Assembly (NCBI GenBank): GCA_902779785.1
Contig: CACZDC010000001.1
Span: 186,001-250,000, forward strand
Origin: an uncultured Bacteroidia bacterium
GTDB lineage: Bacteria > Bacteroidota > Bacteroidia > Bacteroidales > UBA932
Reading direction: 5' to 3'
DNA length: 64,000 bases
This document shows positions 1 to 64,000 of the stretch, in pieces. Below the pieces are notes generated by a model. It was not told the DNA's origin. It ran no database searches and saw nothing but the letters and a program-made list of their open reading frames with translations. Position 1 is the stretch's first letter; every line of letters begins with the position of its first letter. A program made the translations under genes and the position numbers.

Positions 1-245
1 GTCATACTCAGGGCGTTCTGGGACTGGTCTATCTTCCTGTCCACCAGGCTTTTCTGCTCCAGGTTCCCCGCCCTTCGGAATGCGCCCATATACTGCGCAA
101 GGGCATCTTCGAAGCGGTACAGGCAGTGAAGGGAATCGCCTTTGTGGAGGTAGGATTCGAAACTCTGGGCGGAAAGGTAAGGCGCCCCCAGGCAGAAAAC
201 CGCCGGGAGAAGGATCAGAAGGACTTTTTTCCGAAACCTGTACAC
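1..245 (-). CDS. Exported TPR-like protein, N-terminal part (runs off window)
   Basis: Reading leftward from a GTG at 245, the frame stays open to the window edge. It encodes a basic start (MYRFRKK), a hydrophobic core and a signal-peptidase-like site (YLSAQ-SF). After that comes a helical stretch (about residues 28-80, with FEDALAQYMGAFRRAG) that resembles a TPR repeat. This is the usual N-terminus of Bacteroidales exported TPR proteins. No ATG lies upstream in frame, so the GTG is the best start; the -7 box at 268-275 fits it. The function cannot be told from this fragment. Confidence 0.55.
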   Translation of the reverse strand, partial: MYRFRKKVLLILLPAVFCLGAPYLSAQSFESYLHKGDSLHCLYRFEDALAQYMGAFRRAGNLEQKSLVDRKIDQSQNALSM

Positions 246-267
246 CAGAATCTGACTGTTGGGACTG

Positions 268-275
268 CAAAAATA
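268..275 (-). promoter_or_regulatory. -7 promoter element of the partial exported gene
   Basis: Read on the minus strand the bases are TATTTTTG, an exact match to the Bacteroidota -7 consensus TAnnTTTG. It lies 22 bases before the proposed GTG start, which gives a short leader. Confidence 0.45.
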
Positions 276-317
276 CGAAATAGTTGGCAGAAACTTCGTT
301 TATAGAAAAAAAAATCG

Positions 318-325
318 TAAATTTG
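318..325 (+). promoter_or_regulatory. -7 promoter element of secDF
   Basis: TAAATTTG matches TAnnTTTG. Transcription would start near 331, leaving a leader of about 65 bases before secDF. The leader contains a small GCGC-GAA-GCGC hairpin. Confidence 0.5.
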
Positions 326-397
326 TCGCCTATTTTGCGGTCGCGTGTGCGCGAAGCGCTTAATTGGAAAAATTAAACAATTAAAAATACAGTTGAA

Positions 398-3325
398 ATG
401 CAAAGTAAAGGTGCAATCAGATTTGTAGCGATTCTGCTGGCCATTGCGTGCATCTGGCAGCTCTCCTTCACCGCGGTGACGCGTATCCAGGAGAACAAGG
501 CCGCCAAGGCCGCCAAGGAGCAGGCCGAGCAGTATGTCTCGGAAAACAATGTCGACGCCGACGTCCGTGAATTCGTCCTCGACTCGGTGGCATCCGTCAG
601 GAACAGGGCATACGTTGATTCAATCAGCGCCGAAAAGGTCTATCTCGGATACACCTACAAGAGTGTCAAGGAAAAGGAGATCAATCTCGGCCTCGACCTC
701 AAGGGCGGTATGAACGTAATGCTTCAGGTTCAGCTCGAAGACCTCGTGAAGGCTCTTTCCGAGAACAGCAATGATCCGGACTTCCTCAAGGCTCTCGACC
801 AGGCCAGGAAGAACAATGTGAACTCTTCGCAGGATTTCATTTCCCTCTTCGAGCAGGCTTGGGCTGAAAACGCCAACGGCCGCCGTCTCGCCGAGATTTT
901 CGGAACTTACGAGCTCCGCGAGAAGGTACGCAACGAGTCCACCGACAAGGAGGTCATCGAGGTTATCCGCGGCGAAGCCAAGAGCGCTATCGACAATTCC
1001 TTCAATGTCCTGCGTAACCGTATCGACCGTTTCGGCGTCACCCAGCCGAACATCCAGCAGGTCGGAAACTCCGGAAAGATCCTCATCGAACTTCCCGGTG
1101 TCAAGGATCCCGAGCGTGTCCGCAAACTCCTTCAGGGAACCGCTTCCCTCGAGTTCTGGCCCACATTCCAGGCCAGCGAGGTGGACATCTATGCCGCTGA
1201 CGCCCGCGTCGCCGAAGTTCTCGGCAATCTTGGCGATACCCTCGCCAGGCAGAACCCCCTGCTCAGCGTCCTCCAGCCTTATGGCAATCCCAACTACGCC
1301 TGCGTCGGTCTCGCCAACGGAGCTGATACCGCCAAGGTCAATTCCTACCTGAAGATTGCCGAGGACGTCCTTCCCCAGGGCTTCCGCGGAATGTGGAGCG
1401 TCAAGCCGAGCGAGCTCGCCGGCGGCGCCAACATCTATGAACTGGTCGCCATCAAGGTTGCCTCCAACGACGGCAAGGCTCCTCTCGACGGCGGTGTCGT
1501 GACCGACGCCCGCGTCTCCTTCGACGGCCAGCAGCGCGGCGGTACTCCTTCCGTGTCTATGACAATGAACGCCGAAGGCGCCCAGAAATGGGCCAATCTG
1601 ACCCGCGACAACATCCAGAAGCAGGTCGCCATCGTCCTGGACGGTCTGGTATATTCCTATCCTACCGTACAGAACGAGATTTCCGGCGGTAACTCTCAGA
1701 TTACCGGCAACTTCGACGTCCAGGAGGCTGAAGACCTTGCCAACGTCCTCAAGTCCGGTAAACTGCCCGCCCCGGCTACCATCATCCAGGAGCAGGTCGT
1801 CGGCCCGTCCCTCGGTAGCGCGTCCATCCGTGCCGGTCTGATTTCCTTCCTCATCGCCTTCTGCCTCGTGCTGATCTATATGGTCTTCTTCTATCAGGGA
1901 GCAGGCCTTGTCGCAGACGTGGCTCTTCTGTGCAACGTTCTCTTCCTCTTTGGCACCCTCGTCAGTTTCGGCGCCGTCCTTACCCTGCCGGGTATTGCCG
2001 GTCTCGTCCTGACCCTCGGTATGGCCGTGGATGCGAACGTCATCATCTATGAGCGTATCAAGGAGGAACTCGCCGCAGGCAAGGGCTTCTCGCTGGCCGT
2101 GGCCGATGGTTACAAGAATGCCTATTCTGCAATCATCGACGGCCAGGTGACCACCCTGCTCACCGGTTTCATCCTCTATGCCTTCGGTTCGGGTCCCGTC
2201 CAGGGCTTCGCCACCACGCTGATCATCGGTATCATCACTTCGGTTCTGACCTCCATCTTCATTACCCGTCTGATCTTCGACGACCGTATCAAGAGGGGCA
2301 AGAGCGTCACCCTGTCGAACAACTTCACCCGTAACTTCCTGAAGAACACGAAGCTCGACTTCATCGGCGCCAAGAAGTGGTCCTATATGATCTCCGGTGC
2401 GCTGATTGTCATCAGCATCGCTTCCATCGCCTTCAAGGGCTTCAGCTATGGTGTCGACTTCACCGGCGGCCGTACCTATATTGTCCGCTTCGACCAGGCC
2501 GTCACCGCTGAAAAGGTCCGTGCCGCAGTCGAGTCCACCTTCGAGGCTGCCGCCGCAGAGGCAGGCGAGAGCCAGTACTCCGTCGAGGTCAAGCAGTTCG
2601 GTGGTGATTCCCAGATGAAGATCACTACCCAGTACAAGAACAAGAGCGAGAGCACGGCTGTCGATGCCGAAATCGAAGGCCTCCTGTTCAACGCCCTGAA
2701 GCCTTTCTATGCTGACGACATCCAGCTCAGCGACTTTACTTCCACGCTGGAGAACCCGAACGGTATCATCTCCTCCGACAAGGTCGGTCCGACCATCGCC
2801 CGTGACATTACCCGCAGTGCGTTCATCGCCGTTTTCCTCGCCCTCCTGGTGATCTTCGGCTATATCGCCATCCGCTTCAAGGGCTGGACCTGGGGTCTCG
2901 GCGGTGTCGTCTCCCTGGCACATACCGCTCTGATCGTCATCGGCTTCTTCTCCCTGTTCAACGGTATCCTGCCGTTCAACCTGGATGTGGACCAGACCTT
3001 CATCGCAGCTATCCTAACCATCATCGGTTACGCCATCAACGATAACGTGGTTATCTTCGACCGTATCCGTGAGCAGAAAGCCCTGCACCCGAAGGATGAC
3101 TTCCGTAATACGGTGAACACCGCTCTGAACGCCACCCTCACCCGTACCGTGAACACTTCCGTGTCCACCCTCCTCCCGATGATTGCTATCGCAATCTGGG
3201 GCGGTGAGAGCATCCGCGGTCTTGCAGTCGCCCTCTGCATCGGTATCATCATCGGTACCTACGCTTCAATTATGATCGGTACTCCGGTTATGTTCGACGC
3301 CACCAAGAAGGCAGAGAAGAAATAG
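398..3325 (+). CDS. secDF: Fused protein translocase subunit SecDF
   Basis: Accessory subunit of the Sec translocon that uses the proton gradient to complete export of proteins across the inner membrane. The 975 residues join SecD and SecF in one chain, as is usual in Bacteroidota. An N-terminal membrane helix (about 8-27) precedes the SecD signature LGLDLKGGM (97-105). A large periplasmic region follows, then the first membrane block (about 480-640, with GMAVDANVIIYERIKEE). The SecF half starts near 655, with GVDFTGGR and a second block containing GYAINDNVVIFDRIRE. It is a single-gene unit with a terminator directly downstream. Start chosen at the first ATG, placed after the -7 box. Confidence 0.97.
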   Translation: MQSKGAIRFVAILLAIACIWQLSFTAVTRIQENKAAKAAKEQAEQYVSENNVDADVREFVLDSVASVRNRAYVDSISAEKVYLGYTYKSVKEKEINLGLDLKGGMNVMLQVQLEDLVKALSENSNDPDFLKALDQARKNNVNSSQDFISLFEQAWAENANGRRLAEIFGTYELREKVRNESTDKEVIEVIRGEAKSAIDNSFNVLRNRIDRFGVTQPNIQQVGNSGKILIELPGVKDPERVRKLLQGTASLEFWPTFQASEVDIYAADARVAEVLGNLGDTLARQNPLLSVLQPYGNPNYACVGLANGADTAKVNSYLKIAEDVLPQGFRGMWSVKPSELAGGANIYELVAIKVASNDGKAPLDGGVVTDARVSFDGQQRGGTPSVSMTMNAEGAQKWANLTRDNIQKQVAIVLDGLVYSYPTVQNEISGGNSQITGNFDVQEAEDLANVLKSGKLPAPATIIQEQVVGPSLGSASIRAGLISFLIAFCLVLIYMVFFYQGAGLVADVALLCNVLFLFGTLVSFGAVLTLPGIAGLVLTLGMAVDANVIIYERIKEELAAGKGFSLAVADGYKNAYSAIIDGQVTTLLTGFILYAFGSGPVQGFATTLIIGIITSVLTSIFITRLIFDDRIKRGKSVTLSNNFTRNFLKNTKLDFIGAKKWSYMISGALIVISIASIAFKGFSYGVDFTGGRTYIVRFDQAVTAEKVRAAVESTFEAAAAEAGESQYSVEVKQFGGDSQMKITTQYKNKSESTAVDAEIEGLLFNALKPFYADDIQLSDFTSTLENPNGIISSDKVGPTIARDITRSAFIAVFLALLVIFGYIAIRFKGWTWGLGGVVSLAHTALIVIGFFSLFNGILPFNLDVDQTFIAAILTIIGYAINDNVVIFDRIREQKALHPKDDFRNTVNTALNATLTRTVNTSVSTLLPMIAIAIWGGESIRGLAVALCIGIIIGTYASIMIGTPVMFDATKKAEKK

Positions 3326-3352
3326 GTTTCCGTTTTTTCGGAATTCCGCTCT

Positions 3353-3401
3353 AAAAAGGGGCTGACTTATAGTCGATTGACTTGAGCCAGCCTCTTTTTT
3401 T
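3353..3401 (+). terminator. Rho-independent terminator after secDF
   Basis: The 5' arm AAAAAGGGGCTG pairs with CAGCCTCTTTTTT, with a loop of about 20 bases, ending in a run of seven T. It starts 27 bases after the secDF stop. The A-run on the 5' side means it may also work on the other strand. Confidence 0.75.
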
Positions 3402-3611
3402 GCGTGTGTTTCGCCGTGAAACGCAAGTTGCAGAGTGTCAGCGACTTGTGTAAAATCGTCTATGTTCAAATGCATAGACGATTTTCTGTAAGTATCTGAC
3501 GGTTAGAGGTTTGCATTTTACGGGCGGCCGAGTGACAAATTCCGATGTTCAAGAGTTGGCATAGGTCAGCAAGCCGACAGCCACCCGCTTACTCGCGTCC
3601 TTGGCAATGTG
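3402..3611. other. Non-coding interval with hairpins
   Basis: I see no gene with coding character here. It contains a small GTTTC/GAAAC hairpin near 3408-3423. It also holds a perfect 13-base inverted repeat (3452-3464 and 3473-3485, AAAATCGTCTATG and its complement), which could be a bidirectional terminator or a small-RNA end. From about 3490 the sequence has no recognisable element. Confidence 0.5.
3452..3485. terminator. Perfect inverted repeat, likely bidirectional terminator
   Basis: AAAATCGTCTATG, an 8-base loop, then its exact reverse complement ending in TTTT. The A-tract on one side and T-tract on the other would let it stop transcription from either side. No gene ends immediately before it, since secDF already has its own terminator, so its purpose is unclear. 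Confidence 0.4.
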
Positions 3612-3695
3612 TCTGGAGTTTGTGTGCAGGGTGCGTACTAATCTGCACCGCATATGTTTTGTTGGTGTGGTAGCGGGAGTGGGGCACGGTCTCAC
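3612..3695 (-). repeat. Degenerate copy of tRNA-Met 3' end plus flank (possible att site)
   Basis: The 84 bases align to 21269-21346 in the same orientation, with 72 of 78 aligned positions identical and two gaps (1 and 5 bases). On the minus strand the copy begins inside the T-arm of a tRNA-Met, runs through the acceptor end with CCA (TCCCGCTACCA), and continues about 55 bases downstream, including the inverted repeat GTGCAG-N13-CTGCAC. The 5' two thirds of the tRNA are absent, so this is not a functional tRNA gene. It and the intact tRNA bracket the mannan locus. Confidence 0.7.
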
Positions 3696-3779
3696 GCAGC
3701 CTCAAAAGAAGAAGCGCGAAAAGTAATCTGCGCATCCCGGAAAAATTCTGTTCTTGCAAAAAAAGTATCAAAAAATGAT

Positions 3780-3787
3780 TAAATTTG
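3780..3787 (+). promoter_or_regulatory. -7 promoter element of the AraC regulator
   Basis: TAAATTTG ends only four bases before the ATG at 3792, so the transcript should start at or next to the start codon (leaderless or nearly so). Confidence 0.5.
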
Positions 3788-3791
3788 CAGT

Positions 3792-4667
3792 ATGAAACTA
3801 CTGCACGAAATCACCCCGCTCTCGGAAAAAGACTGCTTTTACATTGTTGAAAGGCATAAAACGGTATTTAGTTATCCGATTCACCAGCACCGCGAGTGCG
3901 AGCTGAACTTCATCGAGGGAGGCGAAGGCATACGGAGGGTAGTTGGGGACAGTGTCGAGGAGATCGGTCCCTATGAACTGACTTTGATCGGAGGGCACGA
4001 ACTGGAGCATACCTGGGAGCAGGGACGCTGCGCCGAGGCTGACATCCGGGAGATCACGATTCAGTTTTCCCAGGAACTCTTCCCTCCGGAACTCCTGGCA
4101 AAAAATCAGTTTGCCGCCATCAGCCGGATGCTGGAGCGTGCCGGCAACGGCCTGACTTTCCCGCTGAAGACCATAATGCGGGTGTATCCGCTGCTCGACA
4201 GTCTGGCCAGCGAGACCGACCGCTTCGAGCAGTATCTGCATTTCTTGAAGATACTCAATATCTTGGCGGAGTCGGAGGGCGCCAGGGTGCTGGCTTCTTC
4301 CTCTTTTGTTCCGACTGCGAAACAAGCCGAGAACAGGAGAATCCTCCAGGTCAAACAATATGTCTCCCAGCATTATTCCGAGCCGGTCCGGCTGGAGGAG
4401 ATTGCTTCGGTAGCCGGTATGACGCCTTCGGCCTTCAGCCGGTTTTTCCGTCAGCAGACAGGCCGGACGGTTAAAGATTACCTGATAGATGTCCGGCTGG
4501 GCCATGCCGCCAGGATGCTCGTGGACACTCAGGCCGACATTTCCGAAATCTGTTACTGCTGCGGCTTCAACAACCTGTCCAATTTCAACCGCCTTTTCAA
4601 GGCCAGGAGGGGCTATGCGCCGCGCGAATTCCGTTCTATCTTCAAGAAAAACAGAGTCTTGGTATAG
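3792..4667 (+). CDS. AraC-family transcription regulator of the mannan locus
   Basis: Cytoplasmic DNA-binding regulator of 291 residues. The N-terminal part (about 10-160) looks like a cupin-type sensor domain (HQHRECELNFIEGGEG). The last 100 residues carry the two AraC helix-turn-helix motifs (LEEIASVAGMTPSAFSRFF and ISEICYCCGFNNLSNFNRLF, ending in YAPREFRS). It sits directly upstream of, and co-directional with, the mannan operon, so it probably activates that operon in response to a mannan-derived sugar; this is inference from position. The start is fixed by the -7 box, which leaves no room for another ATG. Confidence 0.9.
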   Translation: MKLLHEITPLSEKDCFYIVERHKTVFSYPIHQHRECELNFIEGGEGIRRVVGDSVEEIGPYELTLIGGHELEHTWEQGRCAEADIREITIQFSQELFPPELLAKNQFAAISRMLERAGNGLTFPLKTIMRVYPLLDSLASETDRFEQYLHFLKILNILAESEGARVLASSSFVPTAKQAENRRILQVKQYVSQHYSEPVRLEEIASVAGMTPSAFSRFFRQQTGRTVKDYLIDVRLGHAARMLVDTQADISEICYCCGFNNLSNFNRLFKARRGYAPREFRSIFKKNRVLV

Positions 4668-4706
4668 TTCTGGCAAAATTAGTATCGATTTTAGATAAAT
4701 TTGTAC

Positions 4707-4737
4707 TTGTAGTCGCCTGAGAATCGTCGTACTTTTG
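4707..4737 (+). promoter_or_regulatory. Promoter of the mannan operon (-33 TTG / -7 TACTTTTG)
   Basis: TTG at 4707-4709, a 20-base spacer, then TACTTTTG (4730-4737), a full Bacteroidota promoter. The box ends six bases before the ATG of the first GH26 gene, so the message is probably leaderless. The hexamer GTACTT occurs twice, 26 bases apart (4703 and 4729), and could be part of an AraC site. A second -7-like box, TAAATTTG, lies at 4696-4703. Confidence 0.55.
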
Positions 4738-4743
4738 CAAAGT

Positions 4744-5940
4744 ATGACAAAGTACCTCATTTCTGGATTGGCCACCATATTGGCGGCGACCATTCTGTAT
4801 TCCTGCGGACCGCAGGATAAAACTACGCCGGATGCCATAGAAACGCGGCGTCCGCTTTTGTCTGACCCTATGGCCACAGCCAAGACAAGCGCCCTGTATG
4901 AAAACCTTATCGACCTGATGGACAAGGGGACAATGTTCGGGGCCCAGATTCCGACAGAATATGGGCTCGACGGCGGTAAAAAATGGTTTGATGACGGGAC
5001 GGCCTCCAATTCCGACACTAAGTTTCTGACAGGAAGCCATCCGGCTGTCTGCGGATGGGACATTACCTATATCGAGGTAGATGCGGAGGAAAACATCGAC
5101 GGAGAAAAATTCAGCGATATCCGCCGCCATATCATCGCAGCCTACGGGCGCGGCGGAGTCAATACTATCTGCTGGCACTGTACCAATCCTGTCTCTATGA
5201 AGAATGCCTGGGACGGGACGCGGGCGGTCTATTCCATAATTCCGGGCGGAGCAAAGCACGAAATGTTCCGAGGGTGGCTCGACAAGGTGGCTGCATTCAT
5301 CAGCAGTCTCAAGACTCCGGACGGGGATCTTATCCCGCTGATTTTCAGACCCTGGCACGAGCATACGGGCTCCGGATTCTGGTGGGGCAAGGGCAATGCC
5401 TCGCAGAATGAATTCGTACAGCTGTGGAAATTCACGGTGGATTATCTCCGGAATGAAAAAGGCCTGCACAATCTGATTTTCGCCTATTCTCCGGATATGG
5501 TCCATATCTATTCCCGCGACGCCTATATGGAATACTGGCCCGGAGATGCTTATGTGGATATCCTCGGTCTGGACGCCTATGACCGGGACGGCGCCGATTA
5601 CGGCCACAAATGCCTGCAGCTGTGCCGGCTCGGGAACGTGATTGCCCGTGAAAAGGCAAAGATTTTCGCCCTCACGGAAACGGGACTCGAGAACAACAAT
5701 CCCGAAGAATCCAAGTACTACCATAAAAAATGGTGGACCCAGATGCTTTACAAGGTCATCAGCGGAGAGAGGATTTCCTTTGCCCTGCTGTGGCGTAACG
5801 GCGGTTTTCCCTCGGAGGGCAGCCATTATTTCAACGCCTGGCGAGGATGTTACACTGAGGCGGACTTCTTGGATTTCGCTTCGCGGGAGGGAGTCCTCCT
5901 GGAAAGGGATCTTCCGGATATGTACCATTATGCGAAATAA
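4744..5940 (+). CDS. GH26 endo-beta-1,4-mannanase lipoprotein
   Basis: Hydrolyses internal beta-1,4 bonds of mannan, most likely at the cell surface or in the periplasm. A lipoprotein signal ends at Cys21 (ILYSC). The catalytic domain of about 350 residues shows GH26 landmarks: the acid/base Glu206 in FRPWHEHTG followed by GFWWG, the nucleophile Glu312 in LTETG, and the [10 protein letters not shown] strand. It opens the operon and overlaps the next gene by 11 bases. A TTG nine bases upstream lies inside the -7 box, so ATG 4744 is used. It is clearly related to the second GH26 at 16267, sharing the same motifs throughout. Confidence 0.93.
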   Translation: MTKYLISGLATILAATILYSCGPQDKTTPDAIETRRPLLSDPMATAKTSALYENLIDLMDKGTMFGAQIPTEYGLDGGKKWFDDGTASNSDTKFLTGSHPAVCGWDITYIEVDAEENIDGEKFSDIRRHIIAAYGRGGVNTICWHCTNPVSMKNAWDGTRAVYSIIPGGAKHEMFRGWLDKVAAFISSLKTPDGDLIPLIFRPWHEHTGSGFWWGKGNASQNEFVQLWKFTVDYLRNEKGLHNLIFAYSPDMVHIYSRDAYMEYWPGDAYVDILGLDAYDRDGADYGHKCLQLCRLGNVIAREKAKIFALTETGLENNNPEESKYYHKKWWTQMLYKVISGERISFALLWRNGGFPSEGSHYFNAWRGCYTEADFLDFASREGVLLERDLPDMYHYAK

Positions 5941-7234
5941 ACTGTTCATAGTCCTCGCATCCGTCCTGCTGGCGGCAGCCTGCGGACAGGAGCCCGACAC
6001 GGCTGCTGTCCGGGCCTATATCGCCCGCTCCTGGGACGCAACTCTCCGCTTTAACTCCAGCGACACGCCCGATTCGCTTATCGGCCTGCCGCGTCCATAT
6101 ACGGTTCCCTGTGCAGAAGGAATGTTCAACGAACTGTATTATTGGGATACATTCTTCACCAATGAGGGATTGATTGCGGACGGCCGCATTCAGGCTGCGG
6201 AAGATAATGTCGAGAACGTACTCTATCTAATTGATAAATATGGATTTATGCCAAACGGCAACCGCCTTTGGTACCTCTCCCGCTCGCAGCCTCCCTATGC
6301 GGCACTGATGGTGGAAAAAGTCTATGAGGCGACGGCCGATACGGCCTGGCTCCGTAGAGCTTTCCCTATTCTGGAAAAGGAGTACGCTTTCTGGATGCGG
6401 GAGCGGATGAGCACGACGGGGCTGAACCGCTACGGCTGGAATGAAGTCCCGGACACGCTTGCGGAGGAGTTCATCACTACTGCCGGAAAGCGGCTTGGCT
6501 GTGATTTCCGCCGGATGGGATGGGACGCTGAAAGACTGAGGAAATTTGCCCTTGACTGCATCGCGGAATGCGAATCGGGCTGGGACTTCAATCCCCGCTT
6601 CGAGCGCCGCTGCAGCGATTTCTGCCCCATAGATCTGAATGCCACTTTGTACGGAGCGGAGATGGCTATGGCCCGTTTTGCCTCTGTACTGGGGAAAGAC
6701 AGTTTGATTTGGACCAGGAGGGCGGAAATAAGAAAGGAACTGATGAGAAAATTCTTTCTGGACCCAGAGAAAAAGGCCTTTTTCGACTATGACTATGTCC
6801 AAGGCCGAAGAGGCGAGGTCGTCAGCGCCGCGGTTTTCTCGTTGCTGTTCAACAAGGTGCTCTCCGCCGATGAAGCCGAACTTGTACGCGGAATGCTTCC
6901 CCGCCTGGAGTATCCGGCAGGACTTGCGGTTTGTGCAGATGCAGATTACTGCTATCCCTACCAATGGTCTTATCCGAATGCCTGGCCTCCTACCACCTGG
7001 CTGGCCGTCCGAGGCCTTCTGAACTATGGCTTTGACGCGGATGCACGTCGTCTGGCGGAAAAGAGCCTCTCCGCGACCGTTTCCCTATGGCGTAAAAGCG
7101 GCAAACTCTGGGAAAAGATGAACTGTACGGACGCGTCAATGCCGGTGGACAGAGAATATGACACGCCGGAAATGATGGGATGGACCGCCGGAGTTTTCAT
7201 TATGCTTGACGAATATATAAAGAACTCAATATGA
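5930..7234 (+). CDS. Trehalase-like GH37/GH63-type (alpha/alpha)6 glycoside hydrolase lipoprotein
   Basis: 434 residues starting at MRNKLFIV with a lipoprotein signal ending in LAAAC (Cys18). The rest resembles clan GH-G barrels. A first signature (GMFNELYYWDTFF, about 64-76) and a second (QWSYPNAWPP, in the C-terminal third) match the two trehalase patterns in part. However, the PGGRF arginine is replaced and the QWD aspartate is Ser. It may therefore act on a substrate other than trehalose, perhaps a side-group or terminal sugar of mannan; the specificity is not visible. It overlaps the GH26 stop by 11 bases and the SusC start by 4, so it is translationally coupled. Confidence 0.75.
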   Translation: MRNKLFIVLASVLLAAACGQEPDTAAVRAYIARSWDATLRFNSSDTPDSLIGLPRPYTVPCAEGMFNELYYWDTFFTNEGLIADGRIQAAEDNVENVLYLIDKYGFMPNGNRLWYLSRSQPPYAALMVEKVYEATADTAWLRRAFPILEKEYAFWMRERMSTTGLNRYGWNEVPDTLAEEFITTAGKRLGCDFRRMGWDAERLRKFALDCIAECESGWDFNPRFERRCSDFCPIDLNATLYGAEMAMARFASVLGKDSLIWTRRAEIRKELMRKFFLDPEKKAFFDYDYVQGRRGEVVSAAVFSLLFNKVLSADEAELVRGMLPRLEYPAGLAVCADADYCYPYQWSYPNAWPPTTWLAVRGLLNYGFDADARRLAEKSLSATVSLWRKSGKLWEKMNCTDASMPVDREYDTPEMMGWTAGVFIMLDEYIKNSI

Positions 7235-10200
7235 AAAAATTAGCAAGAGTTATCCTGGGACTTCTGCTGCTCGCCGCTTTCCCGGCGGGTGTATTCGCGC
7301 AGGAAGGGATGGTAAAGGGCGTCGTCTATGACGTGGACGGCAGCCCTATGCCCGGGGTGAGCGTGGTGGTTCCCGGCACGTCTTCCGGCGTGGTGACCGA
7401 TATGGACGGAAAATTTTCCATAAAGGCTGCGGCGGGATCTGTCCTCGAATTCTGGTACCTTGGCTATGAAACCCTTACAGAGACGGTAAGCCAGAGCTCT
7501 CAGCCCCTGGAAATCCGTATGGTACTCTCTGCCGACGTCCTGGACGATGTCGTCGTGGTCGGATACGGGGCAGTCAAGAAGAGTGACCTGACCGGCTCGG
7601 TGGGCTCCGTCAAAATGGAGGCTATCGCCGACCTTTCCGCCTCTTCGGTGGACGGGCTTCTGCAGGGTCGCGCCGCCGGACTTCAGGTTATGAACACCTC
7701 GCAGGATCCCGGTTCCGGGGCCATTATCCGCATCCGGGGTAATTCTTCCATCAACGGCTCGAACACGCCGCTTGTGGTCGTGAACGGCTTTCCGATGGGA
7801 GATGCAGGCGCACTGACTCAGATCAACACCTCCGATATCGCCTCCGTCGAGGTCCTGAAAGATGCCTCTGCTTCAGCGATTTACGGCTCACGGGGTGCGA
7901 ACGGGGTCATACTTGTTACGACAAAGAATGCCGAGCAGGGGAAGACGACGGTTTCCGTCAAGCACCAGACAGTAGTCAGTACGCTCTCGGACAAGGTGGA
8001 CATCTGGTATGACCCGCTGCTGATGGCCGAGGTCTCCAACGAGGAAATGGCCAATGCCGGACTCAATCCTCCCTATATCGGACAGACTTTGGGCGGCATC
8101 TATTATCCCTCGCTGCTGGAAATCCAGAACGGGGAATGGGCCAATACGGACTGGGTGAAACTCTGCCTCCGCACGCCTTTGGTGAACACCACCACCGTTT
8201 CGGTTAACAGTTCCGGCAGCAAGGCCTCTCTCAACCTGAATGTCAATTACTACAACGACCAGGGTATCTACAAGAAGGATGCTTATGACCGCCTGAATCT
8301 CAACGCCGGCTTCGATTACAAGATTACGGACAAGGTCCGTTTCTCTTCCTATAATGTAGTGTCTGTCTCCAGCCGCAATGTCTCCAACGGCCTGGAATAT
8401 GGCCGCAACCCTCTCTGGCCTGTCTATAATGAGGACCATAGCTACTATCTTGCCGGGCCGACGGATTTTTCTCATCCGCTAATAGCCCTGGAAGACCGTA
8501 TGAACAAAACGGCCGGGCGCGATTTTCTGACCTCCGGCGCATTGGACTGGGACATCATCAGCGGACTGAGACTCCATACCCAGCTGGACTATCGCTACAA
8601 AACCTCCCTTCAGGACATATACGAGGCCAGGACCACCTCCCAGGATGCCCACGACAACAATGGTATCGCGAAGGAGAACATGACCCAGTATAATGAAATA
8701 CTGACGGAGACCTATCTGACCTGGAACAAGGCCTTTGCCGGGAAACATAATCTTTCCCTTATGGCCGGTCATTCTTTCGGTTACGAGCAGAACCGCGGCC
8801 TGTACACCACGGCCCGTGGCTTTGTCAACGATGTGCTCCGCAACGAGGATATGAACGGTTCCGACCCGGCCCTCCGCCAGATATACAATGACGGATACTA
8901 TGTGTCCAAACTCCTTTCTTTCTATGGCAGGGCCAATTATACTCTGCTGGACCGCTATCTTTTCACCCTTACGATGCGTGCGGACGGCTCGACCAAATTC
9001 GGAAAGAACAATAAATGGGGCTATTTCCCTTCAGGGGCGGTCAGCTGGAAGATGCACAAGGAAAGCTGGCTCGCGGATCTGAGATGGCTGAGTGAGCTTA
9101 AGCTCAGGGCAAGCTACGGCATCTCCGGAAACCAGGGAATCAATTCCTATCAGACGCTGGACCGATATGGCAGCGAGAAATACTGGCACGACGGCAACTG
9201 GGTGACAGTCATCGGTCCCGGTTACGAGGCCGGACGCACGGGCGCCAATGACCGTTATTTTGTCTGGGGCGGAATAATGAACCCGGCGCTTCGCTGGGAG
9301 ACTACGGCTCAGACAGACCTTGGAATCGACGCCGCCTTCTTCAACAGCCGCCTGAGGCTGACGGCGGACGTGTACTACAAGAACACTTACAATCTGCTCC
9401 GCGAGAAATACCTGCCTTTGTCCTCCAGTTACGACAAGATCTGGGTCAACGACGGAACGGTGGAAAACAAGGGTCTGGAAATATCTCTGGACGGGGATAT
9501 AATTTCCACCCGCGACTGGACTTTCTCCGCCGGATTCGTTTTCTCGGCCAACCGTAACCGTGTGCTCAACCTTGGAGACGCCATTTCCAGCGGCCTGTCC
9601 ACCGATGAAAGGACCGGAATGCTCTATGAAGTGAGCGGGCCGGCCATCTCGATGTTCAACCAGAATGCCAGCATCCTGGCGGAAGGCCAGCCGATGAATG
9701 TGTTCTATGGCTACAGGGTCGACGGCATTATCCAGGAGGACGAAAATCCGGGATTCATTGACCCGTCGGCTCTGCTTGACCGTCCGGGAGAACTGAAATA
9801 CGTGGATTTGGACGGGGACTTCGCCATCAGCTCGAAAGACCGCTGCATCATAGGCGATCCGAATCCTGATTTCACGGCCAGCCTCAACCTGAGGGCATCC
9901 TGGCGGCATCTTTCCCTCTCGGTGTTCCTTTACGGTGTGTACGGGAATGACGTGCTCTACAACGGTTACACCTACAGCCCCCGCGTGAAAGCGCGGCGCT
10001 GGACACCGGACAACCCCACTCAGGATTTCCCGAGCCTGAAGAGCAACAGGCAGTATTACCTCTCGGACTACTTCATCCAGGACGGCTCCTTCCTGCGGGT
10101 CCAGAACATCACTCTCAGCTACGAGATTCCTTTCTCCAAGAAATGGATTCAGAGCATACGCATCTACGGCAATATCGACAATCTATATACTTTGACGCGC

Positions 10201-10299
10201 TTCGAAGGCTTTGACCCTGAAGTGGGACTCGACGGAATCTACTGGGGCGGTTATCCCAAGTTCCGGAAATTCTCCCTGGGCGTCGATCTTAATTTTTAG
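7231..10299 (+). CDS. SusC-like TonB-dependent outer-membrane transporter
   Basis: Imports mannan oligosaccharides across the outer membrane with the SusD partner encoded next. The 1022 residues begin with a signal peptide (cleavage after GVFA). A carboxypeptidase-regulatory-like domain follows (about 27-100), then the SusC box with DDVVVVGYGAVKKSDLTGSV (about 108-127), the plug domain (LVVVNGFPMGD, SAIYGSRGANGVILVTTK), and a long beta-barrel ending in aromatic Phe. It starts in an ATGA overlap with the preceding hydrolase and is followed five bases later by susD. Confidence 0.96.
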   Translation: MKKLARVILGLLLLAAFPAGVFAQEGMVKGVVYDVDGSPMPGVSVVVPGTSSGVVTDMDGKFSIKAAAGSVLEFWYLGYETLTETVSQSSQPLEIRMVLSADVLDDVVVVGYGAVKKSDLTGSVGSVKMEAIADLSASSVDGLLQGRAAGLQVMNTSQDPGSGAIIRIRGNSSINGSNTPLVVVNGFPMGDAGALTQINTSDIASVEVLKDASASAIYGSRGANGVILVTTKNAEQGKTTVSVKHQTVVSTLSDKVDIWYDPLLMAEVSNEEMANAGLNPPYIGQTLGGIYYPSLLEIQNGEWANTDWVKLCLRTPLVNTTTVSVNSSGSKASLNLNVNYYNDQGIYKKDAYDRLNLNAGFDYKITDKVRFSSYNVVSVSSRNVSNGLEYGRNPLWPVYNEDHSYYLAGPTDFSHPLIALEDRMNKTAGRDFLTSGALDWDIISGLRLHTQLDYRYKTSLQDIYEARTTSQDAHDNNGIAKENMTQYNEILTETYLTWNKAFAGKHNLSLMAGHSFGYEQNRGLYTTARGFVNDVLRNEDMNGSDPALRQIYNDGYYVSKLLSFYGRANYTLLDRYLFTLTMRADGSTKFGKNNKWGYFPSGAVSWKMHKESWLADLRWLSELKLRASYGISGNQGINSYQTLDRYGSEKYWHDGNWVTVIGPGYEAGRTGANDRYFVWGGIMNPALRWETTAQTDLGIDAAFFNSRLRLTADVYYKNTYNLLREKYLPLSSSYDKIWVNDGTVENKGLEISLDGDIISTRDWTFSAGFVFSANRNRVLNLGDAISSGLSTDERTGMLYEVSGPAISMFNQNASILAEGQPMNVFYGYRVDGIIQEDENPGFIDPSALLDRPGELKYVDLDGDFAISSKDRCIIGDPNPDFTASLNLRASWRHLSLSVFLYGVYGNDVLYNGYTYSPRVKARRWTPDNPTQDFPSLKSNRQYYLSDYFIQDGSFLRVQNITLSYEIPFSKKWIQSIRIYGNIDNLYTLTRFEGFDPEVGLDGIYWGGYPKFRKFSLGVDLNF

Positions 10300-10304
10300 G
10301 GCTT

Positions 10305-11816
10305 ATGAGAAAGAATAACATCCTTTCATTTGCGGCTGCGGCCGCCCTTCTCTGGAGTTGTTCCATGGAGGAGGTCCCATACGGCTTCTATTCCGGCGAC
10401 AATTTCTACAAGACGGAGGCCGACGCCGAGTCCGCCCTGATGTATGCCTACAATGCCTTGAACTATCTGGAGTATCTCCGGGGCATCTGGTATGTCGGCG
10501 ACATCCCTACCGACGATATGTATCCCAAGTCCGACGAGCCTGGAGACATCCATATGCTCGAAAACTGGACGGTAAACAGCAACACCGAACTGACGCACTA
10601 TTACTATAAATACTGCTACATCGGCATCAACCGCGCCAATGCGGTTATAGAGCGGATCGGCAACAGCAGCCTGCAGGAAGAGGTGAGAAAGCGCGTCGTC
10701 GGCGAGGCGCTGTTCCTGAGGGCCTGGAACTACTTCAACCTGGTCCGCACCTTCGGCATCTGTCCTTTGAGCGTCAAGCCCATCTCCTCGCTGGAACAGA
10801 CCACATCGCCCCTGGCCAAGGATATCAATGAAATTTATCAGCTGATTATCAAGGATTTGAAGGAGGCGGAGGAGATGCTTTCCGCAAACAAGGTTTTCGG
10901 CCGTGCGGACAAGGCCGCCGCCCAGGCCCTGCTGTCAAAAGTCTATCTGACACTGGCTTCTTCAGTCGATTACGGGGCGGCAGGATACCGGAATCTCTCA
11001 ATTGACCCGGAAGAGACCTATGCCCTTGCTGCACAGTATGCCCGCAAGGTCGTGAACGACTACCCTTCCCTCTACGGCTTTGACGATGACCTGCGCCATA
11101 TCTATGATGTGAATGCGCCGGACGGCCCTGAGCATATTTTTATAATGAGTACGGACCGCAGCGGCACCCACGAGGGTATGTACACCAAGATTCCCCTCCA
11201 GTTCCTGCCCAACAACAGTTCCGTACCGATTTTCATCAAGTACAGTGACGGAACCCTTCAGCGGGGGAACGGCAACGGATGGGGCGTCTTCCTCATCAAC
11301 GACGATTTCGTGGAGAATTCCTACCTGCCTACGGACAAGCGCCGTACGGAACTGATCCACCGCACGATATACGACCAGAACGGCGTTGAGGTGACCCCTT
11401 CCCCGGTCCGGGGTTATTACACTTCTAAATATGTGGATCCGGACTTTATCGGGGAACGTACCAGTGCCCGTCCGTATCTCATCCGCTATTCGGACATCGC
11501 CCTGGTGCTGGCCGAGGCGGCAGGCCCCGGCGAGGGTTATCCGCTGGTGAACCACATCCGCTCACGTGCCGGAATTACCGAACTTACGCCCGGGATGGAC
11601 AAAGCCAGTTTCCGCAAGGCTGTCATAAACGAGCGCAAACTCGAACTGGCCTTCGAAGGCAACCGTCTGTTCGACCTGAGGCGCACCGCGAGCGTGACAT
11701 CCACGGTTCAGGAGGCGGCCAGCCTGTCGGAGGACGAGGCGGCCTTCTATCCCATTCCCCAGCGGGAAGTGGACCTCAACCCGAATGTTCCATCTTCCAA
11801 CAACAATGCAAAATGA
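10305..11816 (+). CDS. SusD/RagB-family surface glycan-binding lipoprotein
   Basis: Lid and binding partner of the SusC transporter, anchored in the outer membrane facing out. The 503 residues have a lipoprotein signal ending in LLWSC. The N-terminal SusD-like helices follow (GDNFYKTEADAESALMYAYN, YCYIGINRANAVIERI, VGEALFLRAWNYFNLVRTFG). The conserved C-terminal part includes INERKLELAFEGNRLFDLRR and a closing FYPIPQREVDLNPN. Position straight after SusC is diagnostic. The next gene starts in its stop codon (ATGA). Confidence 0.95.
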   Translation: MRKNNILSFAAAAALLWSCSMEEVPYGFYSGDNFYKTEADAESALMYAYNALNYLEYLRGIWYVGDIPTDDMYPKSDEPGDIHMLENWTVNSNTELTHYYYKYCYIGINRANAVIERIGNSSLQEEVRKRVVGEALFLRAWNYFNLVRTFGICPLSVKPISSLEQTTSPLAKDINEIYQLIIKDLKEAEEMLSANKVFGRADKAAAQALLSKVYLTLASSVDYGAAGYRNLSIDPEETYALAAQYARKVVNDYPSLYGFDDDLRHIYDVNAPDGPEHIFIMSTDRSGTHEGMYTKIPLQFLPNNSSVPIFIKYSDGTLQRGNGNGWGVFLINDDFVENSYLPTDKRRTELIHRTIYDQNGVEVTPSPVRGYYTSKYVDPDFIGERTSARPYLIRYSDIALVLAEAAGPGEGYPLVNHIRSRAGITELTPGMDKASFRKAVINERKLELAFEGNRLFDLRRTASVTSTVQEAASLSEDEAAFYPIPQREVDLNPNVPSSNNNAK

Positions 11817-12709
11817 AAAAGATTCTGATACTTGCCACAGCCTTGCTTGGCTGCATCTGTTGCACCAAGGCTATCGACTCTGATGATCCCGGCAATGGAA
11901 TGACGCTCCTGGAACTGAAAATCCAGGGACAGCTTGGAACTGCCGTAATCGAGAGGGACTACGACGAGTGCCGGGCGACTGTCTATGTGATGGACAGGAA
12001 GGATTTCCCATTTTCCGCGGTTCCGGTAGTCGGGGTGGTCGTCTCGCACGGAGCAAGTTCGAGCGTGAAGGCCGGTCAGACGCTCAATTTCAGCAATCCC
12101 GAACGCAGGGCCCGTATCACAGTGACTTCGGGCTCAGGGAAATCGCTGGTCTGGAACATCTACCTGAAGGCTTATGACGCATTCTATGTGGGAGAATGGG
12201 CCGTGGTCAACGTCAAGCTGCATTGTAACCAGAGGGTAAGCGGCTCAGGAGACGGCTCCTGGGACACGCCTCTCAACGGCTCTGAATTCGGCTCTTTCGG
12301 CCTGCCGGAGTATGATGACCACGTAATAATCACTATGAACGACGAGCCGGAAGACAATATGCTGACCGGCAAAATTACCCATACCGCCGGCCTGGACGGC
12401 AAATATGCCCATTTCTGGGGTGTGTACGCCCCTTATTCCGAAGAGGCGCCGCTCGATATGGACCCGAGGCTCCGTCATCTGCTTCCTCCGGGAGAAGCCA
12501 GCTGGAAGCTTGACCTTACCACCGGGCAGATGCGGATAAGCAAGGACAATGTGACCTCGACGATGATATTCGGTACGGATGAATGGGACAACACTCTCTT
12601 CCGTTTCCCCCTGCAGAATGCCGGCGGGGAACCCTCCAGGGACGGTTTCTACGACAATATGTGGCGCAGTTCCACGGAGCTTTTCTATGTAATGGTTAAA
12701 ATCAATTGA
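11813..12709 (+). CDS. Putative surface glycan-binding lipoprotein
   Basis: 298 residues with a lipoprotein signal (MKKILILATALLGC). The N-terminal half (about 25-120) looks like a small beta-sandwich of the kind found at the start of SusE-position proteins (FSAVPVVGVVVSHGA, ARITVTSGSGKSLVWNIYLKAY). I do not recognise the C-terminal half (about 125-298); it is rich in Trp, Tyr and Asp, as sugar-binding modules often are. Its place right after SusD suggests it binds mannan at the surface; that is inference. Confidence 0.65.
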   Translation: MKKILILATALLGCICCTKAIDSDDPGNGMTLLELKIQGQLGTAVIERDYDECRATVYVMDRKDFPFSAVPVVGVVVSHGASSSVKAGQTLNFSNPERRARITVTSGSGKSLVWNIYLKAYDAFYVGEWAVVNVKLHCNQRVSGSGDGSWDTPLNGSEFGSFGLPEYDDHVIITMNDEPEDNMLTGKITHTAGLDGKYAHFWGVYAPYSEEAPLDMDPRLRHLLPPGEASWKLDLTTGQMRISKDNVTSTMIFGTDEWDNTLFRFPLQNAGGEPSRDGFYDNMWRSSTELFYVMVKIN

Positions 12710-12713
12710 TATT

Positions 12714-14261
12714 ATGAAGAAACATTTATTCTGCCTGGCCATCCTGGCCGCTGCCGCCCTGGCGGGCTGTCAGCAAAAGGAACAACAACCTTCAGAAGAA
12801 GGCGGGAACACGTCGCAGAACGGCCTTACGGCCCCGACGCTGAGCGCCGGAACCAGTTCTGTGGTACTGCAGGAGGCTTCAGCCGCTTCCGCCGCCTTGA
12901 AACTGGACTGGACGGCCGCCGCCAACGGCGTGGACGTGAGCTATGATCTCTACGTGAACCTCTCCTCCCGCGATCTTTTCACCTCTCCGGTAAAAGTGGC
13001 TGCAGGCAAGGCTCTCTCGCACACTTTCACTCACGGAGAACTGAATGCCGCGCTTACAACGCTCGGAGTCACCGCCGCCACTGAAATCCAGTTCGGCGTC
13101 TATGCTTCGGCCTCCGGCTTTGATTCCGTGCTGTCGAATCTGGTGAAACTGCAACTGACGCCTTATTCTGAGGCCTTCCGCAATCCTGAGGCTGTCTACG
13201 TCATCGGAACGGCGACTCCCTACGCCTGGGACCTGAATGCCGCCTTGCGCATAACTCCTTCTCAGACTGGTGTTTACAAGGCTTCTTCCCTGCCTCTGCG
13301 GACTATGCCTGTCAGCAACAACCAGAGCATTAAGTTCGCCTTCTCCCGCGACGGGTCCGACCCTCGTTTTGCCGGCCAGAAGCCCGGTGCGGCCTTCGGT
13401 GAAATCACCGTCGTGGAAACCGGCCAGGGCTATGAATTCTTCCCGGCGACGGCGGGCTATCAGAATGGACTCTATGACATTACGGTGGATTTCAACACTA
13501 TGCGTTTCTCCCTGACCCGGAAAGGTGATCTGCCCGAAGAGACCCTCCCTGACAAACTCTGGCTTCTTGGCAATTGCTTCGAATGGACCTGGAACTTTAC
13601 CGGAACGACGCTGGACAAGGTCTCAGGAAATGTCTATGAGGCCAAGGGAATCAATATGCGTTTCGGCGATGACCAGAATCCGCTTGGTTTCAAGATTTTC
13701 CTGAAGGAGAATCAGTGGTCACCCTACTTTGCGATGGCCGCTGACGCCACGAAGGACAATGTCAAGGTAATGAAGGTGGAGGACACGGATGTTCCGCAGT
13801 TCTATCCCGGAAAGCTGGGCTACACGGACGGCGTGTATGACATCAAGGTAGATTTCGGCGCTATGCTCGCGACCTTTACCCGGAAGGGTGACATTCCCTC
13901 CGGAGGAAACCTGCCTGAAGTAATGTACCTGCACGGCGGATGTTTCACGCCGGTATGGGATTTCAGCGACGACCTGGTTCTCACCAAGACCGCGTCCGGC
14001 ATCTATGAGGGCGACATCGCCATCCAGGAAGCCAACGAGTGGGACGGCTTCAAGATATGGACGGACAAGAACTGGACAAAATGGTACGGCGCCGCGACGA
14101 ATTCCACTCACGATGAAATCATCATTGTCGACGGCAAGGCATACTGTGATGAAAACAATCTGGCAGACGCCCAGATTTATCCCGTTACCCTCGGCTATGC
14201 GCCCGGAACCTGGCATTTCCGCCTGGATATGAATAATATGCGTTTACAATTGACTAAATAA
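12714..14261 (+). CDS. SusE/SusF-like multi-module lipoprotein
   Basis: Probable outer-membrane polysaccharide-binding protein of 515 residues. A lipoprotein signal (LAGC) is followed by a SusE-type N-terminal domain (about 40-155, LKLDWTAAANGVDVSYDLYV). Three repeated beta-modules of about 115 residues follow, each opening with a pattern like VYVIGTATPYAWDL, LWLLGNCFEWTWNF or MYLHGGCFTPVWDF, and closing with a strand like YDITVDFNTMRFSLTRKG. These resemble the starch-binding modules of SusE/SusF. The Trp/Phe residues in the openings are likely sugar-stacking positions. Confidence 0.75.
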   Translation: MKKHLFCLAILAAAALAGCQQKEQQPSEEGGNTSQNGLTAPTLSAGTSSVVLQEASAASAALKLDWTAAANGVDVSYDLYVNLSSRDLFTSPVKVAAGKALSHTFTHGELNAALTTLGVTAATEIQFGVYASASGFDSVLSNLVKLQLTPYSEAFRNPEAVYVIGTATPYAWDLNAALRITPSQTGVYKASSLPLRTMPVSNNQSIKFAFSRDGSDPRFAGQKPGAAFGEITVVETGQGYEFFPATAGYQNGLYDITVDFNTMRFSLTRKGDLPEETLPDKLWLLGNCFEWTWNFTGTTLDKVSGNVYEAKGINMRFGDDQNPLGFKIFLKENQWSPYFAMAADATKDNVKVMKVEDTDVPQFYPGKLGYTDGVYDIKVDFGAMLATFTRKGDIPSGGNLPEVMYLHGGCFTPVWDFSDDLVLTKTASGIYEGDIAIQEANEWDGFKIWTDKNWTKWYGAATNSTHDEIIIVDGKAYCDENNLADAQIYPVTLGYAPGTWHFRLDMNNMRLQLTK

Positions 14262-14265
14262 GGCT

Positions 14266-14406
14266 ATGAAAAAAGCTTACACGACCCCGGATGTGGATAA
14301 TAGGTTTTCAGTCTGGGAAAAAAGTTTTCTTGTCGTCTCCGGCGGCAATGTTCAGAACTCTTCCTTTGAAGGGGACTGGGTAGTTGGTGATGAGTTGGAT
14401 TATTAA
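14266..14406 (+). CDS. Small 46-residue Bacteroidales-type peptide
   Basis: A short gene between two SusE/F-like genes, five bases after the first stop and 13 bases before the next start. The peptide starts MKKAYTTPDV and has a central hydrophobic VWEKSFLVVSGG before an acidic tail. The pattern MKK-x-Y-x-x-P followed by a short hydrophobic patch and Ser/Gly is one I recall from many small unannotated Bacteroidales peptides. It has no signal peptide or known domain. Position and conserved opening support it; its function is unknown. Confidence 0.45.
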   Translation: MKKAYTTPDVDNRFSVWEKSFLVVSGGNVQNSSFEGDWVVGDELDY

Positions 14407-14419
14407 AATGGAGGGAAAT

Positions 14420-16270
14420 ATGAAAAAGATTTTATCCGGGCTCTGTTTCGCCCTTGCCCTCGTTGCCTGCAGCGAAAAGCCGCAGCTTGATCTGAATACC
14501 GATGTGCAGTGCTATACTGTCTACGCCAGTGTTCCTGAAAACGTTGTCAGCCGCGTAAGCATCAGCGATGCCGGTTCGCCTGCCTGGCAGAGCGGTGATG
14601 CTATCGCCCTTTATGACGGGACACAGTTTGTTACCTTCAATCTGAAGGATGCCTCTACAGGAGCCTTCGAAGGTCCCGTGGGGAGCTATACCGGTCTTGC
14701 CGTCTATCCGGCGGCAATAGCCGGCAGCGTCTCCTCGAATGGACAGCTGACTCTCAACCTGCCTGAACAATACAATTGGCAGGAAGGTCAGACCAATGCC
14801 CCGATGATTGCCGTCTCCACTACTGACAGCTTCACATTCTACCCGGTCTCCGGCCTGATGAAGTTTACCTATACTTCCATCCCTGCGGATGTCACAAGTC
14901 TCCGCTTCGGAACCGGCAGCAAGGTCAGCGGCAGCTTCTCCATAGCTGCGCCCGTCCCCGGAACTGCCGTTATCTCTCAGGAATCGGCCCAGTCGGACCC
15001 GGAGAAATTCATCACTGTGAACATTCCTGCAGGCCATCCTTCCACGATGAACTTCTATCTGCCTGTTCCCGTTTCTACCACCGGCTATACCGGCTTCTCG
15101 GTAGCTCTTTCGGCCGATGACGGCGTCCCTGCCGCGGAAATCACGTCCACTACAAACTTTACTCTCGGACGTAATGAAATGCGGCGCTACAAGTCCAAAG
15201 ACTGCAGCAGTACCCTTCCTGCGAAGCTTTATCTGGTCGGAGACTGCCTGGACCCGAGCTGGGGCTGGTCGGAAAGCAATGCCCTGGTCAAAGGCGAGGG
15301 CGCCGTCTATACCGGTAGCATCAACTTGACCCAGAATGGCGGTTTCAAGATCTACCTTAGCAATGACTGGAGTGCAACCTGGCTCAGCATCGACGAGACC
15401 AATTCCGCTTCGGACAATCTGATCATTGTCGGCGGAGAGGCCTACAAGGCGGCCCACAGCGTTGGAGACACTCAGATTCGTCTCAACAACTATGGTTATG
15501 CTCCCGGAAGGTACACGATGACGGTCAATCTCGGCACAAAGCGTATGACTCTTCAGGCAGACGATTCCGGCCCTGACAAACTCTATATGGTCGGCGGCTG
15601 CTTCAGCCAGTCCTGGACCTTCTCCGAAAGCCTTGCCCTCATCAAGGGCGCCAATGGCGTCTATTCCGCTTCCGGTATCCAGATGGCATTCGGTGACAAC
15701 AATGACGTCGGTTTCCGCATCTATACCGTAAAGAACGACTGGGGTCTTTGCTATACCTATGGAAACGGCGGATATGACAGCAACGGAATACAGCTCTACT
15801 ACCACGATATGAGCGGAGAGCCGCCTCAGATTTTCCCGGGTGATTACGGCTATGATGACGGAACGTATGATGTGTCGTTCAATATCAATACTATGGTGCT
15901 GACTCTGACTCCGTCCGCTGCGTCCGGGCCGGCGCAGCTGTATCTGGTAGGAAGTCCCTTCACCTGGAGCTGGAATTTTACCGGAACGCCCCTCGCCCGT
16001 CAGTCATCCGGCCTCTATACGGCCTCCGACATTGCGATGGATTTCGGGACAGGAGATTACGGCTTCCGCATCTACACAGTATTGAACGACTGGGGTCTTT
16101 GCTATACCTACAAGGACGGTGGCTACGACAGCACCGGCATCCAGCTTGCCTACCACGACGCCGGCGGTGAGCCGCCCCAGATTTTCCCCGGCTACTACGG
16201 CTTTTCCAGCGGAACGTATGACCTGAGTTTTGATATCAGTTCAATGTGGCTGACACTTACGAAAAAATGA
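14420..16270 (+). CDS. SusF-like multi-module lipoprotein
   Basis: 616 residues when started at MKKILSGLCF, which gives a proper lipoprotein signal (ALVAC, Cys17); ATGs at 14384, 14390 and 14408 would put extra residues before it. An N-terminal domain (about 20-265; it includes YNWQEGQTNAP) of fimbrillin-like or Ig-like character is followed by three SusF-type modules starting near LYLVGDCLDPSWGW, LYMVGGCFSQSWTF and LYLVGSPFTWSWNF. Modules two and three are nearly the same (both contain NDWGLCYTY and EPPQIFPG), pointing to a recent duplication. Likely a surface mannan-binding protein. It ends in an ATGA overlap with the second GH26. Confidence 0.72.
   Translation: MKKILSGLCFALALVACSEKPQLDLNTDVQCYTVYASVPENVVSRVSISDAGSPAWQSGDAIALYDGTQFVTFNLKDASTGAFEGPVGSYTGLAVYPAAIAGSVSSNGQLTLNLPEQYNWQEGQTNAPMIAVSTTDSFTFYPVSGLMKFTYTSIPADVTSLRFGTGSKVSGSFSIAAPVPGTAVISQESAQSDPEKFITVNIPAGHPSTMNFYLPVPVSTTGYTGFSVALSADDGVPAAEITSTTNFTLGRNEMRRYKSKDCSSTLPAKLYLVGDCLDPSWGWSESNALVKGEGAVYTGSINLTQNGGFKIYLSNDWSATWLSIDETNSASDNLIIVGGEAYKAAHSVGDTQIRLNNYGYAPGRYTMTVNLGTKRMTLQADDSGPDKLYMVGGCFSQSWTFSESLALIKGANGVYSASGIQMAFGDNNDVGFRIYTVKNDWGLCYTYGNGGYDSNGIQLYYHDMSGEPPQIFPGDYGYDDGTYDVSFNINTMVLTLTPSAASGPAQLYLVGSPFTWSWNFTGTPLARQSSGLYTASDIAMDFGTGDYGFRIYTVLNDWGLCYTYKDGGYDSTGIQLAYHDAGGEPPQIFPGYYGFSSGTYDLSFDISSMWLTLTKK
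15713..16221 (+). repeat. Tandem module duplication inside the SusF-like gene
   Basis: The segment starting at 15713 recurs at 16064, a period of 351 bases (117 codons). The best conserved part encodes NDWGLCYTY, with about 25 bases of exact identity, and later EPPQIFPG. The first module of this gene and those of the preceding gene are much more diverged, so this pair is the youngest duplication. Confidence 0.7.
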
Positions 16271-17490
16271 GATTAAAACAACTTAGCCTAAACCTGATCG
16301 CCGCTCTCGGACTGTTCTCCTGCGCCTGCGGGGGGACAGTTTCGGGGCCGAAAACGGTGGAAAAGGAGGAAGGACAGCCCTCTGTCCCGGCAGAACCTGC
16401 AGACCCGGCCGCCAAGACGGCCGCGCTGCTGGAGAACCTCTCCGCCCTTCGCACAAAAGGGATTCTCTTCGGGGCCCAGATTCCGACCGAGTACGGGCTT
16501 TCGGGCGGAGAGAAATGGTGGGATGACGGTTCTGTGAGTACCTCCGACACCAAAATCCTCACCGGAAGTCACCCGGCCGTATGCGGCTGGGATATCTCCG
16601 AGATCGAGCTCAATCACTCCAAAAACATTGACGGAGAACCCTTTGAGACTATTCGGAAGCACATCCGGGCGGCATACGGAAGGGGAGCTGTCAACACTAT
16701 TTCCTGGCACTGCGCCAACCCGGTCACAGGAGGCAATTCCTGGGACAATACCCCGGCCGTGCACGAAATGCTGCCGGGCGGATCCCGACACGAACTGTTT
16801 AAGGATTATCTGGACCGCGTGGCCGCCTTCTTCTATGGACTTACTACGGAAGAAGGAGATCTGATTCCGCTGATTTTCAGACCCTGGCACGAGCATACCG
16901 GGAATGGTTTCTGGTGGGGAAAAGGCAGTGCCGAGGCGGCGGATTTCGCCGCGATGTGGCGCTTTACCGTGGACTATCTCCGCAAGGAAAAGGGTCTGTA
17001 CAACCTGCTTTTCGCCTACTCTCCGGACGCCATCCATTTCATCTGGAATCCGGAGTCTGACTGGAAGAACATCTATCTGGAATTCTGGCCAGGCGACGAG
17101 TATGTCGATATTCTGGGCCTGGATGCCTACGATGCCGCCGGAAGGCGTTTTTCTCAGGTCGTCCCCGTCCTCTGTAAGATGGTCTCGGGCATAGCGGAAC
17201 AGAAGGGGAAAATCGCGGCCCTTACCGAGGCCGGCATAGAAAACAACAACCCCGCCCATTCCTCCTATACCAATGCCCGCTGGTGGACGGAAGTCCTCTA
17301 CCCGGCCATCCACGGAGCCGGTCTGTCCTTCGCGATGGTTTGGCGCAACGGCGGATTGCCGCCTGACAGCCATTACTTCAACGCGTACAAGGGCTGCTAC
17401 AGCGAGGCTGATTTCAAGCAGTTTGCCTCCCGGGAGGACATTCTCCTGGAGAGGGATCTTCCAAAAATGTATGAGAAGAATGAATTATAA
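16267..17490 (+). CDS. Second GH26 endo-beta-1,4-mannanase lipoprotein
   Basis: 407 residues starting at MRLKQLSLN in an ATGA overlap with the previous stop. The lipoprotein signal ends at LFSC (Cys19), followed by a Pro/Glu-rich linker (about 25-50). The GH26 domain keeps both catalytic acids: Glu209 in FRPWHEHTG and Glu321 in LTEAG. It is a paralogue of the GH26 at 4744, with a few extra residues (NPESDW) before the LEFWPGD strand. Two copies with different linkers may cut different mannans or sit on different sides of the outer membrane; this is inference. Confidence 0.93.
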
Positions 17491-18646
17491 AGCGAGACTT
17501 GCCTGGTTGCGCGGACAGCATCAGGAACTCCTGAACAGAATAAATGTCCCCGTCGAGGGCAACGGAATCTATGAGCGCTACCGCTATCCGGTGCTTACGG
17601 CGGAGCATACGCCGCTGGAATGGCGCTACGACCTGGACGAGGGGAGCAATCCTTTCCTGATGGAACGCTTCGGCATCCACGCCGTCCTGAATCCGGGTGC
17701 AATCAAATGGAATGGCCGCTATCTGCTTGCCGTCCGGGTGGAAGGGGCCGACAGAAAGTCGTTCTTCGCAATCGCCGAAAGCCCGGACGGAATCAACGGA
17801 TTCCGTTTCTGGGACCGTCCAGTCGTTCTTCCCGAATATGGTGAGCCGGCGACAAATGTCTATGATATGAGGCTGACTGCCCACGAGGATGGATGGGTTT
17901 ACGGCATCTTCTGCGTGGAACGGAAGGACCCCTGTGCCGGGGCCGGAGACTTCTCTTCAGCCGTCGCTGCCGCCGGAGTCGCGCGGACCAAGGACTTTGT
18001 CCATTGGGAACGCCTGCCGGATATTGTCTCCAAGTGCCAGCAGCGCAATGTCGTGCTCCATCCGGAGTTCGTGGACGGGAAATATGCCCTTTACACGCGT
18101 CCGCAGGATGGATTTATCCAGGCGGGGAATGCCGGCGGAATAGGTTGGGCGCTGGTCTCTTCGATGGAAGATGCGGTCATCAACGGAGAGCGGATCATCA
18201 ATCACCGCTTCTACCACACCATCAAAGAGAGCAAGAACGGGGAGGGCCCGCATCCGCTGAAAACGCCTCAGGGCTGGCTCCATCTGGCCCACGGTGTCCG
18301 TGCCTGTGCTTCCGGCCTCCGCTATGTCCTGTATATGTATATGACTTCCCTCGAGGACCCCGCCGTGGTCATCGCCGAACCGGCCGGCCTGCTTCTGGCT
18401 CCGGAAGGGGATGAGTATGTGGGAGACGTGATGAACGTCGTGTTCTCGAACGGATGGATAGCAGACGAAGACGGCCGCGTGCTGATCTATTACGCTTCTT
18501 CCGACACTCGTATCCACGTCGCCGAATCCAGCATCGACCGGCTTGTGGACTACTGTCTCCATACCGAGCCGGACGGTATGCGGACTGCCCTTTCGGTGGA
18601 AAGGCTGAACCGACTGATCGACAAGAACAATGGCAAAGCTTTCTGA
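17480..18646 (+). CDS. GH130 beta-1,4-mannosyl-glucose phosphorylase
   Basis: Cytoplasmic enzyme that splits 4-O-beta-mannosyl-glucose with phosphate into mannose-1-phosphate and glucose. The 388 residues match the normal length of this subfamily, with typical motifs: [19 protein letters not shown], the proton-donor Asp129 in [35 protein letters not shown] and [12 protein letters not shown] 17480 ([10 protein letters not shown]) overlaps the GH26 stop by 11 bases; ATG 17471 would add three residues. The epimerase at 20018 makes its substrate. Confidence 0.92.
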
Positions 18647-20021
18647 GAAAATAGCTTATGGTTTCGGAGATATGGCTTCCAGTATGTTCTGGAAGATATT
18701 CTCCTATTACCTGCCCATCTTTTATTCAGACGTTTTCGGTTTGAAGCCGGCCCACGCAGCGACGCTGCTTCTGGTGACGAAATTCTATGACGCAGTCAGC
18801 GATCCCGTAATGGGCCTTATCGCCGACCGCACCCATAGCAAGTGGGGAAAATACCGCCCCTGGCTGCTCTGGATGGCACTTCCTTTCGCCCTTATCGGGG
18901 TGGCGTCCTTTTATGTCCCCGATCTGGGATATGAGGCGAAACATCTGTATGCCTATCTGATGTACATCTTGATGATGACGGTCTATACCGCCGTGAATGT
19001 GCCCTATGGCGCAATGCTCGGCGTCGTAAGTGCCGATTCAAGAGAAAAGTCGGTGTTTTCTTCATACCGGATGTTCTTTGCCTATATCGGAAGTTTCGTG
19101 GCAATGGGCATTTTCTGGCTCTTTGAAAAGAAGATAATCGGGACTGAAGGACCCTCCGGCCGCATTATACGAGGAGTTGGCGATGCCGCGCCCCTGCAAT
19201 GGACAGCCGTCGTGGCAATTGTGGCAGGGCTCTGTGCCGTCCTCTTCCTGCTCTGCTTTGCCCTGACCAGGGAGCACGTGACTGAGAACGGTGAAAAGCG
19301 TACAGCCTCTGTTTCCGCCGATATCAAGGCGCTGCTGAAGAACAGTCCCTGGTGGCTGCTTCTCGGAGCAGGTATCGGGCAGCTGCTCTTCAGTTCCCTC
19401 AGGGGCGGCGCTGCGGCCTATTATTTCGCCAATATCCTGGGAGAGAATCCTCTTGTCACCTGTTCTGTCTTTCTCCTTCTTGGGGAGGTGGCCCAGATGG
19501 CCGGTGTAACGCTTGCCGTTCCGCTTTCCGGCAGCCTCGGAAAGCGCAATACCTTCCTTTTTTCCCTGCTTGGGATTGCCCTTCTGAGCTGCGGGATTTA
19601 TTTCCTTCCCGACACGCGTGCCGGAATGTGGCTGCTGCTTTTGCTGCAGGTTTTGGTCTGTGTCGGCATAGGGATAGGCTCGCCGCTGATATGGTCAATG
19701 TTCGCTGATGTGGCCGATGCCTCCGAACTGGAGCACGGCACGCTCTCGACAGGCCTTATTTTCTCTTCCTCTTCAATGGCCCAGAAAGCCGGAGGGGCCC
19801 TTGGCGGCTTCCTGCTGCTGATGATTCTCGCCTATGCCGGCTATGACAAGGACCTCGCCATCCAGGGGGCAGGGACGCTTAGGGCGATCAAGGCTCTGAT
19901 GAGTTTCATCCCGGCCATAGGGGCGGTTCTCGGGGCGGCCTGCCTTTGTTTCTACCCATATACGACTCAGCGGATGAAGGAGATCCAGGAGGCGTTGAAA
20001 AAACAGCGGGAAGAGAGATGA
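18630..20021 (+). CDS. GPH-family (MelB-like) glycoside:cation symporter
   Basis: Inner-membrane transporter of 463 residues with about twelve hydrophobic segments. The opening [19 protein letters not shown] and the loop [21 protein letters not shown] are typical of the GPH family, with the conserved Asp residues that couple sugar to Na+ or H+. It overlaps GH130 by 17 bases and the epimerase by 4. In this operon it most likely carries mannobiose or other short manno-oligosaccharides into the cytoplasm. Confidence 0.9.
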
Positions 20022-21160
20022 GGGATGCCGCGACTATGCTTACGGAAAGCATCCTTCCGTTCTGGCTGGGCCTGAAAGACCCGGCCGGCGGTTTTTTCGG
20101 AGAAGCGGACGGGGCAGGGCGTATTCGGAAAGATGCGGACCGCGGGGCAGTTCTGAATGCCAGGATACTTTGGACCTTCTCAGCCGCGTACCGGGTATTG
20201 GGAACAGAGTCGTATGCGGATGCCGCCCGTTGGGCGCTCTCCTATTTCCTGGATCATTTCCTGGATAAGGATGCGGGCGGGGTGTACTGGTGTCTGGATG
20301 CATCCGGCCGTCCCCTTGATGACAAAAAACAGCTTTACGCCCAGGCCTTTGCCATCTATGGCCTGAGCGAGGCGGCGCTGTCCCTCGGGGACTCCAGGGC
20401 ACGGGAAACAGCCGTCAGCCTTTTCCGCCTGGTGGAAAAGCACTATCGCGATGCCCTGTACGGGGGCTATGCTGAGGCGCTTGCAAAGGATTTCTCTCCG
20501 CTAGAAGATATGTCCCTGAGCGAGAAAGACATAAATGCGCCCAAAACTATGAATTCCCATCTGCACTTGATGGAAGCCTACGCCGCGCTCTTCAGGATTT
20601 GGCCGGATCCGGGCCTGGAGGCTGCTCTGAGGGCGCTTATCGACATCATTGGCGGGCGGATGACGGGAGAAGACGGACACCTCAGGCTTTATTTCGAGCG
20701 GGACTGGACGGTCCTTCCCGGAGAAATCTCCTGCGGTCACGACATTGAAACTTCCTGGCTTCTGACGGAGGCGGCTGAGATTATCGGTGATGCGTCCCTG
20801 ACGGCAAATATTCGTCCCCTCTCCCTTCGCCTCGGCCGGGCCGGAAATACTGACCTTCGGGCAGATGGTTCTCTAAGCGGAGAGTGGTGGACCTATGCCG
20901 AGACCGTGGTCGGCAATCTATACCTCCATATCTTCCACGTTGAGCCGGGGGCTATGGACAATGCGCTTCGCTGCTGGGATTATCTCTCGGCCCATCTTGT
21001 GGACAGAGAGCACGGAGAATGGTACTGGGGGCTTCTTCCGGACGGATCGCCGGACACCGTTTCTCCTAAAGCCGGCTTTTGGAAATGCCCCTACCACAAT
21101 TCGCGAATGTGCCTGGAACTGCTCACCCACGGCGGAGTTCTTTTGCAGCCTGGGCTTTGA
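20018..21160 (+). CDS. AGE-family 2-epimerase (cellobiose/mannobiose 2-epimerase type)
   Basis: Cytoplasmic enzyme that epimerises the reducing-end sugar, here most likely turning beta-1,4-mannobiose into mannosyl-glucose for GH130. 380 residues with the (alpha/alpha)6 barrel motifs of the family: PFWLGLKDPAGGFFGE, KQLYAQAFAIYGLSEA, MNSHLHLMEAY, GHDIETSWLL and a late WKCPYHNSRMCLELL, which supply the conserved His residues. Start in the ATGA overlap with the symporter; the reading frame continues upstream but only inside that gene. It is the last gene of the mannan operon. Confidence 0.9.
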   Translation: MRDAATMLTESILPFWLGLKDPAGGFFGEADGAGRIRKDADRGAVLNARILWTFSAAYRVLGTESYADAARWALSYFLDHFLDKDAGGVYWCLDASGRPLDDKKQLYAQAFAIYGLSEAALSLGDSRARETAVSLFRLVEKHYRDALYGGYAEALAKDFSPLEDMSLSEKDINAPKTMNSHLHLMEAYAALFRIWPDPGLEAALRALIDIIGGRMTGEDGHLRLYFERDWTVLPGEISCGHDIETSWLLTEAAEIIGDASLTANIRPLSLRLGRAGNTDLRADGSLSGEWWTYAETVVGNLYLHIFHVEPGAMDNALRCWDYLSAHLVDREHGEWYWGLLPDGSPDTVSPKAGFWKCPYHNSRMCLELLTHGGVLLQPGL

Positions 21161-21268
21161 CTATCAGCTGCTATATTTGCTCTTGTCTGTGAGGTAGGCG
21201 ATCGTATTCAATTCCATCCCCATCCCCATATAAACAAAAAACCATCACAAGAACTTGTGACGGGTATA
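21161..21268. other. Non-coding stretch after the mannan operon
   Basis: No gene is visible. It contains a -7-like TATATTTG (21172-21179) pointing right with nothing to express, and the terminator described at 21235-21263. No clear forward-strand terminator for the mannan operon is seen. Confidence 0.4.
21235..21263 (-). terminator. Terminator of tRNA-Met transcript
   Basis: On the minus strand the sequence CGTCACAAG-TT-CTTGTGATG is a hairpin followed by GGTTTTTTG. It lies about 55 bases after the tRNA-Met CCA end. Confidence 0.6.
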
Positions 21269-21346
21269 TCTGGAGTTTGGGTGCAGGGTACGTACTAATC
21301 TGCACGCCTATGTTGGTGTGGTAGCGGGAGTGGGTCACGATCCCAC
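21269..21346 (-). repeat. tRNA-Met 3' end plus flank, intact partner of the 3.6 kb copy
   Basis: 78 bases that match 3612-3695 in the same direction (72 identical). It covers the T-arm and acceptor end of the intact tRNA-Met and the bases after it, including the inverted repeat GTGCAG-N13-CTGCAC, whose middle contains the palindrome GTACGTAC. Confidence 0.7.
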
Positions 21347-21395
21347 GACCTCCGGATTATGAATCCGACGCTCTAACCAGCTGAGCTACCCCGCC
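21319..21395 (-). tRNA. tRNA-Met (anticodon CAT), elongator type
   Basis: A complete cloverleaf of 77 bases with encoded CCA. The acceptor is GGCGGGG/TCCCGCT (G1-U72 and G7-U66 wobbles), D-arm GCTC/GAGC, anticodon stem TCGGA/TCCGG around TTCATAA (anticodon at 21359-21361), and T-stem GTGGG/CCCAC. The T-loop reads ATCGTGA instead of the usual TTCRAnn, so both U54 and A58 are changed (A54, U58). A CAT anticodon could also mean tRNA-Ile with lysidine, but the body resembles Bacteroidales elongator tRNA-Met. Confidence 0.85.
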
Positions 21396-21406
21396 GTCAT
21401 TGTCAT

Positions 21407-21436
21407 AAAAAAATCAGCTTGACGAAGGCTGATTTT
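21407..21436 (-). terminator. Hairpin with T-run between tRNA-Gln and tRNA-Met
   Basis: Minus strand: AAAATCAGC, loop CTTCGTCAA, GCTGATTTTTTT. It looks like a genuine Rho-independent terminator two bases after tRNA-Gln. It would cut tRNA-Met off from the tRNA-Gln promoter unless read-through or processing occurs. Confidence 0.65.
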
Positions 21437-21437
21437 G

Positions 21438-21508
21438 TTGAGATAGAAGGACTCGAACCCTCACTGACAGAGCCAGAATCTGTAGTGCTACCATTACACC
21501 ATATCTCA
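21438..21508 (-). tRNA. tRNA-Gln (anticodon CTG)
   Basis: 71 bases: acceptor TGAGATA/TATCTCA, anticodon stem ACAGA/TCTGT around TTCTGGC (anticodon CTG, at 21474-21476), and T-arm GAGGG TTCGAGT CCTTC with a canonical loop. Discriminator A, no encoded CCA, unlike the neighbouring tRNA-Met. Confidence 0.93.
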
Positions 21509-21528
21509 ATCTGTCCCGAATGGGACTG

Positions 21529-21558
21529 CAAATGTACAACTTTTTTCTTAATGTACAA
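21529..21558 (-). promoter_or_regulatory. Promoter of the tRNA genes
   Basis: Minus strand: TTG (21556-21558), 19-base spacer, TACATTTG (21529-21536). This is a full -33/-7 Bacteroidota promoter placed 20 bases before tRNA-Gln. Confidence 0.65.
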
Positions 21559-21578
21559 GGAATACTGCAAAAAAAAGT

Positions 21579-21586
21579 TATATTTG
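21579..21586 (+). promoter_or_regulatory. -7 promoter element of the kinase-AAA gene
   Basis: TATATTTG matches TAnnTTTG and lies 21 bases before the ATG at 21608. It is back-to-back with the tRNA promoter. Confidence 0.5.
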
Positions 21587-21607
21587 TAAGCCATAAAAAC
21601 TTGACTT

Positions 21608-23347
21608 ATGTTCATTCTAAAAGAATCAAATACTGTCGGGAAGTACCGTGTAAGCTTGTTTATCAAGGAAGGAGTCTACAATTCCACCTACCGTGTGGAG
21701 ACGGAGGACGGGAAGTCTTATTTTATGAAATTGTATGACTCTGAAATGATTCCGCCGAAGCTGAAGACCGAGGAGGGGGTGCTGGAGATTGTCGGATGCC
21801 GCAAGATCAATCACGAAAACGTCGTCTCATACGTGGATGACGGCGTCTATGAAAGCGGCGGGAAGGAATATCCATACCTTATCACGGAATTTTTCCACGG
21901 GCGGCTTCTTTCCGAATATCTCCGGGAAGGGGTTTCGTTCGGGGTGGAAACATCCAAACAGATTATCTCCGGTGTGCTCAAGGGGCTGGAGCATATCCAC
22001 AGCCTCGAAATGAACCACAACGACATCACTCCGAGAAACATCATCCTGGACGAGATAGAAAAGGACAAGTATATCCCGAGGATAATAGACCTTGGCCATC
22101 TGTGCGGCTATGTCGGCGGCGCTCCTCCTTTCCCGGTGAGGGACCTCAACCTGCTGTACTGCTCTCCCGAGCAGTTCGTAGGCGAATTCGGGAGCCGTGG
22201 TGACGTGTTTGCGGCGGCCGCCCTGCTTTATACCTTAATAACAGGCAAGGCTCCTTGGGAAGTGGAAATTGACGAGAGCCTGCCTTATGTCCAGAAAAAG
22301 GCCATCGTCCGCGAGGCTCGCAAAAATCCTCTCGACACCGACGCCCTGTTGAAAGCCGGAGCCGACCAGTCCTTGGTCGACCTCATCCTCTGCGCCCTGG
22401 AAGACGTGCCGCGCAAGCGTCTCAATCTTCAGGATTTCATTGCCGGAATCTCGGGAGAGGCCAGTTTCACCCCGCCTGAAAAGGAAGAGTCAGAGCCGAA
22501 GAAGGAGACTCCGGAGGGCGGCCGCGCTAAAAAGGAGGAGTCCACGGTTTCCGTGAGTTTCAAAAAGAGCAGCGGGGGCGGCGGCTTTGCGGATGTCGCC
22601 GGAATGGAGGCGCTCAAGGAGGACCTCACCCGCCGCGTAATCTGGGTGCTCAAGGACAAGGAGAAGGCCGAGAAATACCGCCTGCTCCCGCCCAACGGAA
22701 TGGTCCTTTATGGCCCTCCGGGCTGCGGCAAGACCTTTTTCGCGCAGAAATTCGCCGAAGAGGCCGGATTCAATTTCACTATGGTGAACGGCTCTGACCT
22801 CGGCAGCATCTATGTCCACGGTACCCAGGGCAAGATCGCCGACCTGTTCAAGAAGGCCCGTGAAAACACCCCGGCAATCCTCTGTTTCGATGAATTCGAC
22901 GCCTTCGTCCCCTCCAGGGGCAGTTCCAATGCCGACCATAAGGCCGACGAGGTCAATGAATTCCTGTCTCAGTTGAACAATTGCGCGAAGGATGGACTCT
23001 TTGTCATCGGCACGACCAACCGTCTGGATATGATAGACCCTGCGGTACTTCGCAAGGGACGTATGGACCTTCACGTCGAAATCCCGGCCCCGGACAAGGA
23101 GACCCGCAGGAAAATTTTCGACATCCATCTCAAAGGACGCCCGCTTGCCGCCGACATAGATACGGACCTGCTTGCCGAAAAGACTCCGAACTATGCCTCT
23201 TCCGACATTGCCTTCATCGTCAACGAGGCGGCGATGATGGCCGCTCTGGCGGACCAGGACATTTCCCAGTCGCATCTGCTGCATTCCGTGGAGAGCAACC
23301 CTTCCTCCCTCGTTCCCGTAAAATCAAGACCCAAAATAGGCTTTTAA
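21608..23347 (+). CDS. Ser/Thr-type protein kinase fused to an AAA ATPase
   Basis: 579 residues with two enzymes in one chain. Residues 12-280 are a eukaryote-like kinase: glycine loop near 21-28, ATP-binding Lys41 (YFMKLY), catalytic loop H137-N-D139 to N144 (HNDITPRN, with Thr where Ser/Thr kinases have Lys), DLG 161-163, SPE 186-188 and DVFAAAALLYTLITGKAPW. A charged linker (285-320) leads to an AAA module (325-560) with Walker A GPPGCGKT (369-376), Walker B LCFDEF (425-430), sensor Asn471 and the RKGRMD arginine finger (R485). The AAA part resembles CDC48/FtsH-type unfoldases. No membrane helix. Partners and substrates are unknown; the next genes encode YbjN-like and PrsW-like proteins. 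Confidence 0.9.
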   Translation: MFILKESNTVGKYRVSLFIKEGVYNSTYRVETEDGKSYFMKLYDSEMIPPKLKTEEGVLEIVGCRKINHENVVSYVDDGVYESGGKEYPYLITEFFHGRLLSEYLREGVSFGVETSKQIISGVLKGLEHIHSLEMNHNDITPRNIILDEIEKDKYIPRIIDLGHLCGYVGGAPPFPVRDLNLLYCSPEQFVGEFGSRGDVFAAAALLYTLITGKAPWEVEIDESLPYVQKKAIVREARKNPLDTDALLKAGADQSLVDLILCALEDVPRKRLNLQDFIAGISGEASFTPPEKEESEPKKETPEGGRAKKEESTVSVSFKKSSGGGGFADVAGMEALKEDLTRRVIWVLKDKEKAEKYRLLPPNGMVLYGPPGCGKTFFAQKFAEEAGFNFTMVNGSDLGSIYVHGTQGKIADLFKKARENTPAILCFDEFDAFVPSRGSSNADHKADEVNEFLSQLNNCAKDGLFVIGTTNRLDMIDPAVLRKGRMDLHVEIPAPDKETRRKIFDIHLKGRPLAADIDTDLLAEKTPNYASSDIAFIVNEAAMMAALADQDISQSHLLHSVESNPSSLVPVKSRPKIGF

Positions 23348-23371
23348 CACAACCCCAAAACACAAAACATT

Positions 23372-23752
23372 ATGAAACTAAGCAAAGACGACATTCGCCA
23401 GTATCTGGCCTCCGAAGGTCTTCAGCCCGAGGAAAAATCCTACGGATTCTATTTCCGCTACCAGATGCGCAATTTCTTCATCGAGTACGATGAGGACGAC
23501 GACCAGTATCTTCGCATCATTATGCCCGGCATCTACGAGGCCAACGAGGACAATTTGCTGGAAGTCCTGCAGGCCTGCAATGAAGTGGACCAAAGCCGCA
23601 AGGTAATCAAATGCTATGTGTCCGACGAAGATGTGGATCTCGCGGCAGAGCTCCTCGTGGACGAGACTCCCATACTCGGAGACATCGTTCCCCGCGCCCT
23701 CGGTATGCTTCTCGGCGGCCAGGAGACTTTCTACAAGGCACTCAAGGGCTGA
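23372..23752 (+). CDS. YbjN-domain protein
   Basis: 126 acidic residues (KLSKDDIRQYLASEG, NFFIEYDEDDDQYLRI, ANEDNLLEVLQACNEVD, DVDLAAELLVDE) matching the YbjN / type-III-secretion-chaperone-like fold, usually a small protein-binding module. It begins 24 bases after the kinase-AAA gene and ends seven bases before prsW, so the three are likely one operon. A role as adaptor for the kinase-AAA protein is possible but not shown. Confidence 0.7.
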   Translation: MKLSKDDIRQYLASEGLQPEEKSYGFYFRYQMRNFFIEYDEDDDQYLRIIMPGIYEANEDNLLEVLQACNEVDQSRKVIKCYVSDEDVDLAAELLVDETPILGDIVPRALGMLLGGQETFYKALKG

Positions 23753-23758
23753 TAGCCT

Positions 23759-24472
23759 ATGTTGTATGTATTTGCGCTGGCCTTGTTGCCAGCGCTCATT
23801 TTATTGTATTATGTCTATTCGCAGGACCGGCTTCAGCCGGAGCCTTTCAAAATGCTTGCGAAAGGCTTTGGCTGGGGTTGTCTTTCGGTCCTTGTGTCCC
23901 TGTGCATCTCCGGCCCGCTTCTCGTCGTCGGCCTGATACCTCCGGAGGTGGATTCTTTCGCTTCGGCACTGACTACGGCGTTCGTGGGCGCAGCCATTCC
24001 GGAAGAGTGCGCGAAACTTTTGTGCCTGCATCTTTTTCTCCGCCGGAATCCCTGGTTCGACGAGAGAATGGACGGTATAGTCTATGCCGCGTGCGTGGGA
24101 ATGGGCTTTGCCGCCTTTGAAAATCTGGAATACCTGATCGCCGCCGATACGGAGTGGGTCACAGTGGGCATAGGACGGTCCCTGACGGCCATTCCGGGGC
24201 ATTTCGGTTTTGCTGTCATTATGGGCTATTATTATTCGCTGTACCGTTTTGGCGGAACCGCTTCGGCCGGGGCGGGATGGAAGATGATTGTCTTCCCGAT
24301 ACTGGCCCACGGCTGTTATGACGCTATAGCGATGACGGCCAATGTCACGCCAGAACTCTCCGGGGTCATCACCGTCGCCGTCCTCATCTTTGTGTTCCAG
24401 ATGGTCAAATGGGCCAGGAAAAAGATATCAGTCCTGCAGGAGGAGAGTAAGGGCGACGAAATCCTCCACTGA
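23759..24472 (+). CDS. prsW: PrsW-family intramembrane metalloprotease
   Basis: 237 residues with about seven membrane segments. Family motifs are present: PEECAKL (the EExxK zinc-site motif), GFAAFENLEY and PGHFGFAVIMGYY, plus a late AHGCYDAI His. PrsW enzymes make the first cut in membrane anti-sigma factors in Bacillus; the substrate here is unknown. The last 45 bases overlap the end of rsmA, which runs the other way. Confidence 0.85.
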   Translation: MLYVFALALLPALILLYYVYSQDRLQPEPFKMLAKGFGWGCLSVLVSLCISGPLLVVGLIPPEVDSFASALTTAFVGAAIPEECAKLLCLHLFLRRNPWFDERMDGIVYAACVGMGFAAFENLEYLIAADTEWVTVGIGRSLTAIPGHFGFAVIMGYYYSLYRFGGTASAGAGWKMIVFPILAHGCYDAIAMTANVTPELSGVITVAVLIFVFQMVKWARKKISVLQEESKGDEILH

Positions 24473-25225
24473 CAGTTTTTCGGGACGGAGGCTGAATATT
24501 TCCTTCGAGAGGAAGGCGGCGGTCTGCTCTCCGCTCCAGCCGCATCTTCGAGCCTTGGCCTCGACGAGGGGTTTCAGGGGATTGCGGAGCATCTTCCGCC
24601 TCTGCCCGAAACTGGTCTTGACAATGGTCTTGAAAAGGGCCTCGTCACAGCCGAGGGAGGTGCGGGAATTGCGTCTGAGGCGTATTACCGCTGATTCCAC
24701 CTTCGGCGGCGGAGCGAAGCAGCCGCTTCCGACCGTGAACAGGTACTCAATGTCATACCAGGCTTGCAGGAGCACGGAAAGTATTCCGTAGGTCTTTGAA
24801 CCTGGGGCCTCGGCAATGCGTTCGGCCACTTCCTTCTGTATCATACAGACAACTTCGGGGATGCGGTCCTTATGGTCCAGTATCTTGAAGAAAATCTGCG
24901 AGGAGATGTTGTATGGGAAGTTCCCGATTACGGCAAAGCTTTCCGGAAAAATCTTTTCCAGCCTCAGAGTCAGAAAATCGGCCTGCATCAAGCGGCCCTG
25001 CATCCCCTGGAAATGCCTCAGGAGATAATCCACCGACTCCCCGTCAATCTCCACAAGTTTAAGGTCTATGTCTTCACGCTGAAGCAGATACTGTGTCAGT
25101 ACGCCCATTCCGGGACCGACCTCCAGGGTCGGGAGGCCGCCGCCGAGGGCGTCCACGATTGCCTTTGCCACTTTCTGGTCGGTCAGGAAATGCTGGCCGA
25201 GTGATTTTTTCGCTCTAACTTCCAT
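24428..25225 (-). CDS. rsmA: 16S rRNA (A1518/A1519) dimethyltransferase RsmA (KsgA)
   Basis: Dimethylates two adjacent adenosines in helix 45 of 16S rRNA during small-subunit assembly, using SAM. 265 residues with the family motifs AKKSLGQHFLTD, LEVGPGMGVLT (SAM loop), NFPYNISS (the N-x-P-Y active site) and FGQRRKMLRNPL. ATG 25225 is chosen because a further eight residues upstream would lie across the -7 box. The 3' end overlaps prsW by 45 bases in convergent orientation. Confidence 0.95.
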   Translation of the reverse strand: MEVRAKKSLGQHFLTDQKVAKAIVDALGGGLPTLEVGPGMGVLTQYLLQREDIDLKLVEIDGESVDYLLRHFQGMQGRLMQADFLTLRLEKIFPESFAVIGNFPYNISSQIFFKILDHKDRIPEVVCMIQKEVAERIAEAPGSKTYGILSVLLQAWYDIEYLFTVGSGCFAPPPKVESAVIRLRRNSRTSLGCDEALFKTIVKTSFGQRRKMLRNPLKPLVEAKARRCGWSGEQTAAFLSKEIFSLRPEKLSVEDFVALTLLLQD

Positions 25226-25230
25226 AGACG

Positions 25231-25238
25231 CAAAGATA
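25231..25238 (-). promoter_or_regulatory. -7 promoter element of rsmA
   Basis: Minus-strand TATCTTTG ends five bases before the rsmA ATG, so the transcript is probably leaderless. Confidence 0.5.
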
Positions 25239-25259
25239 AGGTTTTTCATATAAAATGAC

Positions 25260-25267
25260 TATCTTTG
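25260..25267 (+). promoter_or_regulatory. -7 promoter element of aspS
   Basis: TATCTTTG lies 21 bases before ATG 25289. It faces away from the rsmA promoter; the two boxes are 21 bases apart. Confidence 0.5.
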
Positions 25268-25288
25268 TATGATAATCATTTGACTCTA

Positions 25289-27058
25289 ATGTACAGAACA
25301 CACACTTGCGGAGAACTCCGCATTGAAAACAAAGGACAGAAAGTAACCCTCGCCGGATGGGTCCAGAAGGCCCGCAAGCTCGGCGGAATGACATTTATTG
25401 ACCTCAGGGACCGCTATGGGATAACCCAGCTGGTGGTGGAAGCCGACGCCCCGGCCGCTCTCGTAGATACGGCGACCTCCCTCGGCCGTGAATTCGTAAT
25501 TCAGGCGGTCGGCGAGGTGGTGGAGCGCCAGGCGAAGAACCCCAAGATGCCGACAGGCGACATCGAGATCCGTCTCAGCGACATCACCGTGCTGAACAAG
25601 TCGGTCACCCCGCCTTTCACTATTGAGGAAGAATCCGACGGAGGCGAGGACCTGAGGATGAAATACCGCTACCTGGATCTTCGCCGCGGCCCGCTGCAGA
25701 GGGCGCTCGCCCTTCGTCACAGAGTGGCCCACGAGGTGCGCAACTATCTGGATTCCAAAGGTTTTATGGAAATAGAGACTCCATATCTTATCAAGTCCAC
25801 TCCCGAAGGCGCCCGCGATTTCGTGGTGCCGTCCAGGATGAATCCAGGCGAGTTCTACGCGCTTCCGCAGAGTCCCCAGACCTTCAAGCAACTGCTTATG
25901 GTCGCCGGCTATGACCGTTATTTCCAGATTGTCCGCTGTTTCCGTGACGAAGACCTCCGTGCCGACCGTCAGCCGGAATTCACGCAGATTGACTGCGAGA
26001 TGTCTTTCGTCGAGCAGGAAGATGTGCTGGAGACCTTCGAGGGAATGATGCGCGCCCTTTTCAAGAACGTTCTCGGCGTCGAAGTCCCCAATCCTCTTCC
26101 GCGAATGAGCTGGTACGACGCTATGGACCGCTATGGTTCCGACAAGCCGGATGTGCGTTTCGGAATGGAAATCCACGAACTGACGCAGCTCGTCAAGGGC
26201 AAGGGTTTCAGCGTACTCGACGAGGCTGCCTATGTCGGCGGCATCGCGGTGCCCGGCGCCGCGGAATATACCCGCAAGCAGCTGGACGAGCTCACCGAAT
26301 GGGTGAAACGCCCCCAGGTCGGCGCCAAGGGCCTGATCTACATCAAGGCCAATGCCGACGGTTCCTTCAAGTCGTCCATCGACAAGTTCTATGCTCCGGA
26401 GGACCTCAAGCTTATCGCCGAGGCAGCCGGAGCTAAGGCCGGAGACCTGGTCCTTGTGATGAGCGGCCCGGCCAAACGTAAAGTCCAGACAATGCTCGGC
26501 GTGCTCCGAATCGAGCTTGGCGGCAGACTCGGCCTTCGCGACCCTAAGGTCTTCGCCCCGCTGTGGATCGTGGACTTCCCACTTCTCGAATGGGACGACG
26601 AGACCCAGCGTTTCTACGCGATGCACCATCCCTTCACCGCCCCGAAGCCGGAGCACGAGAAGTGGTTCTATTCCAATGAGAAAGAGGACCTGGAGAAGGT
26701 CTGTGCCAATGCCTATGACTTCGTGCTGAACGGCAACGAACTCGGCGGCGGATCCATCCGTATCCATAATGCCGATATGCAGAAGCGTATGTTCGAAGTC
26801 CTCGGCATCGGACCGGAAGAGGCCGAGTACAAGTTCGGCTTCATCATCAACGCCTTCAAGTTCGGCGCCCCGCCCCACGGAGGCCTCGCCTTCGGTTTCG
26901 ACCGCGTCTGCGCTCTCTTCGGCGGCCAGGACACCATCCGTGACTACATCGCCTTCCCGAAGAACAATCAGGGCCGCGACGTGATGATCGATTCCCCGTC
27001 CCGGATCGACCAGTCCCAGCTCGACGAGCTTCAGATTTCTTTGAATCTACCTGAGTGA
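25289..27058 (+). CDS. aspS: Aspartyl-tRNA synthetase
   Basis: Charges tRNA-Asp with aspartate. 589 residues of the bacterial class II type: an OB-fold anticodon-binding domain (about 15-105, [20 protein letters not shown]), then class II motifs 1-3 ([37 protein letters not shown]), with the bacterial GAD insertion in between. ATG at [11 protein letters not shown] fits the family start and the promoter; a TTG at 25265 lies in the -7 box. Its stop overlaps the methyltransferase start by one base (TGATG). Confidence 0.97.
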
Positions 27059-28032
27059 TGAACAGAAAAACAGAATATTCCTGTGTGGAAATCTGTGCAG
27101 GTGTAGGTGGGCAGGCTTTGGGCTTAGAGCAAGCAGGTTTTACTCATAAGGCACTTGTAGAGATTGAGTTGGATTATTGTAAGGTCCTGCTTGAAAACAG
27201 GCCTTCATGGAATGTTCTGTGTGGTGACATCCGTAATTTCAATGGGAAAATCTACGCCGGGCAGGTAGATCTTTTGTCAGGTGGGGTTCCATGTCCTCCT
27301 TTTAGCATTGCCGGAAAACAACTTGGGGAGAACGACGAAAGAGATTTGTTTCCGGAAATGCTAAGACTTGTCGGAGAAATATCTCCCAAGGCGGTAATGA
27401 TAGAAAATGTCCGTGGTTTTTTTGATCCGAAGTTTGAGCAATACAGAGAGAAGATATTAGGAACGATAGAAGAGATGGGTTATCATACTCCTCATGTCAA
27501 ACTCGTCAATGCTTCTGACTATGGTGTTCCACAGCTAAGACCAAGGGCGGTTATTGTGGCGTTTAGAAAAGATATTACTGACACTTTCGTGTTTCCTGTT
27601 CCGGGAAACGCCGTCCAGACTGTTGGCGATACGTTGTACGATTTGATGGCAGCAAACGGATGGACGGGAGTAAAGGAGTGGAGGATAAAGGCGAATAAAA
27701 TAGCTCCTACTCTTGTTGGTGGAAGCAAAAAACACGGTGGTCCTGATTTAGGACCGACAAGGGCCAGAAAGATGTGGGCGGAACTCGGCATTAATGGAGC
27801 AGGTATAGCTGATTCTGCACCAGAAAAAGATTTTTCAGGCATGCCAAAGTTGACTCCGCGTATGATGGCTCGACTCCAGGGGTTTCCGGATGACTGGTAT
27901 ATTGGAAACAAGAAGACATTGTCCTGCAGGATGGTTGGGAACGCCTTTCCTCCGCCTGTCGCCAGAAAGATTGGTTTAGAAATATTAAAAGTGTTAAACA
28001 ATGGATGCGTTGATACAGACGGCGAGGTATAA
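27058..28032 (+). CDS. DNA cytosine-5 methyltransferase (R-M system, predicted GCCGGC)
   Basis: Modification half of a type II system. 324 residues with m5C-methylase motifs in order: I (CAGVGGQALGLEQAGF), IV (GGVPCPPFS, with the catalytic Cys), VI (MIENVRG), VIII (QLRPRAVIV) and X (GNAFPPPVA). The target-recognition part is short. Predicted site follows from the NgoMIV-like partner nuclease, with which it overlaps by 32 bases. Base composition is visibly AT-richer than the flanking aspS and murB, a sign of transfer. No controller or vsr gene is present. Confidence 0.92.
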   Translation: MNRKTEYSCVEICAGVGGQALGLEQAGFTHKALVEIELDYCKVLLENRPSWNVLCGDIRNFNGKIYAGQVDLLSGGVPCPPFSIAGKQLGENDERDLFPEMLRLVGEISPKAVMIENVRGFFDPKFEQYREKILGTIEEMGYHTPHVKLVNASDYGVPQLRPRAVIVAFRKDITDTFVFPVPGNAVQTVGDTLYDLMAANGWTGVKEWRIKANKIAPTLVGGSKKHGGPDLGPTRARKMWAELGINGAGIADSAPEKDFSGMPKLTPRMMARLQGFPDDWYIGNKKTLSCRMVGNAFPPPVARKIGLEILKVLNNGCVDTDGEV

Positions 28033-28858
28033 ATACCACGAAAGATTGCTAGAAGAGGGTATTTTGACTGTTGATTCCAGCGGAATACCGAGTAATGCAG
28101 ACAGAGACAGTAAGTTGTCTATTGCTGTCGCTAAGGGAATTGCGGATTCTTTGCAGGCGAAAGTAGGGCTCAAGGCCGAGGGACAGACCTCCGGGGCAAA
28201 ATTTGAAACTGTAAACATGCAGTTTATCGAGGAGACTTTTCTTAAACTTTCACACTTGCGGCCCGGCAAATGGCATGTTGCAAAGCTTGGCAATAGGAAT
28301 TCAATAAAGACAAGCAGTTTCTCTCAGTATGAGCACTTGGATTATTTGTCAAGTCTGACAAAATCAGACCCGCGTTTGGCTGCAAGTTTAGGTAATGATT
28401 ATATGGTGGCTCCAGACGTTGTCGTTTATAGGGATCCGGAGGAGGATGAGGTGATTAACTCAGGCTTACAAGTCGTAGAAGACATTTTTGCGACAAGGAC
28501 TGATATTAGGAAGAGGTTTAATCCATTGCCGATATTACATGCTTCTATTTCTGCAAAATGGACAATTCGAAGCGACCGCGCCCAAAATAGTCGTACCGAA
28601 GCCTTAGGCTTAATTCGTAATAGGAAAGGGCATCTGCCTCATATTATGGTTGTGACGGCAGAGCCGTTACCGTCCAGGATTGCTTCTTTGGCGATGGGGA
28701 CAGGTGATATAGATTGCGTTTATCATTTCGCTTTGAATGAATTGATAGAGACCATTGAGGAAATAGGAGCTGAGGATGCGCAGGAAATGATTAAGATTCT
28801 TGTTGAAGGAAAACGGCTTAAGGATATCAGCGATCTTCCGTTAGATCTTACTGTATGA
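28001..28858 (+). CDS. NgoMIV-like type II restriction endonuclease (predicted G^CCGGC)
   Basis: 285 residues that strongly resemble NgoMIV as I recall it: VSNADRDSK-like opening (here SNADRDSKLSIAVAKGIAD), GQTSGAKFE, HLRPGKWHV, a PD-x-VV metal-binding Asp (APDVVVYRD), SISAKWTIRSDRAQN with the active-site Lys, NRKGHLPHIMVVTAEPLPSRI, and the near-invariant tail GKRLKDISDLPLDL. NgoMIV is a tetrameric enzyme cutting GCCGGC. All likely catalytic residues are present, so it should be active. AT-rich like its methylase; its stop overlaps the murB start (ATGA). Confidence 0.9.
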   Translation: MDALIQTARYKYHERLLEEGILTVDSSGIPSNADRDSKLSIAVAKGIADSLQAKVGLKAEGQTSGAKFETVNMQFIEETFLKLSHLRPGKWHVAKLGNRNSIKTSSFSQYEHLDYLSSLTKSDPRLAASLGNDYMVAPDVVVYRDPEEDEVINSGLQVVEDIFATRTDIRKRFNPLPILHASISAKWTIRSDRAQNSRTEALGLIRNRKGHLPHIMVVTAEPLPSRIASLAMGTGDIDCVYHFALNELIETIEEIGAEDAQEMIKILVEGKRLKDISDLPLDLTV

Positions 28859-29904
28859 TTTTGAAAACGGAGAATATGGACCTTAGCTCCCGGAACACTT
28901 TCGGGATGAAGGTCCATTGCCGTCTTTTTGTGGAAATCACCGAGGAGTCGGACCTTCCGGAGCTGGATTTCGACTCTCTGCCGCAGCCTGTCTTCGTGAT
29001 GGGCGGCGGCAGCAATCTCCTCTTCACCGGCGATTTCCCCGGCACCGTCCTGCACGTCGCAATCGACAGTTTCCCGGCAGCGGATGGCAGCCGGAAACTT
29101 CGGCTTGGCGCCGGGGTGGTGTTCGACGACTTCTGCGCCTGGGCCTCGGCGGAAGATCTCTGGGGACCGGAAAACCTGTCGCTGATTCCGGGGGAGGTCG
29201 GAGCCTCCGCCGTTCAGAACATCGGAGCCTATGGTGTTGAGGCAAAGGACATTATAGAGACTGTCCACGCCTGGGACCGGCAGGAGCGCCGCTTCGTGGA
29301 CATCCCTGCGGCGGACTGTGGATATGGTTACAGAACGTCACGCTTCAAGACGGAATGGAAGGGGCGTTTCATAATTACGGCAGTGACTTTCCGTCTCAGC
29401 CGCACGCCTCGGCCGAAACTGGACTATGGCGGCGTCCGCAAGGCCCTGGAGGCGAGGTTGGCGGCATTTGGCACTGAAATCTCTGACGACAGCCTGACTC
29501 CGAGAGCGATTCGGGGTACGATAATCGGGATAAGGCGGCAGAAACTGCCCGATCCCGATGAAATAGGCAGCGCGGGATCATTCTTCAAGAATCCGGTGAT
29601 TTCAAAGGAGCATTTCGAGAAGATTGTGGCGACGGCCCGCCAGGACAATGGCCCCGGATATGAAGTCCCTCATTACGAAGTCGGCGATGAGATAAAAGTC
29701 CCGGCAGCCTGGATGATAGAGCAGTGCGGCTTCAAGGGCGAAAGGCTTGGCGGCGCGCAGGTATATCCGCAGCAGCCTCTGGTGCTCGTGAATGCGACTG
29801 GAAGGGCCGTCCCGGAAGATGTGCTGGCCCTCAGGGATCGCATAATCAGGAAAATTGAAAGGAAATATGGTATAACTCTTCACTGCGAAGTCGAAACAGT
29901 GTAG
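28855..29904 (+). CDS. murB: UDP-N-acetylenolpyruvoylglucosamine reductase MurB
   Basis: Second committed step of peptidoglycan precursor synthesis: FAD/NADPH reduction of UDP-GlcNAc-enolpyruvate to UDP-MurNAc. 349 residues, with FAD-binding MGGGSNLL, IPGEVGASAVQNIGAYG, the YGYRTSRFK region and GSAGSFFKNPV carrying the catalytic Ser. The extra loop around the Tyr indicates the type I (E. coli-like) enzyme. Followed three bases later by murA. Confidence 0.96.
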   Translation: MILKTENMDLSSRNTFGMKVHCRLFVEITEESDLPELDFDSLPQPVFVMGGGSNLLFTGDFPGTVLHVAIDSFPAADGSRKLRLGAGVVFDDFCAWASAEDLWGPENLSLIPGEVGASAVQNIGAYGVEAKDIIETVHAWDRQERRFVDIPAADCGYGYRTSRFKTEWKGRFIITAVTFRLSRTPRPKLDYGGVRKALEARLAAFGTEISDDSLTPRAIRGTIIGIRRQKLPDPDEIGSAGSFFKNPVISKEHFEKIVATARQDNGPGYEVPHYEVGDEIKVPAAWMIEQCGFKGERLGGAQVYPQQPLVLVNATGRAVPEDVLALRDRIIRKIERKYGITLHCEVETV

Positions 29905-29907
29905 TCT

Positions 29908-31215
29908 ATGGCAAAATTCATAATTGAAGGCGGGCACCGCCTCTCCGGGGAAATAGTCCCGCAAGGTGCGAAGAACGAGGCGCTTGAAGTGATCAGCGCC
30001 GTGCTTCTGAGCGCCGAACCCGTGACCATATCGAACATTCCGGAAATACTTGACGTCAAGAACCTTATAGAGCTTCTAAAAGGTATGGGCGTGAAGGTTG
30101 TCCGCCACGAAAAAGGCACTTACACCTTCCAGGCCGACGAGGTGGACACGGATTATATCGAGACCGAGGAGTTTGTGCAGAAATGCGCCAGGCTCCGCGG
30201 CTCGGTGATGGTCGTCGGACCGCTTCTGGGGCGTTTCGGCCACGCCTGGTTCGCCAAGCCGGGCGGTGACAAGATCGGCCGCCGCAGGGTGGACACTCAC
30301 CTGGACGGGATGGTCAAACTCGGCGCGAAAATGGACTATGACGGGACCAGGAGGGCCTTTCACCTGACCAGCGACGGCCGCCTGACAGGCCGCTATATGC
30401 TTCTGGACGAAGCCTCCGTGACGGGTACTGCCAACATCGTGATGGCCGCAGTCCTCGCCAGAGGCACGACGACCATCTACAACGCTGCCTGCGAGCCCTA
30501 TGTCCAGCAGCTTTGCCGTATGCTCAACAAGATGGGCGCGTTCATCGACGGCGTGGGCTCCAACCTTCTCCGTGTCCACGGAGTCGAGGCCCTGCACGGC
30601 ACTTCGCACCGCATCCTTCCGGATATGATCGAGGTCGGATCATTCATAGGGATGGCCGCCCTTAACCAGTCGGAAATCACGATCAAGGACGTCAATTACA
30701 GAGAGTTGGGTATAATCCCGGACCAGTTCCGCCGCCTTGGGGTCCAGCTCGAGCAGCGCGGCGACGACATCTATGTCCCGGCCCAGGACTGCTACGAAAT
30801 CGACTCCTTCCTGGACGGGTCCATAATGACCATAGCCGACGCCCCCTGGCCGGGGCTGACCCCTGACCTGCTGAGTGTTATGCTCGTAGTCGCGACCCAG
30901 TGCAAGGGCAGCGTGCTTATCCATCAGAAGATGTTCGAATCCAGGCTCTTCTTCGTGGACAAACTGATAGATATGGGTGCGCAGATCATTCTCTGCGATC
31001 CTCACCGCGCAGTGGTCATCGGCCACGACCACCGCATCACGCTCAAGGCCTCCCGTATGGTTTCGCCGGATATCCGCGCCGGTATCGCGATGCTGATTGC
31101 GGCTATGAGCGCCCGCGGCACCTCGACCATCGAGAATATCGAGCAGATCGACCGCGGCTATGAGAACATTGAGGGCCGTCTCAACGCCCTTGGGGCTAAA
31201 ATCACTCGCGAATGA
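29908..31215 (+). CDS. murA: UDP-N-acetylglucosamine 1-carboxyvinyltransferase MurA
   Basis: First committed step of peptidoglycan synthesis: moves enolpyruvate from PEP to UDP-GlcNAc. 435 residues of the EPSP-synthase-like fold (opening FIIEGGHRLSGEIVPQGAKN). At the site of the usual fosfomycin-reactive Cys (C115 in E. coli) the sequence reads KPGGDKIGRRRVDTH, so residue 121 is Asp. Asp at this place is known to keep activity and give intrinsic fosfomycin resistance in other MurA proteins. Ends in an ATGA overlap with the aminotransferase. Confidence 0.96.
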   Translation: MAKFIIEGGHRLSGEIVPQGAKNEALEVISAVLLSAEPVTISNIPEILDVKNLIELLKGMGVKVVRHEKGTYTFQADEVDTDYIETEEFVQKCARLRGSVMVVGPLLGRFGHAWFAKPGGDKIGRRRVDTHLDGMVKLGAKMDYDGTRRAFHLTSDGRLTGRYMLLDEASVTGTANIVMAAVLARGTTTIYNAACEPYVQQLCRMLNKMGAFIDGVGSNLLRVHGVEALHGTSHRILPDMIEVGSFIGMAALNQSEITIKDVNYRELGIIPDQFRRLGVQLEQRGDDIYVPAQDCYEIDSFLDGSIMTIADAPWPGLTPDLLSVMLVVATQCKGSVLIHQKMFESRLFFVDKLIDMGAQIILCDPHRAVVIGHDHRITLKASRMVSPDIRAGIAMLIAAMSARGTSTIENIEQIDRGYENIEGRLNALGAKITRE

Positions 31216-32351
31216 TGGATTACGGGAAGTTCTTTTCGGCGGATGTGCCTTCGTTTATGCGGAGTCCCGTGAGGGAGATTTTCCGCAAGGTGGACCTTTC
31301 GGCCATCTGCTCCTTTGCAGGAGGCTATCCCGCCGCAGACACTTTCCCGACCGAGGACATCAAGCGTCTGTCGTCCCTCGTGCTTGACAAATATGGCACC
31401 AAGGCACTACAGTACGGTGCCACCCAGGGCGTCACCGAGCTTCGCGAAGTGATTGCCCGGCGCTATGGCGTGCCGCTTTCGCAGGTGCAGATTACGACTT
31501 CTTCCCAGCAGGGCATAGACGTCTGCAGCCGCATTCTGCTTGATCCCGGCGACATAGTCCTGTCCAAGGACCCGACTTATCTTGGTGCCCTGCAGAGTTT
31601 TGCCGCCTACCGCGCCAAAGTTATGCCGCTGGAGGCTCTTACCCTCTCAGAGGCCGGAAGGGCCAAGTTCATCTACGTCATACCGGACTTCAACAACCCT
31701 TCGGGAGAGACTATGACTCTTGCCGAGAGGGAGGAACTGGTCCGAAAGGCGAGGGCGCTGGACCTTATAATAGTGGAAGACAGCCCCTACAGGGAAGTCC
31801 GATACAGCGGAGAAGCGCTTCCGACGATCCGCGAAATGGCCCCGGAAAGGACCCTGCACCTCGGCAGTTTCTCGAAAATCTTTGCCCCCGGCTTCCGTCT
31901 CGGCTGGATAATCGGCCCGGAAGAACTGCTGGAGCAAATCTATGTCTGCAAGCAGTCCCTCGACCTTTGCCCGCCAGTCTTCGACCAGTATCTGGCCGCC
32001 GAATTTATGGGCTCGGGCGCGTTGGACCGCAATCTTGAAAAGACCATTTCCATCTATCGCCGGCGCCGCGACAGGATGCTTTCTCTTTTGGAAAAATATA
32101 TGCCGGAAGGAACGTCGTGGACTCGTCCGGACGGAGGCCTTTTCCTCTTCCTGACGCTTCCGGAAGGTATGGATACGGTAGAAATGTACGACGAGGCCCT
32201 GTCCAAGGGCGTTGCGTACGTCGCCGGCTCCTTCTTCTTCGTGGACGGCAGCCACCGCAACACGATGCGTCTCAACTACACTTTCATCGCAGAGGAAAAG
32301 ATGGAGCCCGGAGTGAAGATTCTCTCGGAAATTATCAAAGGACGCCTATGA
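31212..32351 (+). CDS. PLP-dependent aminotransferase, class I/II (2-aminoadipate/DAP type)
   Basis: 379 residues of fold-type I. Landmarks: LQYGATQGVTELREVIARRYG, SSQQGIDVCSRILLDPGD, VIPDFNNPSGETM, and the PLP lysine in HLGSFSKIFAPGFRLGW. The family includes LysN/2-aminoadipate aminotransferases and MocR-type domains without the DNA-binding part. Its overlap with dapF and closeness to dapA and dapD suggest it supplies the N-succinyl-DAP aminotransferase (DapC) step; that is inference from context, and a broad amino-acid aminotransferase remains possible. Confidence 0.8.
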   Translation: MMDYGKFFSADVPSFMRSPVREIFRKVDLSAICSFAGGYPAADTFPTEDIKRLSSLVLDKYGTKALQYGATQGVTELREVIARRYGVPLSQVQITTSSQQGIDVCSRILLDPGDIVLSKDPTYLGALQSFAAYRAKVMPLEALTLSEAGRAKFIYVIPDFNNPSGETMTLAEREELVRKARALDLIIVEDSPYREVRYSGEALPTIREMAPERTLHLGSFSKIFAPGFRLGWIIGPEELLEQIYVCKQSLDLCPPVFDQYLAAEFMGSGALDRNLEKTISIYRRRRDRMLSLLEKYMPEGTSWTRPDGGLFLFLTLPEGMDTVEMYDEALSKGVAYVAGSFFFVDGSHRNTMRLNYTFIAEEKMEPGVKILSEIIKGRL

Positions 32352-33163
32352 ATCTGTATAAATTCAGCGGGGCGGGCAATGATTTCGTGCTCATAGACGG
32401 CCGCGAGGGAGATGTTTCGGTCTTCCGTGAAGCCGGAAGGATAGGAGAGCTCTGCCGCGAGTACCATACCGACGGATTGATGCTTCTTCTGGACAGTCCG
32501 GATGTCGATTTTACGATGGAATTCTATAATCCGGACGGCTCCGGCGGAATGATGTGCGGCAACGGCGGGAGGTGCATAGTGGCCTTTGCCGATTATCTCG
32601 GACTGAAACCTAAGGGCCGGGAGTGGCTTTTCAGGGCACCGGACGGTCTGCACTCCGCCAGCATCCTTTCGCGTGAAGGGACGCTATGGACTGTAAGGCT
32701 GAAAATGATTGATGTCCACGGAGTTAATCCCATTTTTGGCGGCCTCTTCCTCAACACCGGAACCCGGCATTTCGTGAAATTCGTTCCGGATGTGGATGCC
32801 TTGGACGTGGAAGAAGAAGGGAAGGCGCTGCGCTGGGATCCGGCATTCGCTCCCGAAGGTACGAATGTCAATTTTGTGGAACGCTTCGGGGATATTCTGA
32901 AGGTCCGAACCTTCGAAAAAGGCGTCGAGGGCGAGACTTTGGCCTGCGGTACGGGCATAACTGCCAGCGCCATAGCGGCATATCTCCTTGACTATGACTC
33001 CTCGATGGCATCCGCCGGCCGTGGAAAGGAGGACGGAAGCCTTAAGCGGGAGCTGACCTTGCAGTGCCGTCGCGGCGACCTGCTGAAAGTTGATTTCTGC
33101 GCCTCCGGAGAGGACTTTACCGAGGTCCATCTCACCGGTCCCGCAGAACTTTGCGGACGCTAA
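32348..33163 (+). CDS. dapF: Diaminopimelate epimerase DapF
   Basis: Converts LL- to meso-diaminopimelate for peptidoglycan and lysine. 271 residues starting at MNLYKFSGAGNDF. Two catalytic cysteines are visible, in MMCGNGGRC and LACGTGIT. ATG 32348 lies in an ATGA overlap with the aminotransferase. A short acidic/basic insert near the C-terminus (ASAGRGKEDGS) is not usual in the family but does not touch the active site. Confidence 0.94.
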   Translation: MNLYKFSGAGNDFVLIDGREGDVSVFREAGRIGELCREYHTDGLMLLLDSPDVDFTMEFYNPDGSGGMMCGNGGRCIVAFADYLGLKPKGREWLFRAPDGLHSASILSREGTLWTVRLKMIDVHGVNPIFGGLFLNTGTRHFVKFVPDVDALDVEEEGKALRWDPAFAPEGTNVNFVERFGDILKVRTFEKGVEGETLACGTGITASAIAAYLLDYDSSMASAGRGKEDGSLKRELTLQCRRGDLLKVDFCASGEDFTEVHLTGPAELCGR

Positions 33164-33176
33164 CTAAATATAGATT

Positions 33177-34064
33177 ATGGACAAAAAATTGTTTTCAGGC
33201 TGCGGAACGGCGCTTGTGACTCCGTTCAAATCGGACAATGGTCCTGCCGCACAGGTGGACTACGAGGCCTTCGCCGCAACGGTGGACTGGCAGGTGGATA
33301 CCGGGATGGATTTCCTGGTGCCGCTGGGAACTACCGGCGAGACCCCCACTCTCTCCGAGAGCGAAAAACTCCAGGTTCTGGAGCTGTGCCGTCAGAGAGC
33401 CTCCTCCCTCCCGGTTATAGCCGGCGTGGGCTCGAATTCCCTTGCCGGGACGGCCGCCAACATACGCCTCCTGCAGGACGCCGACGCCTTCCTTGTAGTG
33501 GTTCCGTTCTACAACAAACCCCCGCAGAGAGGCCTCTACGAGTATTTCAAGGCTGTCGCCGCCCTTACGACCAAGCCCATAATCCTCTACAATGTGCCGG
33601 GACGTACCGGTACCAATCTGGAAGCCGAAACCACCCTTGCCCTTGCCCGCGAGGTCCCCAATATCGTTGGTATAAAGGAGGCCAGCGGCAAGTTTGAGCA
33701 GATAAAGGCCATCCTGGACGGCCGCCCCGAGGGTTTCAGCGTCCTGAGCGGCAATGACGAGGATACCCTCGCACTTATGGAAGCCGGGGCAGACGGAGTC
33801 ATCTCCGTGGCCTCCAATGTTTTCCCTTCCGCTATGGCCGATTTCGTCCACGCCCTGCGTGACGGGCGCTTCTCCGAAGCCGAAGGGATGGACCGGCAGC
33901 TTCAGCCCCTGTTCAAGGCCCTTTTCGTGGAGCCCAATCCCATTCCCGCCAAGGCCGCTATGGCTCAGCTCGGCCTTATGGAGAACAGCCTCCGCCTGCC
34001 GCTTGTGAAGGCGAGTGAGCAGACAGAAGCCCTTATCAGTCAAACCATTAAAGATCTGTTTTAG
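33177..34064 (+). CDS. dapA: 4-hydroxy-tetrahydrodipicolinate synthase DapA
   Basis: Condenses pyruvate with aspartate semialdehyde, the first step of the lysine/DAP branch. 295 residues of TIM-barrel lyase: FLVPLGTTGETPTL, ILYNVPGRTG with the active-site Tyr, and the Schiff-base Lys in IVGIKEASG. Located 13 bases after dapF and four bases before dapD. Confidence 0.96.
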   Translation: MDKKLFSGCGTALVTPFKSDNGPAAQVDYEAFAATVDWQVDTGMDFLVPLGTTGETPTLSESEKLQVLELCRQRASSLPVIAGVGSNSLAGTAANIRLLQDADAFLVVVPFYNKPPQRGLYEYFKAVAALTTKPIILYNVPGRTGTNLEAETTLALAREVPNIVGIKEASGKFEQIKAILDGRPEGFSVLSGNDEDTLALMEAGADGVISVASNVFPSAMADFVHALRDGRFSEAEGMDRQLQPLFKALFVEPNPIPAKAAMAQLGLMENSLRLPLVKASEQTEALISQTIKDLF

Positions 34065-34068
34065 TCCT

Positions 34069-34845
34069 ATGGAAATAACTCTGGAACGTTTCAACGAGGT
34101 AATCGAAGGCCTGGAAAAGGGCGAGATAAGGGTCGCCGAAAAAATTGACGGCAAGTGGGTTGTCAACAAATGGGTCAAGGAAGTGATACTCGCAGGCTTC
34201 CGCCTCGGCGCAGTCACCGATATGTCCCAGGGTCAGTTTTCCTTCTTTGACAAGGCTACTTTTCCCGTCCGGCAGTTCGCTAAAGAGGACGGAGTCCGCA
34301 TAGTCCCGGGCGGCTCAAGCATCCGTCGCGGCGCCTATCTTGCCCCCGGAGCCATCGTAATGCCCCCTGCCTATGTCAATGTGGGTGCGTATGTCGGGGA
34401 AGGGACTATGGTCGACAGTCACGTGACCATAGGCTCGTGCGCCCAGGTCGGGGCCCATATCCATATTTCCGCCTCCACACAGATCGGCGGGGTCCTCGAG
34501 CCTGCCGGCGCCCTCCCGACCATAATAGAGGACGGAGCCTTCATCGGCGGCAACTGCGGAATCTACGAAGGCACCATAGTCCAGGAAGGCGCCGTGATAG
34601 CTTCCGGCGTCATAATCACTTCATCCACAGCGCTTTTCGATGCTACGAAGGGCGAGTTTGTCCAAAGAAATGAGGACGGCCGAGTGGTCGTCCCCAAAGG
34701 CGCTGTAGTCGTGTCCGGCTCGAAGCCGATCATCCGCGGAGGAAAGGCCCTCGAAAGCGGGGTCCATCTCTACTGCCCGGTCATCGTCAAATACCGTGAC
34801 GAAAAGACTTCCGGCAGTATTACTCTTGAGGATTTGCTGCGCTAG
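34069..34845 (+). CDS. dapD: Tetrahydrodipicolinate N-succinyltransferase DapD
   Basis: Adds succinyl from succinyl-CoA to tetrahydrodipicolinate, the entry to the succinylase DAP route. 258 residues starting at MEITLERFNEV; the middle and end form a left-handed beta-helix of hexapeptide repeats (GAYLAPGAIVMPPAYVNVGA, VTIGSCAQVGAHIH, IIEDGAFIGGNCGIYEG). Its TAG stop (34843-34845) directly abuts the stop of the convergent lipoprotein gene, so no terminator space is left between them. Confidence 0.95.
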   Translation: MEITLERFNEVIEGLEKGEIRVAEKIDGKWVVNKWVKEVILAGFRLGAVTDMSQGQFSFFDKATFPVRQFAKEDGVRIVPGGSSIRRGAYLAPGAIVMPPAYVNVGAYVGEGTMVDSHVTIGSCAQVGAHIHISASTQIGGVLEPAGALPTIIEDGAFIGGNCGIYEGTIVQEGAVIASGVIITSSTALFDATKGEFVQRNEDGRVVVPKGAVVVSGSKPIIRGGKALESGVHLYCPVIVKYRDEKTSGSITLEDLLR

Positions 34846-36051
34846 CTATTCCGTCTTTACGCAACGGACGGGCAGACCGTTAGCGTTCGCAAGGCTTTCA
34901 AAACCTATATCGACAGCCTTGAAGTATCCGTCTGTACGATTATAGTAAAAAAAGCGTCCGCCGTGCCTGTCGTCACGGGTTCCGTTTTCCCAGGTACAGG
35001 ACCACAGATAGCCGGATTCTCCTACAACTTCAAAGGTGTTTCCGTTGTTGTTGCTGCCGCTGATACAGCCTGTCGCAGGATACCAGTTGTCCTTCCCGCC
35101 AAAGATATTGGAGAAATCCAAACCTCTTACATAGTGTTCCAATGTCGGAGCATATCCTTGTTTGTCCCCGTAAGCCACATACCAGACGCCTTCTTCTCCC
35201 CCTTTTGGCACCTGCCAGCCGGCCGGACAGGGATCATACTTCGTTTTGGAATAGGACCAGCGGTAGACATCCATATTCAGGCACCAGTCGTAGATGGTTG
35301 TCTCTTTATTCTTGTACCACTCGTGCAGGATGAAGGTCGTAGGATAATTGATGGAAAACTCTATGGTTCCGCACTTTGCTCCACTCTCCCCGGCAATGTT
35401 AAGGACAGCGTCTGGCCAGACAATGGTTGAGGCGGCAGGAGCCTGTTCGCTTGCGGAGGCATAACTGACAGCCCCAGGACCCAGGAATGGGTCTTTGCGG
35501 CCCCATTGATACATCAGACCCAGGGACTGCACGGCATTCTGAGTCGTGGAAGTGGCGCCAAGGTTGCGGTCCATCATGGTCCCGGCGTTGTTATTGTACA
35601 CATGGGCCGTGGCCACGGGATCATAATCTTTGCAGACCCAGATATGCCAGGACCAGAGGATAGTCCCGTACTCGTTTTTGGCCGCAATCAGGGCGTTGCC
35701 GTTTTTCAGCTCTTCGGGCGTCTCAAAACGGATGGCGTCACCGTCAACAGACACGCTCTTGATGATGCTCCCGACCTCGGGCACTGTTTTGTCGCCGAAA
35801 CTCTCCCAAAGGACTTCAGCGGATGCCACTCCGCTAAGCTGGGGACCATTCCCCTGTGTCATCTTGAAGGAATATGTCCCCGCAGCCGGTACGATGTAGC
35901 AGTTTGCCGTTCCTACAGCAGACAAGTCGACAACTCCGGGCTTGTTGTCCGTATCATTCTTGTCGCCGCAGCTGGCAATTATGCAAGCGGAATACAGGAC
36001 CAGCGCTGCCATCTTACTGAAGCGGAAGGGGCTTAAAAAAGCTTTATTCAT
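34846..36051 (-). CDS. FISUMP-domain lipoprotein
   Basis: 401 residues with a lipoprotein signal (IIASC). The C-terminal two thirds carry the 'Fibrobacter succinogenes major paralogous' pattern: MDRNLGATS, LMYQWGRKDPF, YDPCPAGWQVPK, YWY/NWYPATG, LWSCTWENG and GLPVRCVK. Such proteins are exported and common in Bacteroidales, but their role is not established. Probably co-transcribed with the two genes upstream (five-base gap). A second FISUMP gene lies at 41577. Confidence 0.8.
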   Translation of the reverse strand: MNKAFLSPFRFSKMAALVLYSACIIASCGDKNDTDNKPGVVDLSAVGTANCYIVPAAGTYSFKMTQGNGPQLSGVASAEVLWESFGDKTVPEVGSIIKSVSVDGDAIRFETPEELKNGNALIAAKNEYGTILWSWHIWVCKDYDPVATAHVYNNNAGTMMDRNLGATSTTQNAVQSLGLMYQWGRKDPFLGPGAVSYASASEQAPAASTIVWPDAVLNIAGESGAKCGTIEFSINYPTTFILHEWYKNKETTIYDWCLNMDVYRWSYSKTKYDPCPAGWQVPKGGEEGVWYVAYGDKQGYAPTLEHYVRGLDFSNIFGGKDNWYPATGCISGSNNNGNTFEVVGESGYLWSCTWENGTRDDRHGGRFFYYNRTDGYFKAVDIGFESLANANGLPVRCVKTE

Positions 36052-36056
36052 AGCTA

Positions 36057-36506
36057 CTATTTTGCTTGGGTTTGCTCGGGAACGGGGCCGTTGACGTCTT
36101 TGATTTCAGTTCTCGTGCCGAAACTGAAGGGGGTTTCAATCACGCTCTGAGTGCCGTCCTTGGCTTTGATTATGGTCCTGGCTACGAAGGGAGAGTCCTC
36201 GTCGGGAATGTTGTTGATCCGGAAGGTCTGGAGGATTTCCGCGCCGTCCACGAATCGCTCATAGTTGATGCTTTCTGCCACCAGGCGGTTTACTGTGCGG
36301 CCGGGTTCCTCGAAGCGGTTGAAGATGCGGGTCTGGATCTGGCCAATCTTGCCGTCATTGTTGCAGGTCAGGATGGCGGTTAGTTTTACGTCTCCGTAAT
36401 AATCGCTGCTGCGAGTGGCTGTAATGGTGATTTCTTTCAGGCCGGGCTGGGCAAATGCGCTCAGGCAGAGCAATGCTCCGGCGAGGAGGGTGATCAGTCG
36501 TTTCAT
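36057..36506 (-). CDS. Exported protein of unknown function
   Basis: 149 residues with a clear signal peptide (cleavage after SAFA). The mature part is mostly beta-strand (ITITATRSSDYYGDVKLTAILTC, VARTIIKAKDG) with no cysteine-based lipid anchor and no motif I recognise. It overlaps the dapB stop by four bases (ATGA), so it is translated with dapB, although nothing suggests a role in DAP synthesis. Confidence 0.7.
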   Translation of the reverse strand: MKRLITLLAGALLCLSAFAQPGLKEITITATRSSDYYGDVKLTAILTCNNDGKIGQIQTRIFNRFEEPGRTVNRLVAESINYERFVDGAEILQTFRINNIPDEDSPFVARTIIKAKDGTQSVIETPFSFGTRTEIKDVNGPVPEQTQAK

Positions 36507-37168
36507 ATTTCAAGTAATTTTGAGAATTCGTGTACTCCGCTGAGGCCCTCGGTCATAAGGGCGGCGGTGACTGCGCCTGCGGCGAAGCCCCTGCGGGAAA
36601 ACGCTTCGTGACGGAGGGTGAGCTTGTCGGCCTCCGAGGTGAGCGTAAGTGTGTGTATCCCAGGCACTTCGCCTTCGCGTACGGATGAAATTTCAGCTTT
36701 CACGCCCAGACATTCTTCAACTATGGTGCCAAGGCTTTTTGCGGTACCGCTTGGGGCGTCCAGCTTATGGATATGGTGGATTTCCTCGATTTCGGGAGTG
36801 TATCCTGCGCCTTTCAGCAGGCTGGACGCTTTACGTACTGCGGCGAAAAGGGCATTCACTCCGAGGGAAAAATTCGAGGCATAGATCATTGGCGTCCCGG
36901 CATCCTCGAAGGCTTTGAACACCTCTGGGGCGATGTCGTTCCATCCGGTGGTTCCGATGACCGCCGCCTTGAAGTTCCTGGCAATTACGGGATAGTTCCT
37001 GCGGAAAGCTTCCGGAGTGGTGAAGTCTATGCAGACGCACTGTCCGGCCACTTCCGGGGCGACCGCGCAGATATCCTCGCTTGCCTCGACGAGTTCAATA
37101 CCCCGCCGATTCAGTTCCTCTTCTACCATATGGCCCATACGGCCGTATCCGCTGATGATTACTTTCAT
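36503..37168 (-). CDS. dapB: 4-hydroxy-tetrahydrodipicolinate reductase DapB (short form)
   Basis: Reduces dihydrodipicolinate with NAD(P)H, second step of the DAP branch. 221 residues, shorter than the E. coli enzyme, with a trimmed N-terminal nucleotide domain. Motifs: IISGYGRMGHMVEEEL (Rossmann loop), IDFTTPEAF, GTTGWN, ASNFSLGVN, EIHHIHKLDAPSGTAK (catalytic His and Lys) and FSRRGFAAGAV. The 100 bases before it contain strong inverted repeats and no clear promoter. Confidence 0.93.
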   Translation of the reverse strand: MKVIISGYGRMGHMVEEELNRRGIELVEASEDICAVAPEVAGQCVCIDFTTPEAFRRNYPVIARNFKAAVIGTTGWNDIAPEVFKAFEDAGTPMIYASNFSLGVNALFAAVRKASSLLKGAGYTPEIEEIHHIHKLDAPSGTAKSLGTIVEECLGVKAEISSVREGEVPGIHTLTLTSEADKLTLRHEAFSRRGFAAGAVTAALMTEGLSGVHEFSKLLEI

Positions 37169-37177
37169 ATCTTAAAG

Positions 37178-37292
37178 CCCCGTGGGGGATAACTTGTTTG
37201 AAATCAATTACTTATTGTTTTTACCCTAGGGATTTTTGACCAGGGCATTTTGCTTAAATGCCTGACGGTCAAGCACTTGTTCCCCACGGGTA
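37178..37292 (-). promoter_or_regulatory. Structured dapE-dapB intergenic region with inverted repeats
   Basis: CCCCGTGGGG at 37178-37187 is complementary to CCCCACGGG at 37282-37290, inside the end of the M20 peptidase gene, so the two could close a loop of about 95 bases. Inside lies a second hairpin (about 37239-37275; minus strand TTGACC-gt-CAGGCATTT ... AAATGCC-CTG-GTCAA). There is no T-run on the minus strand, so it is not a standard terminator. It might control read-through to dapB. Confidence 0.4.
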
Positions 37293-38441
37293 TAGGTGCT
37301 TAAACAGCCGTACATACAGTTTGACAGCCTCTTCCAGCTCCGGAAGGCTTATCTGCTCGTCGCTGCGGTGGGCGTGGCGTATGCTGCCGGGCCCGCAGAT
37401 TATCTTATGCTCAAAGTTCGAAAGGTGAGGGGCGTCGCTGCCGAAGGCGACGGGGGCGCTTTCGAAACCTTCCGGCACCAGGTAGTGCTGTGGGGCATCA
37501 CCTCCGCGGGCCGTGACCGAAATCCGGCCCTGAAGGCCTGCCGTCACGATGCCTTTCCGCCCAATTGCAACGCCTTCCATATAATTCACAACAGCCTCGT
37601 CCGAAACGAAGGTCGTACGGAAATACAGCCTGCATTTCAGTTCGGGGGAAAGTATGTTCTGAGGGTTGGCGCTCTCCAGAAGTCCTATGTTCCACGTAGT
37701 CTTCCCCAGCACGGGATCGTCGCCGAAATCCTTGGCGCTCAGAGCGTTGCAAAATTCGTTGAACAGATTCACCGCGCTTACCCCGTACTCGGGATAGCCA
37801 GAATGGAAGGCTTCTCCGCTAAACTTCAGGTCGTACGACTTGGTACCTTTTGCTGCTGAAACCAAAAGATTCTCAGTCGGTTCGCCTACAATCAGAAACG
37901 GCGCGCTAAAACCGGTTTTCGCAAAGGCCTTGGCGCCCCAGGAGCCTGTTTCTTCGCCGCTCAGAAGCAGCAGGCCGAAACCGTCGAGGCCTTCGGAGGC
38001 CAGAGAACGGCAGGCCGAGAGCATTGCGAAAATCTGCCCTTTGGCATCGCAGGCCCCCCTGCCGAATATAACATCGTCAGGAGATTGTGGCGATGGCTTG
38101 GTGGAGCCGACGGGCCCAATATTTCCGACGGCCTTTTTTCGGCCGGTGGAAGTATGGCCCTGAGGCGCGACGGCACAGCCTCCGGCCGATTGTTCCGGCA
38201 GGGCGGTGTTGCCGCCAACGACCTGCGGAGCGATATACGGCGGAACCGTGTCCATATGGGTGCAGAAAACGACCTCCGGCTTGCCCCAGCTAAGAAGCAG
38301 ATTTTCCGTGCCGTCCCCGACCTCGAAGCGCTCAAGCTTTCCAAAACCGGCAAGCCGGGAAACCAGCCAGTCGGAAAAAGCCCTCTCTTTCCCTGAAGTG
38401 GAATCCCACTCCAGCATTTGCATAAATAAACCTAAATCCAT
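37269..38441 (-). CDS. M20-family metallopeptidase, DapE/ArgE-like
   Basis: 390 residues of the zinc-dependent M20 family (DapE, ArgE, aminoacylase). Metal ligands are visible: H62 and D64 in CTHMDTVPPY, bridging D132 in GRGACDAKG, the general base in LLLLSGEETGSWG, and a Glu in VGEPTENL. Between H62-x-D64 and D132 there is an unusual low-complexity insert (about 76-122, rich in Gly, Pro, Ser, Lys). Beside dapB, asd and thrA, and with dapD nearby, succinyl-DAP desuccinylase is the most likely function; acetylornithine deacetylase is the alternative. Overlaps asd by ten bases. Confidence 0.8.
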   Translation of the reverse strand: MDLGLFMQMLEWDSTSGKERAFSDWLVSRLAGFGKLERFEVGDGTENLLLSWGKPEVVFCTHMDTVPPYIAPQVVGGNTALPEQSAGGCAVAPQGHTSTGRKKAVGNIGPVGSTKPSPQSPDDVIFGRGACDAKGQIFAMLSACRSLASEGLDGFGLLLLSGEETGSWGAKAFAKTGFSAPFLIVGEPTENLLVSAAKGTKSYDLKFSGEAFHSGYPEYGVSAVNLFNEFCNALSAKDFGDDPVLGKTTWNIGLLESANPQNILSPELKCRLYFRTTFVSDEAVVNYMEGVAIGRKGIVTAGLQGRISVTARGGDAPQHYLVPEGFESAPVAFGSDAPHLSNFEHKIICGPGSIRHAHRSDEQISLPELEEAVKLYVRLFKHLYPWGTSA

Positions 38442-39418
38442 CCTTTTTCCAGCAGTACTTCAGCTATTTGTATGGCGTTGGTCGCGGCTCCCTTGCGCAG
38501 GTTGTCACTCACGCACCATAAATTCAGCCCGTTTTCAACGGAACTGTCCCTGCGGATGCGTCCCACGAAGACTTCGTCCCTGCCTTCTGCATATATGGGC
38601 ATAGGATAGAGATTGTTTGCGGGATCGTCCTGGACGAGCACTCCCGGCATTTCCGACAGGAGACGGCGGACTTCTGAAAGTTCGAAAGGCCTCAGGAATT
38701 CTACATTGACACTTTCGCTGTGGCCGCCCTTTACCGGCACTCGGACCGTGGTGGCGCTTATGGCTATGGACGGGTCACGGAGAATCTTCCGCGTCTCGTT
38801 GACCATCTTGGCCTCCTCCTTGGTATAGCCGTCCTCGAGGAAAGAGTCGATGTGGGGCAGGATATTCAGGTCTATGGGGTGAGGAAAATGGCTCCCCTGA
38901 CCTCCGGCGCGCTCCGTCATCAAGTGCGAGAGCCCTTTCTGGCCGGCGCCGGTCACACTCTGGTAGGTCGAGACCACTATTCTCTTGATTCCGAATGCTT
39001 TATGGAGAGGGGCGAGGGCCATAACCATCTGTATGGTCGAACAGTTGGGGTTGGCTATGATATGGTCCTTTGGCGTAAGGACATCGGCATTGATTTCGGG
39101 GACTATGAGCGGTACTTCGGGATACATTCTCCAGAAGGAGGAATTGTCCACGACATAGCAGCCGGCGGCGGCGAAACGGGGGGCGAGTTCTCCGGAAGCG
39201 GCTCCGCCAGCGCTGAAAATGGCCAGCGACGGCTTCCTTGAAATGGCTTCGTCGGCGGAGATGACGGTCCATTCCCGCCCGTTGAAACTTACTTTCTTCC
39301 CCCAGGAACGGGAGGATGCGACAGGGAGGAGTTCCGTCACGGGGAAATGCCTTTCCTGCAGCACTTCCAGCATTTTCGAGCCCACAAGACCTGTGGCTCC
39401 GACTACGGCAACTATCAT
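38432..39418 (-). CDS. asd: Aspartate-semialdehyde dehydrogenase
   Basis: Reduces aspartyl phosphate to aspartate semialdehyde, the branch point to lysine/DAP and threonine/methionine. 328 residues, with the NADP loop VVGATGLVGSKMLEVL, the catalytic Cys in ANPNCSTIQ, and STYQSVTGAGQ. It starts four bases after thrA and overlaps the M20 gene, so all three form one unit. Confidence 0.96.
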   Translation of the reverse strand: MIVAVVGATGLVGSKMLEVLQERHFPVTELLPVASSRSWGKKVSFNGREWTVISADEAISRKPSLAIFSAGGAASGELAPRFAAAGCYVVDNSSFWRMYPEVPLIVPEINADVLTPKDHIIANPNCSTIQMVMALAPLHKAFGIKRIVVSTYQSVTGAGQKGLSHLMTERAGGQGSHFPHPIDLNILPHIDSFLEDGYTKEEAKMVNETRKILRDPSIAISATTVRVPVKGGHSESVNVEFLRPFELSEVRRLLSEMPGVLVQDDPANNLYPMPIYAEGRDEVFVGRIRRDSSVENGLNLWCVSDNLRKGAATNAIQIAEVLLEKGWI

Positions 39419-39422
39419 AGTA

Positions 39423-41489
39423 TCAGCGTAATATATCGTTAAGTATGCTTGATGCGGCCTGGAGCGCGCCTTCTCCGGAACCCTGGATGACCAGGGGATA
39501 GGGGTGGAAGGTGCTCTGGACGATTATTGCATTTTCAGTACCTTGGAGGAAGTAGGCGGGGTGGGAGAGGCCAACTTCCCGGATGCGGATGGATGCGCGG
39601 TATCCCAGCCTTGTGCCAGGAGCCTTGTCCACCGAGGCGACGAAGCGGAGGCGGCAACCCTTGACGGCTGCAGCCCTGGCCTTTGCCGCAAAGTCTTTCC
39701 CGGCCTCCTGAAGCGAAGCGTAAAAATCCTCCAGCGGACCGTCTTTGAGAGGCACGGCAGGCTCGATCTCAACATCGCTTTCTTCCAGCGGAATGCCAGC
39801 TACGCGCGAAAGGATCAGCAGTTTTCGCAGCGCGTCCTTTCCCCCAAGGTCTGTCCTCGGATCCGGCTCTGTGAGTCCGGCTTCCTGGGCCCGGCGTATC
39901 AGTGAAGCGAGGCTGGCGCCCTCTCCGTTGTACTCTCCGAGAATCTGGTTCAGCGTACAGGAGACGACGGCTTCGATGCTCTGCACATCGTCGCAGCCCG
40001 TGGCGCTTGCGAGCATAGTGGACAGTATGGGCAGGGCGGCTCCGACAGTAGTTTCATAGCGGAGGAAAACGCCGTGTTCCCTTGCCGAAGTGTGCATTGC
40101 GGCAAAGTCGGTGTACGGAATCGCGAAGGAACGGCGGTTGGAGGAAACTATGCTTATCCCGGCCTCGAAGAGTTCGCCATAGCGTTTCCACAGCGTCTCG
40201 CTGTCGGTGCAGTCCACGAAGACCGAGCCTTCCGGGGCGGCCTCTATGACGGCTTTGACATAGTCTCCTTCCTTGTCCATTACAAGCCCCGCACCTATCC
40301 CGTAGTGCTTGCTGTCGGCAAGTCCGAGGACCCGTAGGACCTTCCCGCTTCTTTCGGCTACGCTTTCCGCGCTTTTCCCTATCAGGCTGAGCAGAGCCTT
40401 TCCCACTGCCCCGTTTCCGGCTATGAAAAGGGCGATTTCTTCCGGCTTGCGAGTCTGGAAAAAGCAGCGGTGCAGAGCGTTGAGGGCTTGAATCTTAACG
40501 CTTTCCCTGACTGTGAATACAAGGTCGTTGCCCTCGCATTCCAGAGACAGGGCGGCAATGCCGCTTTCATTAAGCGCCTCGCCTGCCTGGCGCGCTCCGT
40601 CCCGGACCTTCGCCAGAGTGGATCCGACCAGCCTTATGGTCCCGCCCTCCGAAGTCACGCCTATCCACGGCGTCGCATCGGCCTCCGCGCAGATGACCGT
40701 ATGCTTTCCCTCCGGATCGAAAGTGTTTCTTATTTCTATGTCCAGCCCGGCTTCCATCGCAGGGGCGACTGTCGGCGCGTACAGGACTTTGGCTCCGTGT
40801 TCGGCCATATCCAGCGCCGCGGCGTAGGACATTCGAGGAATGGTCCTTGCTGCAGGCACTTCTTTAGGATTGGCGGTCATTATTCCGGGCACGTCCGTCC
40901 ATATCCGCAGGGCGTCCGCCTGAACTGCCGCCGCATAGAGGGCGGCGCTGTAGTCCGAGCCTCCGCGCCCGAGTGTGCAGACCTTCCCGGAGGAGTCGCT
41001 GCAGATAAAGCCGGGGGCGACGATTACCTCGGCGTCGGCGGCGAACACGGCCTCCTTGATGCGTCTGTAAGTCTCTGGAATATTGTCTTTTACCACAAGT
41101 TTCCTGGAGTCCAGCCAGGCGGCCCTGGTCCCGTCGCAGATAAGTTTGCGGTAGAGTATCCTTGTGGAAAGCAGTTCTCCGAAGGTCACTTTTTCTTCCA
41201 AGGGCGAGGCTTCCATAGCGTCGAACAAGGCCAGGACCTCTGCCGAGACTTCCTTTCTCTCCTCTCCGGTGAAAAGGCGGCGGACAATCTCAAGGTGGCG
41301 CTGCTTCAGGACCGCCGCATCGGCCTTGCCCGCGGCTATCGCCAGCAGCGCGTCGGTGCAGCCGCTGATGGCCGAACTGACTAAAATGACCTTTCCCTCC
41401 TGCGTAGCCGAGCCGACTATGTCCAGCACCCTGGACATCGCAGTAGCGCTTGCTACCGATGACCCTCCGAATTTCAGAACCCTGTACAT
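39423..41489 (-). CDS. thrA: Bifunctional aspartokinase / homoserine dehydrogenase
   Basis: Catalyses the first and third steps of the aspartate family pathway. 688 residues from MYRVLKFGGSSVA. The kinase domain fills about 1-275 (VKFGG-type start, GRGGSDYSAAL, WTDVPGIMTANP), and homoserine dehydrogenase starts near 350 (FIAGNGAVGKALL, VDCTDSE, SSNRRSFAIPY, YETTVGAALPIL). Only about 80 residues lie between them, where E. coli ThrA has roughly twice that for its two ACT repeats, so the allosteric part seems halved. ATG 41489 is preferred over the GTG at 41498. First gene of the minus-strand operon. Confidence 0.93.
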   Translation of the reverse strand: MYRVLKFGGSSVASATAMSRVLDIVGSATQEGKVILVSSAISGCTDALLAIAAGKADAAVLKQRHLEIVRRLFTGEERKEVSAEVLALFDAMEASPLEEKVTFGELLSTRILYRKLICDGTRAAWLDSRKLVVKDNIPETYRRIKEAVFAADAEVIVAPGFICSDSSGKVCTLGRGGSDYSAALYAAAVQADALRIWTDVPGIMTANPKEVPAARTIPRMSYAAALDMAEHGAKVLYAPTVAPAMEAGLDIEIRNTFDPEGKHTVICAEADATPWIGVTSEGGTIRLVGSTLAKVRDGARQAGEALNESGIAALSLECEGNDLVFTVRESVKIQALNALHRCFFQTRKPEEIALFIAGNGAVGKALLSLIGKSAESVAERSGKVLRVLGLADSKHYGIGAGLVMDKEGDYVKAVIEAAPEGSVFVDCTDSETLWKRYGELFEAGISIVSSNRRSFAIPYTDFAAMHTSAREHGVFLRYETTVGAALPILSTMLASATGCDDVQSIEAVVSCTLNQILGEYNGEGASLASLIRRAQEAGLTEPDPRTDLGGKDALRKLLILSRVAGIPLEESDVEIEPAVPLKDGPLEDFYASLQEAGKDFAAKARAAAVKGCRLRFVASVDKAPGTRLGYRASIRIREVGLSHPAYFLQGTENAIIVQSTFHPYPLVIQGSGEGALQAASSILNDILR

Positions 41490-41509
41490 AATTGTCACCT
41501 AAAAGTTTT

Positions 41510-41517
41510 CAAAGGTA
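41510..41517 (-). promoter_or_regulatory. -7 promoter element of the thrA operon
   Basis: Minus-strand TACCTTTG lies 20 bases before the ATG of thrA. The leader is too short to hold a threonine-type attenuator peptide. Confidence 0.5.
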
Positions 41518-41540
41518 AGAAATTATCAGCATAATTTTAC

Positions 41541-41548
41541 TATTTTTG
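41541..41548 (+). promoter_or_regulatory. -7 promoter element of the FISUMP lipoprotein gene
   Basis: TATTTTTG lies 28 bases before ATG 41577, divergent from the thrA promoter. Confidence 0.45.
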
Positions 41549-41576
41549 TCAAACAAACATATTGCGAAAACAAGCT

Positions 41577-42848
41577 ATGAAAGCGCACCGTCTGTTTCTC
41601 CTGCTTCTGGCCACTCTCCTCGCGGCGGCCTGCGAGCCCGATTTTGCCGGAGGATCTTCTTCTTCCTCCACAGACAATCCTTCCGGACAGCATTCCAGGA
41701 AGAAAATCAAGTCCATCACCCAGACCTATAAGGTCACCCTGGGAGAGGGGCTTCGTTCGATGGCCGGGAAAGTCAGTGTCAGATACGTCGGTGAAGACGG
41801 GGAAGTGTCTGCAAAAGAAGAAATTACAGGCTCAACCTGGACCAAGAAGACCCCGGTCGCAGTACCTAAGACCAAGGTAAACCTCGACTGCCCCGCAAGC
41901 GGAATCAGCGTGGAATGCGAGCCGGGAACCGTCCCGCCAAACAATACCTATCAAGTCAGTTATGAGACCTCCTGCACCTATGAGATCGTCTACGAAGACG
42001 GCTCCTCCAGGATCGTTCCCCTTTGGAACATTGCGCCCAATATTCCGGACGTCGAAGGAAGGGACGCAGCCGAGACCTGCCAGGCCGTGAATCTCTCCTG
42101 CACGGTGGACAAGGAGATTGCCGCCACCGACGACGGGACAGTCTATATCCGGGAGAGCGATGTTTGGGAAGACTCCGCCCAGGAATCACCTGTGGCTACG
42201 AGGGTGGTCGAGCAGGCCGGCGAGCCGGAAGCCGTCGACCTGGGCTTCAGCTGCAATGACCGTCCCCTGCTTTGGGCGACCCGTAACGTAGGCGCCCGTT
42301 ACACAGGTGATTTCGGCGGTCTCTACGGCTGGGGCGACCCCACCGGTTACCATACTGAGATTGATCTCCATTACTATCCGTCCCGCCATCCCGCGGATTT
42401 CGTCGGGAAGCACGCCAATTCCATCAGCGGCACCCGCTGCGACCTCGCCTACTGCCAGTGGGGCCCGCGCTGGAGGATTCCGTCGAAGGATGAATGGGCG
42501 GCTCTGGTAGCCAACTGCAATTTGGAAAAAACCACGGTGGACGGGAATACGGGGATGCGCTTCACCTCCAAGATCAACGGCAAGTCCATTTTCCTTCCGG
42601 CCGCCGATATGCGTTATGGCAACAATCTCTACCGGGAGAGCACCTCACCCGAAAACCGCAACGGATACTACTGGGCGGGGGAATGGGTGACCGGTGATGC
42701 CACTCTGGCCTATAGTTTTCACTTTACTCTCTTCTCCTCCGGGACTCCGGACAGTGAGGCCAAGGGCAACAAGCCGCGTTCCTACGGGATGTCAATCCGT
42801 CCGGTTACCCAGGAGGAGGCCGAGCCGGCTCCCGTCATCATCAACTAG
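41577..42848 (+). CDS. FISUMP-domain lipoprotein
   Basis: 423 residues starting at MKAHRLFLLLL, with a lipoprotein signal ending in LAAAC and a Ser-rich stretch just after it. An N-terminal beta-rich region (about 50-200) is followed by a FISUMP-type domain (about 215-410) with AVDLGFSC, LLWATRNVGA, GLYGWGDPTG, WGPRWRIPSKDEW, and GYYWAGEW. Exported to the cell envelope; function unknown. It is a distant relative of the protein at 34846. A monocistronic unit between thrA and cdaA. Confidence 0.78.
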   Translation: MKAHRLFLLLLATLLAAACEPDFAGGSSSSSTDNPSGQHSRKKIKSITQTYKVTLGEGLRSMAGKVSVRYVGEDGEVSAKEEITGSTWTKKTPVAVPKTKVNLDCPASGISVECEPGTVPPNNTYQVSYETSCTYEIVYEDGSSRIVPLWNIAPNIPDVEGRDAAETCQAVNLSCTVDKEIAATDDGTVYIRESDVWEDSAQESPVATRVVEQAGEPEAVDLGFSCNDRPLLWATRNVGARYTGDFGGLYGWGDPTGYHTEIDLHYYPSRHPADFVGKHANSISGTRCDLAYCQWGPRWRIPSKDEWAALVANCNLEKTTVDGNTGMRFTSKINGKSIFLPAADMRYGNNLYRESTSPENRNGYYWAGEWVTGDATLAYSFHFTLFSSGTPDSEAKGNKPRSYGMSIRPVTQEEAEPAPVIIN

Positions 42849-42874
42849 CGCTTTTATTATCGGCAGATAATTAC

Positions 42875-42882
42875 TATTTTTG
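42875..42882 (+). promoter_or_regulatory. -7 promoter element of cdaA
   Basis: TATTTTTG ends eight bases before ATG 42891, so the leader is very short or absent. Confidence 0.45.
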
Positions 42883-42890
42883 TAGGGAGA

Positions 42891-43703
42891 ATGAGAAGTG
42901 TGCTAGCCATATTCGGTTTCCTGCCCTTCGGAGTGGCCGACATCCTGGACATCCTGATGGTGGCCCTGATTATATTTTTCCTGCTCAGGAGCATCCGTGG
43001 GGACTCCACCGTCGTCAATATTGTGCTGGTCCTGGCCCTGCTTATCGTGGTCCAGGGTATAGTTTCCGCCCTCAATATGAGGATGATGACCATACTGGTC
43101 AACACCCTGCTGGACGTCGGTGTGCTTGCAATCATCATTATTTTCCAGCCTGAAATCCGGCATCTTCTGAACCGTTTCGCCGTGACGTCTGGGCTTGCCC
43201 GCCGGGCGGGTGAACTTTTCAACCGCCTGTTCGGCATCAAGGAAGAGAAACTCGGCAGCCGTGAGGTCGAAGAACTTTCCGAGGCGGTACGCGCAATGTC
43301 CGCGGAAAAGACCGGCGCCCTTATCGTGATCCAGCACAAGTCCACTCTGGACGACTATATCCGTACCGGAGACAGTTTCGATGCGGAAATCAACCGCCGT
43401 CTGGTGATGAACCTCTTTTTCAAGAATTCGCCCCTTCACGACGGGGCTATGATAATAGTAGGAAACCGCATTGTCGCCGCCCGCTGCCAGCTGCCTATGA
43501 CCAACCGTGTGGACATTCCCGCCCATTACGGTATGCGCCACCGCGCCGCGATAGGCCTGAGCGAAGATACCGACGCCGAGGTGATCGTGGTTTCGGAGGA
43601 GACGGGACGAGTTTCCTACGCCCAGGGCGGCGAGATCAGGACAATAGAGGATATGGCACAGCTGAGAGGACTTCTCGGCAAGGCTATGGAGGAAGCTGAA
43701 TGA
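42891..43703 (+). CDS. cdaA: Diadenylate cyclase CdaA (c-di-AMP synthase)
   Basis: Makes the second messenger c-di-AMP from two ATP at the inner membrane. 270 residues: three membrane helices in the first 90, then the DAC domain with GALIVIQ, the DGA motif in SPLHDGAMII, and the RHR motif in GMRHRAAIGLSE. First gene of an operon with mutS2 (ATGA overlap), yraN and a manC-like gene. Confidence 0.95.
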   Translation: MRSVLAIFGFLPFGVADILDILMVALIIFFLLRSIRGDSTVVNIVLVLALLIVVQGIVSALNMRMMTILVNTLLDVGVLAIIIIFQPEIRHLLNRFAVTSGLARRAGELFNRLFGIKEEKLGSREVEELSEAVRAMSAEKTGALIVIQHKSTLDDYIRTGDSFDAEINRRLVMNLFFKNSPLHDGAMIIVGNRIVAARCQLPMTNRVDIPAHYGMRHRAAIGLSEDTDAEVIVVSEETGRVSYAQGGEIRTIEDMAQLRGLLGKAMEEAE

Positions 43704-46207
43704 CGGACAGAAGGCTTGAAACTAAGCTTGGATTCGATATGGTCCGGGAGAGAGTCTCGGACAGGTGTTCCACTGAATATGCGGCGCAAAGGGTTGAGAC
43801 TGAGGAGTTTTCATCTCAGCCTCAGGAAATCCGCCACCGTCTTCTCGTGACGGACGAGATGCGGCTGATCCTGATGTTCGAGGATTCTTTCCCGACCAGC
43901 GGCTACATCGACTGCATCCCCTTTCTCGCCTCGATTGAAAAGGGCGCGTCAATAGACCAGCTTTCGCTCGGAAAACTGCGCACCCTGCTGCTGACCCTGC
44001 ATAAGGTCACCTCCTTTTTCCGAAACGTGAAAGAGGGCATTTACCCCAATCTGCAGAAGCTTTCCTCGCAGGTGAACAACTTCCCCGATATTCTCAGGAG
44101 GATAGACAGCATACTTGACCGCAACGGAGAAATAAAAGATACCGCTTCCGACGAACTGTATTCCATCCGCCGCAGCCTCAGGGACAAGGAAATCAATCTG
44201 TCCAAGAGGATGAACGCCATTCTGAGGCAGGCGCAGCAGGACGGCCTCGCCGATGCGGACGCCGCCGTGTCGATACGCGACGGCAAGATGCTCATCCCGG
44301 TGTCCTCGGCGAAAAAACGCCAGTTCGCAGGTTTTGTCCACGATGAATCGGCCTCCGGAAAGACGACCTTTATGGAGCCCGCCGAGATAGTGGCTATGAG
44401 CAATGAAATCGCGGAGCTCCATTTTGCCGAGAGCCGCGAGATAGCACGCATCCTGCATCAATTCACCGACGATATCCGTCCTGAGGTGACTGATTTGACG
44501 GCCGCCGCGGCATTCATCGGCGAGGTGGACTTCATAATGGCCAAGGCCCAGGTCGCCCTCGAGATGATAGCCGGTATGCCCATCATTTCCGAGGACGGCA
44601 CCCTTAGTCTCCGCAAGGCCAGGCATCCTCTGCTGGAGAAGGCTCTCCGCAAGGAAGGCCGGCAGATCGTGCCTCTCAGCGTAAGTCTGGACTCAGGGAA
44701 ACATATCCTGCTTATCTCCGGACCGAACGCCGGCGGCAAGTCGGTCTGTCTCAAGACCGTGGGACTGCTTCAGTATATGTTCCAGTGGGGACTGCTGATA
44801 CCGACCTCCGAAACCTCGGAACTGCCTGTCTTTGACCGCATTATGGTCTCCATTGGAGATGATCAGTCCATAGACAATGACCTTTCGACCTACAGTTCTT
44901 TCCTTTCCGATATGAAGGAGATGCTCTCGGTCGCCGACTCGAAGACATTGGTCCTTATAGACGAGTTCGGTTCGGGAACGGAGCCAGCCGCCGGCGGCGC
45001 CATCGCGGAAGCCATCCTTCACGAACTGGACGGGCGGGGAGTCTACGGGGTCATCACGACTCACTATACCAATCTGAAACTCTACGCTTCTTCCGCAGAA
45101 TGCGGTGTGGTCAACGGGGCGATGCAGTTCGACGCGGCCGCGATAGCTCCGCTCTTTACCCTTGAAATGGGCCTCCCGGGCAATTCATTCGCCTTTGAAC
45201 TGGCCAGGAAGATGGGTCTCAGCGAGGAAATCGTCCACGATGCGGAGCAGAGGGCCGGGGAGGAATTCGTCGGGATTGAGAGGAATCTCCGCCGCATAGC
45301 CCGGAGCCGTCGTGCCCTGGATGACCGGCTCAGCAAGATAAAGGCCACGGACAAGACTCTGGAAGTCCTTTCGGATAAGTACGAGAAGGAGCTGGAGGAA
45401 ATCAAGGAGATGCGCCGACGTATAATCGAGGAGGCTCAGAAAGAGGCCGAGGAAATAATCCGCAGGGCCAACAAAGAGGTTGAGGCCACCATCCGTACCA
45501 TCAGGGAAACCCAGGCTGACAAAGAAGCCACCCGCGAGGCGAGGGGAGAACTCCAGGGCTTTCTGGAGGCTCTTGCAGACAGGGGGAAAACTCGTGACAC
45601 TTACCTTGAGGGCCGCCTCAAACTCGTCAAGGAGCGCAAGGAAAGGGAAAAGGCCAGGAAAGTCCGCCGGGGAGAAATAGCCCCGGAACAGGCTGAGGCC
45701 GAAGAGGCTGAGAAAAAACGCCTGGAGGCCTTCCGGAGCGCGCCTCTTAAGGTCGGCGAGAAGGTCCGCATCAAGGATAACGGTATGGTCGGCGAGGTGT
45801 CCAAGGTTTCCACCAAGGCAGTCAGCGTCATAATAGGCAATATCACCTCGAAAATGCCTCTGGACAGGGTAGAGCGCATCACTTCCAATGAATTCAAAGC
45901 GGCACAGAAGCCTTCTTCCCGCCCTTTGGCGGTATATGACAGCAATCTTTCAGAGCGCAAGGCCCGCTTCAAGATGGAACTTGACGTGCGCGGGCAGAGA
46001 GTGAGCGAAGCCATCGAAGAGGTAATGCGCTATATCGACGATGCGATAATGTTGAATGTTCCTAGCGTGAGAATTCTCCACGGGAAGGGAACGGGAGCGT
46101 TGAGGGAGGAAATCCAGAAGTATCTGCGCACGGTCCCGGGAGTCATCTCTGTCGCTGATGAACATATCCAGTTCGGAGGCTCTGGCGTCACGGTAGTAAA
46201 GTTCTGA
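43700..46207 (+). CDS. mutS2: MutS2 family ATPase/nuclease with Smr domain
   Basis: 835 residues. MutS-like core and clamp, ATPase with Walker A GPNAGGKS (341-348) and the LIDEFGSGTEP Walker B, a long charged coiled coil (about 520-680), a KOW-like segment (LKVGEKVRIKDNGMVGEV) and a C-terminal Smr domain (LDVRGQRVSEA, LHGKGTGALREEI). Unlike mismatch-repair MutS it lacks the mismatch-reading domain. Known roles are suppression of recombination and, in Bacillus, rescue of collided ribosomes. The ATG overlaps the cdaA stop. Confidence 0.96.
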   Translation: MTDRRLETKLGFDMVRERVSDRCSTEYAAQRVETEEFSSQPQEIRHRLLVTDEMRLILMFEDSFPTSGYIDCIPFLASIEKGASIDQLSLGKLRTLLLTLHKVTSFFRNVKEGIYPNLQKLSSQVNNFPDILRRIDSILDRNGEIKDTASDELYSIRRSLRDKEINLSKRMNAILRQAQQDGLADADAAVSIRDGKMLIPVSSAKKRQFAGFVHDESASGKTTFMEPAEIVAMSNEIAELHFAESREIARILHQFTDDIRPEVTDLTAAAAFIGEVDFIMAKAQVALEMIAGMPIISEDGTLSLRKARHPLLEKALRKEGRQIVPLSVSLDSGKHILLISGPNAGGKSVCLKTVGLLQYMFQWGLLIPTSETSELPVFDRIMVSIGDDQSIDNDLSTYSSFLSDMKEMLSVADSKTLVLIDEFGSGTEPAAGGAIAEAILHELDGRGVYGVITTHYTNLKLYASSAECGVVNGAMQFDAAAIAPLFTLEMGLPGNSFAFELARKMGLSEEIVHDAEQRAGEEFVGIERNLRRIARSRRALDDRLSKIKATDKTLEVLSDKYEKELEEIKEMRRRIIEEAQKEAEEIIRRANKEVEATIRTIRETQADKEATREARGELQGFLEALADRGKTRDTYLEGRLKLVKERKEREKARKVRRGEIAPEQAEAEEAEKKRLEAFRSAPLKVGEKVRIKDNGMVGEVSKVSTKAVSVIIGNITSKMPLDRVERITSNEFKAAQKPSSRPLAVYDSNLSERKARFKMELDVRGQRVSEAIEEVMRYIDDAIMLNVPSVRILHGKGTGALREEIQKYLRTVPGVISVADEHIQFGGSGVTVVKF

Positions 46208-46212
46208 GAAGT

Positions 46213-46590
46213 ATGAAAGAGCGAGGGAAAAAGGCGCTTGGCGCAGTTGGAGAGGATTTGGCCTGCCGCTATCTGGAGTCCCGCGGACACCGGATACTGG
46301 AGAGGAACTGGCGCGGCGGACACCTTGAAGTGGACATCATCAGCACCGCTTCCGACGGGGTCCATTTCGTCGAGGTCAAGACAAGGACGGCCCCTGTGGC
46401 GGCCTCGCTGGAGGATCAGGTAGGACCGCAGAAGCAGCATCGCATTGCGGACGCTGCGCTTAAATATTTGAACACTAACCACTTGGAATCACCTCCTGAA
46501 GTATTTTTCGACATCGTGTCCGTCGTTTTCGACGGGCAGTCGGCAGATGTGAAGTATATTCCGGGGGCCTGGATTCCCATATACACTTAA
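46213..46590 (+). CDS. YraN/UPF0102 family protein
   Basis: 125 residues matching the YraN family of restriction-endonuclease-like fold: GAVGEDLACRYLESRGHRILERNW, DIISTASDGVHFVEVKTRT (the E-x-K of the fold) and the end QHRIADAALKYL. A role in DNA processing has been suggested for the family but is not established. Six bases after mutS2. Confidence 0.88.
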   Translation: MKERGKKALGAVGEDLACRYLESRGHRILERNWRGGHLEVDIISTASDGVHFVEVKTRTAPVAASLEDQVGPQKQHRIADAALKYLNTNHLESPPEVFFDIVSVVFDGQSADVKYIPGAWIPIYT

Positions 46591-46593
46591 ACA

Positions 46594-47367
46594 ATGCAAG
46601 ACAGGCACTATTGCGTCATTATGGCCGGGGGCTCTTCCGTCCCGGCCGTTTACCTGAGGCTGACATACGAGCGTTTTGTCAGCATCGTCCCGAAAGAGAA
46701 CATCCTTGTGGTGACTCCACGGACTTATGGGAGCGTGGCCCGCTCCATTATTCCGGAACTCCCGGCGGAGAACATCCTGCTGGAGCCATACGCCAGGGGA
46801 ACGGCTCCCTGTATGGCCTATGCGGCATACACTATCCTGAAGCGGAATCCGGATGCGGTCATCGTAGCTTCGCCCTCGGACTTGATCATCCGTGACGACG
46901 GGCTCTTCAAGGAGACGGTGGAGTCGGCCCTGGATTATGTGGGAAAGGAGGACGTGCTGATGACTCTCGGCATAGTCCCGAAGTCCCCGGATGTGAATTT
47001 CGGCTATATCCAGGTAAAGGAAGGGAAGAATGCCTATTATATGGACAAACCACTGAAAGTCAAGACTTTCACCGAGAAACCTACTGCCGCCCTCGCCGAA
47101 GTTTTCATCCGTACCGGCGAGTTCTTCTGGAACAGCGGTATCTTTATCTGGAAGGCTTCCACCATCGTTTCGGAGATGGAAAAGTACCTTCCCGAACTGT
47201 CCGAACTCTTCATCGGCTGGCAGAAGGGTATTTCAGACCACGGCTTCATTGAGAAGGCCTATTCCGGCTGCCCGAAGATCTCCCTGGACTACGGCGTAAT
47301 GGAACGCACCGACCGTGCCTGGCTCTATCCGGCCAAATTCGGCTGGGCCGACATTGACCGGCTCTAG
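46594..47367 (+). CDS. Truncated mannose-1-phosphate guanylyltransferase-like protein (probable decaying gene)
   Basis: 257 residues, where the family normally has about 350. The middle is good ManC/GMP sequence (NILLEPYARGTAPCMAYAAY, IVASPSDLII, FTEKPTAALAEVFI, FFWNSGIFIWKAS, SLDYGVME, FGWADI). However, the N-terminal signature (GGxGxRxWPxSRxxxPKQF) is missing: the chain goes from VIMAGGSS straight to YLRLTYERF, a loss of about 25 residues. It also stops right after FGWADI, losing the last 90 or so residues. Nucleotide-sugar synthesis seems impossible without these parts. Either a pseudogene with an open frame or an assembly fault. Confidence 0.75.
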   Translation: MQDRHYCVIMAGGSSVPAVYLRLTYERFVSIVPKENILVVTPRTYGSVARSIIPELPAENILLEPYARGTAPCMAYAAYTILKRNPDAVIVASPSDLIIRDDGLFKETVESALDYVGKEDVLMTLGIVPKSPDVNFGYIQVKEGKNAYYMDKPLKVKTFTEKPTAALAEVFIRTGEFFWNSGIFIWKASTIVSEMEKYLPELSELFIGWQKGISDHGFIEKAYSGCPKISLDYGVMERTDRAWLYPAKFGWADIDRL

Positions 47368-47456
47368 CTTGGGTTCCGGGAGGCGCGCCGGTGCCCGCAA
47401 AAGGCGGTTTCCCGGCACGGAATGGACGGAGTGGACTGATTTTGCCGAGAAATTCT

Positions 47457-47464
47457 TATCTTTG
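47457..47464 (+). promoter_or_regulatory. -7 promoter element of the DUF2723 gene
   Basis: TATCTTTG, 22 bases before ATG 47486. The bases between the manC-like stop and this box (47368-47456) show no continuation of the truncated gene. Confidence 0.5.
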
Positions 47465-47485
47465 TATTTTGCAAAATAGCAAGAT

Positions 47486-50400
47486 ATGGACAAAAAGACC
47501 TTCAACAAGTGGAACCGGATTGTCGCGGTGGCGGTGCTGCTGATTTCGAGCGCGACTTACCTTTCCACGATAGAGCCGACTGCATCCTTCTGGGACTGCG
47601 GAGAATTCATCGCTTCCTCCTACAAGCTTGAGGTGGGACACCCGCCGGGAAACCCTGTGTTCCAGCTGATTGCGCGTTTCTTCACCATCCCGTTCAAGCC
47701 CGAGCACGCAGCTATCGCCGTGAATGCGATGAATGCCCTGCTCTCCGCCTTGACGATTTTCTTCCTCTACCTGACGACGGTGTTCTTCGCCAAGCGTCTG
47801 GTCAAAGCCAAAGACGGGGAGTATTCCGTCCCCCAGGCTGTGGCCATATTCGGCGCAGGTGCGGTTGGCGCTCTGGTCTATTGTTTCAGCGATACCTTCT
47901 GGTTCTCGGCGGTTGAGGGAGAGGTCTACGCGATGTCTTCCCTTTTCACCGCCATAGTCTTCTGGGCAATGTGCCGCTGGTATGAGACCGCTGACGAGCC
48001 CTATGCCAACCGCTGGATAGTCCTGATAGCCTTCCTGATGGGCCTTTCGATCGGTGTCCACCTTCTGAACCTGCTGACGATTCCGGCCTTCGTCTTTATG
48101 TACTATTACCGTAAGAACGAGGACAAGGATCTGTCTTTCAAGAAGTTGCTCGGGATATTTATGATAGGTGTGGTGATAGAGTTCGTCCTGGTCTATCTCT
48201 TCATTCCCTATCTTCCGAAGCTTGCCGCGTTTTTTGACCGTATCTTTGTCAATTCCTTCGGCCTTCCGTACAACAGCGGCGCCCTCTTCTTTATGGTCGC
48301 GCTGCTCGTACTCTGCTTTTGGAGCCTGTTTGCGACGCTGAAGCGGGGAAAGGTCTTCTGGAACACGGTGATGCTCTGCGTCACGACTCTAGTCATCGGC
48401 TTCTCGCTTTTCGCGATTGTGATCATCCGTTCCTCGGTCAAGACCCCGACCAACGAGTACCAGCCGGACAACGCCTATACCCTGGTCCGCTACCTGAGCC
48501 GTGAGCAGTATGGCTCGACTCCTCTGATCTACGGCCAGTATTTCGACGCTCCTTACACCCTCAAGATGGGCAAGTACTGGGCTCCGCTGGACGGGAAATA
48601 CTACCACGCCGACTCGCCCGCCGACGCGGAGTATCTCTCCCAGGGCAAGATGTTCTTCCCGAGGATGTGGTCCGGCGGCGACGAGCGCAATATCCAGTTC
48701 TATGAGACTTATACGGGAGGAAAGGGCAAGCGCATCAGAGGCGCGACCCATCCCAAGCCGACCTTCCTGGCCAATATGGCCTATTTCTTTGATTATCAGC
48801 TCAACTGGATGTACTGGCGCTATTTTATGTGGAATTTCGTCGGCCGCCAGAACGATGTCCATTCCCCGCTGCCGGGCAATATCTTCGACGGAAACTGGGA
48901 GAGCGGAATCGGCTTCCTGGACGAACTCAGGCTGGGGGACCAGAGTGCCGCGCCGGCGCCGCTCAGCGAGAACAAAGGCAAGAATCACTACTTCTTCTTG
49001 CCCCTGCTGCTCGGCCTCCTCGGTCTCGTGGTCCAGTTCGACCGTGACAGGAGGGGAAGCTGGCTGGTCTTCCTGATGTTCTTTATGACCGGAATAGCCA
49101 TAGTGCTGTACCTCAACCAGCCTCCTTACCAGGTCCGTGAGAGGGACTATGCCTATGCCGGCTCTTTCTATATGTTCTCCCTCTGGGTGGGGCTCGGAGT
49201 CCTGGCCCTGTATGACTGGATCGACGACGCCCTGAAGGGCAGGTATTCCAAGGCTGTGGCCACGGCGTCGGTACTTCTCTGCCTCGGCGTACCGGCACTT
49301 ATGGCCGAGGAGAACTGGGACGACCACGACCGTTCCCACCGTGCCACCTCCACTGAAATGGCCGCCAACTACCTCAATTCGGTCGGAAAGAACGGCCTGC
49401 TCGTGACTCACGGAGACAACGACACCTTCCCTCTCTGGTATGCCCAGGAAATAGAAGGCATACGCACGGATGTCCGCGTCGTGAACACTTCGCTGCTCGG
49501 CACCGACTGGTACATCGACCAGATGAAATGGGCCTGCAACGAGTCGGCTCCCCTGCCTCTGAGCGTTTCCCCGAAACAGTATCTCTATGGGACTAACGAG
49601 TATGTCTTCATCGCTTACGACGACGGCTCGCCTATGCTTCTGAGCGATGTGATGAAGGTATTCAAAGATCCAAAGATGAAAGTTGAGCTACAGAGCCGCC
49701 GCAAGGTGGATTTCGTCTGTGCACGCAATCTGGTCATCCCCGTGAACAAGGAGAACTGCCTGAAATACGGCATAGTGGACGAGTGCTTCGCCGAGGAAAT
49801 TCCGGACTCCATAGTGTTGAGGATTTCCGACAAGAAGGATTATCTGTCGAAACCGGAGCTCTTTATGCTGGATCTGCTTTCGAACTATCAGTGGGACCGT
49901 CCCATCAGCCTGCTTTCAATGGGCGGGGACCTCAATATCGGCCTGAAGGATTATCTGGTCTATGACGGCTTCTCCTACCGTTTCACGCCCATAAAGAACA
50001 AGATATCCACGACCGACGCCGGCAAGGTGGACGCCCTGGCGCTCTACGACAAGATGAAGAGTGTCTATAAATGGGACGCCCTCAAGCGCAAGGACTACTA
50101 TGTCGATTACCAGAACCTCTATACCTTTATGGGCGTTCTCAGCCAGAGGCAGATTTTCCTCACCGTGGCCAACGCCCTGATCGACGCCCGCGAGGACGAG
50201 AAGGCCCTTGAGATGCTGGACCTATGCCAGGAGAATGTACCGGAGGAGAATTTCCCGCTCGAGTCGATCTGCGTCGGCTTTTCCGGCAATGACTATATGG
50301 TAGCCCAGATGATAGAGAACTATTATTACCTGGGGGCCACGGAAAAGGGCCGTGAACTTGCGGTAAAGTTGTGTTCCGACCTGATGAAGACGGCCGCCTT

Positions 50401-50599
50401 CTATATCGGATTCGGAGAATACGGCGCCCAGGAATTCGAGACGACGAGCCGTATCCTGATGTATGTCGCCGACATAATGAAGCAGTATGGAGACAAGAAA
50501 CTTTCCGAGGAAATCGTCGCCCGGATGGAACTCTTGCTGAAGATTGTGTCCGGAGATTATGATAATGAAGGCAAAGATTCACTTTCTCTGAAAAAATAA
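47486..50599 (+). CDS. DUF2723 family multi-pass membrane protein
   Basis: 1037 residues. About a dozen membrane helices in the first 600, then a soluble region of about 400 with TPR-like helices at the end. The first loop has the family signature TASFWDCGEFIASSYKLEVG and HPPGNP, an acidic loop of the kind seen in GT-C (protein O-mannosyltransferase-like) enzymes. This suggests a lipid-linked sugar transferase in the inner membrane, possibly in protein glycosylation; the activity is not shown by the sequence. A single-gene unit. Confidence 0.85.
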   Translation: MDKKTFNKWNRIVAVAVLLISSATYLSTIEPTASFWDCGEFIASSYKLEVGHPPGNPVFQLIARFFTIPFKPEHAAIAVNAMNALLSALTIFFLYLTTVFFAKRLVKAKDGEYSVPQAVAIFGAGAVGALVYCFSDTFWFSAVEGEVYAMSSLFTAIVFWAMCRWYETADEPYANRWIVLIAFLMGLSIGVHLLNLLTIPAFVFMYYYRKNEDKDLSFKKLLGIFMIGVVIEFVLVYLFIPYLPKLAAFFDRIFVNSFGLPYNSGALFFMVALLVLCFWSLFATLKRGKVFWNTVMLCVTTLVIGFSLFAIVIIRSSVKTPTNEYQPDNAYTLVRYLSREQYGSTPLIYGQYFDAPYTLKMGKYWAPLDGKYYHADSPADAEYLSQGKMFFPRMWSGGDERNIQFYETYTGGKGKRIRGATHPKPTFLANMAYFFDYQLNWMYWRYFMWNFVGRQNDVHSPLPGNIFDGNWESGIGFLDELRLGDQSAAPAPLSENKGKNHYFFLPLLLGLLGLVVQFDRDRRGSWLVFLMFFMTGIAIVLYLNQPPYQVRERDYAYAGSFYMFSLWVGLGVLALYDWIDDALKGRYSKAVATASVLLCLGVPALMAEENWDDHDRSHRATSTEMAANYLNSVGKNGLLVTHGDNDTFPLWYAQEIEGIRTDVRVVNTSLLGTDWYIDQMKWACNESAPLPLSVSPKQYLYGTNEYVFIAYDDGSPMLLSDVMKVFKDPKMKVELQSRRKVDFVCARNLVIPVNKENCLKYGIVDECFAEEIPDSIVLRISDKKDYLSKPELFMLDLLSNYQWDRPISLLSMGGDLNIGLKDYLVYDGFSYRFTPIKNKISTTDAGKVDALALYDKMKSVYKWDALKRKDYYVDYQNLYTFMGVLSQRQIFLTVANALIDAREDEKALEMLDLCQENVPEENFPLESICVGFSGNDYMVAQMIENYYYLGATEKGRELAVKLCSDLMKTAAFYIGFGEYGAQEFETTSRILMYVADIMKQYGDKKLSEEIVARMELLLKIVSGDYDNEGKDSLSLKK

Positions 50600-50600
50600 T

Positions 50601-50608
50601 TATATTTG
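50601..50608 (+). promoter_or_regulatory. -7 promoter element of the TMEM43-like gene
   Basis: TATATTTG directly follows the stop of the preceding gene; ATG 50630 comes 21 bases later. Confidence 0.5.
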
Positions 50609-50629
50609 TGACACTTAACCTTATTAGTT

Positions 50630-51835
50630 ATGGCATACACAGTTAAAACCACAACCTCCTACGGTAAGAGAGTAGGCAACAGTTTCAAGAAAATCCTTAC
50701 CGGTTTTCTTCTTCTCATCGCAGGTACAGTCCTTCTGTTCTGGAACGAGGGCCGCACGGTCAAGACGACCAGGATGCTCAAGCACGCCCAGAAAGAATGT
50801 GTCCATCTCCCCGACCCTTCAGCGGTAGATCCCGCTTTCGATGGCAAGATGGTCCATCTCAACGGCTTTGCTACAACGGACGAAATCCTGACGGACAGCT
50901 ACTTCGGCGTGTACACCAATGCCGTAAAGATCATCCGCGAAGCCGAATACTATCAGTGGGTTGAGCACTCGCATACAGAGACCCGCGACAAGATCGGCGG
51001 CGGACAGGAAGAAATTACGACCTATACCTATTCCAAGGAATGGGTTGGTTCTCCTGTCAATTCCGACAGCTTCGAGGATCCCGACTACAGGGGCCGCAAC
51101 TCTGTCAAGGCCAATGTCGAAGACAATACCGTGACGGCCCAAAACGTCACTGTCGGCGCCTACAAGCTCACTCCCGGCCTGGTCGCCCAGATGAACAATG
51201 AGGTTCCTTTCGAAATCGAAGGAGTCGAGGATTTTGAAATCAACAAGATTGTCGCCCAGGATCCCGAGAACTACCACGTGAAGTCCAACGTCGCCTACAT
51301 CGGCAAAAACATCTCGGTCCCCGAGATCGGCGACGTCCGCATTACTTTCACCAAGGTTATGCCCGCCGACGTTTCCATCCTTTCGAGGATTGTCGGGAAT
51401 ACCTTCGAGCCCTTCGTAGACAAGAACGGTTACAGCCTCAGCACCCTTAAGGAAGGCACTGAAAGTATGGAGGCTATGTTCCAGGGCGAGCACAGCGCCA
51501 ACAAGATGACCGCCTGGCTCCTCCGTCTGCTCGGTATCATCCTCGTCTACTCCGGCTTCAAGTCAATGTTCGAGTTCCTGGTCACACTGCTGAAGGTCCT
51601 GCCTTTCCTCGCCAGCATTATGAATCTCGGCGTCAGCCTCGTCTGCGGCGTCCTGACCTTCGTATGGTGCCTGGTTGTGATTGCCCTCGGCTGGATCTGG
51701 TACCGTCCTTTGCTCGGTATCCTGCTTCTCGCCCTTGCCGCCGCCGCTATCTGGTACTTCTCCAAGAAGGGTAAAGAGAAGGGCCCGGCTCCTGAAGCAG
51801 CCCCCGCTGAGCAGCCTAAAGCACCCGAACAGTAA
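50630..51835 (+). CDS. TMEM43-family membrane protein
   Basis: 401 residues. One helix near the N-terminus (about 20-42, FKKILTGFLLLIAGTVLLFWNEGR), a large external domain (about 45-285) with the EYYQWVEHSHTETRDKIGGG motif of the TMEM43/LUMA family, and three or four closing helices (about 290-385). The C-terminus is Pro/Ala/Glu-rich. The bacterial function of the family is unknown. Only one base separates it from the TlpA-like gene. Confidence 0.85.
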   Translation: MAYTVKTTTSYGKRVGNSFKKILTGFLLLIAGTVLLFWNEGRTVKTTRMLKHAQKECVHLPDPSAVDPAFDGKMVHLNGFATTDEILTDSYFGVYTNAVKIIREAEYYQWVEHSHTETRDKIGGGQEEITTYTYSKEWVGSPVNSDSFEDPDYRGRNSVKANVEDNTVTAQNVTVGAYKLTPGLVAQMNNEVPFEIEGVEDFEINKIVAQDPENYHVKSNVAYIGKNISVPEIGDVRITFTKVMPADVSILSRIVGNTFEPFVDKNGYSLSTLKEGTESMEAMFQGEHSANKMTAWLLRLLGIILVYSGFKSMFEFLVTLLKVLPFLASIMNLGVSLVCGVLTFVWCLVVIALGWIWYRPLLGILLLALAAAAIWYFSKKGKEKGPAPEAAPAEQPKAPEQ

Positions 51836-51836
51836 G

Positions 51837-52382
51837 ATGAAAAAGAGTCTGATTCTGCTGACAGCCGCGCTTATCGTAGCCGCGTGCGGCAATAACAGCG
51901 CCCCTGCAAAGAAGATTGCCGAGAGTTCTGAACCCGAGGCAGTCGTCACCAAGGGCGAGGTCGGAGACGCGTTCATCGATTTCGCGGTACAACAGGATCC
52001 TGCCAATCCCGCTTCCGTCGTCCGATTCTCGGAATATGTGGGCAAGGGCAAGTACATCCTCGTGGATTTCTGGGCTTCCTGGTGCGGTCCCTGCCGCAGG
52101 GAAATGCCCAACATCAAGGAAGTATGGACCAAGTACCACGGGGACAAATTCGACGTGCTCAGCGTGGCCGTATGGGATGATCCTGCAGACAGCGCAGCGG
52201 CGGCTGCGGAGCTTGGCATCTGCTGGAATCAGATCGTGAATACCCAAAGGATTCCTACGGATTTATATGGAATCGAGGGTATCCCTACTTTAATTCTTTT
52301 CGGTCCTGACGGAAAGATTGTCGCCCGCGGTATCCGCGGACCTCAGATAGGGGAGACAGTCGCCGCCTGCCTTGCTAAGTGA
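51837..52382 (+). CDS. TlpA/ResA-like thioredoxin lipoprotein
   Basis: 181 residues with a lipoprotein signal (LIVAAC). The thioredoxin fold (about 50-180) has the active site WASWCGPCR and the cis-Pro loop EGIPTLILF. Likely acts in the periplasm as a thiol-disulfide oxidoreductase, such as in cytochrome maturation or oxidative stress; the partner is unknown. It starts one base after the TMEM43-like stop and overlaps uvrC by four. Confidence 0.9.
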   Translation: MKKSLILLTAALIVAACGNNSAPAKKIAESSEPEAVVTKGEVGDAFIDFAVQQDPANPASVVRFSEYVGKGKYILVDFWASWCGPCRREMPNIKEVWTKYHGDKFDVLSVAVWDDPADSAAAAAELGICWNQIVNTQRIPTDLYGIEGIPTLILFGPDGKIVARGIRGPQIGETVAACLAK

Positions 52383-54172
52383 CCGTAAGAGAAAAAATAG
52401 CCTTATTTCCCCATTCCCCCGGCGTCTATAGATACTATGACGCCGAGGGAAAGGTTATTTATGTGGGTAAGGCAAAGGATCTCCACAAGAGGGTGGCGCA
52501 GTATTTCGTGCCTCCGGAGAGACTTACTACAAAGACACGGATACTTGTCTCGAAGATTGCAGACGCGCAGTACAGCGTAGTGGATACGGAGGCTGACGCC
52601 CTGCTGCTTGAAAACAACCTGATAAAGCAGTACAAGCCGCGTTACAACATCCTGCTGAAGGATTCCAAGACCTATCCCTGGATATGTGTGACCGGGGAGG
52701 AGTTCCCAAGGGTTTTCATAACGCGACGGATCGAGAAGGAGGGCGGAAACCGTTATTTCGGCCCCTATAGTTCAGCTCTCCACGCCCGTAATCTGGTGGA
52801 ATTCTTCCGGGAGACTTATCCGATCCGCAGCTGCCGCCTCAAAATCACTTCCGAGGCTATCCTGCGCCATAAGTTCCGCCCCTGCCTGGACTTTCATATC
52901 GGGCGTTGCAAGGCTCCGTGCATAGGTAAAATCTCCAGGGAGGAATACCGATCCAACATAGAGGAGATAGTCCGTATTCTGACAGGTCGCGGAGGAGAGG
53001 TCATCCGTCACTACAGACAGCGTATGGCTGAGGCTGCCGAGGCGCTCGATTTCGAAGCCGCCCAGGAGTTGAAGGACAAGATGCTTTCCCTCCAGCGCCA
53101 TTATGCGAAATCCGTCATCACCTCCGCCTCCGACACGGACGCAGATGTCTTCACCCTGGACTTCGAAGCCGGCGAGGCCTTCGGTAACTTCCTGAGAGTA
53201 AGGGGCGGATCCATCATCCAGAGCCTCAACCTCGGTTTCAAAAGCCAGATCGAAGAGGAGAGGGAGACGGTGCTCTCGACCTTCATCGCAGAGATTCAGT
53301 CCAAGTTCGGTGAATTGTCGAAAGAGGTCATAGTCCCCTTCCTGCCGGACGTGGAGATAGAGGGTGTAGCCTTCCGTATCCCTCAGCGCGGGGATAAGCT
53401 TTCGCTCCTGGAACTCAGTTCCAAGAATGCCAAGGAATTCCATTTCCACAGCATCAAGCAGAGGGAACATACTGATCCGGACGCCTTCCGCCTCGCCGTG
53501 ATGGAGGACCTTCGCAAGGCCCTGGGAATGAAGGAACTGCCCGTCCATATGGAATGTTTCGACAACTCCAATATCCAGGGCACCAATCCGGTGGCCTCCT
53601 GCGTGGTTTTCCGCAATGCGGAGCCGTCCAAGAAGGATTACCGTCGTTTCAAGATAAAGACAGTCATCGGGGCGAATGACTTCGCATCGATGAAAGAGGT
53701 AGTGAACAGACGCTATTCCCGTATGCTGGCGGAGGCTCCGGACGATCTGCCGCAGCTGATAGTGATCGACGGCGGAAAAGGACAGCTGAATGCCGCATAC
53801 CAGGCCCTTGCTGAGCTAGGCCTGACAGAGCGTCTGACCGTGATAGGCCTCGCCAAGAGGCTGGAGGAGGTCATCCGGGTAGGGGACCCCTATCCGCTTT
53901 TCATAGACCGCAATTCGCAGGCCTTGAAAGTCCTGCAGCACATACGTGACGAGGCCCACCGCTTCGGCATAACCTTCCACCGCGATCTCCGTTCCAAGGC
54001 TGCAATCAGCAGCGCCCTTAGGGAAATCAGCGGTGTCGGGCCTAAAACCGAGCAGCGCCTGCTGCTCCGCTATGGCTCTGTCGCTAAGATTGCCGAGGCT
54101 CCCCTGGAAGAGCTTTCCGCTCAGGTGGGAGCCGAGCTTGCAGTTAAAATACACGATTATCTGAATGAATAA
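52379..54172 (+). CDS. uvrC: Excinuclease ABC subunit UvrC
   Basis: Makes both incisions in nucleotide excision repair. 597 residues: GIY-YIG nuclease (about 10-90, SPGVYRYYDAEGKVIYVGKA), Cys-rich segment (CRLKIT to CKAPCIGK), UVR motif (ALDFEAAQELKDKM), RNase H-like nuclease (MECFDNSNIQG, IVIDGGKGQLNAA) and a terminal helix-hairpin-helix pair. Start is a GTG inside the previous stop (GTGA); no ATG occurs before the conserved region. Overlaps pnuC by eight bases. Confidence 0.96.
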   Translation: MTVREKIALFPHSPGVYRYYDAEGKVIYVGKAKDLHKRVAQYFVPPERLTTKTRILVSKIADAQYSVVDTEADALLLENNLIKQYKPRYNILLKDSKTYPWICVTGEEFPRVFITRRIEKEGGNRYFGPYSSALHARNLVEFFRETYPIRSCRLKITSEAILRHKFRPCLDFHIGRCKAPCIGKISREEYRSNIEEIVRILTGRGGEVIRHYRQRMAEAAEALDFEAAQELKDKMLSLQRHYAKSVITSASDTDADVFTLDFEAGEAFGNFLRVRGGSIIQSLNLGFKSQIEEERETVLSTFIAEIQSKFGELSKEVIVPFLPDVEIEGVAFRIPQRGDKLSLLELSSKNAKEFHFHSIKQREHTDPDAFRLAVMEDLRKALGMKELPVHMECFDNSNIQGTNPVASCVVFRNAEPSKKDYRRFKIKTVIGANDFASMKEVVNRRYSRMLAEAPDDLPQLIVIDGGKGQLNAAYQALAELGLTERLTVIGLAKRLEEVIRVGDPYPLFIDRNSQALKVLQHIRDEAHRFGITFHRDLRSKAAISSALREISGVGPKTEQRLLLRYGSVAKIAEAPLEELSAQVGAELAVKIHDYLNE

Positions 54173-54929
54173 GGAAGAGAGATTCAACAAGATTTTCAAC
54201 CTGTTCATACTCCTTGGTATGATCAGCGTTGTGCTTGTAGTTAATATAATGAAGATGTCGAGCCCGGGGGCGGACATTGTGAAACTTGCCGTGGTCACGC
54301 TCGGCGCCGTAATGGGCGTTTTCAACTGCGTGATGAGCGCCAACGGACTGATATGGAACTTCCTCTTCGGAGTGGTCAATGTCAGCATCTGCGCCTATAC
54401 CAATTTCGACAGCGGCAATATGGGCCAGTTTATGCTGCACGTGTTCTATTTCCTGCCGATGCAGTTCGTGGGGATATGGCAATGGCGCAAACACGGTGCC
54501 GGGAAGAAGTCGGATGACGGAAAGTCGGCGGCCCCGAAAGCGCTGAGGCTCAGCGGGAAACAGTGGGCACTCGTAGCCGCCGGAACCCTCGCCGGCATTG
54601 CCGCCGTCTATGGACTTCTTTATTATATAGATCTTCAGAGGCTGGGAGACTCATCTTCGCTCGACAGGGCCAAGATTCTTCTGGACGCGGTCGTGATGGT
54701 CCTCAACATCGTAGGACAGATTCTGCTGTCTCTGTGCTATTCGGACTCCTGGTTCATCTGGAACCTCGTGAACATCTTCTCTGTGGCCCTGTGGCTCAAC
54801 CGGACGCTGTCTCCGGAGGCCGGCGGCTATGAAATTGTGATGGTAGTGAAGTATTCATTCTTCTTCATCAATTCGTTGAACGGGCTCAGAATTTGGCTTA
54901 ATCTTGCAAAAAAAGAAAATAATACATAA
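54165..54929 (+). CDS. pnuC: PnuC-family nicotinamide riboside/vitamin transporter
   Basis: 254 residues, seven or so membrane helices. PnuC signatures are present: SANGLIWNFLFGVVNVSICA, FYFLPMQFVGIWQW and DSWFIWNLVNIFSVALW. Family members carry nicotinamide riboside, thiamine or riboflavin by facilitated diffusion. The operon (uvrC, TlpA-like) does not show which, and there is no riboswitch since its start lies within uvrC. The family call is sound; the substrate is open. Confidence 0.85.
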   Translation: MNKEERFNKIFNLFILLGMISVVLVVNIMKMSSPGADIVKLAVVTLGAVMGVFNCVMSANGLIWNFLFGVVNVSICAYTNFDSGNMGQFMLHVFYFLPMQFVGIWQWRKHGAGKKSDDGKSAAPKALRLSGKQWALVAAGTLAGIAAVYGLLYYIDLQRLGDSSSLDRAKILLDAVVMVLNIVGQILLSLCYSDSWFIWNLVNIFSVALWLNRTLSPEAGGYEIVMVVKYSFFFINSLNGLRIWLNLAKKENNT

Positions 54930-54934
54930 CTTTG
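54904..54934 (+). promoter_or_regulatory. Promoter of acpP
   Basis: TTG (54904-54906), 20-base spacer, TAACTTTG (54927-54934). The -7 box begins in the pnuC stop codon. It leaves a leader of about 50 bases, longer than for most genes here. Confidence 0.65.
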
Positions 54935-54990
54935 CACCTTGTAAGCTTTGAAAAGAAGAAACGTAAATATAAACTTTAAACCTACTTATT

Positions 54991-55233
54991 ATGACTAACG
55001 AAGAAATCGTAAAAGCTGTCACCGACATTATCGTTGACAAGCTGGGTGTGGAGCCGTCAGCCGTGACACCTTCCGCATCTTTCACCAACGATCTCGGAGC
55101 AGATTCTCTCGACACTGTCGAGCTTCTGATGGATTTTGAGCGTGTTTTCGGCATCAAGATTCCGGATGAGGAGACCAGCGGTATCGCCACCGTCGGTGAC
55201 GCTATTGCAAAAGTTCAGGAAAAACTTGCCTGA
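54991..55233 (+). CDS. acpP: Acyl carrier protein
   Basis: 80 acidic residues that carry growing acyl chains in fatty-acid synthesis. The 4'-phosphopantetheine site is Ser39 in [15 protein letters not shown]. Own promoter and own terminator, so it stands alone; the fabF partner often found next to acpP is not here. Confidence 0.97.
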
Positions 55234-55245
55234 TAAAGGCTCTGC

Positions 55246-55287
55246 AAAAAAAGCCCCGGTTCCTTGTGGAGCCGGGGTTGTTTTTTA
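55246..55287 (+). terminator. Rho-independent terminator after acpP
   Basis: CCCCGG and CCGGGG arms with a loop of about 14 bases, followed by TTGTTTTTT; an A-run precedes it. It also touches the stop of the convergent DUF4270 gene, so it probably serves both. Confidence 0.85.
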
Positions 55288-57009
55288 TTGTCTCGGGATA
55301 GAGAACGTAACCCTGCAGCGAGGGACTCTCTTCTTCTTTGTCAGCGGATCCACGCTCGTGGCGTCCGGGCCGTTCAGTTTCGCGCAGTAGTAGCGGTCCT
55401 TGTCCAGTTCTGACGTCGTGGTGGTGGACGACTGGTTGGCGGAGGCCATCATCTGGGCCATCATAAGATAGTTGTAGTAGTTGTTGTATCCTCCGTAGCC
55501 ATAGCCTCCATAGCCGTAGCCGCCGTAACCATAGCCATATCCGCCGTAACCGCCGTAGTAGTCGCCTCCATAGAGACTGTTGTAGTAGGAGGCATACATC
55601 AGCTGCTTATAGTACTCGTTGTCGTAAATGGAGCCGGTGGCGTTCTGGACGGTCTCGCTGTGGACGGAAAGCAGCCAGATGTCCGCGTCGTCCTTGCTGT
55701 CCAGGTCCGTGCGCTTGAGTATTTCCTGCAGATGGTAGGAAAAGTCCGGGGAATAAGTCAGGTTCGAACGGTCTATGCTTCCCTGATTCTCGCTTTCGGC
55801 AGATGCGTCGGTCAGGCCGGCGAACTGCCAGTTGCCTTCAGTGGTCTTCCTGCGGATCGTCGGGGACAGGATCGCGGGATAGAGGTCGCTGCGGGTGTAA
55901 TCCGCATCTTTTTCGAAGGGCAGCAGGAGCGTAGCCTTGTTTATTATGGCTTTTGCCGCATCGCCGTATTTTCCGATCTCCTGAAGAGTCTTTTCCCGAA
56001 TCTCCTTCGCCGGGATGACGGGTTTCAGTCCGCCGCCGCCTTCGACATATACGAAGTCCGTGGCCTTGCCGCCCTCTTTTTCGTGACCGGTGTAGTTGAA
56101 GGCGTACTGGGCGAACTTCTGATTGTTGGACAAGAATTCGTATTCGTTGTGGAAGGTCGGCTCGCCAGGGATGAAGAGGAAGGTGGAATCCTTCTGTTTC
56201 CCTTTCCAGGTGGAGCGTACGGTCAGAAGGCCCACGTTCCCGTTGCGGGCGTAGTAATTGTCCGAAACGGAAAGGCAGCTCAGGGAGAAGAGAGAGATAC
56301 GTCCGCCCATCCCGGCGGGAGTGTCGGTCTCAAGGTAAATGCCGGGGACCAGTTTGCAATAGTCCTTCATCCTCTGTTTGAGGTAGGCGTTGAGTTCGTT
56401 CCCGCTCTTGCCGGCACGGTCGATGAGGACGCTGTCCTTCAGCGAAAGCGACTTGATCGCGTCGACGTATTTCTGGGCATAGGCAGTGTTGAGAGAGAAG
56501 GAGAGGGAATCCTTGCCGTTGATTACCGGAACCCCTATGCTTATCCTCTCGTTGCCGTGAGGCGGATTGTCGGTGGTCCCGACGCCTACGGTGCGCAGGG
56601 TGTCCGTAAGGGCGTAGACATAGACATTCTGCAGGATGTTGTTCTGGGAGGCGTCCGCGACTGAAACGGAGTCGCTCGCAAAGTGTACCAGGAACTTGAC
56701 CACAGTAGGGTTGCTGCCCAGGTCCAGCGTGTCCAAGGCCGGAATCAGGGTGAATGCGCTGGCGCGCGTAGTTAGCCCGAAGGTTTCGTCCCGGATTGCT
56801 CCGAGGGCAAGGCGCTTGTCGGAATAGCCCGAGAGGGCGTCGGAGCGCCGGTTTTCTATTTCGCTGAGTTCAAACTCCGCGGTATAGGTGTCATACAGCA
56901 GGGAAGCGTCCACAAGGCCCTTGCCCACTTGCAGGTCCACCTTTACGCAGCCCGCTGCAAGCGAGAGTACTGCGGAGGCGTAAATCAATCCCTTCCAGAA
57001 AAACTTCAT
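55285..57009 (-). CDS. DUF4270 family lipoprotein with Gly/Tyr-rich repeat
   Basis: 574 residues with a lipoprotein signal (LAAGC). The family pattern is seen near the N-terminus (GLVDASLLYDTY, TARASAF-like region, LDLGSNPTVVKFLVHF). Near the C-terminus (coded by about 55469-55575) is a run of GYGG/YGYGG units, a low-complexity Gly/Tyr stretch. As is common in Bacteroidota, it follows the glycogen-synthase-like gene with an ATGA overlap. Envelope location; function unknown. Confidence 0.85.
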   Translation of the reverse strand: MKFFWKGLIYASAVLSLAAGCVKVDLQVGKGLVDASLLYDTYTAEFELSEIENRRSDALSGYSDKRLALGAIRDETFGLTTRASAFTLIPALDTLDLGSNPTVVKFLVHFASDSVSVADASQNNILQNVYVYALTDTLRTVGVGTTDNPPHGNERISIGVPVINGKDSLSFSLNTAYAQKYVDAIKSLSLKDSVLIDRAGKSGNELNAYLKQRMKDYCKLVPGIYLETDTPAGMGGRISLFSLSCLSVSDNYYARNGNVGLLTVRSTWKGKQKDSTFLFIPGEPTFHNEYEFLSNNQKFAQYAFNYTGHEKEGGKATDFVYVEGGGGLKPVIPAKEIREKTLQEIGKYGDAAKAIINKATLLLPFEKDADYTRSDLYPAILSPTIRRKTTEGNWQFAGLTDASAESENQGSIDRSNLTYSPDFSYHLQEILKRTDLDSKDDADIWLLSVHSETVQNATGSIYDNEYYKQLMYASYYNSLYGGDYYGGYGGYGYGYGGYGYGGYGYGGYNNYYNYLMMAQMMASANQSSTTTTSELDKDRYYCAKLNGPDATSVDPLTKKKRVPRCRVTFSIPRQ

Positions 57010-57830
57010 TTCAAGATACTGTCGTAAAAACTGTTGTACTGGTCCATATAGCCGCCATCCTCATAGGAGGCTTCGTCGAAGGGGAGGACCGGTACGTTGA
57101 GCTCTTTTACGAAAGCTCCCATCTTTTCCTCCGCATCGGCGGAGCCCATTATGATGCCGTCGGCATACGTGGCGGCAAGTTTTGCAAGTTCTATGCCGTC
57201 AGCCGCTTCCGTGAGGCTGACATCCTTGGGCTTTATGTTGCCGAAAAGGACAGTATCCTTGAGATTTGCAGAGAACTTCTCCTGCGGCATATCGTCCAGC
57301 AGAGACAGCACGATCTTGGTCGAGGAGAAAATGGGGTCGTCCTTGTAGCCCTTTTTCAGGTATAGCGGGAGGATCTGGGTAATCCAGCCCTGGCAGTGGA
57401 TGATGTCAGGGGCCCAGCGCAGCTTCTTTACAGTCTCCAGGACGCCGCGGGCGAAGAATACGGCCCTTTCGCCGTTGTCGGGGAAGAATTTTCCCTTCTC
57501 GTCACGGTAAATGTGTTTTCGGCGGAAATAGTCCTCATTGTCAATGAAATAGACCTGTATCCTGGCGGACGTGATCGATGCGACTTTGATGACGAGGGGG
57601 CGGTCCACATCTCCGATGATGATGTTCATCCCGGAGAGGCGGATGACTTCGTGAAGCTGGTTTTTCCGTTCGTTGATGCAGCCATAGCGGGGCATAAAGG
57701 CGCGGATTTCCTTCTTGCGCTCCTGTATTCCCTGAGGCAACTCCCTGCCCAGACGGGCGATGCGGCTCTCCTCAAGATAGGGGCACATCTCGGAGTTGAC
57801 AAACAGAATCTTCTTGGCGGAATCTCCCAT
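57006..57830 (-). CDS. Glycogen/starch synthase-like protein (GT5 N-terminal domain only)
   Basis: 274 residues resembling the N-terminal Rossmann domain of GT5 glycogen synthases (KKILFVNSEMCPYLEES, MPRYGCINERKNQLHEV, APDIIHCQGW), but without the second domain needed for a full enzyme of about 480. This short form is common in Bacteroidota, next to DUF4270. Likely not a working synthase by itself. ATG 57830 is chosen because an ATG at 57848 lies directly against the -7 box, upstream of the expected transcript start. Confidence 0.82.
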   Translation of the reverse strand: MGDSAKKILFVNSEMCPYLEESRIARLGRELPQGIQERKKEIRAFMPRYGCINERKNQLHEVIRLSGMNIIIGDVDRPLVIKVASITSARIQVYFIDNEDYFRRKHIYRDEKGKFFPDNGERAVFFARGVLETVKKLRWAPDIIHCQGWITQILPLYLKKGYKDDPIFSSTKIVLSLLDDMPQEKFSANLKDTVLFGNIKPKDVSLTEAADGIELAKLAATYADGIIMGSADAEEKMGAFVKELNVPVLPFDEASYEDGGYMDQYNSFYDSILK

Positions 57831-57849
57831 AATACATAATTTTAGCATA

Positions 57850-57857
57850 CAAAGTTA
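57850..57857 (-). promoter_or_regulatory. -7 promoter element of the GT5-like/DUF4270 operon
   Basis: Minus-strand TAACTTTG, 19 bases before ATG 57830. Confidence 0.5.
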
Positions 57858-57888
57858 AGAAATTTTTTCTACTTTTCCCGCGTTTCAC

Positions 57889-57896
57889 TAACTTTG
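57889..57896 (+). promoter_or_regulatory. -7 promoter element of the ftsX operon
   Basis: TAACTTTG, 18 bases before ATG 57915; the same octamer as the divergent box at 57850-57857. Confidence 0.5.
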
Positions 57897-57914
57897 GGGC
57901 GAAAATAGAAAAAG

Positions 57915-58796
57915 ATGGCTGATTCAAGTAAAAAGATAATCCGCCGCCGGCTGGCCTCGTCCTGGATTTCGACGGTCATCAGCATCTCTCTGGTGCTGCT
58001 GCTCATCGGTGTCGGGACAATGCTTCTGGTTAATGCCAGGGCCGTTTCCGACTATTTCAAGGAGCACGTCCAGGTCTCCGTCCTGATGAAGCCCCAGGTG
58101 AGCGAGGAGGAGTCCGCCAAACTGTGCGAAAGCCTGGACGCACTTCCCTATGTGAAGACCACGCGTCTGGTCTCGAAGGAGGAGGGCACGGCTGAGATGG
58201 CCAGGCTTCTGGGCGAGGACTTCCTGAATGTGTTCGAGACGGCTCCGGTTCCGGTTTCCATAGATGTGACGCTTACTCCGCAGTATGTCAGCGTGGATTC
58301 CCTGGATATGGTCGTGGCCGCGCTCGGGGACTCTCCGCTCGTGGAGGAGGTGGTGTGCCAGACTTCGCTCGTGGAGGCGCTCAACCAGAATCTTGAAAAG
58401 ATTTCCCTGGTTCTGGGCGTGCTGGTGCTCCTGCTGCTTTTCATCTCTTTCGTACTGATTTCCAATACGGTAAGGCTTAACGTCTTCTCCCGCCGCTTCA
58501 CTATCCATACAATGCAGCTTGTCGGGGCGACCCGTGCTTTTATTCGCCGTCCTTTTGTGCTCCAGTCGGCCATCCAGGGGCTTTTCGCCGCATTTGCGGC
58601 CATCCTGATGCTGCTCGGCGGATTATGGCTGCTGCGCAGGGAGTTCTCCCAGCTTTTCGAGATCTTCTCCTTAGACGCGCTGCTTGTCACTATGGGCGTG
58701 ATAGTATGCTCGGGCCTGATAATATGCGTGCTGAGTACCGTCATAGTTGTTAACAGGCTGGTCAGATTTGACAGGGACCGGCTCTACGCTTTTTGA
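57915..58796 (+). CDS. ftsX: Cell-division membrane protein FtsX
   Basis: Membrane partner of the FtsE ATPase, which controls cell-wall hydrolases at the septum. 293 residues: one helix at 20-42, a periplasmic domain (about 45-165), then three helices in the second half, with VRLNVFSRRFTIHTMQLVGA typical of FtsX. ftsE is not adjacent. The operon continues with DUF3098, uppP and lpxH, all envelope genes. Confidence 0.93.
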   Translation: MADSSKKIIRRRLASSWISTVISISLVLLLIGVGTMLLVNARAVSDYFKEHVQVSVLMKPQVSEEESAKLCESLDALPYVKTTRLVSKEEGTAEMARLLGEDFLNVFETAPVPVSIDVTLTPQYVSVDSLDMVVAALGDSPLVEEVVCQTSLVEALNQNLEKISLVLGVLVLLLLFISFVLISNTVRLNVFSRRFTIHTMQLVGATRAFIRRPFVLQSAIQGLFAAFAAILMLLGGLWLLRREFSQLFEIFSLDALLVTMGVIVCSGLIICVLSTVIVVNRLVRFDRDRLYAF

Positions 58797-58798
58797 TT

Positions 58799-59053
58799 AT
58801 GGCATTGAAACAGAATAATCAGCCGGAGAATTCCGGTATGGCAATGTCCCGGAAGGGCATCAAAATGATGATTGCCGGCCTTCTGGTGATGGTCGCGGGT
58901 TTCATCCTCCTCAGCGGGGGCGGCTCGGACGACCCGAATGTGTTCAATTATGCGATGTTTGATTTCCGACGCCTCGTCGCCGCTCCGATTGTCATCATCG
59001 CCGGGATAGTGGTGGAACTGCTGGCCATAATGGGCCGCTTTAAGGATAATTGA
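58799..59053 (+). CDS. DUF3098 family small membrane protein
   Basis: 84 residues with two membrane helices (about 23-40 and 57-77) around a short loop (GGGSDDPNVFNYAMFDFRR) typical of DUF3098. In Bacteroidota it commonly sits between ftsX and uppP, as here, with gaps of two bases on each side. ATG 58799 is used; a TTG six bases upstream is inside ftsX. Function unknown. Confidence 0.85.
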   Translation: MALKQNNQPENSGMAMSRKGIKMMIAGLLVMVAGFILLSGGGSDDPNVFNYAMFDFRRLVAAPIVIIAGIVVELLAIMGRFKDN

Positions 59054-59055
59054 TT

Positions 59056-59871
59056 ATGGAATGGTGGCAGGCGATTCTCCTGGGCCTGGTCCAGGGACTT
59101 ACTGAGTTTCTCCCGGTGTCCAGTTCGGGGCATCTGATGATAGTCCGCGAACTTCTCGGCGTGGACGGGGAAGGTTTTCTGGATTTTACCGTGACGGTCC
59201 ATTTCGCCACGGTCATAGCGACTCTGGTGGTTTTCTGGAAGGCGGTCTGGGATTTGATAAAAGGTTTTTTCAAGTTCAAGTACAATGACGAGACGGACTA
59301 TATCTTCAAGATACTTGTCTCGCTCATTCCGGTCGCCGTCATAGGTTTCTTCTTCAAGGACAGTGTCGAAAGCCTCTTCGGAGAGGGGCTTCTGCCCGTG
59401 GGGATAGGCCTCTGCATCACTGCGGCCCTGCTCCTGTGGTCGGATTTCGCCGGGAAGAAGTCGAATGCCCCTGCAAGGGAGGTCCGGAACGGCATCACCT
59501 ATTGGCAGGCCCTGCTGGTCGGCCTGGGACAGGCCGTCGCGGTGGCTCCGGGAATTTCCCGTAGCGGGACTACGATAGCTACGGGACTGGTGAGCGGAGT
59601 CAAGAGGGAAGTGATGGCCCAGTTCTCTTTCCTTATGGTCCTTATACCGATTCTCGGAGAACAGTTCCTGGATATACTCAAGGCCTTCCTGGAAGGAGGA
59701 GGATTCGGCGGGGCCATAGGTTTCCTGCCGCTGCTGCTGGGTTTCGTGTCGGCTTTCGCGTCGGGACTTTTCGCCTGCAAGGCAATGGTCGCCCTGGTCC
59801 GCCGCGCACGCCTGAGCTGGTTCGCCCTCTATTGTTTCATAGTTGCCATTCTGATTTTTATCCTCGCTTAG
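59056..59871 (+). CDS. uppP: Undecaprenyl-diphosphatase UppP (BacA)
   Basis: Recycles undecaprenyl diphosphate, the lipid carrier for cell-wall sugars. 271 residues, multi-pass. Signature 1 GLVQGLTEFLPVSSSGHL near the start and signature 2 PGISRSGTTIATGL in the middle hold the catalytic Glu, Ser, His and Arg residues. Also linked to bacitracin tolerance in other species. Confidence 0.96.
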   Translation: MEWWQAILLGLVQGLTEFLPVSSSGHLMIVRELLGVDGEGFLDFTVTVHFATVIATLVVFWKAVWDLIKGFFKFKYNDETDYIFKILVSLIPVAVIGFFFKDSVESLFGEGLLPVGIGLCITAALLLWSDFAGKKSNAPAREVRNGITYWQALLVGLGQAVAVAPGISRSGTTIATGLVSGVKREVMAQFSFLMVLIPILGEQFLDILKAFLEGGGFGGAIGFLPLLLGFVSAFASGLFACKAMVALVRRARLSWFALYCFIVAILIFILA

Positions 59872-59872
59872 C

Positions 59873-60628
59873 GTGCGCCACCTGACTTATTTCGTCTCTG
59901 ATGTCCATCTCGGACTGGAGGTCGGCGACCCGGCTCTCCGGGAGAGGCGTTTCGTGGACTTTCTCAGGAGCATTCCGGCAGAGGAGACCGAGACTCTGTA
60001 CCTGCTTGGGGATATCTGGGATTTCTGGTACGAGTACGAGGATGTGGTCCCGAAAGGTTATGTCCGGGTCTTTGCCGCTCTGACAGATTTGATTGCCGCC
60101 GGGGTGAAGGTCTGTTTCTTCGAGGGAAACCACGATATGTGGGCCTTCCATTATTTCGAAGAGCTCGGGATGGTCCGCTGCGCCCAGCCTTACGTCGTGA
60201 AAATAGGCTCGAAAAACTTCTGTCTCGGGCACGGGGATGGCCTGGGGCCGGGAATGTATGGATACAAACTTATGCGCTGGGCTTTCCATAACCGTTTCCT
60301 GCAGTCGTGTTTTTCCGCGCTTCATCCATATCTGGCATTCCGCCTTGCCGAAGGCTGGTCCCGGAAGTCCCGTCTTTCCCGCCGCGAGGCGTATTATTTC
60401 CGTGGCGAGGATGAGCCGCTGTGGAAATGGTGCCGGAAATTCAACGAAGATGCCGTCGCGGCAAAAACCGGCCCCCGGGAGCAGGTGGACTATTTCATTT
60501 TCGGGCATTATCACTGCCGGGTGGACTGCAAGGTCGGGGAGGCTCGCCTGCTGCTTCTCAAGGATTGGATCGATTCGCCCGACTCTCTTGTCTTTGACTC
60601 GGACTCAGGTACTTTTCAGGGACGTTGA
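59873..60628 (+). CDS. lpxH: UDP-2,3-diacylglucosamine diphosphatase-like phosphoesterase (LpxH)
   Basis: Peripheral membrane metallophosphoesterase that makes lipid X in lipid A synthesis. 251 residues with the metal-binding set FVSDVHLG, LLGDIWDFW, EGNHD, LGHGDG and FGHYH. Start is a GTG one base after the uppP stop; no ATG precedes the conserved SDVHLG. Its last 71 bases also code for the end of the convergent DUF4294 gene. Confidence 0.88.
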   Translation: MRHLTYFVSDVHLGLEVGDPALRERRFVDFLRSIPAEETETLYLLGDIWDFWYEYEDVVPKGYVRVFAALTDLIAAGVKVCFFEGNHDMWAFHYFEELGMVRCAQPYVVKIGSKNFCLGHGDGLGPGMYGYKLMRWAFHNRFLQSCFSALHPYLAFRLAEGWSRKSRLSRREAYYFRGEDEPLWKWCRKFNEDAVAAKTGPREQVDYFIFGHYHCRVDCKVGEARLLLLKDWIDSPDSLVFDSDSGTFQGR

Positions 60629-61343
60629 CAATCGGCGGCTCTTCCCAGAAAATAGACCAGTAAAGGTCGCGGAAACTGCCGTCGGCCCATCTCTGGCATA
60701 GTTCCTCAAGGTCCTTGTCTTCGCCTTCGGGGTCGAAACTGGAATGCAGGTCGTTGTCGAAAAGGTGGGCGATGCCGTTCCAGAATCCGGCGGCCACGCC
60801 GTTCTTGTATTGCTTGATTATGGAGTATGAAGACTGGCCGGTCTCGCGGTCTATGAGTTTCAGGAGTATGGCTCCCTGCGAGATGGTCATCTTCCTCAGG
60901 CCGCTTTCGAAATCGACGAAGAGTTCTTTCTGGACCTTGGATATGTAGCGGTCTTTTTTCATAGGACCGAGATGGTCGGCCGCGATCGTGCTGTCCACGA
61001 TTTCCTGCAGGCGTCCGGCGGCGAGGGCATAGGGATAGACGCGGGCGAAGCGCCATACTCTCTTGTAGTACTTCTTCCAGTCTCTTTCGCTCATTTTTCC
61101 CTTTCCGCGGCCCCAGATCCAAATCGGATCCAAGGTGTCGAAATAGGTCGTGTCGCCGTTTTCGACCTTGTATGTGAGGTAGCCGCTCTTGCCTTCCCCT
61201 TCTTCGCTGACAATGATTTTCCGTGCGAGAGATTCCCTCTGCTCGCGGGCACGCCTCATAGCGCGCTCGATATGGTTCTGGGCGAAGGATGGAATTGCGC
61301 CCAGTATGAGTATGGCCGATATGAGAGTCAGTTTTTTCAGCAT
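60558..61343 (-). CDS. DUF4294 family exported protein
   Basis: 261 residues with a signal peptide (IPSFAQ). The family region (about 50-190) has TLDPIWIWGRGKGK, KYYKRVWRFARVYPYA, and DFESGLRKMTISQGAILLKLIDRETGQSSY. The C-terminal tail (about 225-261, ending RSNP) is Gln/Ser/Arg-rich and lies over the end of lpxH. ATG 61343 (MLKKLTLISA) is chosen by the signal peptide and the promoter. Function unknown. Confidence 0.85.
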   Translation of the reverse strand: MLKKLTLISAILILGAIPSFAQNHIERAMRRAREQRESLARKIIVSEEGEGKSGYLTYKVENGDTTYFDTLDPIWIWGRGKGKMSERDWKKYYKRVWRFARVYPYALAAGRLQEIVDSTIAADHLGPMKKDRYISKVQKELFVDFESGLRKMTISQGAILLKLIDRETGQSSYSIIKQYKNGVAAGFWNGIAHLFDNDLHSSFDPEGEDKDLEELCQRWADGSFRDLYWSIFWEEPPIVNVPEKYLSPSQRQESRANRSNP

Positions 61344-61354
61344 AGCCCAAACCG

Positions 61355-61362
61355 CAAAGATA
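61355..61362 (-). promoter_or_regulatory. -7 promoter element of the DUF4294 gene
   Basis: Minus-strand TATCTTTG, 11 bases before ATG 61343. Confidence 0.45.
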
Positions 61363-61417
61363 CAACTTTGCAATTAGTCTGCCAAACCGCTGTTTTTCTC
61401 TTTTTGCGAAAAACAGC

Positions 61418-63013
61418 TTACTCTCCTATACGCATCAGCCTGGATTCAAACTCTTCCCTGGGACAGGCGGCTGCGTTGCGTAGTTTAACCCGGTAATTGT
61501 AAACCGTGGTTGAGGAAAGGCGGAGGAACTTTGATATCCGGGCCGGTTCCGTCACGCCGAGCCGCATAAGGGCGAATACGCGGAGTTCGTTGGAAAGCTT
61601 TCCTTCGCTCAAGCCTTCCCCGAGCTGCATATCCTCGCGCAGGAGGGCATTCAGCTGCGCGACGAAATCGGGGAACAGTTCCAGGAAAGTCTTGTCGAAC
61701 TTGTCGTAAAGCGCCTCTCTCTCGGCGTCAATGAATCTGTCTGAGCGCAGTTCCTGAAGCAGTATGTCGAAATCGTTCTGCTTTGCGCTTACGCGGAGGC
61801 TTGAACGGTATTTTTCCAGGCTGCTGATATGCTCCGAGAACATAGACAGGAACTCTCCAAGGTAAGTGTCCTTGATACGGTTGGACTCCTGGAGTTTCCT
61901 GGCATTCTCGGCAATTTCCACGTTGGCCTTATGCAGTCGGCGGAGATTGCCGTGGAGCAGCATCAGCGCAAAGCTCAGCGCCGCCAGGAACACCAGCAGT
62001 ACAATGGTAAACAGCGTAATCTGCCTTCTTTTCGTCGCGGAATACTGTTCATACTGGATGATGATGTCAGGGAGCAGTTTCGCTATGCTGGCGATTCGCT
62101 TTGAATCGCTCATATCCACGGCGTCGACATAGCCCCGGGTCGCATAACGGTAAGCCCTCTCTATGTCTCCGCTGTAATAGCAAAGCCCCATAAGCGAGAT
62201 TAAGGAACCGTAAGTCTTGACAGGAAGAGTCAGGTCATATCTTGAACTTATGGCCATATGAAGCAGGGCTCTGCGCTCATCTCCGGTTTCCTGATATGCC
62301 TTTCCCGCCCAGTAATGCAGCCTGGCCAGATCTTCCGGGCCGGTATTGCCCGCCTCGATCCTTTTACGGACCAATGCGATGAACTGCTCGCCCTGGCCGG
62401 CGGGAAGCATCACTTTAGACATCGTATTATAGTACAGGATGCTCTCTTCCGTTATATTCTCCCGGCACAGGTCCAGATAGCGCCGCTCCTTCTCCCGGTA
62501 CTCCCGTCGCAGAGATTCATATCTTGTGGTTTGAACAAGCCCGTGATATATGTCGTACCATAGATACAGGTATTCGGGCAGCCTTCCCGAAGAGACGACC
62601 AGGCTTGAATCCAAGGCTTTCAGCGTGGACATCGACTCATTGTAAAGACAGGTGATGAGATGCTGCTGGGCAAGGTCGAGGGCGGCGTCGCAGATAAACT
62701 CGGGAGTGCCGAGCTCATCGGCAAGAGCCTTTTTCAAATCGGCATAATGGTAGGCCGAATCCACGTTCCATTTGTGGTACTCCTGAAACAGGACGTCATA
62801 GGCTTCATAAAGTGCGCGCTTGTCCGAGGCGCAGGCCGGAATGGTCCGGAGAGAGTCAATCCTTGCCTGCTTTCCGGCTGCAATGGCCTCCTGATTGTCC
62901 ATAACCTCGTCCAAAAGGACAAAAGCCTCGGCCATTTCCCGCTCGCTACCCCGCTTCCCCCCGCAGGAGACAAGCGGGATGACGGCCAGAAGAAATATGA
63001 TTATATATTTCAT
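61418..63013 (-). CDS. DUF6377-type membrane-bound TPR regulator
   Basis: 531 residues. Lipoprotein-like signal (VIPLVSC), a periplasmic TPR-like region (about 45-320), one membrane helix (about 340-360, ITLFTIVLLVFLAALSFALM), a coiled coil, and a cytoplasmic end with a helix-turn-helix-like segment (MRLGVTEPARISKFLRLSSTTVYNYR). This layout is a Bacteroidales family of membrane regulators often beside SusC/SusD loci. It is divergent from the SusC at 63268 and probably controls it. The start MKYIIIF is chosen by the signal; the frame upstream lacks coding character. Confidence 0.83.
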   Translation of the reverse strand: MKYIIIFLLAVIPLVSCGGKRGSEREMAEAFVLLDEVMDNQEAIAAGKQARIDSLRTIPACASDKRALYEAYDVLFQEYHKWNVDSAYHYADLKKALADELGTPEFICDAALDLAQQHLITCLYNESMSTLKALDSSLVVSSGRLPEYLYLWYDIYHGLVQTTRYESLRREYREKERRYLDLCRENITEESILYYNTMSKVMLPAGQGEQFIALVRKRIEAGNTGPEDLARLHYWAGKAYQETGDERRALLHMAISSRYDLTLPVKTYGSLISLMGLCYYSGDIERAYRYATRGYVDAVDMSDSKRIASIAKLLPDIIIQYEQYSATKRRQITLFTIVLLVFLAALSFALMLLHGNLRRLHKANVEIAENARKLQESNRIKDTYLGEFLSMFSEHISSLEKYRSSLRVSAKQNDFDILLQELRSDRFIDAEREALYDKFDKTFLELFPDFVAQLNALLREDMQLGEGLSEGKLSNELRVFALMRLGVTEPARISKFLRLSSTTVYNYRVKLRNAAACPREEFESRLMRIGE

Positions 63014-63053
63014 TATTCTTTCTATAAATCTCGATGCGAATTTATGAAAAATG

Positions 63054-63061
63054 CAAAAATA
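63054..63061 (-). promoter_or_regulatory. -7 promoter element of the DUF6377-type regulator
   Basis: Minus-strand TATTTTTG, 40 bases before ATG 63013. Confidence 0.45.
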
Positions 63062-63071
63062 AACAAAATGA

Positions 63072-63087
63072 AATCTACTATTTGGCG
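63072..63087 (+). repeat. 16-base direct repeat, copy 1 (possible operator)
   Basis: AATCTACTATTTGGCG, repeated exactly at 63149. This copy continues into the inverted repeat TTGGC-GTATG-GCCAA (63082-63096). It lies between the regulator promoter and the susC promoter. Confidence 0.5.
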
Positions 63088-63148
63088 TATGGCCAATTCT
63101 TGCTAATGTGTTTATAATCAATTGACTGACCAAATTACCCGCGCTCAG

Positions 63149-63164
63149 AATCTACTATTTGGCG
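63149..63164 (+). repeat. 16-base direct repeat, copy 2 (possible operator)
   Basis: Exact second copy of AATCTACTATTTGGCG, 77 bases after the first and 31 bases before the susC -7 box. Here it runs into a GCGCGCGCG tract. Confidence 0.5.
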
Positions 63165-63195
63165 CGCGCGTATTTATATAAAGGCTCGCAAAGCG

Positions 63196-63203
63196 TAACT
63201 TTG
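63196..63203 (+). promoter_or_regulatory. -7 promoter element of the second SusC gene
   Basis: TAACTTTG, 64 bases before ATG 63268, leaving a leader of about 58 bases. Confidence 0.5.
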
Positions 63204-63267
63204 CGTACCACTGATTGAGACACAAGAACAAATAATGTCCAAAATAGTTTAACTAAGTAAACCCACA

Positions 63268-64000
63268 ATGAATAACACAGTCTTGCAGCGTTTTGCACGA
63301 ATCGCGATGTTGTCATTGGCCCTGCTGATACCTCTCTGCCTTAGTGCGCAGAAGAGCAGGTTCAGCGGAGTTGTGACGGACCGCGACGGAGAGCCGCTAA
63401 TCGGCGCCTCATTGGTAGTCAAGGGCAGCTCTCTCTATGCTCTTACGGACGAGAACGGTGCGTTCTCTTTCGAAGGGCTCAGTTTCCCCGCGGAACTGAC
63501 AGTCTCCTATCTCGGGTTTAATGATCTGGTACTGACACTCAGCGGCAGTGAGCCCCAGCCTTTCAAAATAACGATGTCGAGCGAAAACACCGTTCTTGAA
63601 GAGCTGGTAGTCGTCGGTTACGGTACCCAGAAGAGGGTCAACCTGACCGGTGCCGTGTCGGTCATCGACGGCAAGGAACTCAACTCCCGCCCCGTCCCGA
63701 ATACGGCTATGGCCATCCAGGGTGCCGATCCTTCTCTTGTCCTGACCACCGGCTCAGGCTCCATCGACGGTTCCGACTACAGCGTCAATATCCGTGGCAA
63801 GGTTTCTCTTAACAGCGGCTCGCCGCTCATCCTCGTCGACGGCGTGGAATCCGCCCTCAACCAGGTCAACCCCAACGATATTGAGAGCATTTCGGTGCTC
63901 AAGGACGCCTCGGCCTGCGCAATCTACGGCGCGAAGGCTTCTGCAGGCGTTATCCTCATCACAACCAAGAGCGGTTCCGAGGGCGATGCCAAGATCAGTT
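63268..64000 (+). CDS. SusC-like TonB-dependent receptor, N-terminal part (runs off window)
   Basis: The first 244 residues of an outer-membrane transporter. Signal peptide (cleavage after LSAQ), carboxypeptidase-regulatory-like domain (about 30-110, FSGVVTDRDGEPLIGASLVV), SusC box (LEELVVVGYGTQKRVNLTGAV, about 111-131) and plug (PLILVDGVE, CAIYGAKASAGVILITTKSG). It probably opens another SusCD locus. With a dedicated divergent regulator it is likely a separate system from the mannan PUL; the substrate is unknown. Confidence 0.95.
   Translation, partial: MNNTVLQRFARIAMLSLALLIPLCLSAQKSRFSGVVTDRDGEPLIGASLVVKGSSLYALTDENGAFSFEGLSFPAELTVSYLGFNDLVLTLSGSEPQPFKITMSSENTVLEELVVVGYGTQKRVNLTGAVSVIDGKELNSRPVPNTAMAIQGADPSLVLTTGSGSIDGSDYSVNIRGKVSLNSGSPLILVDGVESALNQVNPNDIESISVLKDASACAIYGAKASAGVILITTKSGSEGDAKIS

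Follow-up and report, generated by a model that had tools for sequence, protein, structure and literature searches.

It is already known that elements of Bacteroidetes insert at the 3′ ends of tRNA genes and that PULs occur on mobile elements. NBU1, NBU2, and MTnPi4 are described as integrative mobilizable elements of Bacteroidetes located at tRNA-gene 3′ ends, i.e., of tRNA-Leu and tRNA-Ser (PMC5704250). Forty-seven SusC/SusD loci were reported on mobile elements of gut Bacteroidetes (PMC6907783), and ICE- or plasmid-borne loci for porphyran, agarose, and carrageenan are cited in PMC8845570. The locus analyzed here resembles these mobile PULs in that it, too, would have moved with mobile DNA, while only att-like remnants and an element arm are left of the latter. 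It lies in a stretch of 64,000 nucleotides (the window), in which a mannan-type PUL is found between an intact tRNA-Met and the detached tail of that tRNA. Given this position and the other insertions at the same tRNA in relatives, the mannan locus probably arrived as an old insertion at tRNA-Met. The literature search returned no report of this insertion site.

The direct repeats that bracket the locus, for which the earlier note had counted 72 of 78 identical bases, are real. Upon global alignment, the left copy (3612..3696, − strand) and the right copy (21269..21347, − strand) were identical in 73 of 85 columns, of which 79 were ungapped and 6 gapped. A repeat search recovered the same two direct blocks, each of 37 nt, at 95% and 92% identity, and the score of the whole repeat (124) was reached by none of 500 shuffles, the highest of which scored 38. 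At E ≤ 0.001, the stretch 3600-3700 matched only two places in the 2.78-Mb assembly of 126 contigs, so the repeat is not one that occurs at many sites of its own genome.

The right copy comprises the 3′-terminal 29 nt of an intact tRNA-Met(CAT) (21319..21395, − strand), which is the proposed target gene, and 50 bp of downstream DNA; its description as the 3′ segment of an intact tRNA plus flank was borne out by ARAGORN and Rfam. These 29 nt, consisting of the T arm and acceptor strand, are retained in the left copy (3668..3696, − strand, aligned to 21319-21347) together with downstream trailer DNA, while the terminator is missing from it. Shuffle tests showed a sharp stop at both of its edges. 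The DNA to its right had no residual homology to the 5′ half of the tRNA (1703 of 2000 shuffles were as good), and the DNA to its left had none to the terminator side or to the terminator region of genome G145 (1855 and 607 of 2000 shuffles as good, respectively). A decayed full tRNA and a copy with a decayed terminator were rejected on this lack of homology, and the claim of a displaced tRNA 3′ end without the rest of the tRNA holds. Folding of 3560-3658, the stretch of the left copy, was no better than that of shuffles (z +0.85), as expected of a decaying displaced copy.

Forty-two positions 3′ of tRNA-Met were aligned, and most had the same layout of a hairpin-forming trailer followed by a terminator with a T run. 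The exceptions include G062 and one copy of G244, which have no intact terminator, and G145, in which an insert separates the tRNA from the trailer. In the window, predicted folds placed an intrinsic terminator hairpin with T run of the tRNA-Met transcript at 21235..21264 (− strand) and a trailer hairpin at 21281..21305 (− strand). The latter is the dyad GTGCAG-N13-CTGCAC, which was found twice in the window with none expected and starts 13 nt past the annotated tRNA end. It had been compared to a recombinase core in the earlier note; this reading was rejected, as the dyad lies beyond the tRNA and is predicted to fold as a trailer hairpin ahead of the terminator. The dyad stem is specific to the subgroup of the window, and other genomes have other stem sequences in the same place. 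A hairpin was predicted before the terminator in 19 of the 24 trailers that were folded singly. In the consensus fold of 14 trailers, the terminator helix alone was recovered, two of its 7 pairs varying on either side, and the fold showed no covariation for the first hairpin. A dispersed motif was also rejected, as the dyad occurred at ≤3 mismatches in 3 of 120 genomes (own included) and every copy except one (G078) was at tRNA-Met. A tRNA-Gln (CTG), which often adjoins tRNA-Met in relatives, is located at 21437..21508 (− strand; ARAGORN and Rfam), and Rfam returned nothing except these two tRNAs. One livK Rfam match on DNA of G078 was far under the threshold and was taken as chance.

Beta-mannan PULs carry GH26, GH130, an epimerase-family gene, SusC/D, and an MFS sugar transporter. 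All of these are shared by the locus between the copies (3759..21160, + strand; delimited by Pfam and by collinearity with G264), which additionally holds trehalase-family and SusE proteins. By Pfam, its + strand genes, with ORF limits as listed and approximate starts, are an AraC-type regulator (3792-4667), a first GH26 (4735-5940), the trehalase-family protein (5642-7234), SusC (7231-10299), SusD (10305-11816), SusE (12714-14261), a second GH26 (16246-17490), GH130 (17273-18646), MFS_2 (18630-20021), and a GlcNAc-2-epimerase family protein (19946-21160). Two further + strand ORFs (11813-12709 and 14384-16270) had no Pfam match at E ≤ 1e-5. The SusC/SusD pair and the glycoside hydrolases typical of a PUL are present, and judging by its gene families the interval looks like a beta-mannan PUL. 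The locus of G264 is complete and collinear with it, with nucleotide homology from 3759 up to 21123.

The G+C content of the PUL was 0.551 compared to 0.549 for 27059-64000, which agrees with the host-like composition stated before and is as expected for exchange within the genus. The 3′ end of tRNA-Met points toward the PUL, supporting the earlier placement of the locus on the 3′ side of the tRNA. For the scanned proteins that lie between the copies, Pfam recognized neither an integrase nor a relaxase nor any further mobility function, in line with the stated absence of an integrase, and it detected no relaxase or mobilization gene among the 16 window proteins scanned. The genome has five PF00589 matches, all on contigs other than this one, and no match to the integrase of G081 at E ≤ 1e-40. 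The missing integrase and the equal G+C speak against a PUL borne by an integrase element; the view of an old event with no integrase left is supported.

A remnant of an integrative-element arm of about 93 bp (21176..21268) sits between the PUL and the right repeat and includes the tRNA terminator. It is 91-94% identical to the arm of G081, where its counterpart lies between an integrase and tRNA-Met; for 21176-21278, identity to that arm was 91%. The arm was matched in 15 of 20 genomes, most of which had been picked for having repeat copies, with no match in G034, G116, G016, G013, and G068. Matches above 100 bits were on contigs with tRNA-Met, its remnant, or the detached unit. Elsewhere in its own genome, the arm had only one weak match of 28 bases on contig C96.

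A search of 400 genomes of the genus with the left copy gave matches in 103 (E ≤ 0.001), many of which were, in the loci read, the tRNA-Met of the genome itself. Additional tRNA-Met 3′ ends were identified by reading 20 and another 20 regions of relatives. Detached ends in direct orientation occurred in G252 (two), G207, G115, and G331 (both copies incomplete in the DNA read). G207 is atypical: its intact tRNA occupies the far end, the fragment adjoins tRNA-Gln, and the two are separated by another integrase (27% identical). Extra 3′ ends in inverted orientation were observed in G062, G087, G081, and G342.

A tyrosine integrase lies directly 3′ of tRNA-Met in G062 and G081. Both proteins contain PF00589, and that of G062 also contains Arm-DNA-bind_5 and Phage_int_SAM_5. 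The integrase of G081 matched in 30 of 400 genomes at E ≤ 1e-40. All 14 integrases that are at least 54% identical to it lie ≤1.5 kb from a tRNA-Met(CAT) or a piece of one. Eleven of them are on the 3′ side of a called tRNA-Met in the same reading direction (for two of the tRNAs, similarity to the query tRNA is only 73-74%), and the remaining three adjoin a tRNA-Met fragment (18 nt in one case). The other 16 integrases were found near tRNA-Gly, -Ser, -Thr, -His, or other tRNAs (9) or near none (7). The integrase query had no relative in viral_contigs. A viral origin was considered and rejected, as matches to phage (57 records) and plasmid (93 records) sequences were all below 60% identity.

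At base level, the core GTGACCCACTCCCGCTAC was found joined both to the tRNA sequence ..GGGATC and to an arm ending in GCGGGCAG. Among 11 genomes scanned for the exact core GTGACCCACTCCCGCTAC, the arm-core junction GCGGGCAG/GTGACCCACTCCCGCTAC occurred at the same nucleotide in six (G081, G062 twice, G087, G208, G244, and G240). Two alternative joins to GTGACCCACTCCCGCTAC are, as read from the sequence, the signature of a site-specific exchange in the T loop. That tRNA-Met is an integrase target and an insertion hotspot in relatives is well supported. The left copy of the window lacks the P-arm that is joined to GTGACCCACTCCCGCTAC in G081-type elements and has other sequence there. In addition, its core carries a single change, and its tRNA-derived stretch is 9 nt longer than in the G081-type join. 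Because of these three differences, the G081 integrase family may not be responsible for the event in the window, and another type of integrase may have acted.

The PUL is flanked on the left by secDF (398..3325, + strand; Pfam SecD_SecF_C and SecDF_P1_head) and on the right by a protein kinase-AAA ATPase fusion gene (21608..23347, + strand; Pfam Pkinase and AAA). At the loci of relatives, similarity to 3200-3612 extends no further than about 3329. Eighty secDF loci from other GTDB genomes, read with 0-10 kb of downstream DNA, contained no tRNA-Met, no fragment of it, and no PUL; SusC paralogues (26-43% identity) occurred at three of them and an epimerase gene (51% identity) at one. In seven relatives, a conserved large ORF follows within about 3 kb after secDF. 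The PUL, whose presence at the same place in relatives had been named as evidence against an insertion, is absent from all 80 of these loci, and the 11 PUL loci read in other genomes lie elsewhere. No relative was found in which secDF adjoins tRNA-Met without the PUL, and none keeps both flanks.

The interval between these flanks has been rearranged beyond a single insertion, as shown by two relatives. In L247, secDF is directly followed by aspS with no tRNA between them, and the whole interval 3326-25258 is missing (aspS of the window is at 25265). In G094, the kinase is grouped with its following ORF and aspS on 19.9 kb that contain no tRNA. Kinase matches were detected in 42 genomes; no tRNA-Gln or tRNA-Met was found at the 16 kinase loci read (≤1.5 kb of flank) or in eight longer stretches upstream of kinases. 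By SecDF, G034 is the closest of the genomes seen (93%), and its contig ends fall inside the interval without sharing 21-mers in an overlap search. It had no PUL genes in 5.7 kb 3′ of tRNA-Met or in 3.3 kb after secDF. A GH92-containing ORF separates its tRNA pair from the kinase, at a distance of 2.7 kb, and this genome also carries a detached tRNA-Met 3′ end of its own, whose trailer differs. G034 does not appear in the list of 33 genomes that matched SusD and may lie outside the set searched.

These 33 genomes, out of 300, matched SusD at E ≤ 1e-60, while at ≥62% identity SusD occurred in 13 including the window. The PUL was read in 11 of the 12 other genomes on stretches of 8-40 kb. None of the 11 stretches contained secDF, and none of the loci contained an integrase of the G081 family. 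The tRNA-Met pair was present on one of them (G264) at a distance of 10.7 kb, with the PUL on the 5′ side of the tRNA, and 10 of the 11 loci showed no copy of the 3′ end of tRNA-Met. The two flanks of the G264 PUL share no direct repeat at E ≤ 0.01. Compared to G009, the window was 81% identical in SusD and 70% in SecDF, and compared to G312 and G148 the values were 81 and 84%, respectively, with SecDF serving as one yardstick only for relatedness. In the SecDF tree, G114 grouped with G272 (100/100), whereas it was placed in a group with G264, G148, and G312 in the trees of SusC (93/95) and SusD (97/97; inner order open). The patchy spread, the SusD and SecDF identities, and the tree conflict of G114 support a PUL that appears to move horizontally within the genus; this evidence leaves the event in the window undated.

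For the window, we estimate a probability of roughly 0.6 that a tyrosine-integrase element entered the 3′ part of tRNA-Met(CAT), with the PUL as its cargo or as that of a later tandem element. Such an element would have inserted by site-specific recombination and, by bringing along a substitute tRNA 3′ end followed by a trailer and terminator of its own (21176-21347 today), would have kept the tRNA gene intact. The old 3′ end would have been pushed outward to the left, where it would be decaying at 3612-3696, leaving the PUL between two att-like copies. The integrase would have been lost afterwards while the displaced copy decayed. We infer the identity of the acting integrase, its loss, and the joint arrival of the PUL and the att copies from this arrangement.

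The two tRNA 3′ ends could instead be att remnants of at least one earlier element, with the PUL arriving later by homologous exchange or another route. Several-copy loci do exist (G252 and G062), and a PUL could have joined such an array after it had formed; no integrase remains, and the left junction lacks the known arm. Variable regions between core “genomic nodes”, often PULs and most of them without mobile functions, are also described for Bacteroides in PMC8845570. However, the PUL fills the interval: G264 homology sets in 62 bases after the left repeat, the last ORF stops at 21160, 15 bases short of the arm remnant, and the right repeat follows 108 bases after that stop. So tight a fit would seldom be expected of an unrelated insertion at a later time, and we regard this course of events as possible but doubtful. 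Somewhat more tentative is a wider view of the tRNA-Met 3′ end of this genus as a general socket, in which gene blocks up to complete PULs would be swapped and perhaps inverted. Successive integrase modules and detached or inverted copies of the unit (tRNA 3′ end, trailer, terminator, and arm) would make such swaps possible, the 3′ end of the tRNA being renewed at each event along with its trailer hairpin and terminator, and the mannan locus would be one state of the socket.

Tandem duplication can yield tRNA 3′ remnants, and a duplicated tRNA-Met could have decayed to such a remnant with the PUL only incidentally between it and the gene. Detached fragments in G223 and G115 do show similarity to the 5′ half of the tRNA (2 and 181 of 2000 shuffles as good, respectively). 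The left copy, however, ends at the edge of the T stem and before the terminator with no residual 5′ half, and fragments restricted to the 3′ part are repeatedly accompanied in relatives by integrases and a constant arm, which makes a duplication improbable. A misjoin at the repeat in this draft genome is very improbable: the assembly has 126 contigs and 4.79% contamination, and in G061, G331, and G342 contigs break off within a copy of the tRNA-Met 3′ unit, but the contig is 356 kb long, the PUL is collinear with G264, and differences at 6 of 79 ungapped columns plus gaps make the two copies distinguishable.

A tyrosine-integrase insertion at tRNA-Met, the reading we prefer, would make this hotspot with its own integrase family a route by which a little-studied genus of Bacteroidales may exchange whole sugar-degrading loci. 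The att core, the arm sequence, and the integrase clade could serve as queries in further genomes for finding a PUL on the move. The proposed event resembles NBU1, NBU2, and MTnPi4, as described in PMC5704250, in the tyrosine integrase and the insertion at a tRNA 3′ end. It differs from them in the target, which is tRNA-Met(CAT), in having no integrase or mobilization gene left, and in its cargo of a complete mannan-type PUL. With the PULs at “genomic nodes”, as portrayed in PMC8845570, the locus shares the position between conserved genes and the lack of mobility genes, to which the window adds the direct repeats of a tRNA 3′ end and the remnant of an element arm.

In four relatives' genomes (G081, G062, G176, and G087), the trailer-arm unit adjoining tRNA-Met recurred in inverted orientation where the cargo genes end on the side away from the tRNA; this second copy carried a constant P-arm, the arm sequence joined to the tRNA core at the element's distal end. 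In G081, the inverted unit and its cargo, read as a Na/Pi transporter, occupied positions 5212-9758 of stretch L131, while the cargo in G062 (L122, 5685-10651) was read as M64 peptidase/DUF285; both intervals included the integrase, as did that of G176 (L323, 9074-14925). The cargo in G087 (L126, 7504-11775) was read as BspA-type LRR. Two copies of the trailer-arm unit on different contigs of G208 had 255 of 260 bases in common. As judged from this arrangement, the cargo between inverted units could be an invertible module.

The trailer 3' of tRNA-Met contained a terminator and a predicted hairpin whose sequence was specific to the lineage, both in the window (21222-21319, minus strand) and among 23 trailers of relatives. 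A stable trailer RNA is possible, and an Rfam search of the window returned no match for the trailer. On contig C76 of G034, a tRNA-Met 3' end lay detached from the gene and had a terminator of its own, and the end of aspS was approximately 9.8 kb away on the same contig (stretch L347, about 10026-10054, and 2-181).

Relative to L247, where secDF is directly followed by aspS, two intervals were extra in the window: 22 kb around the mannan/tRNA-Met locus (3326-25258) and approximately 16 kb after aspS (27049-42907). Window positions 21608-24472 held three genes in a row, encoding a protein kinase-AAA fusion, an unnamed ORF product, and a PrsW-family protease, and the similarity of this region to anti-phage ATPase and kinase models was far below the models' cut-offs.

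In G009 (L174, 16753-16981), the GH26 match at the PUL end lay 155 bases from a tRNA-Arg gene, the 5' end of which faced the PUL. More distant members of the tRNA-Met integrase family occurred near other tRNAs, including Gly, Thr, Ser, and His (L300, L302-L304, L306-L308, L310, and L311), suggesting that the family is split into tRNA-specific subclades.
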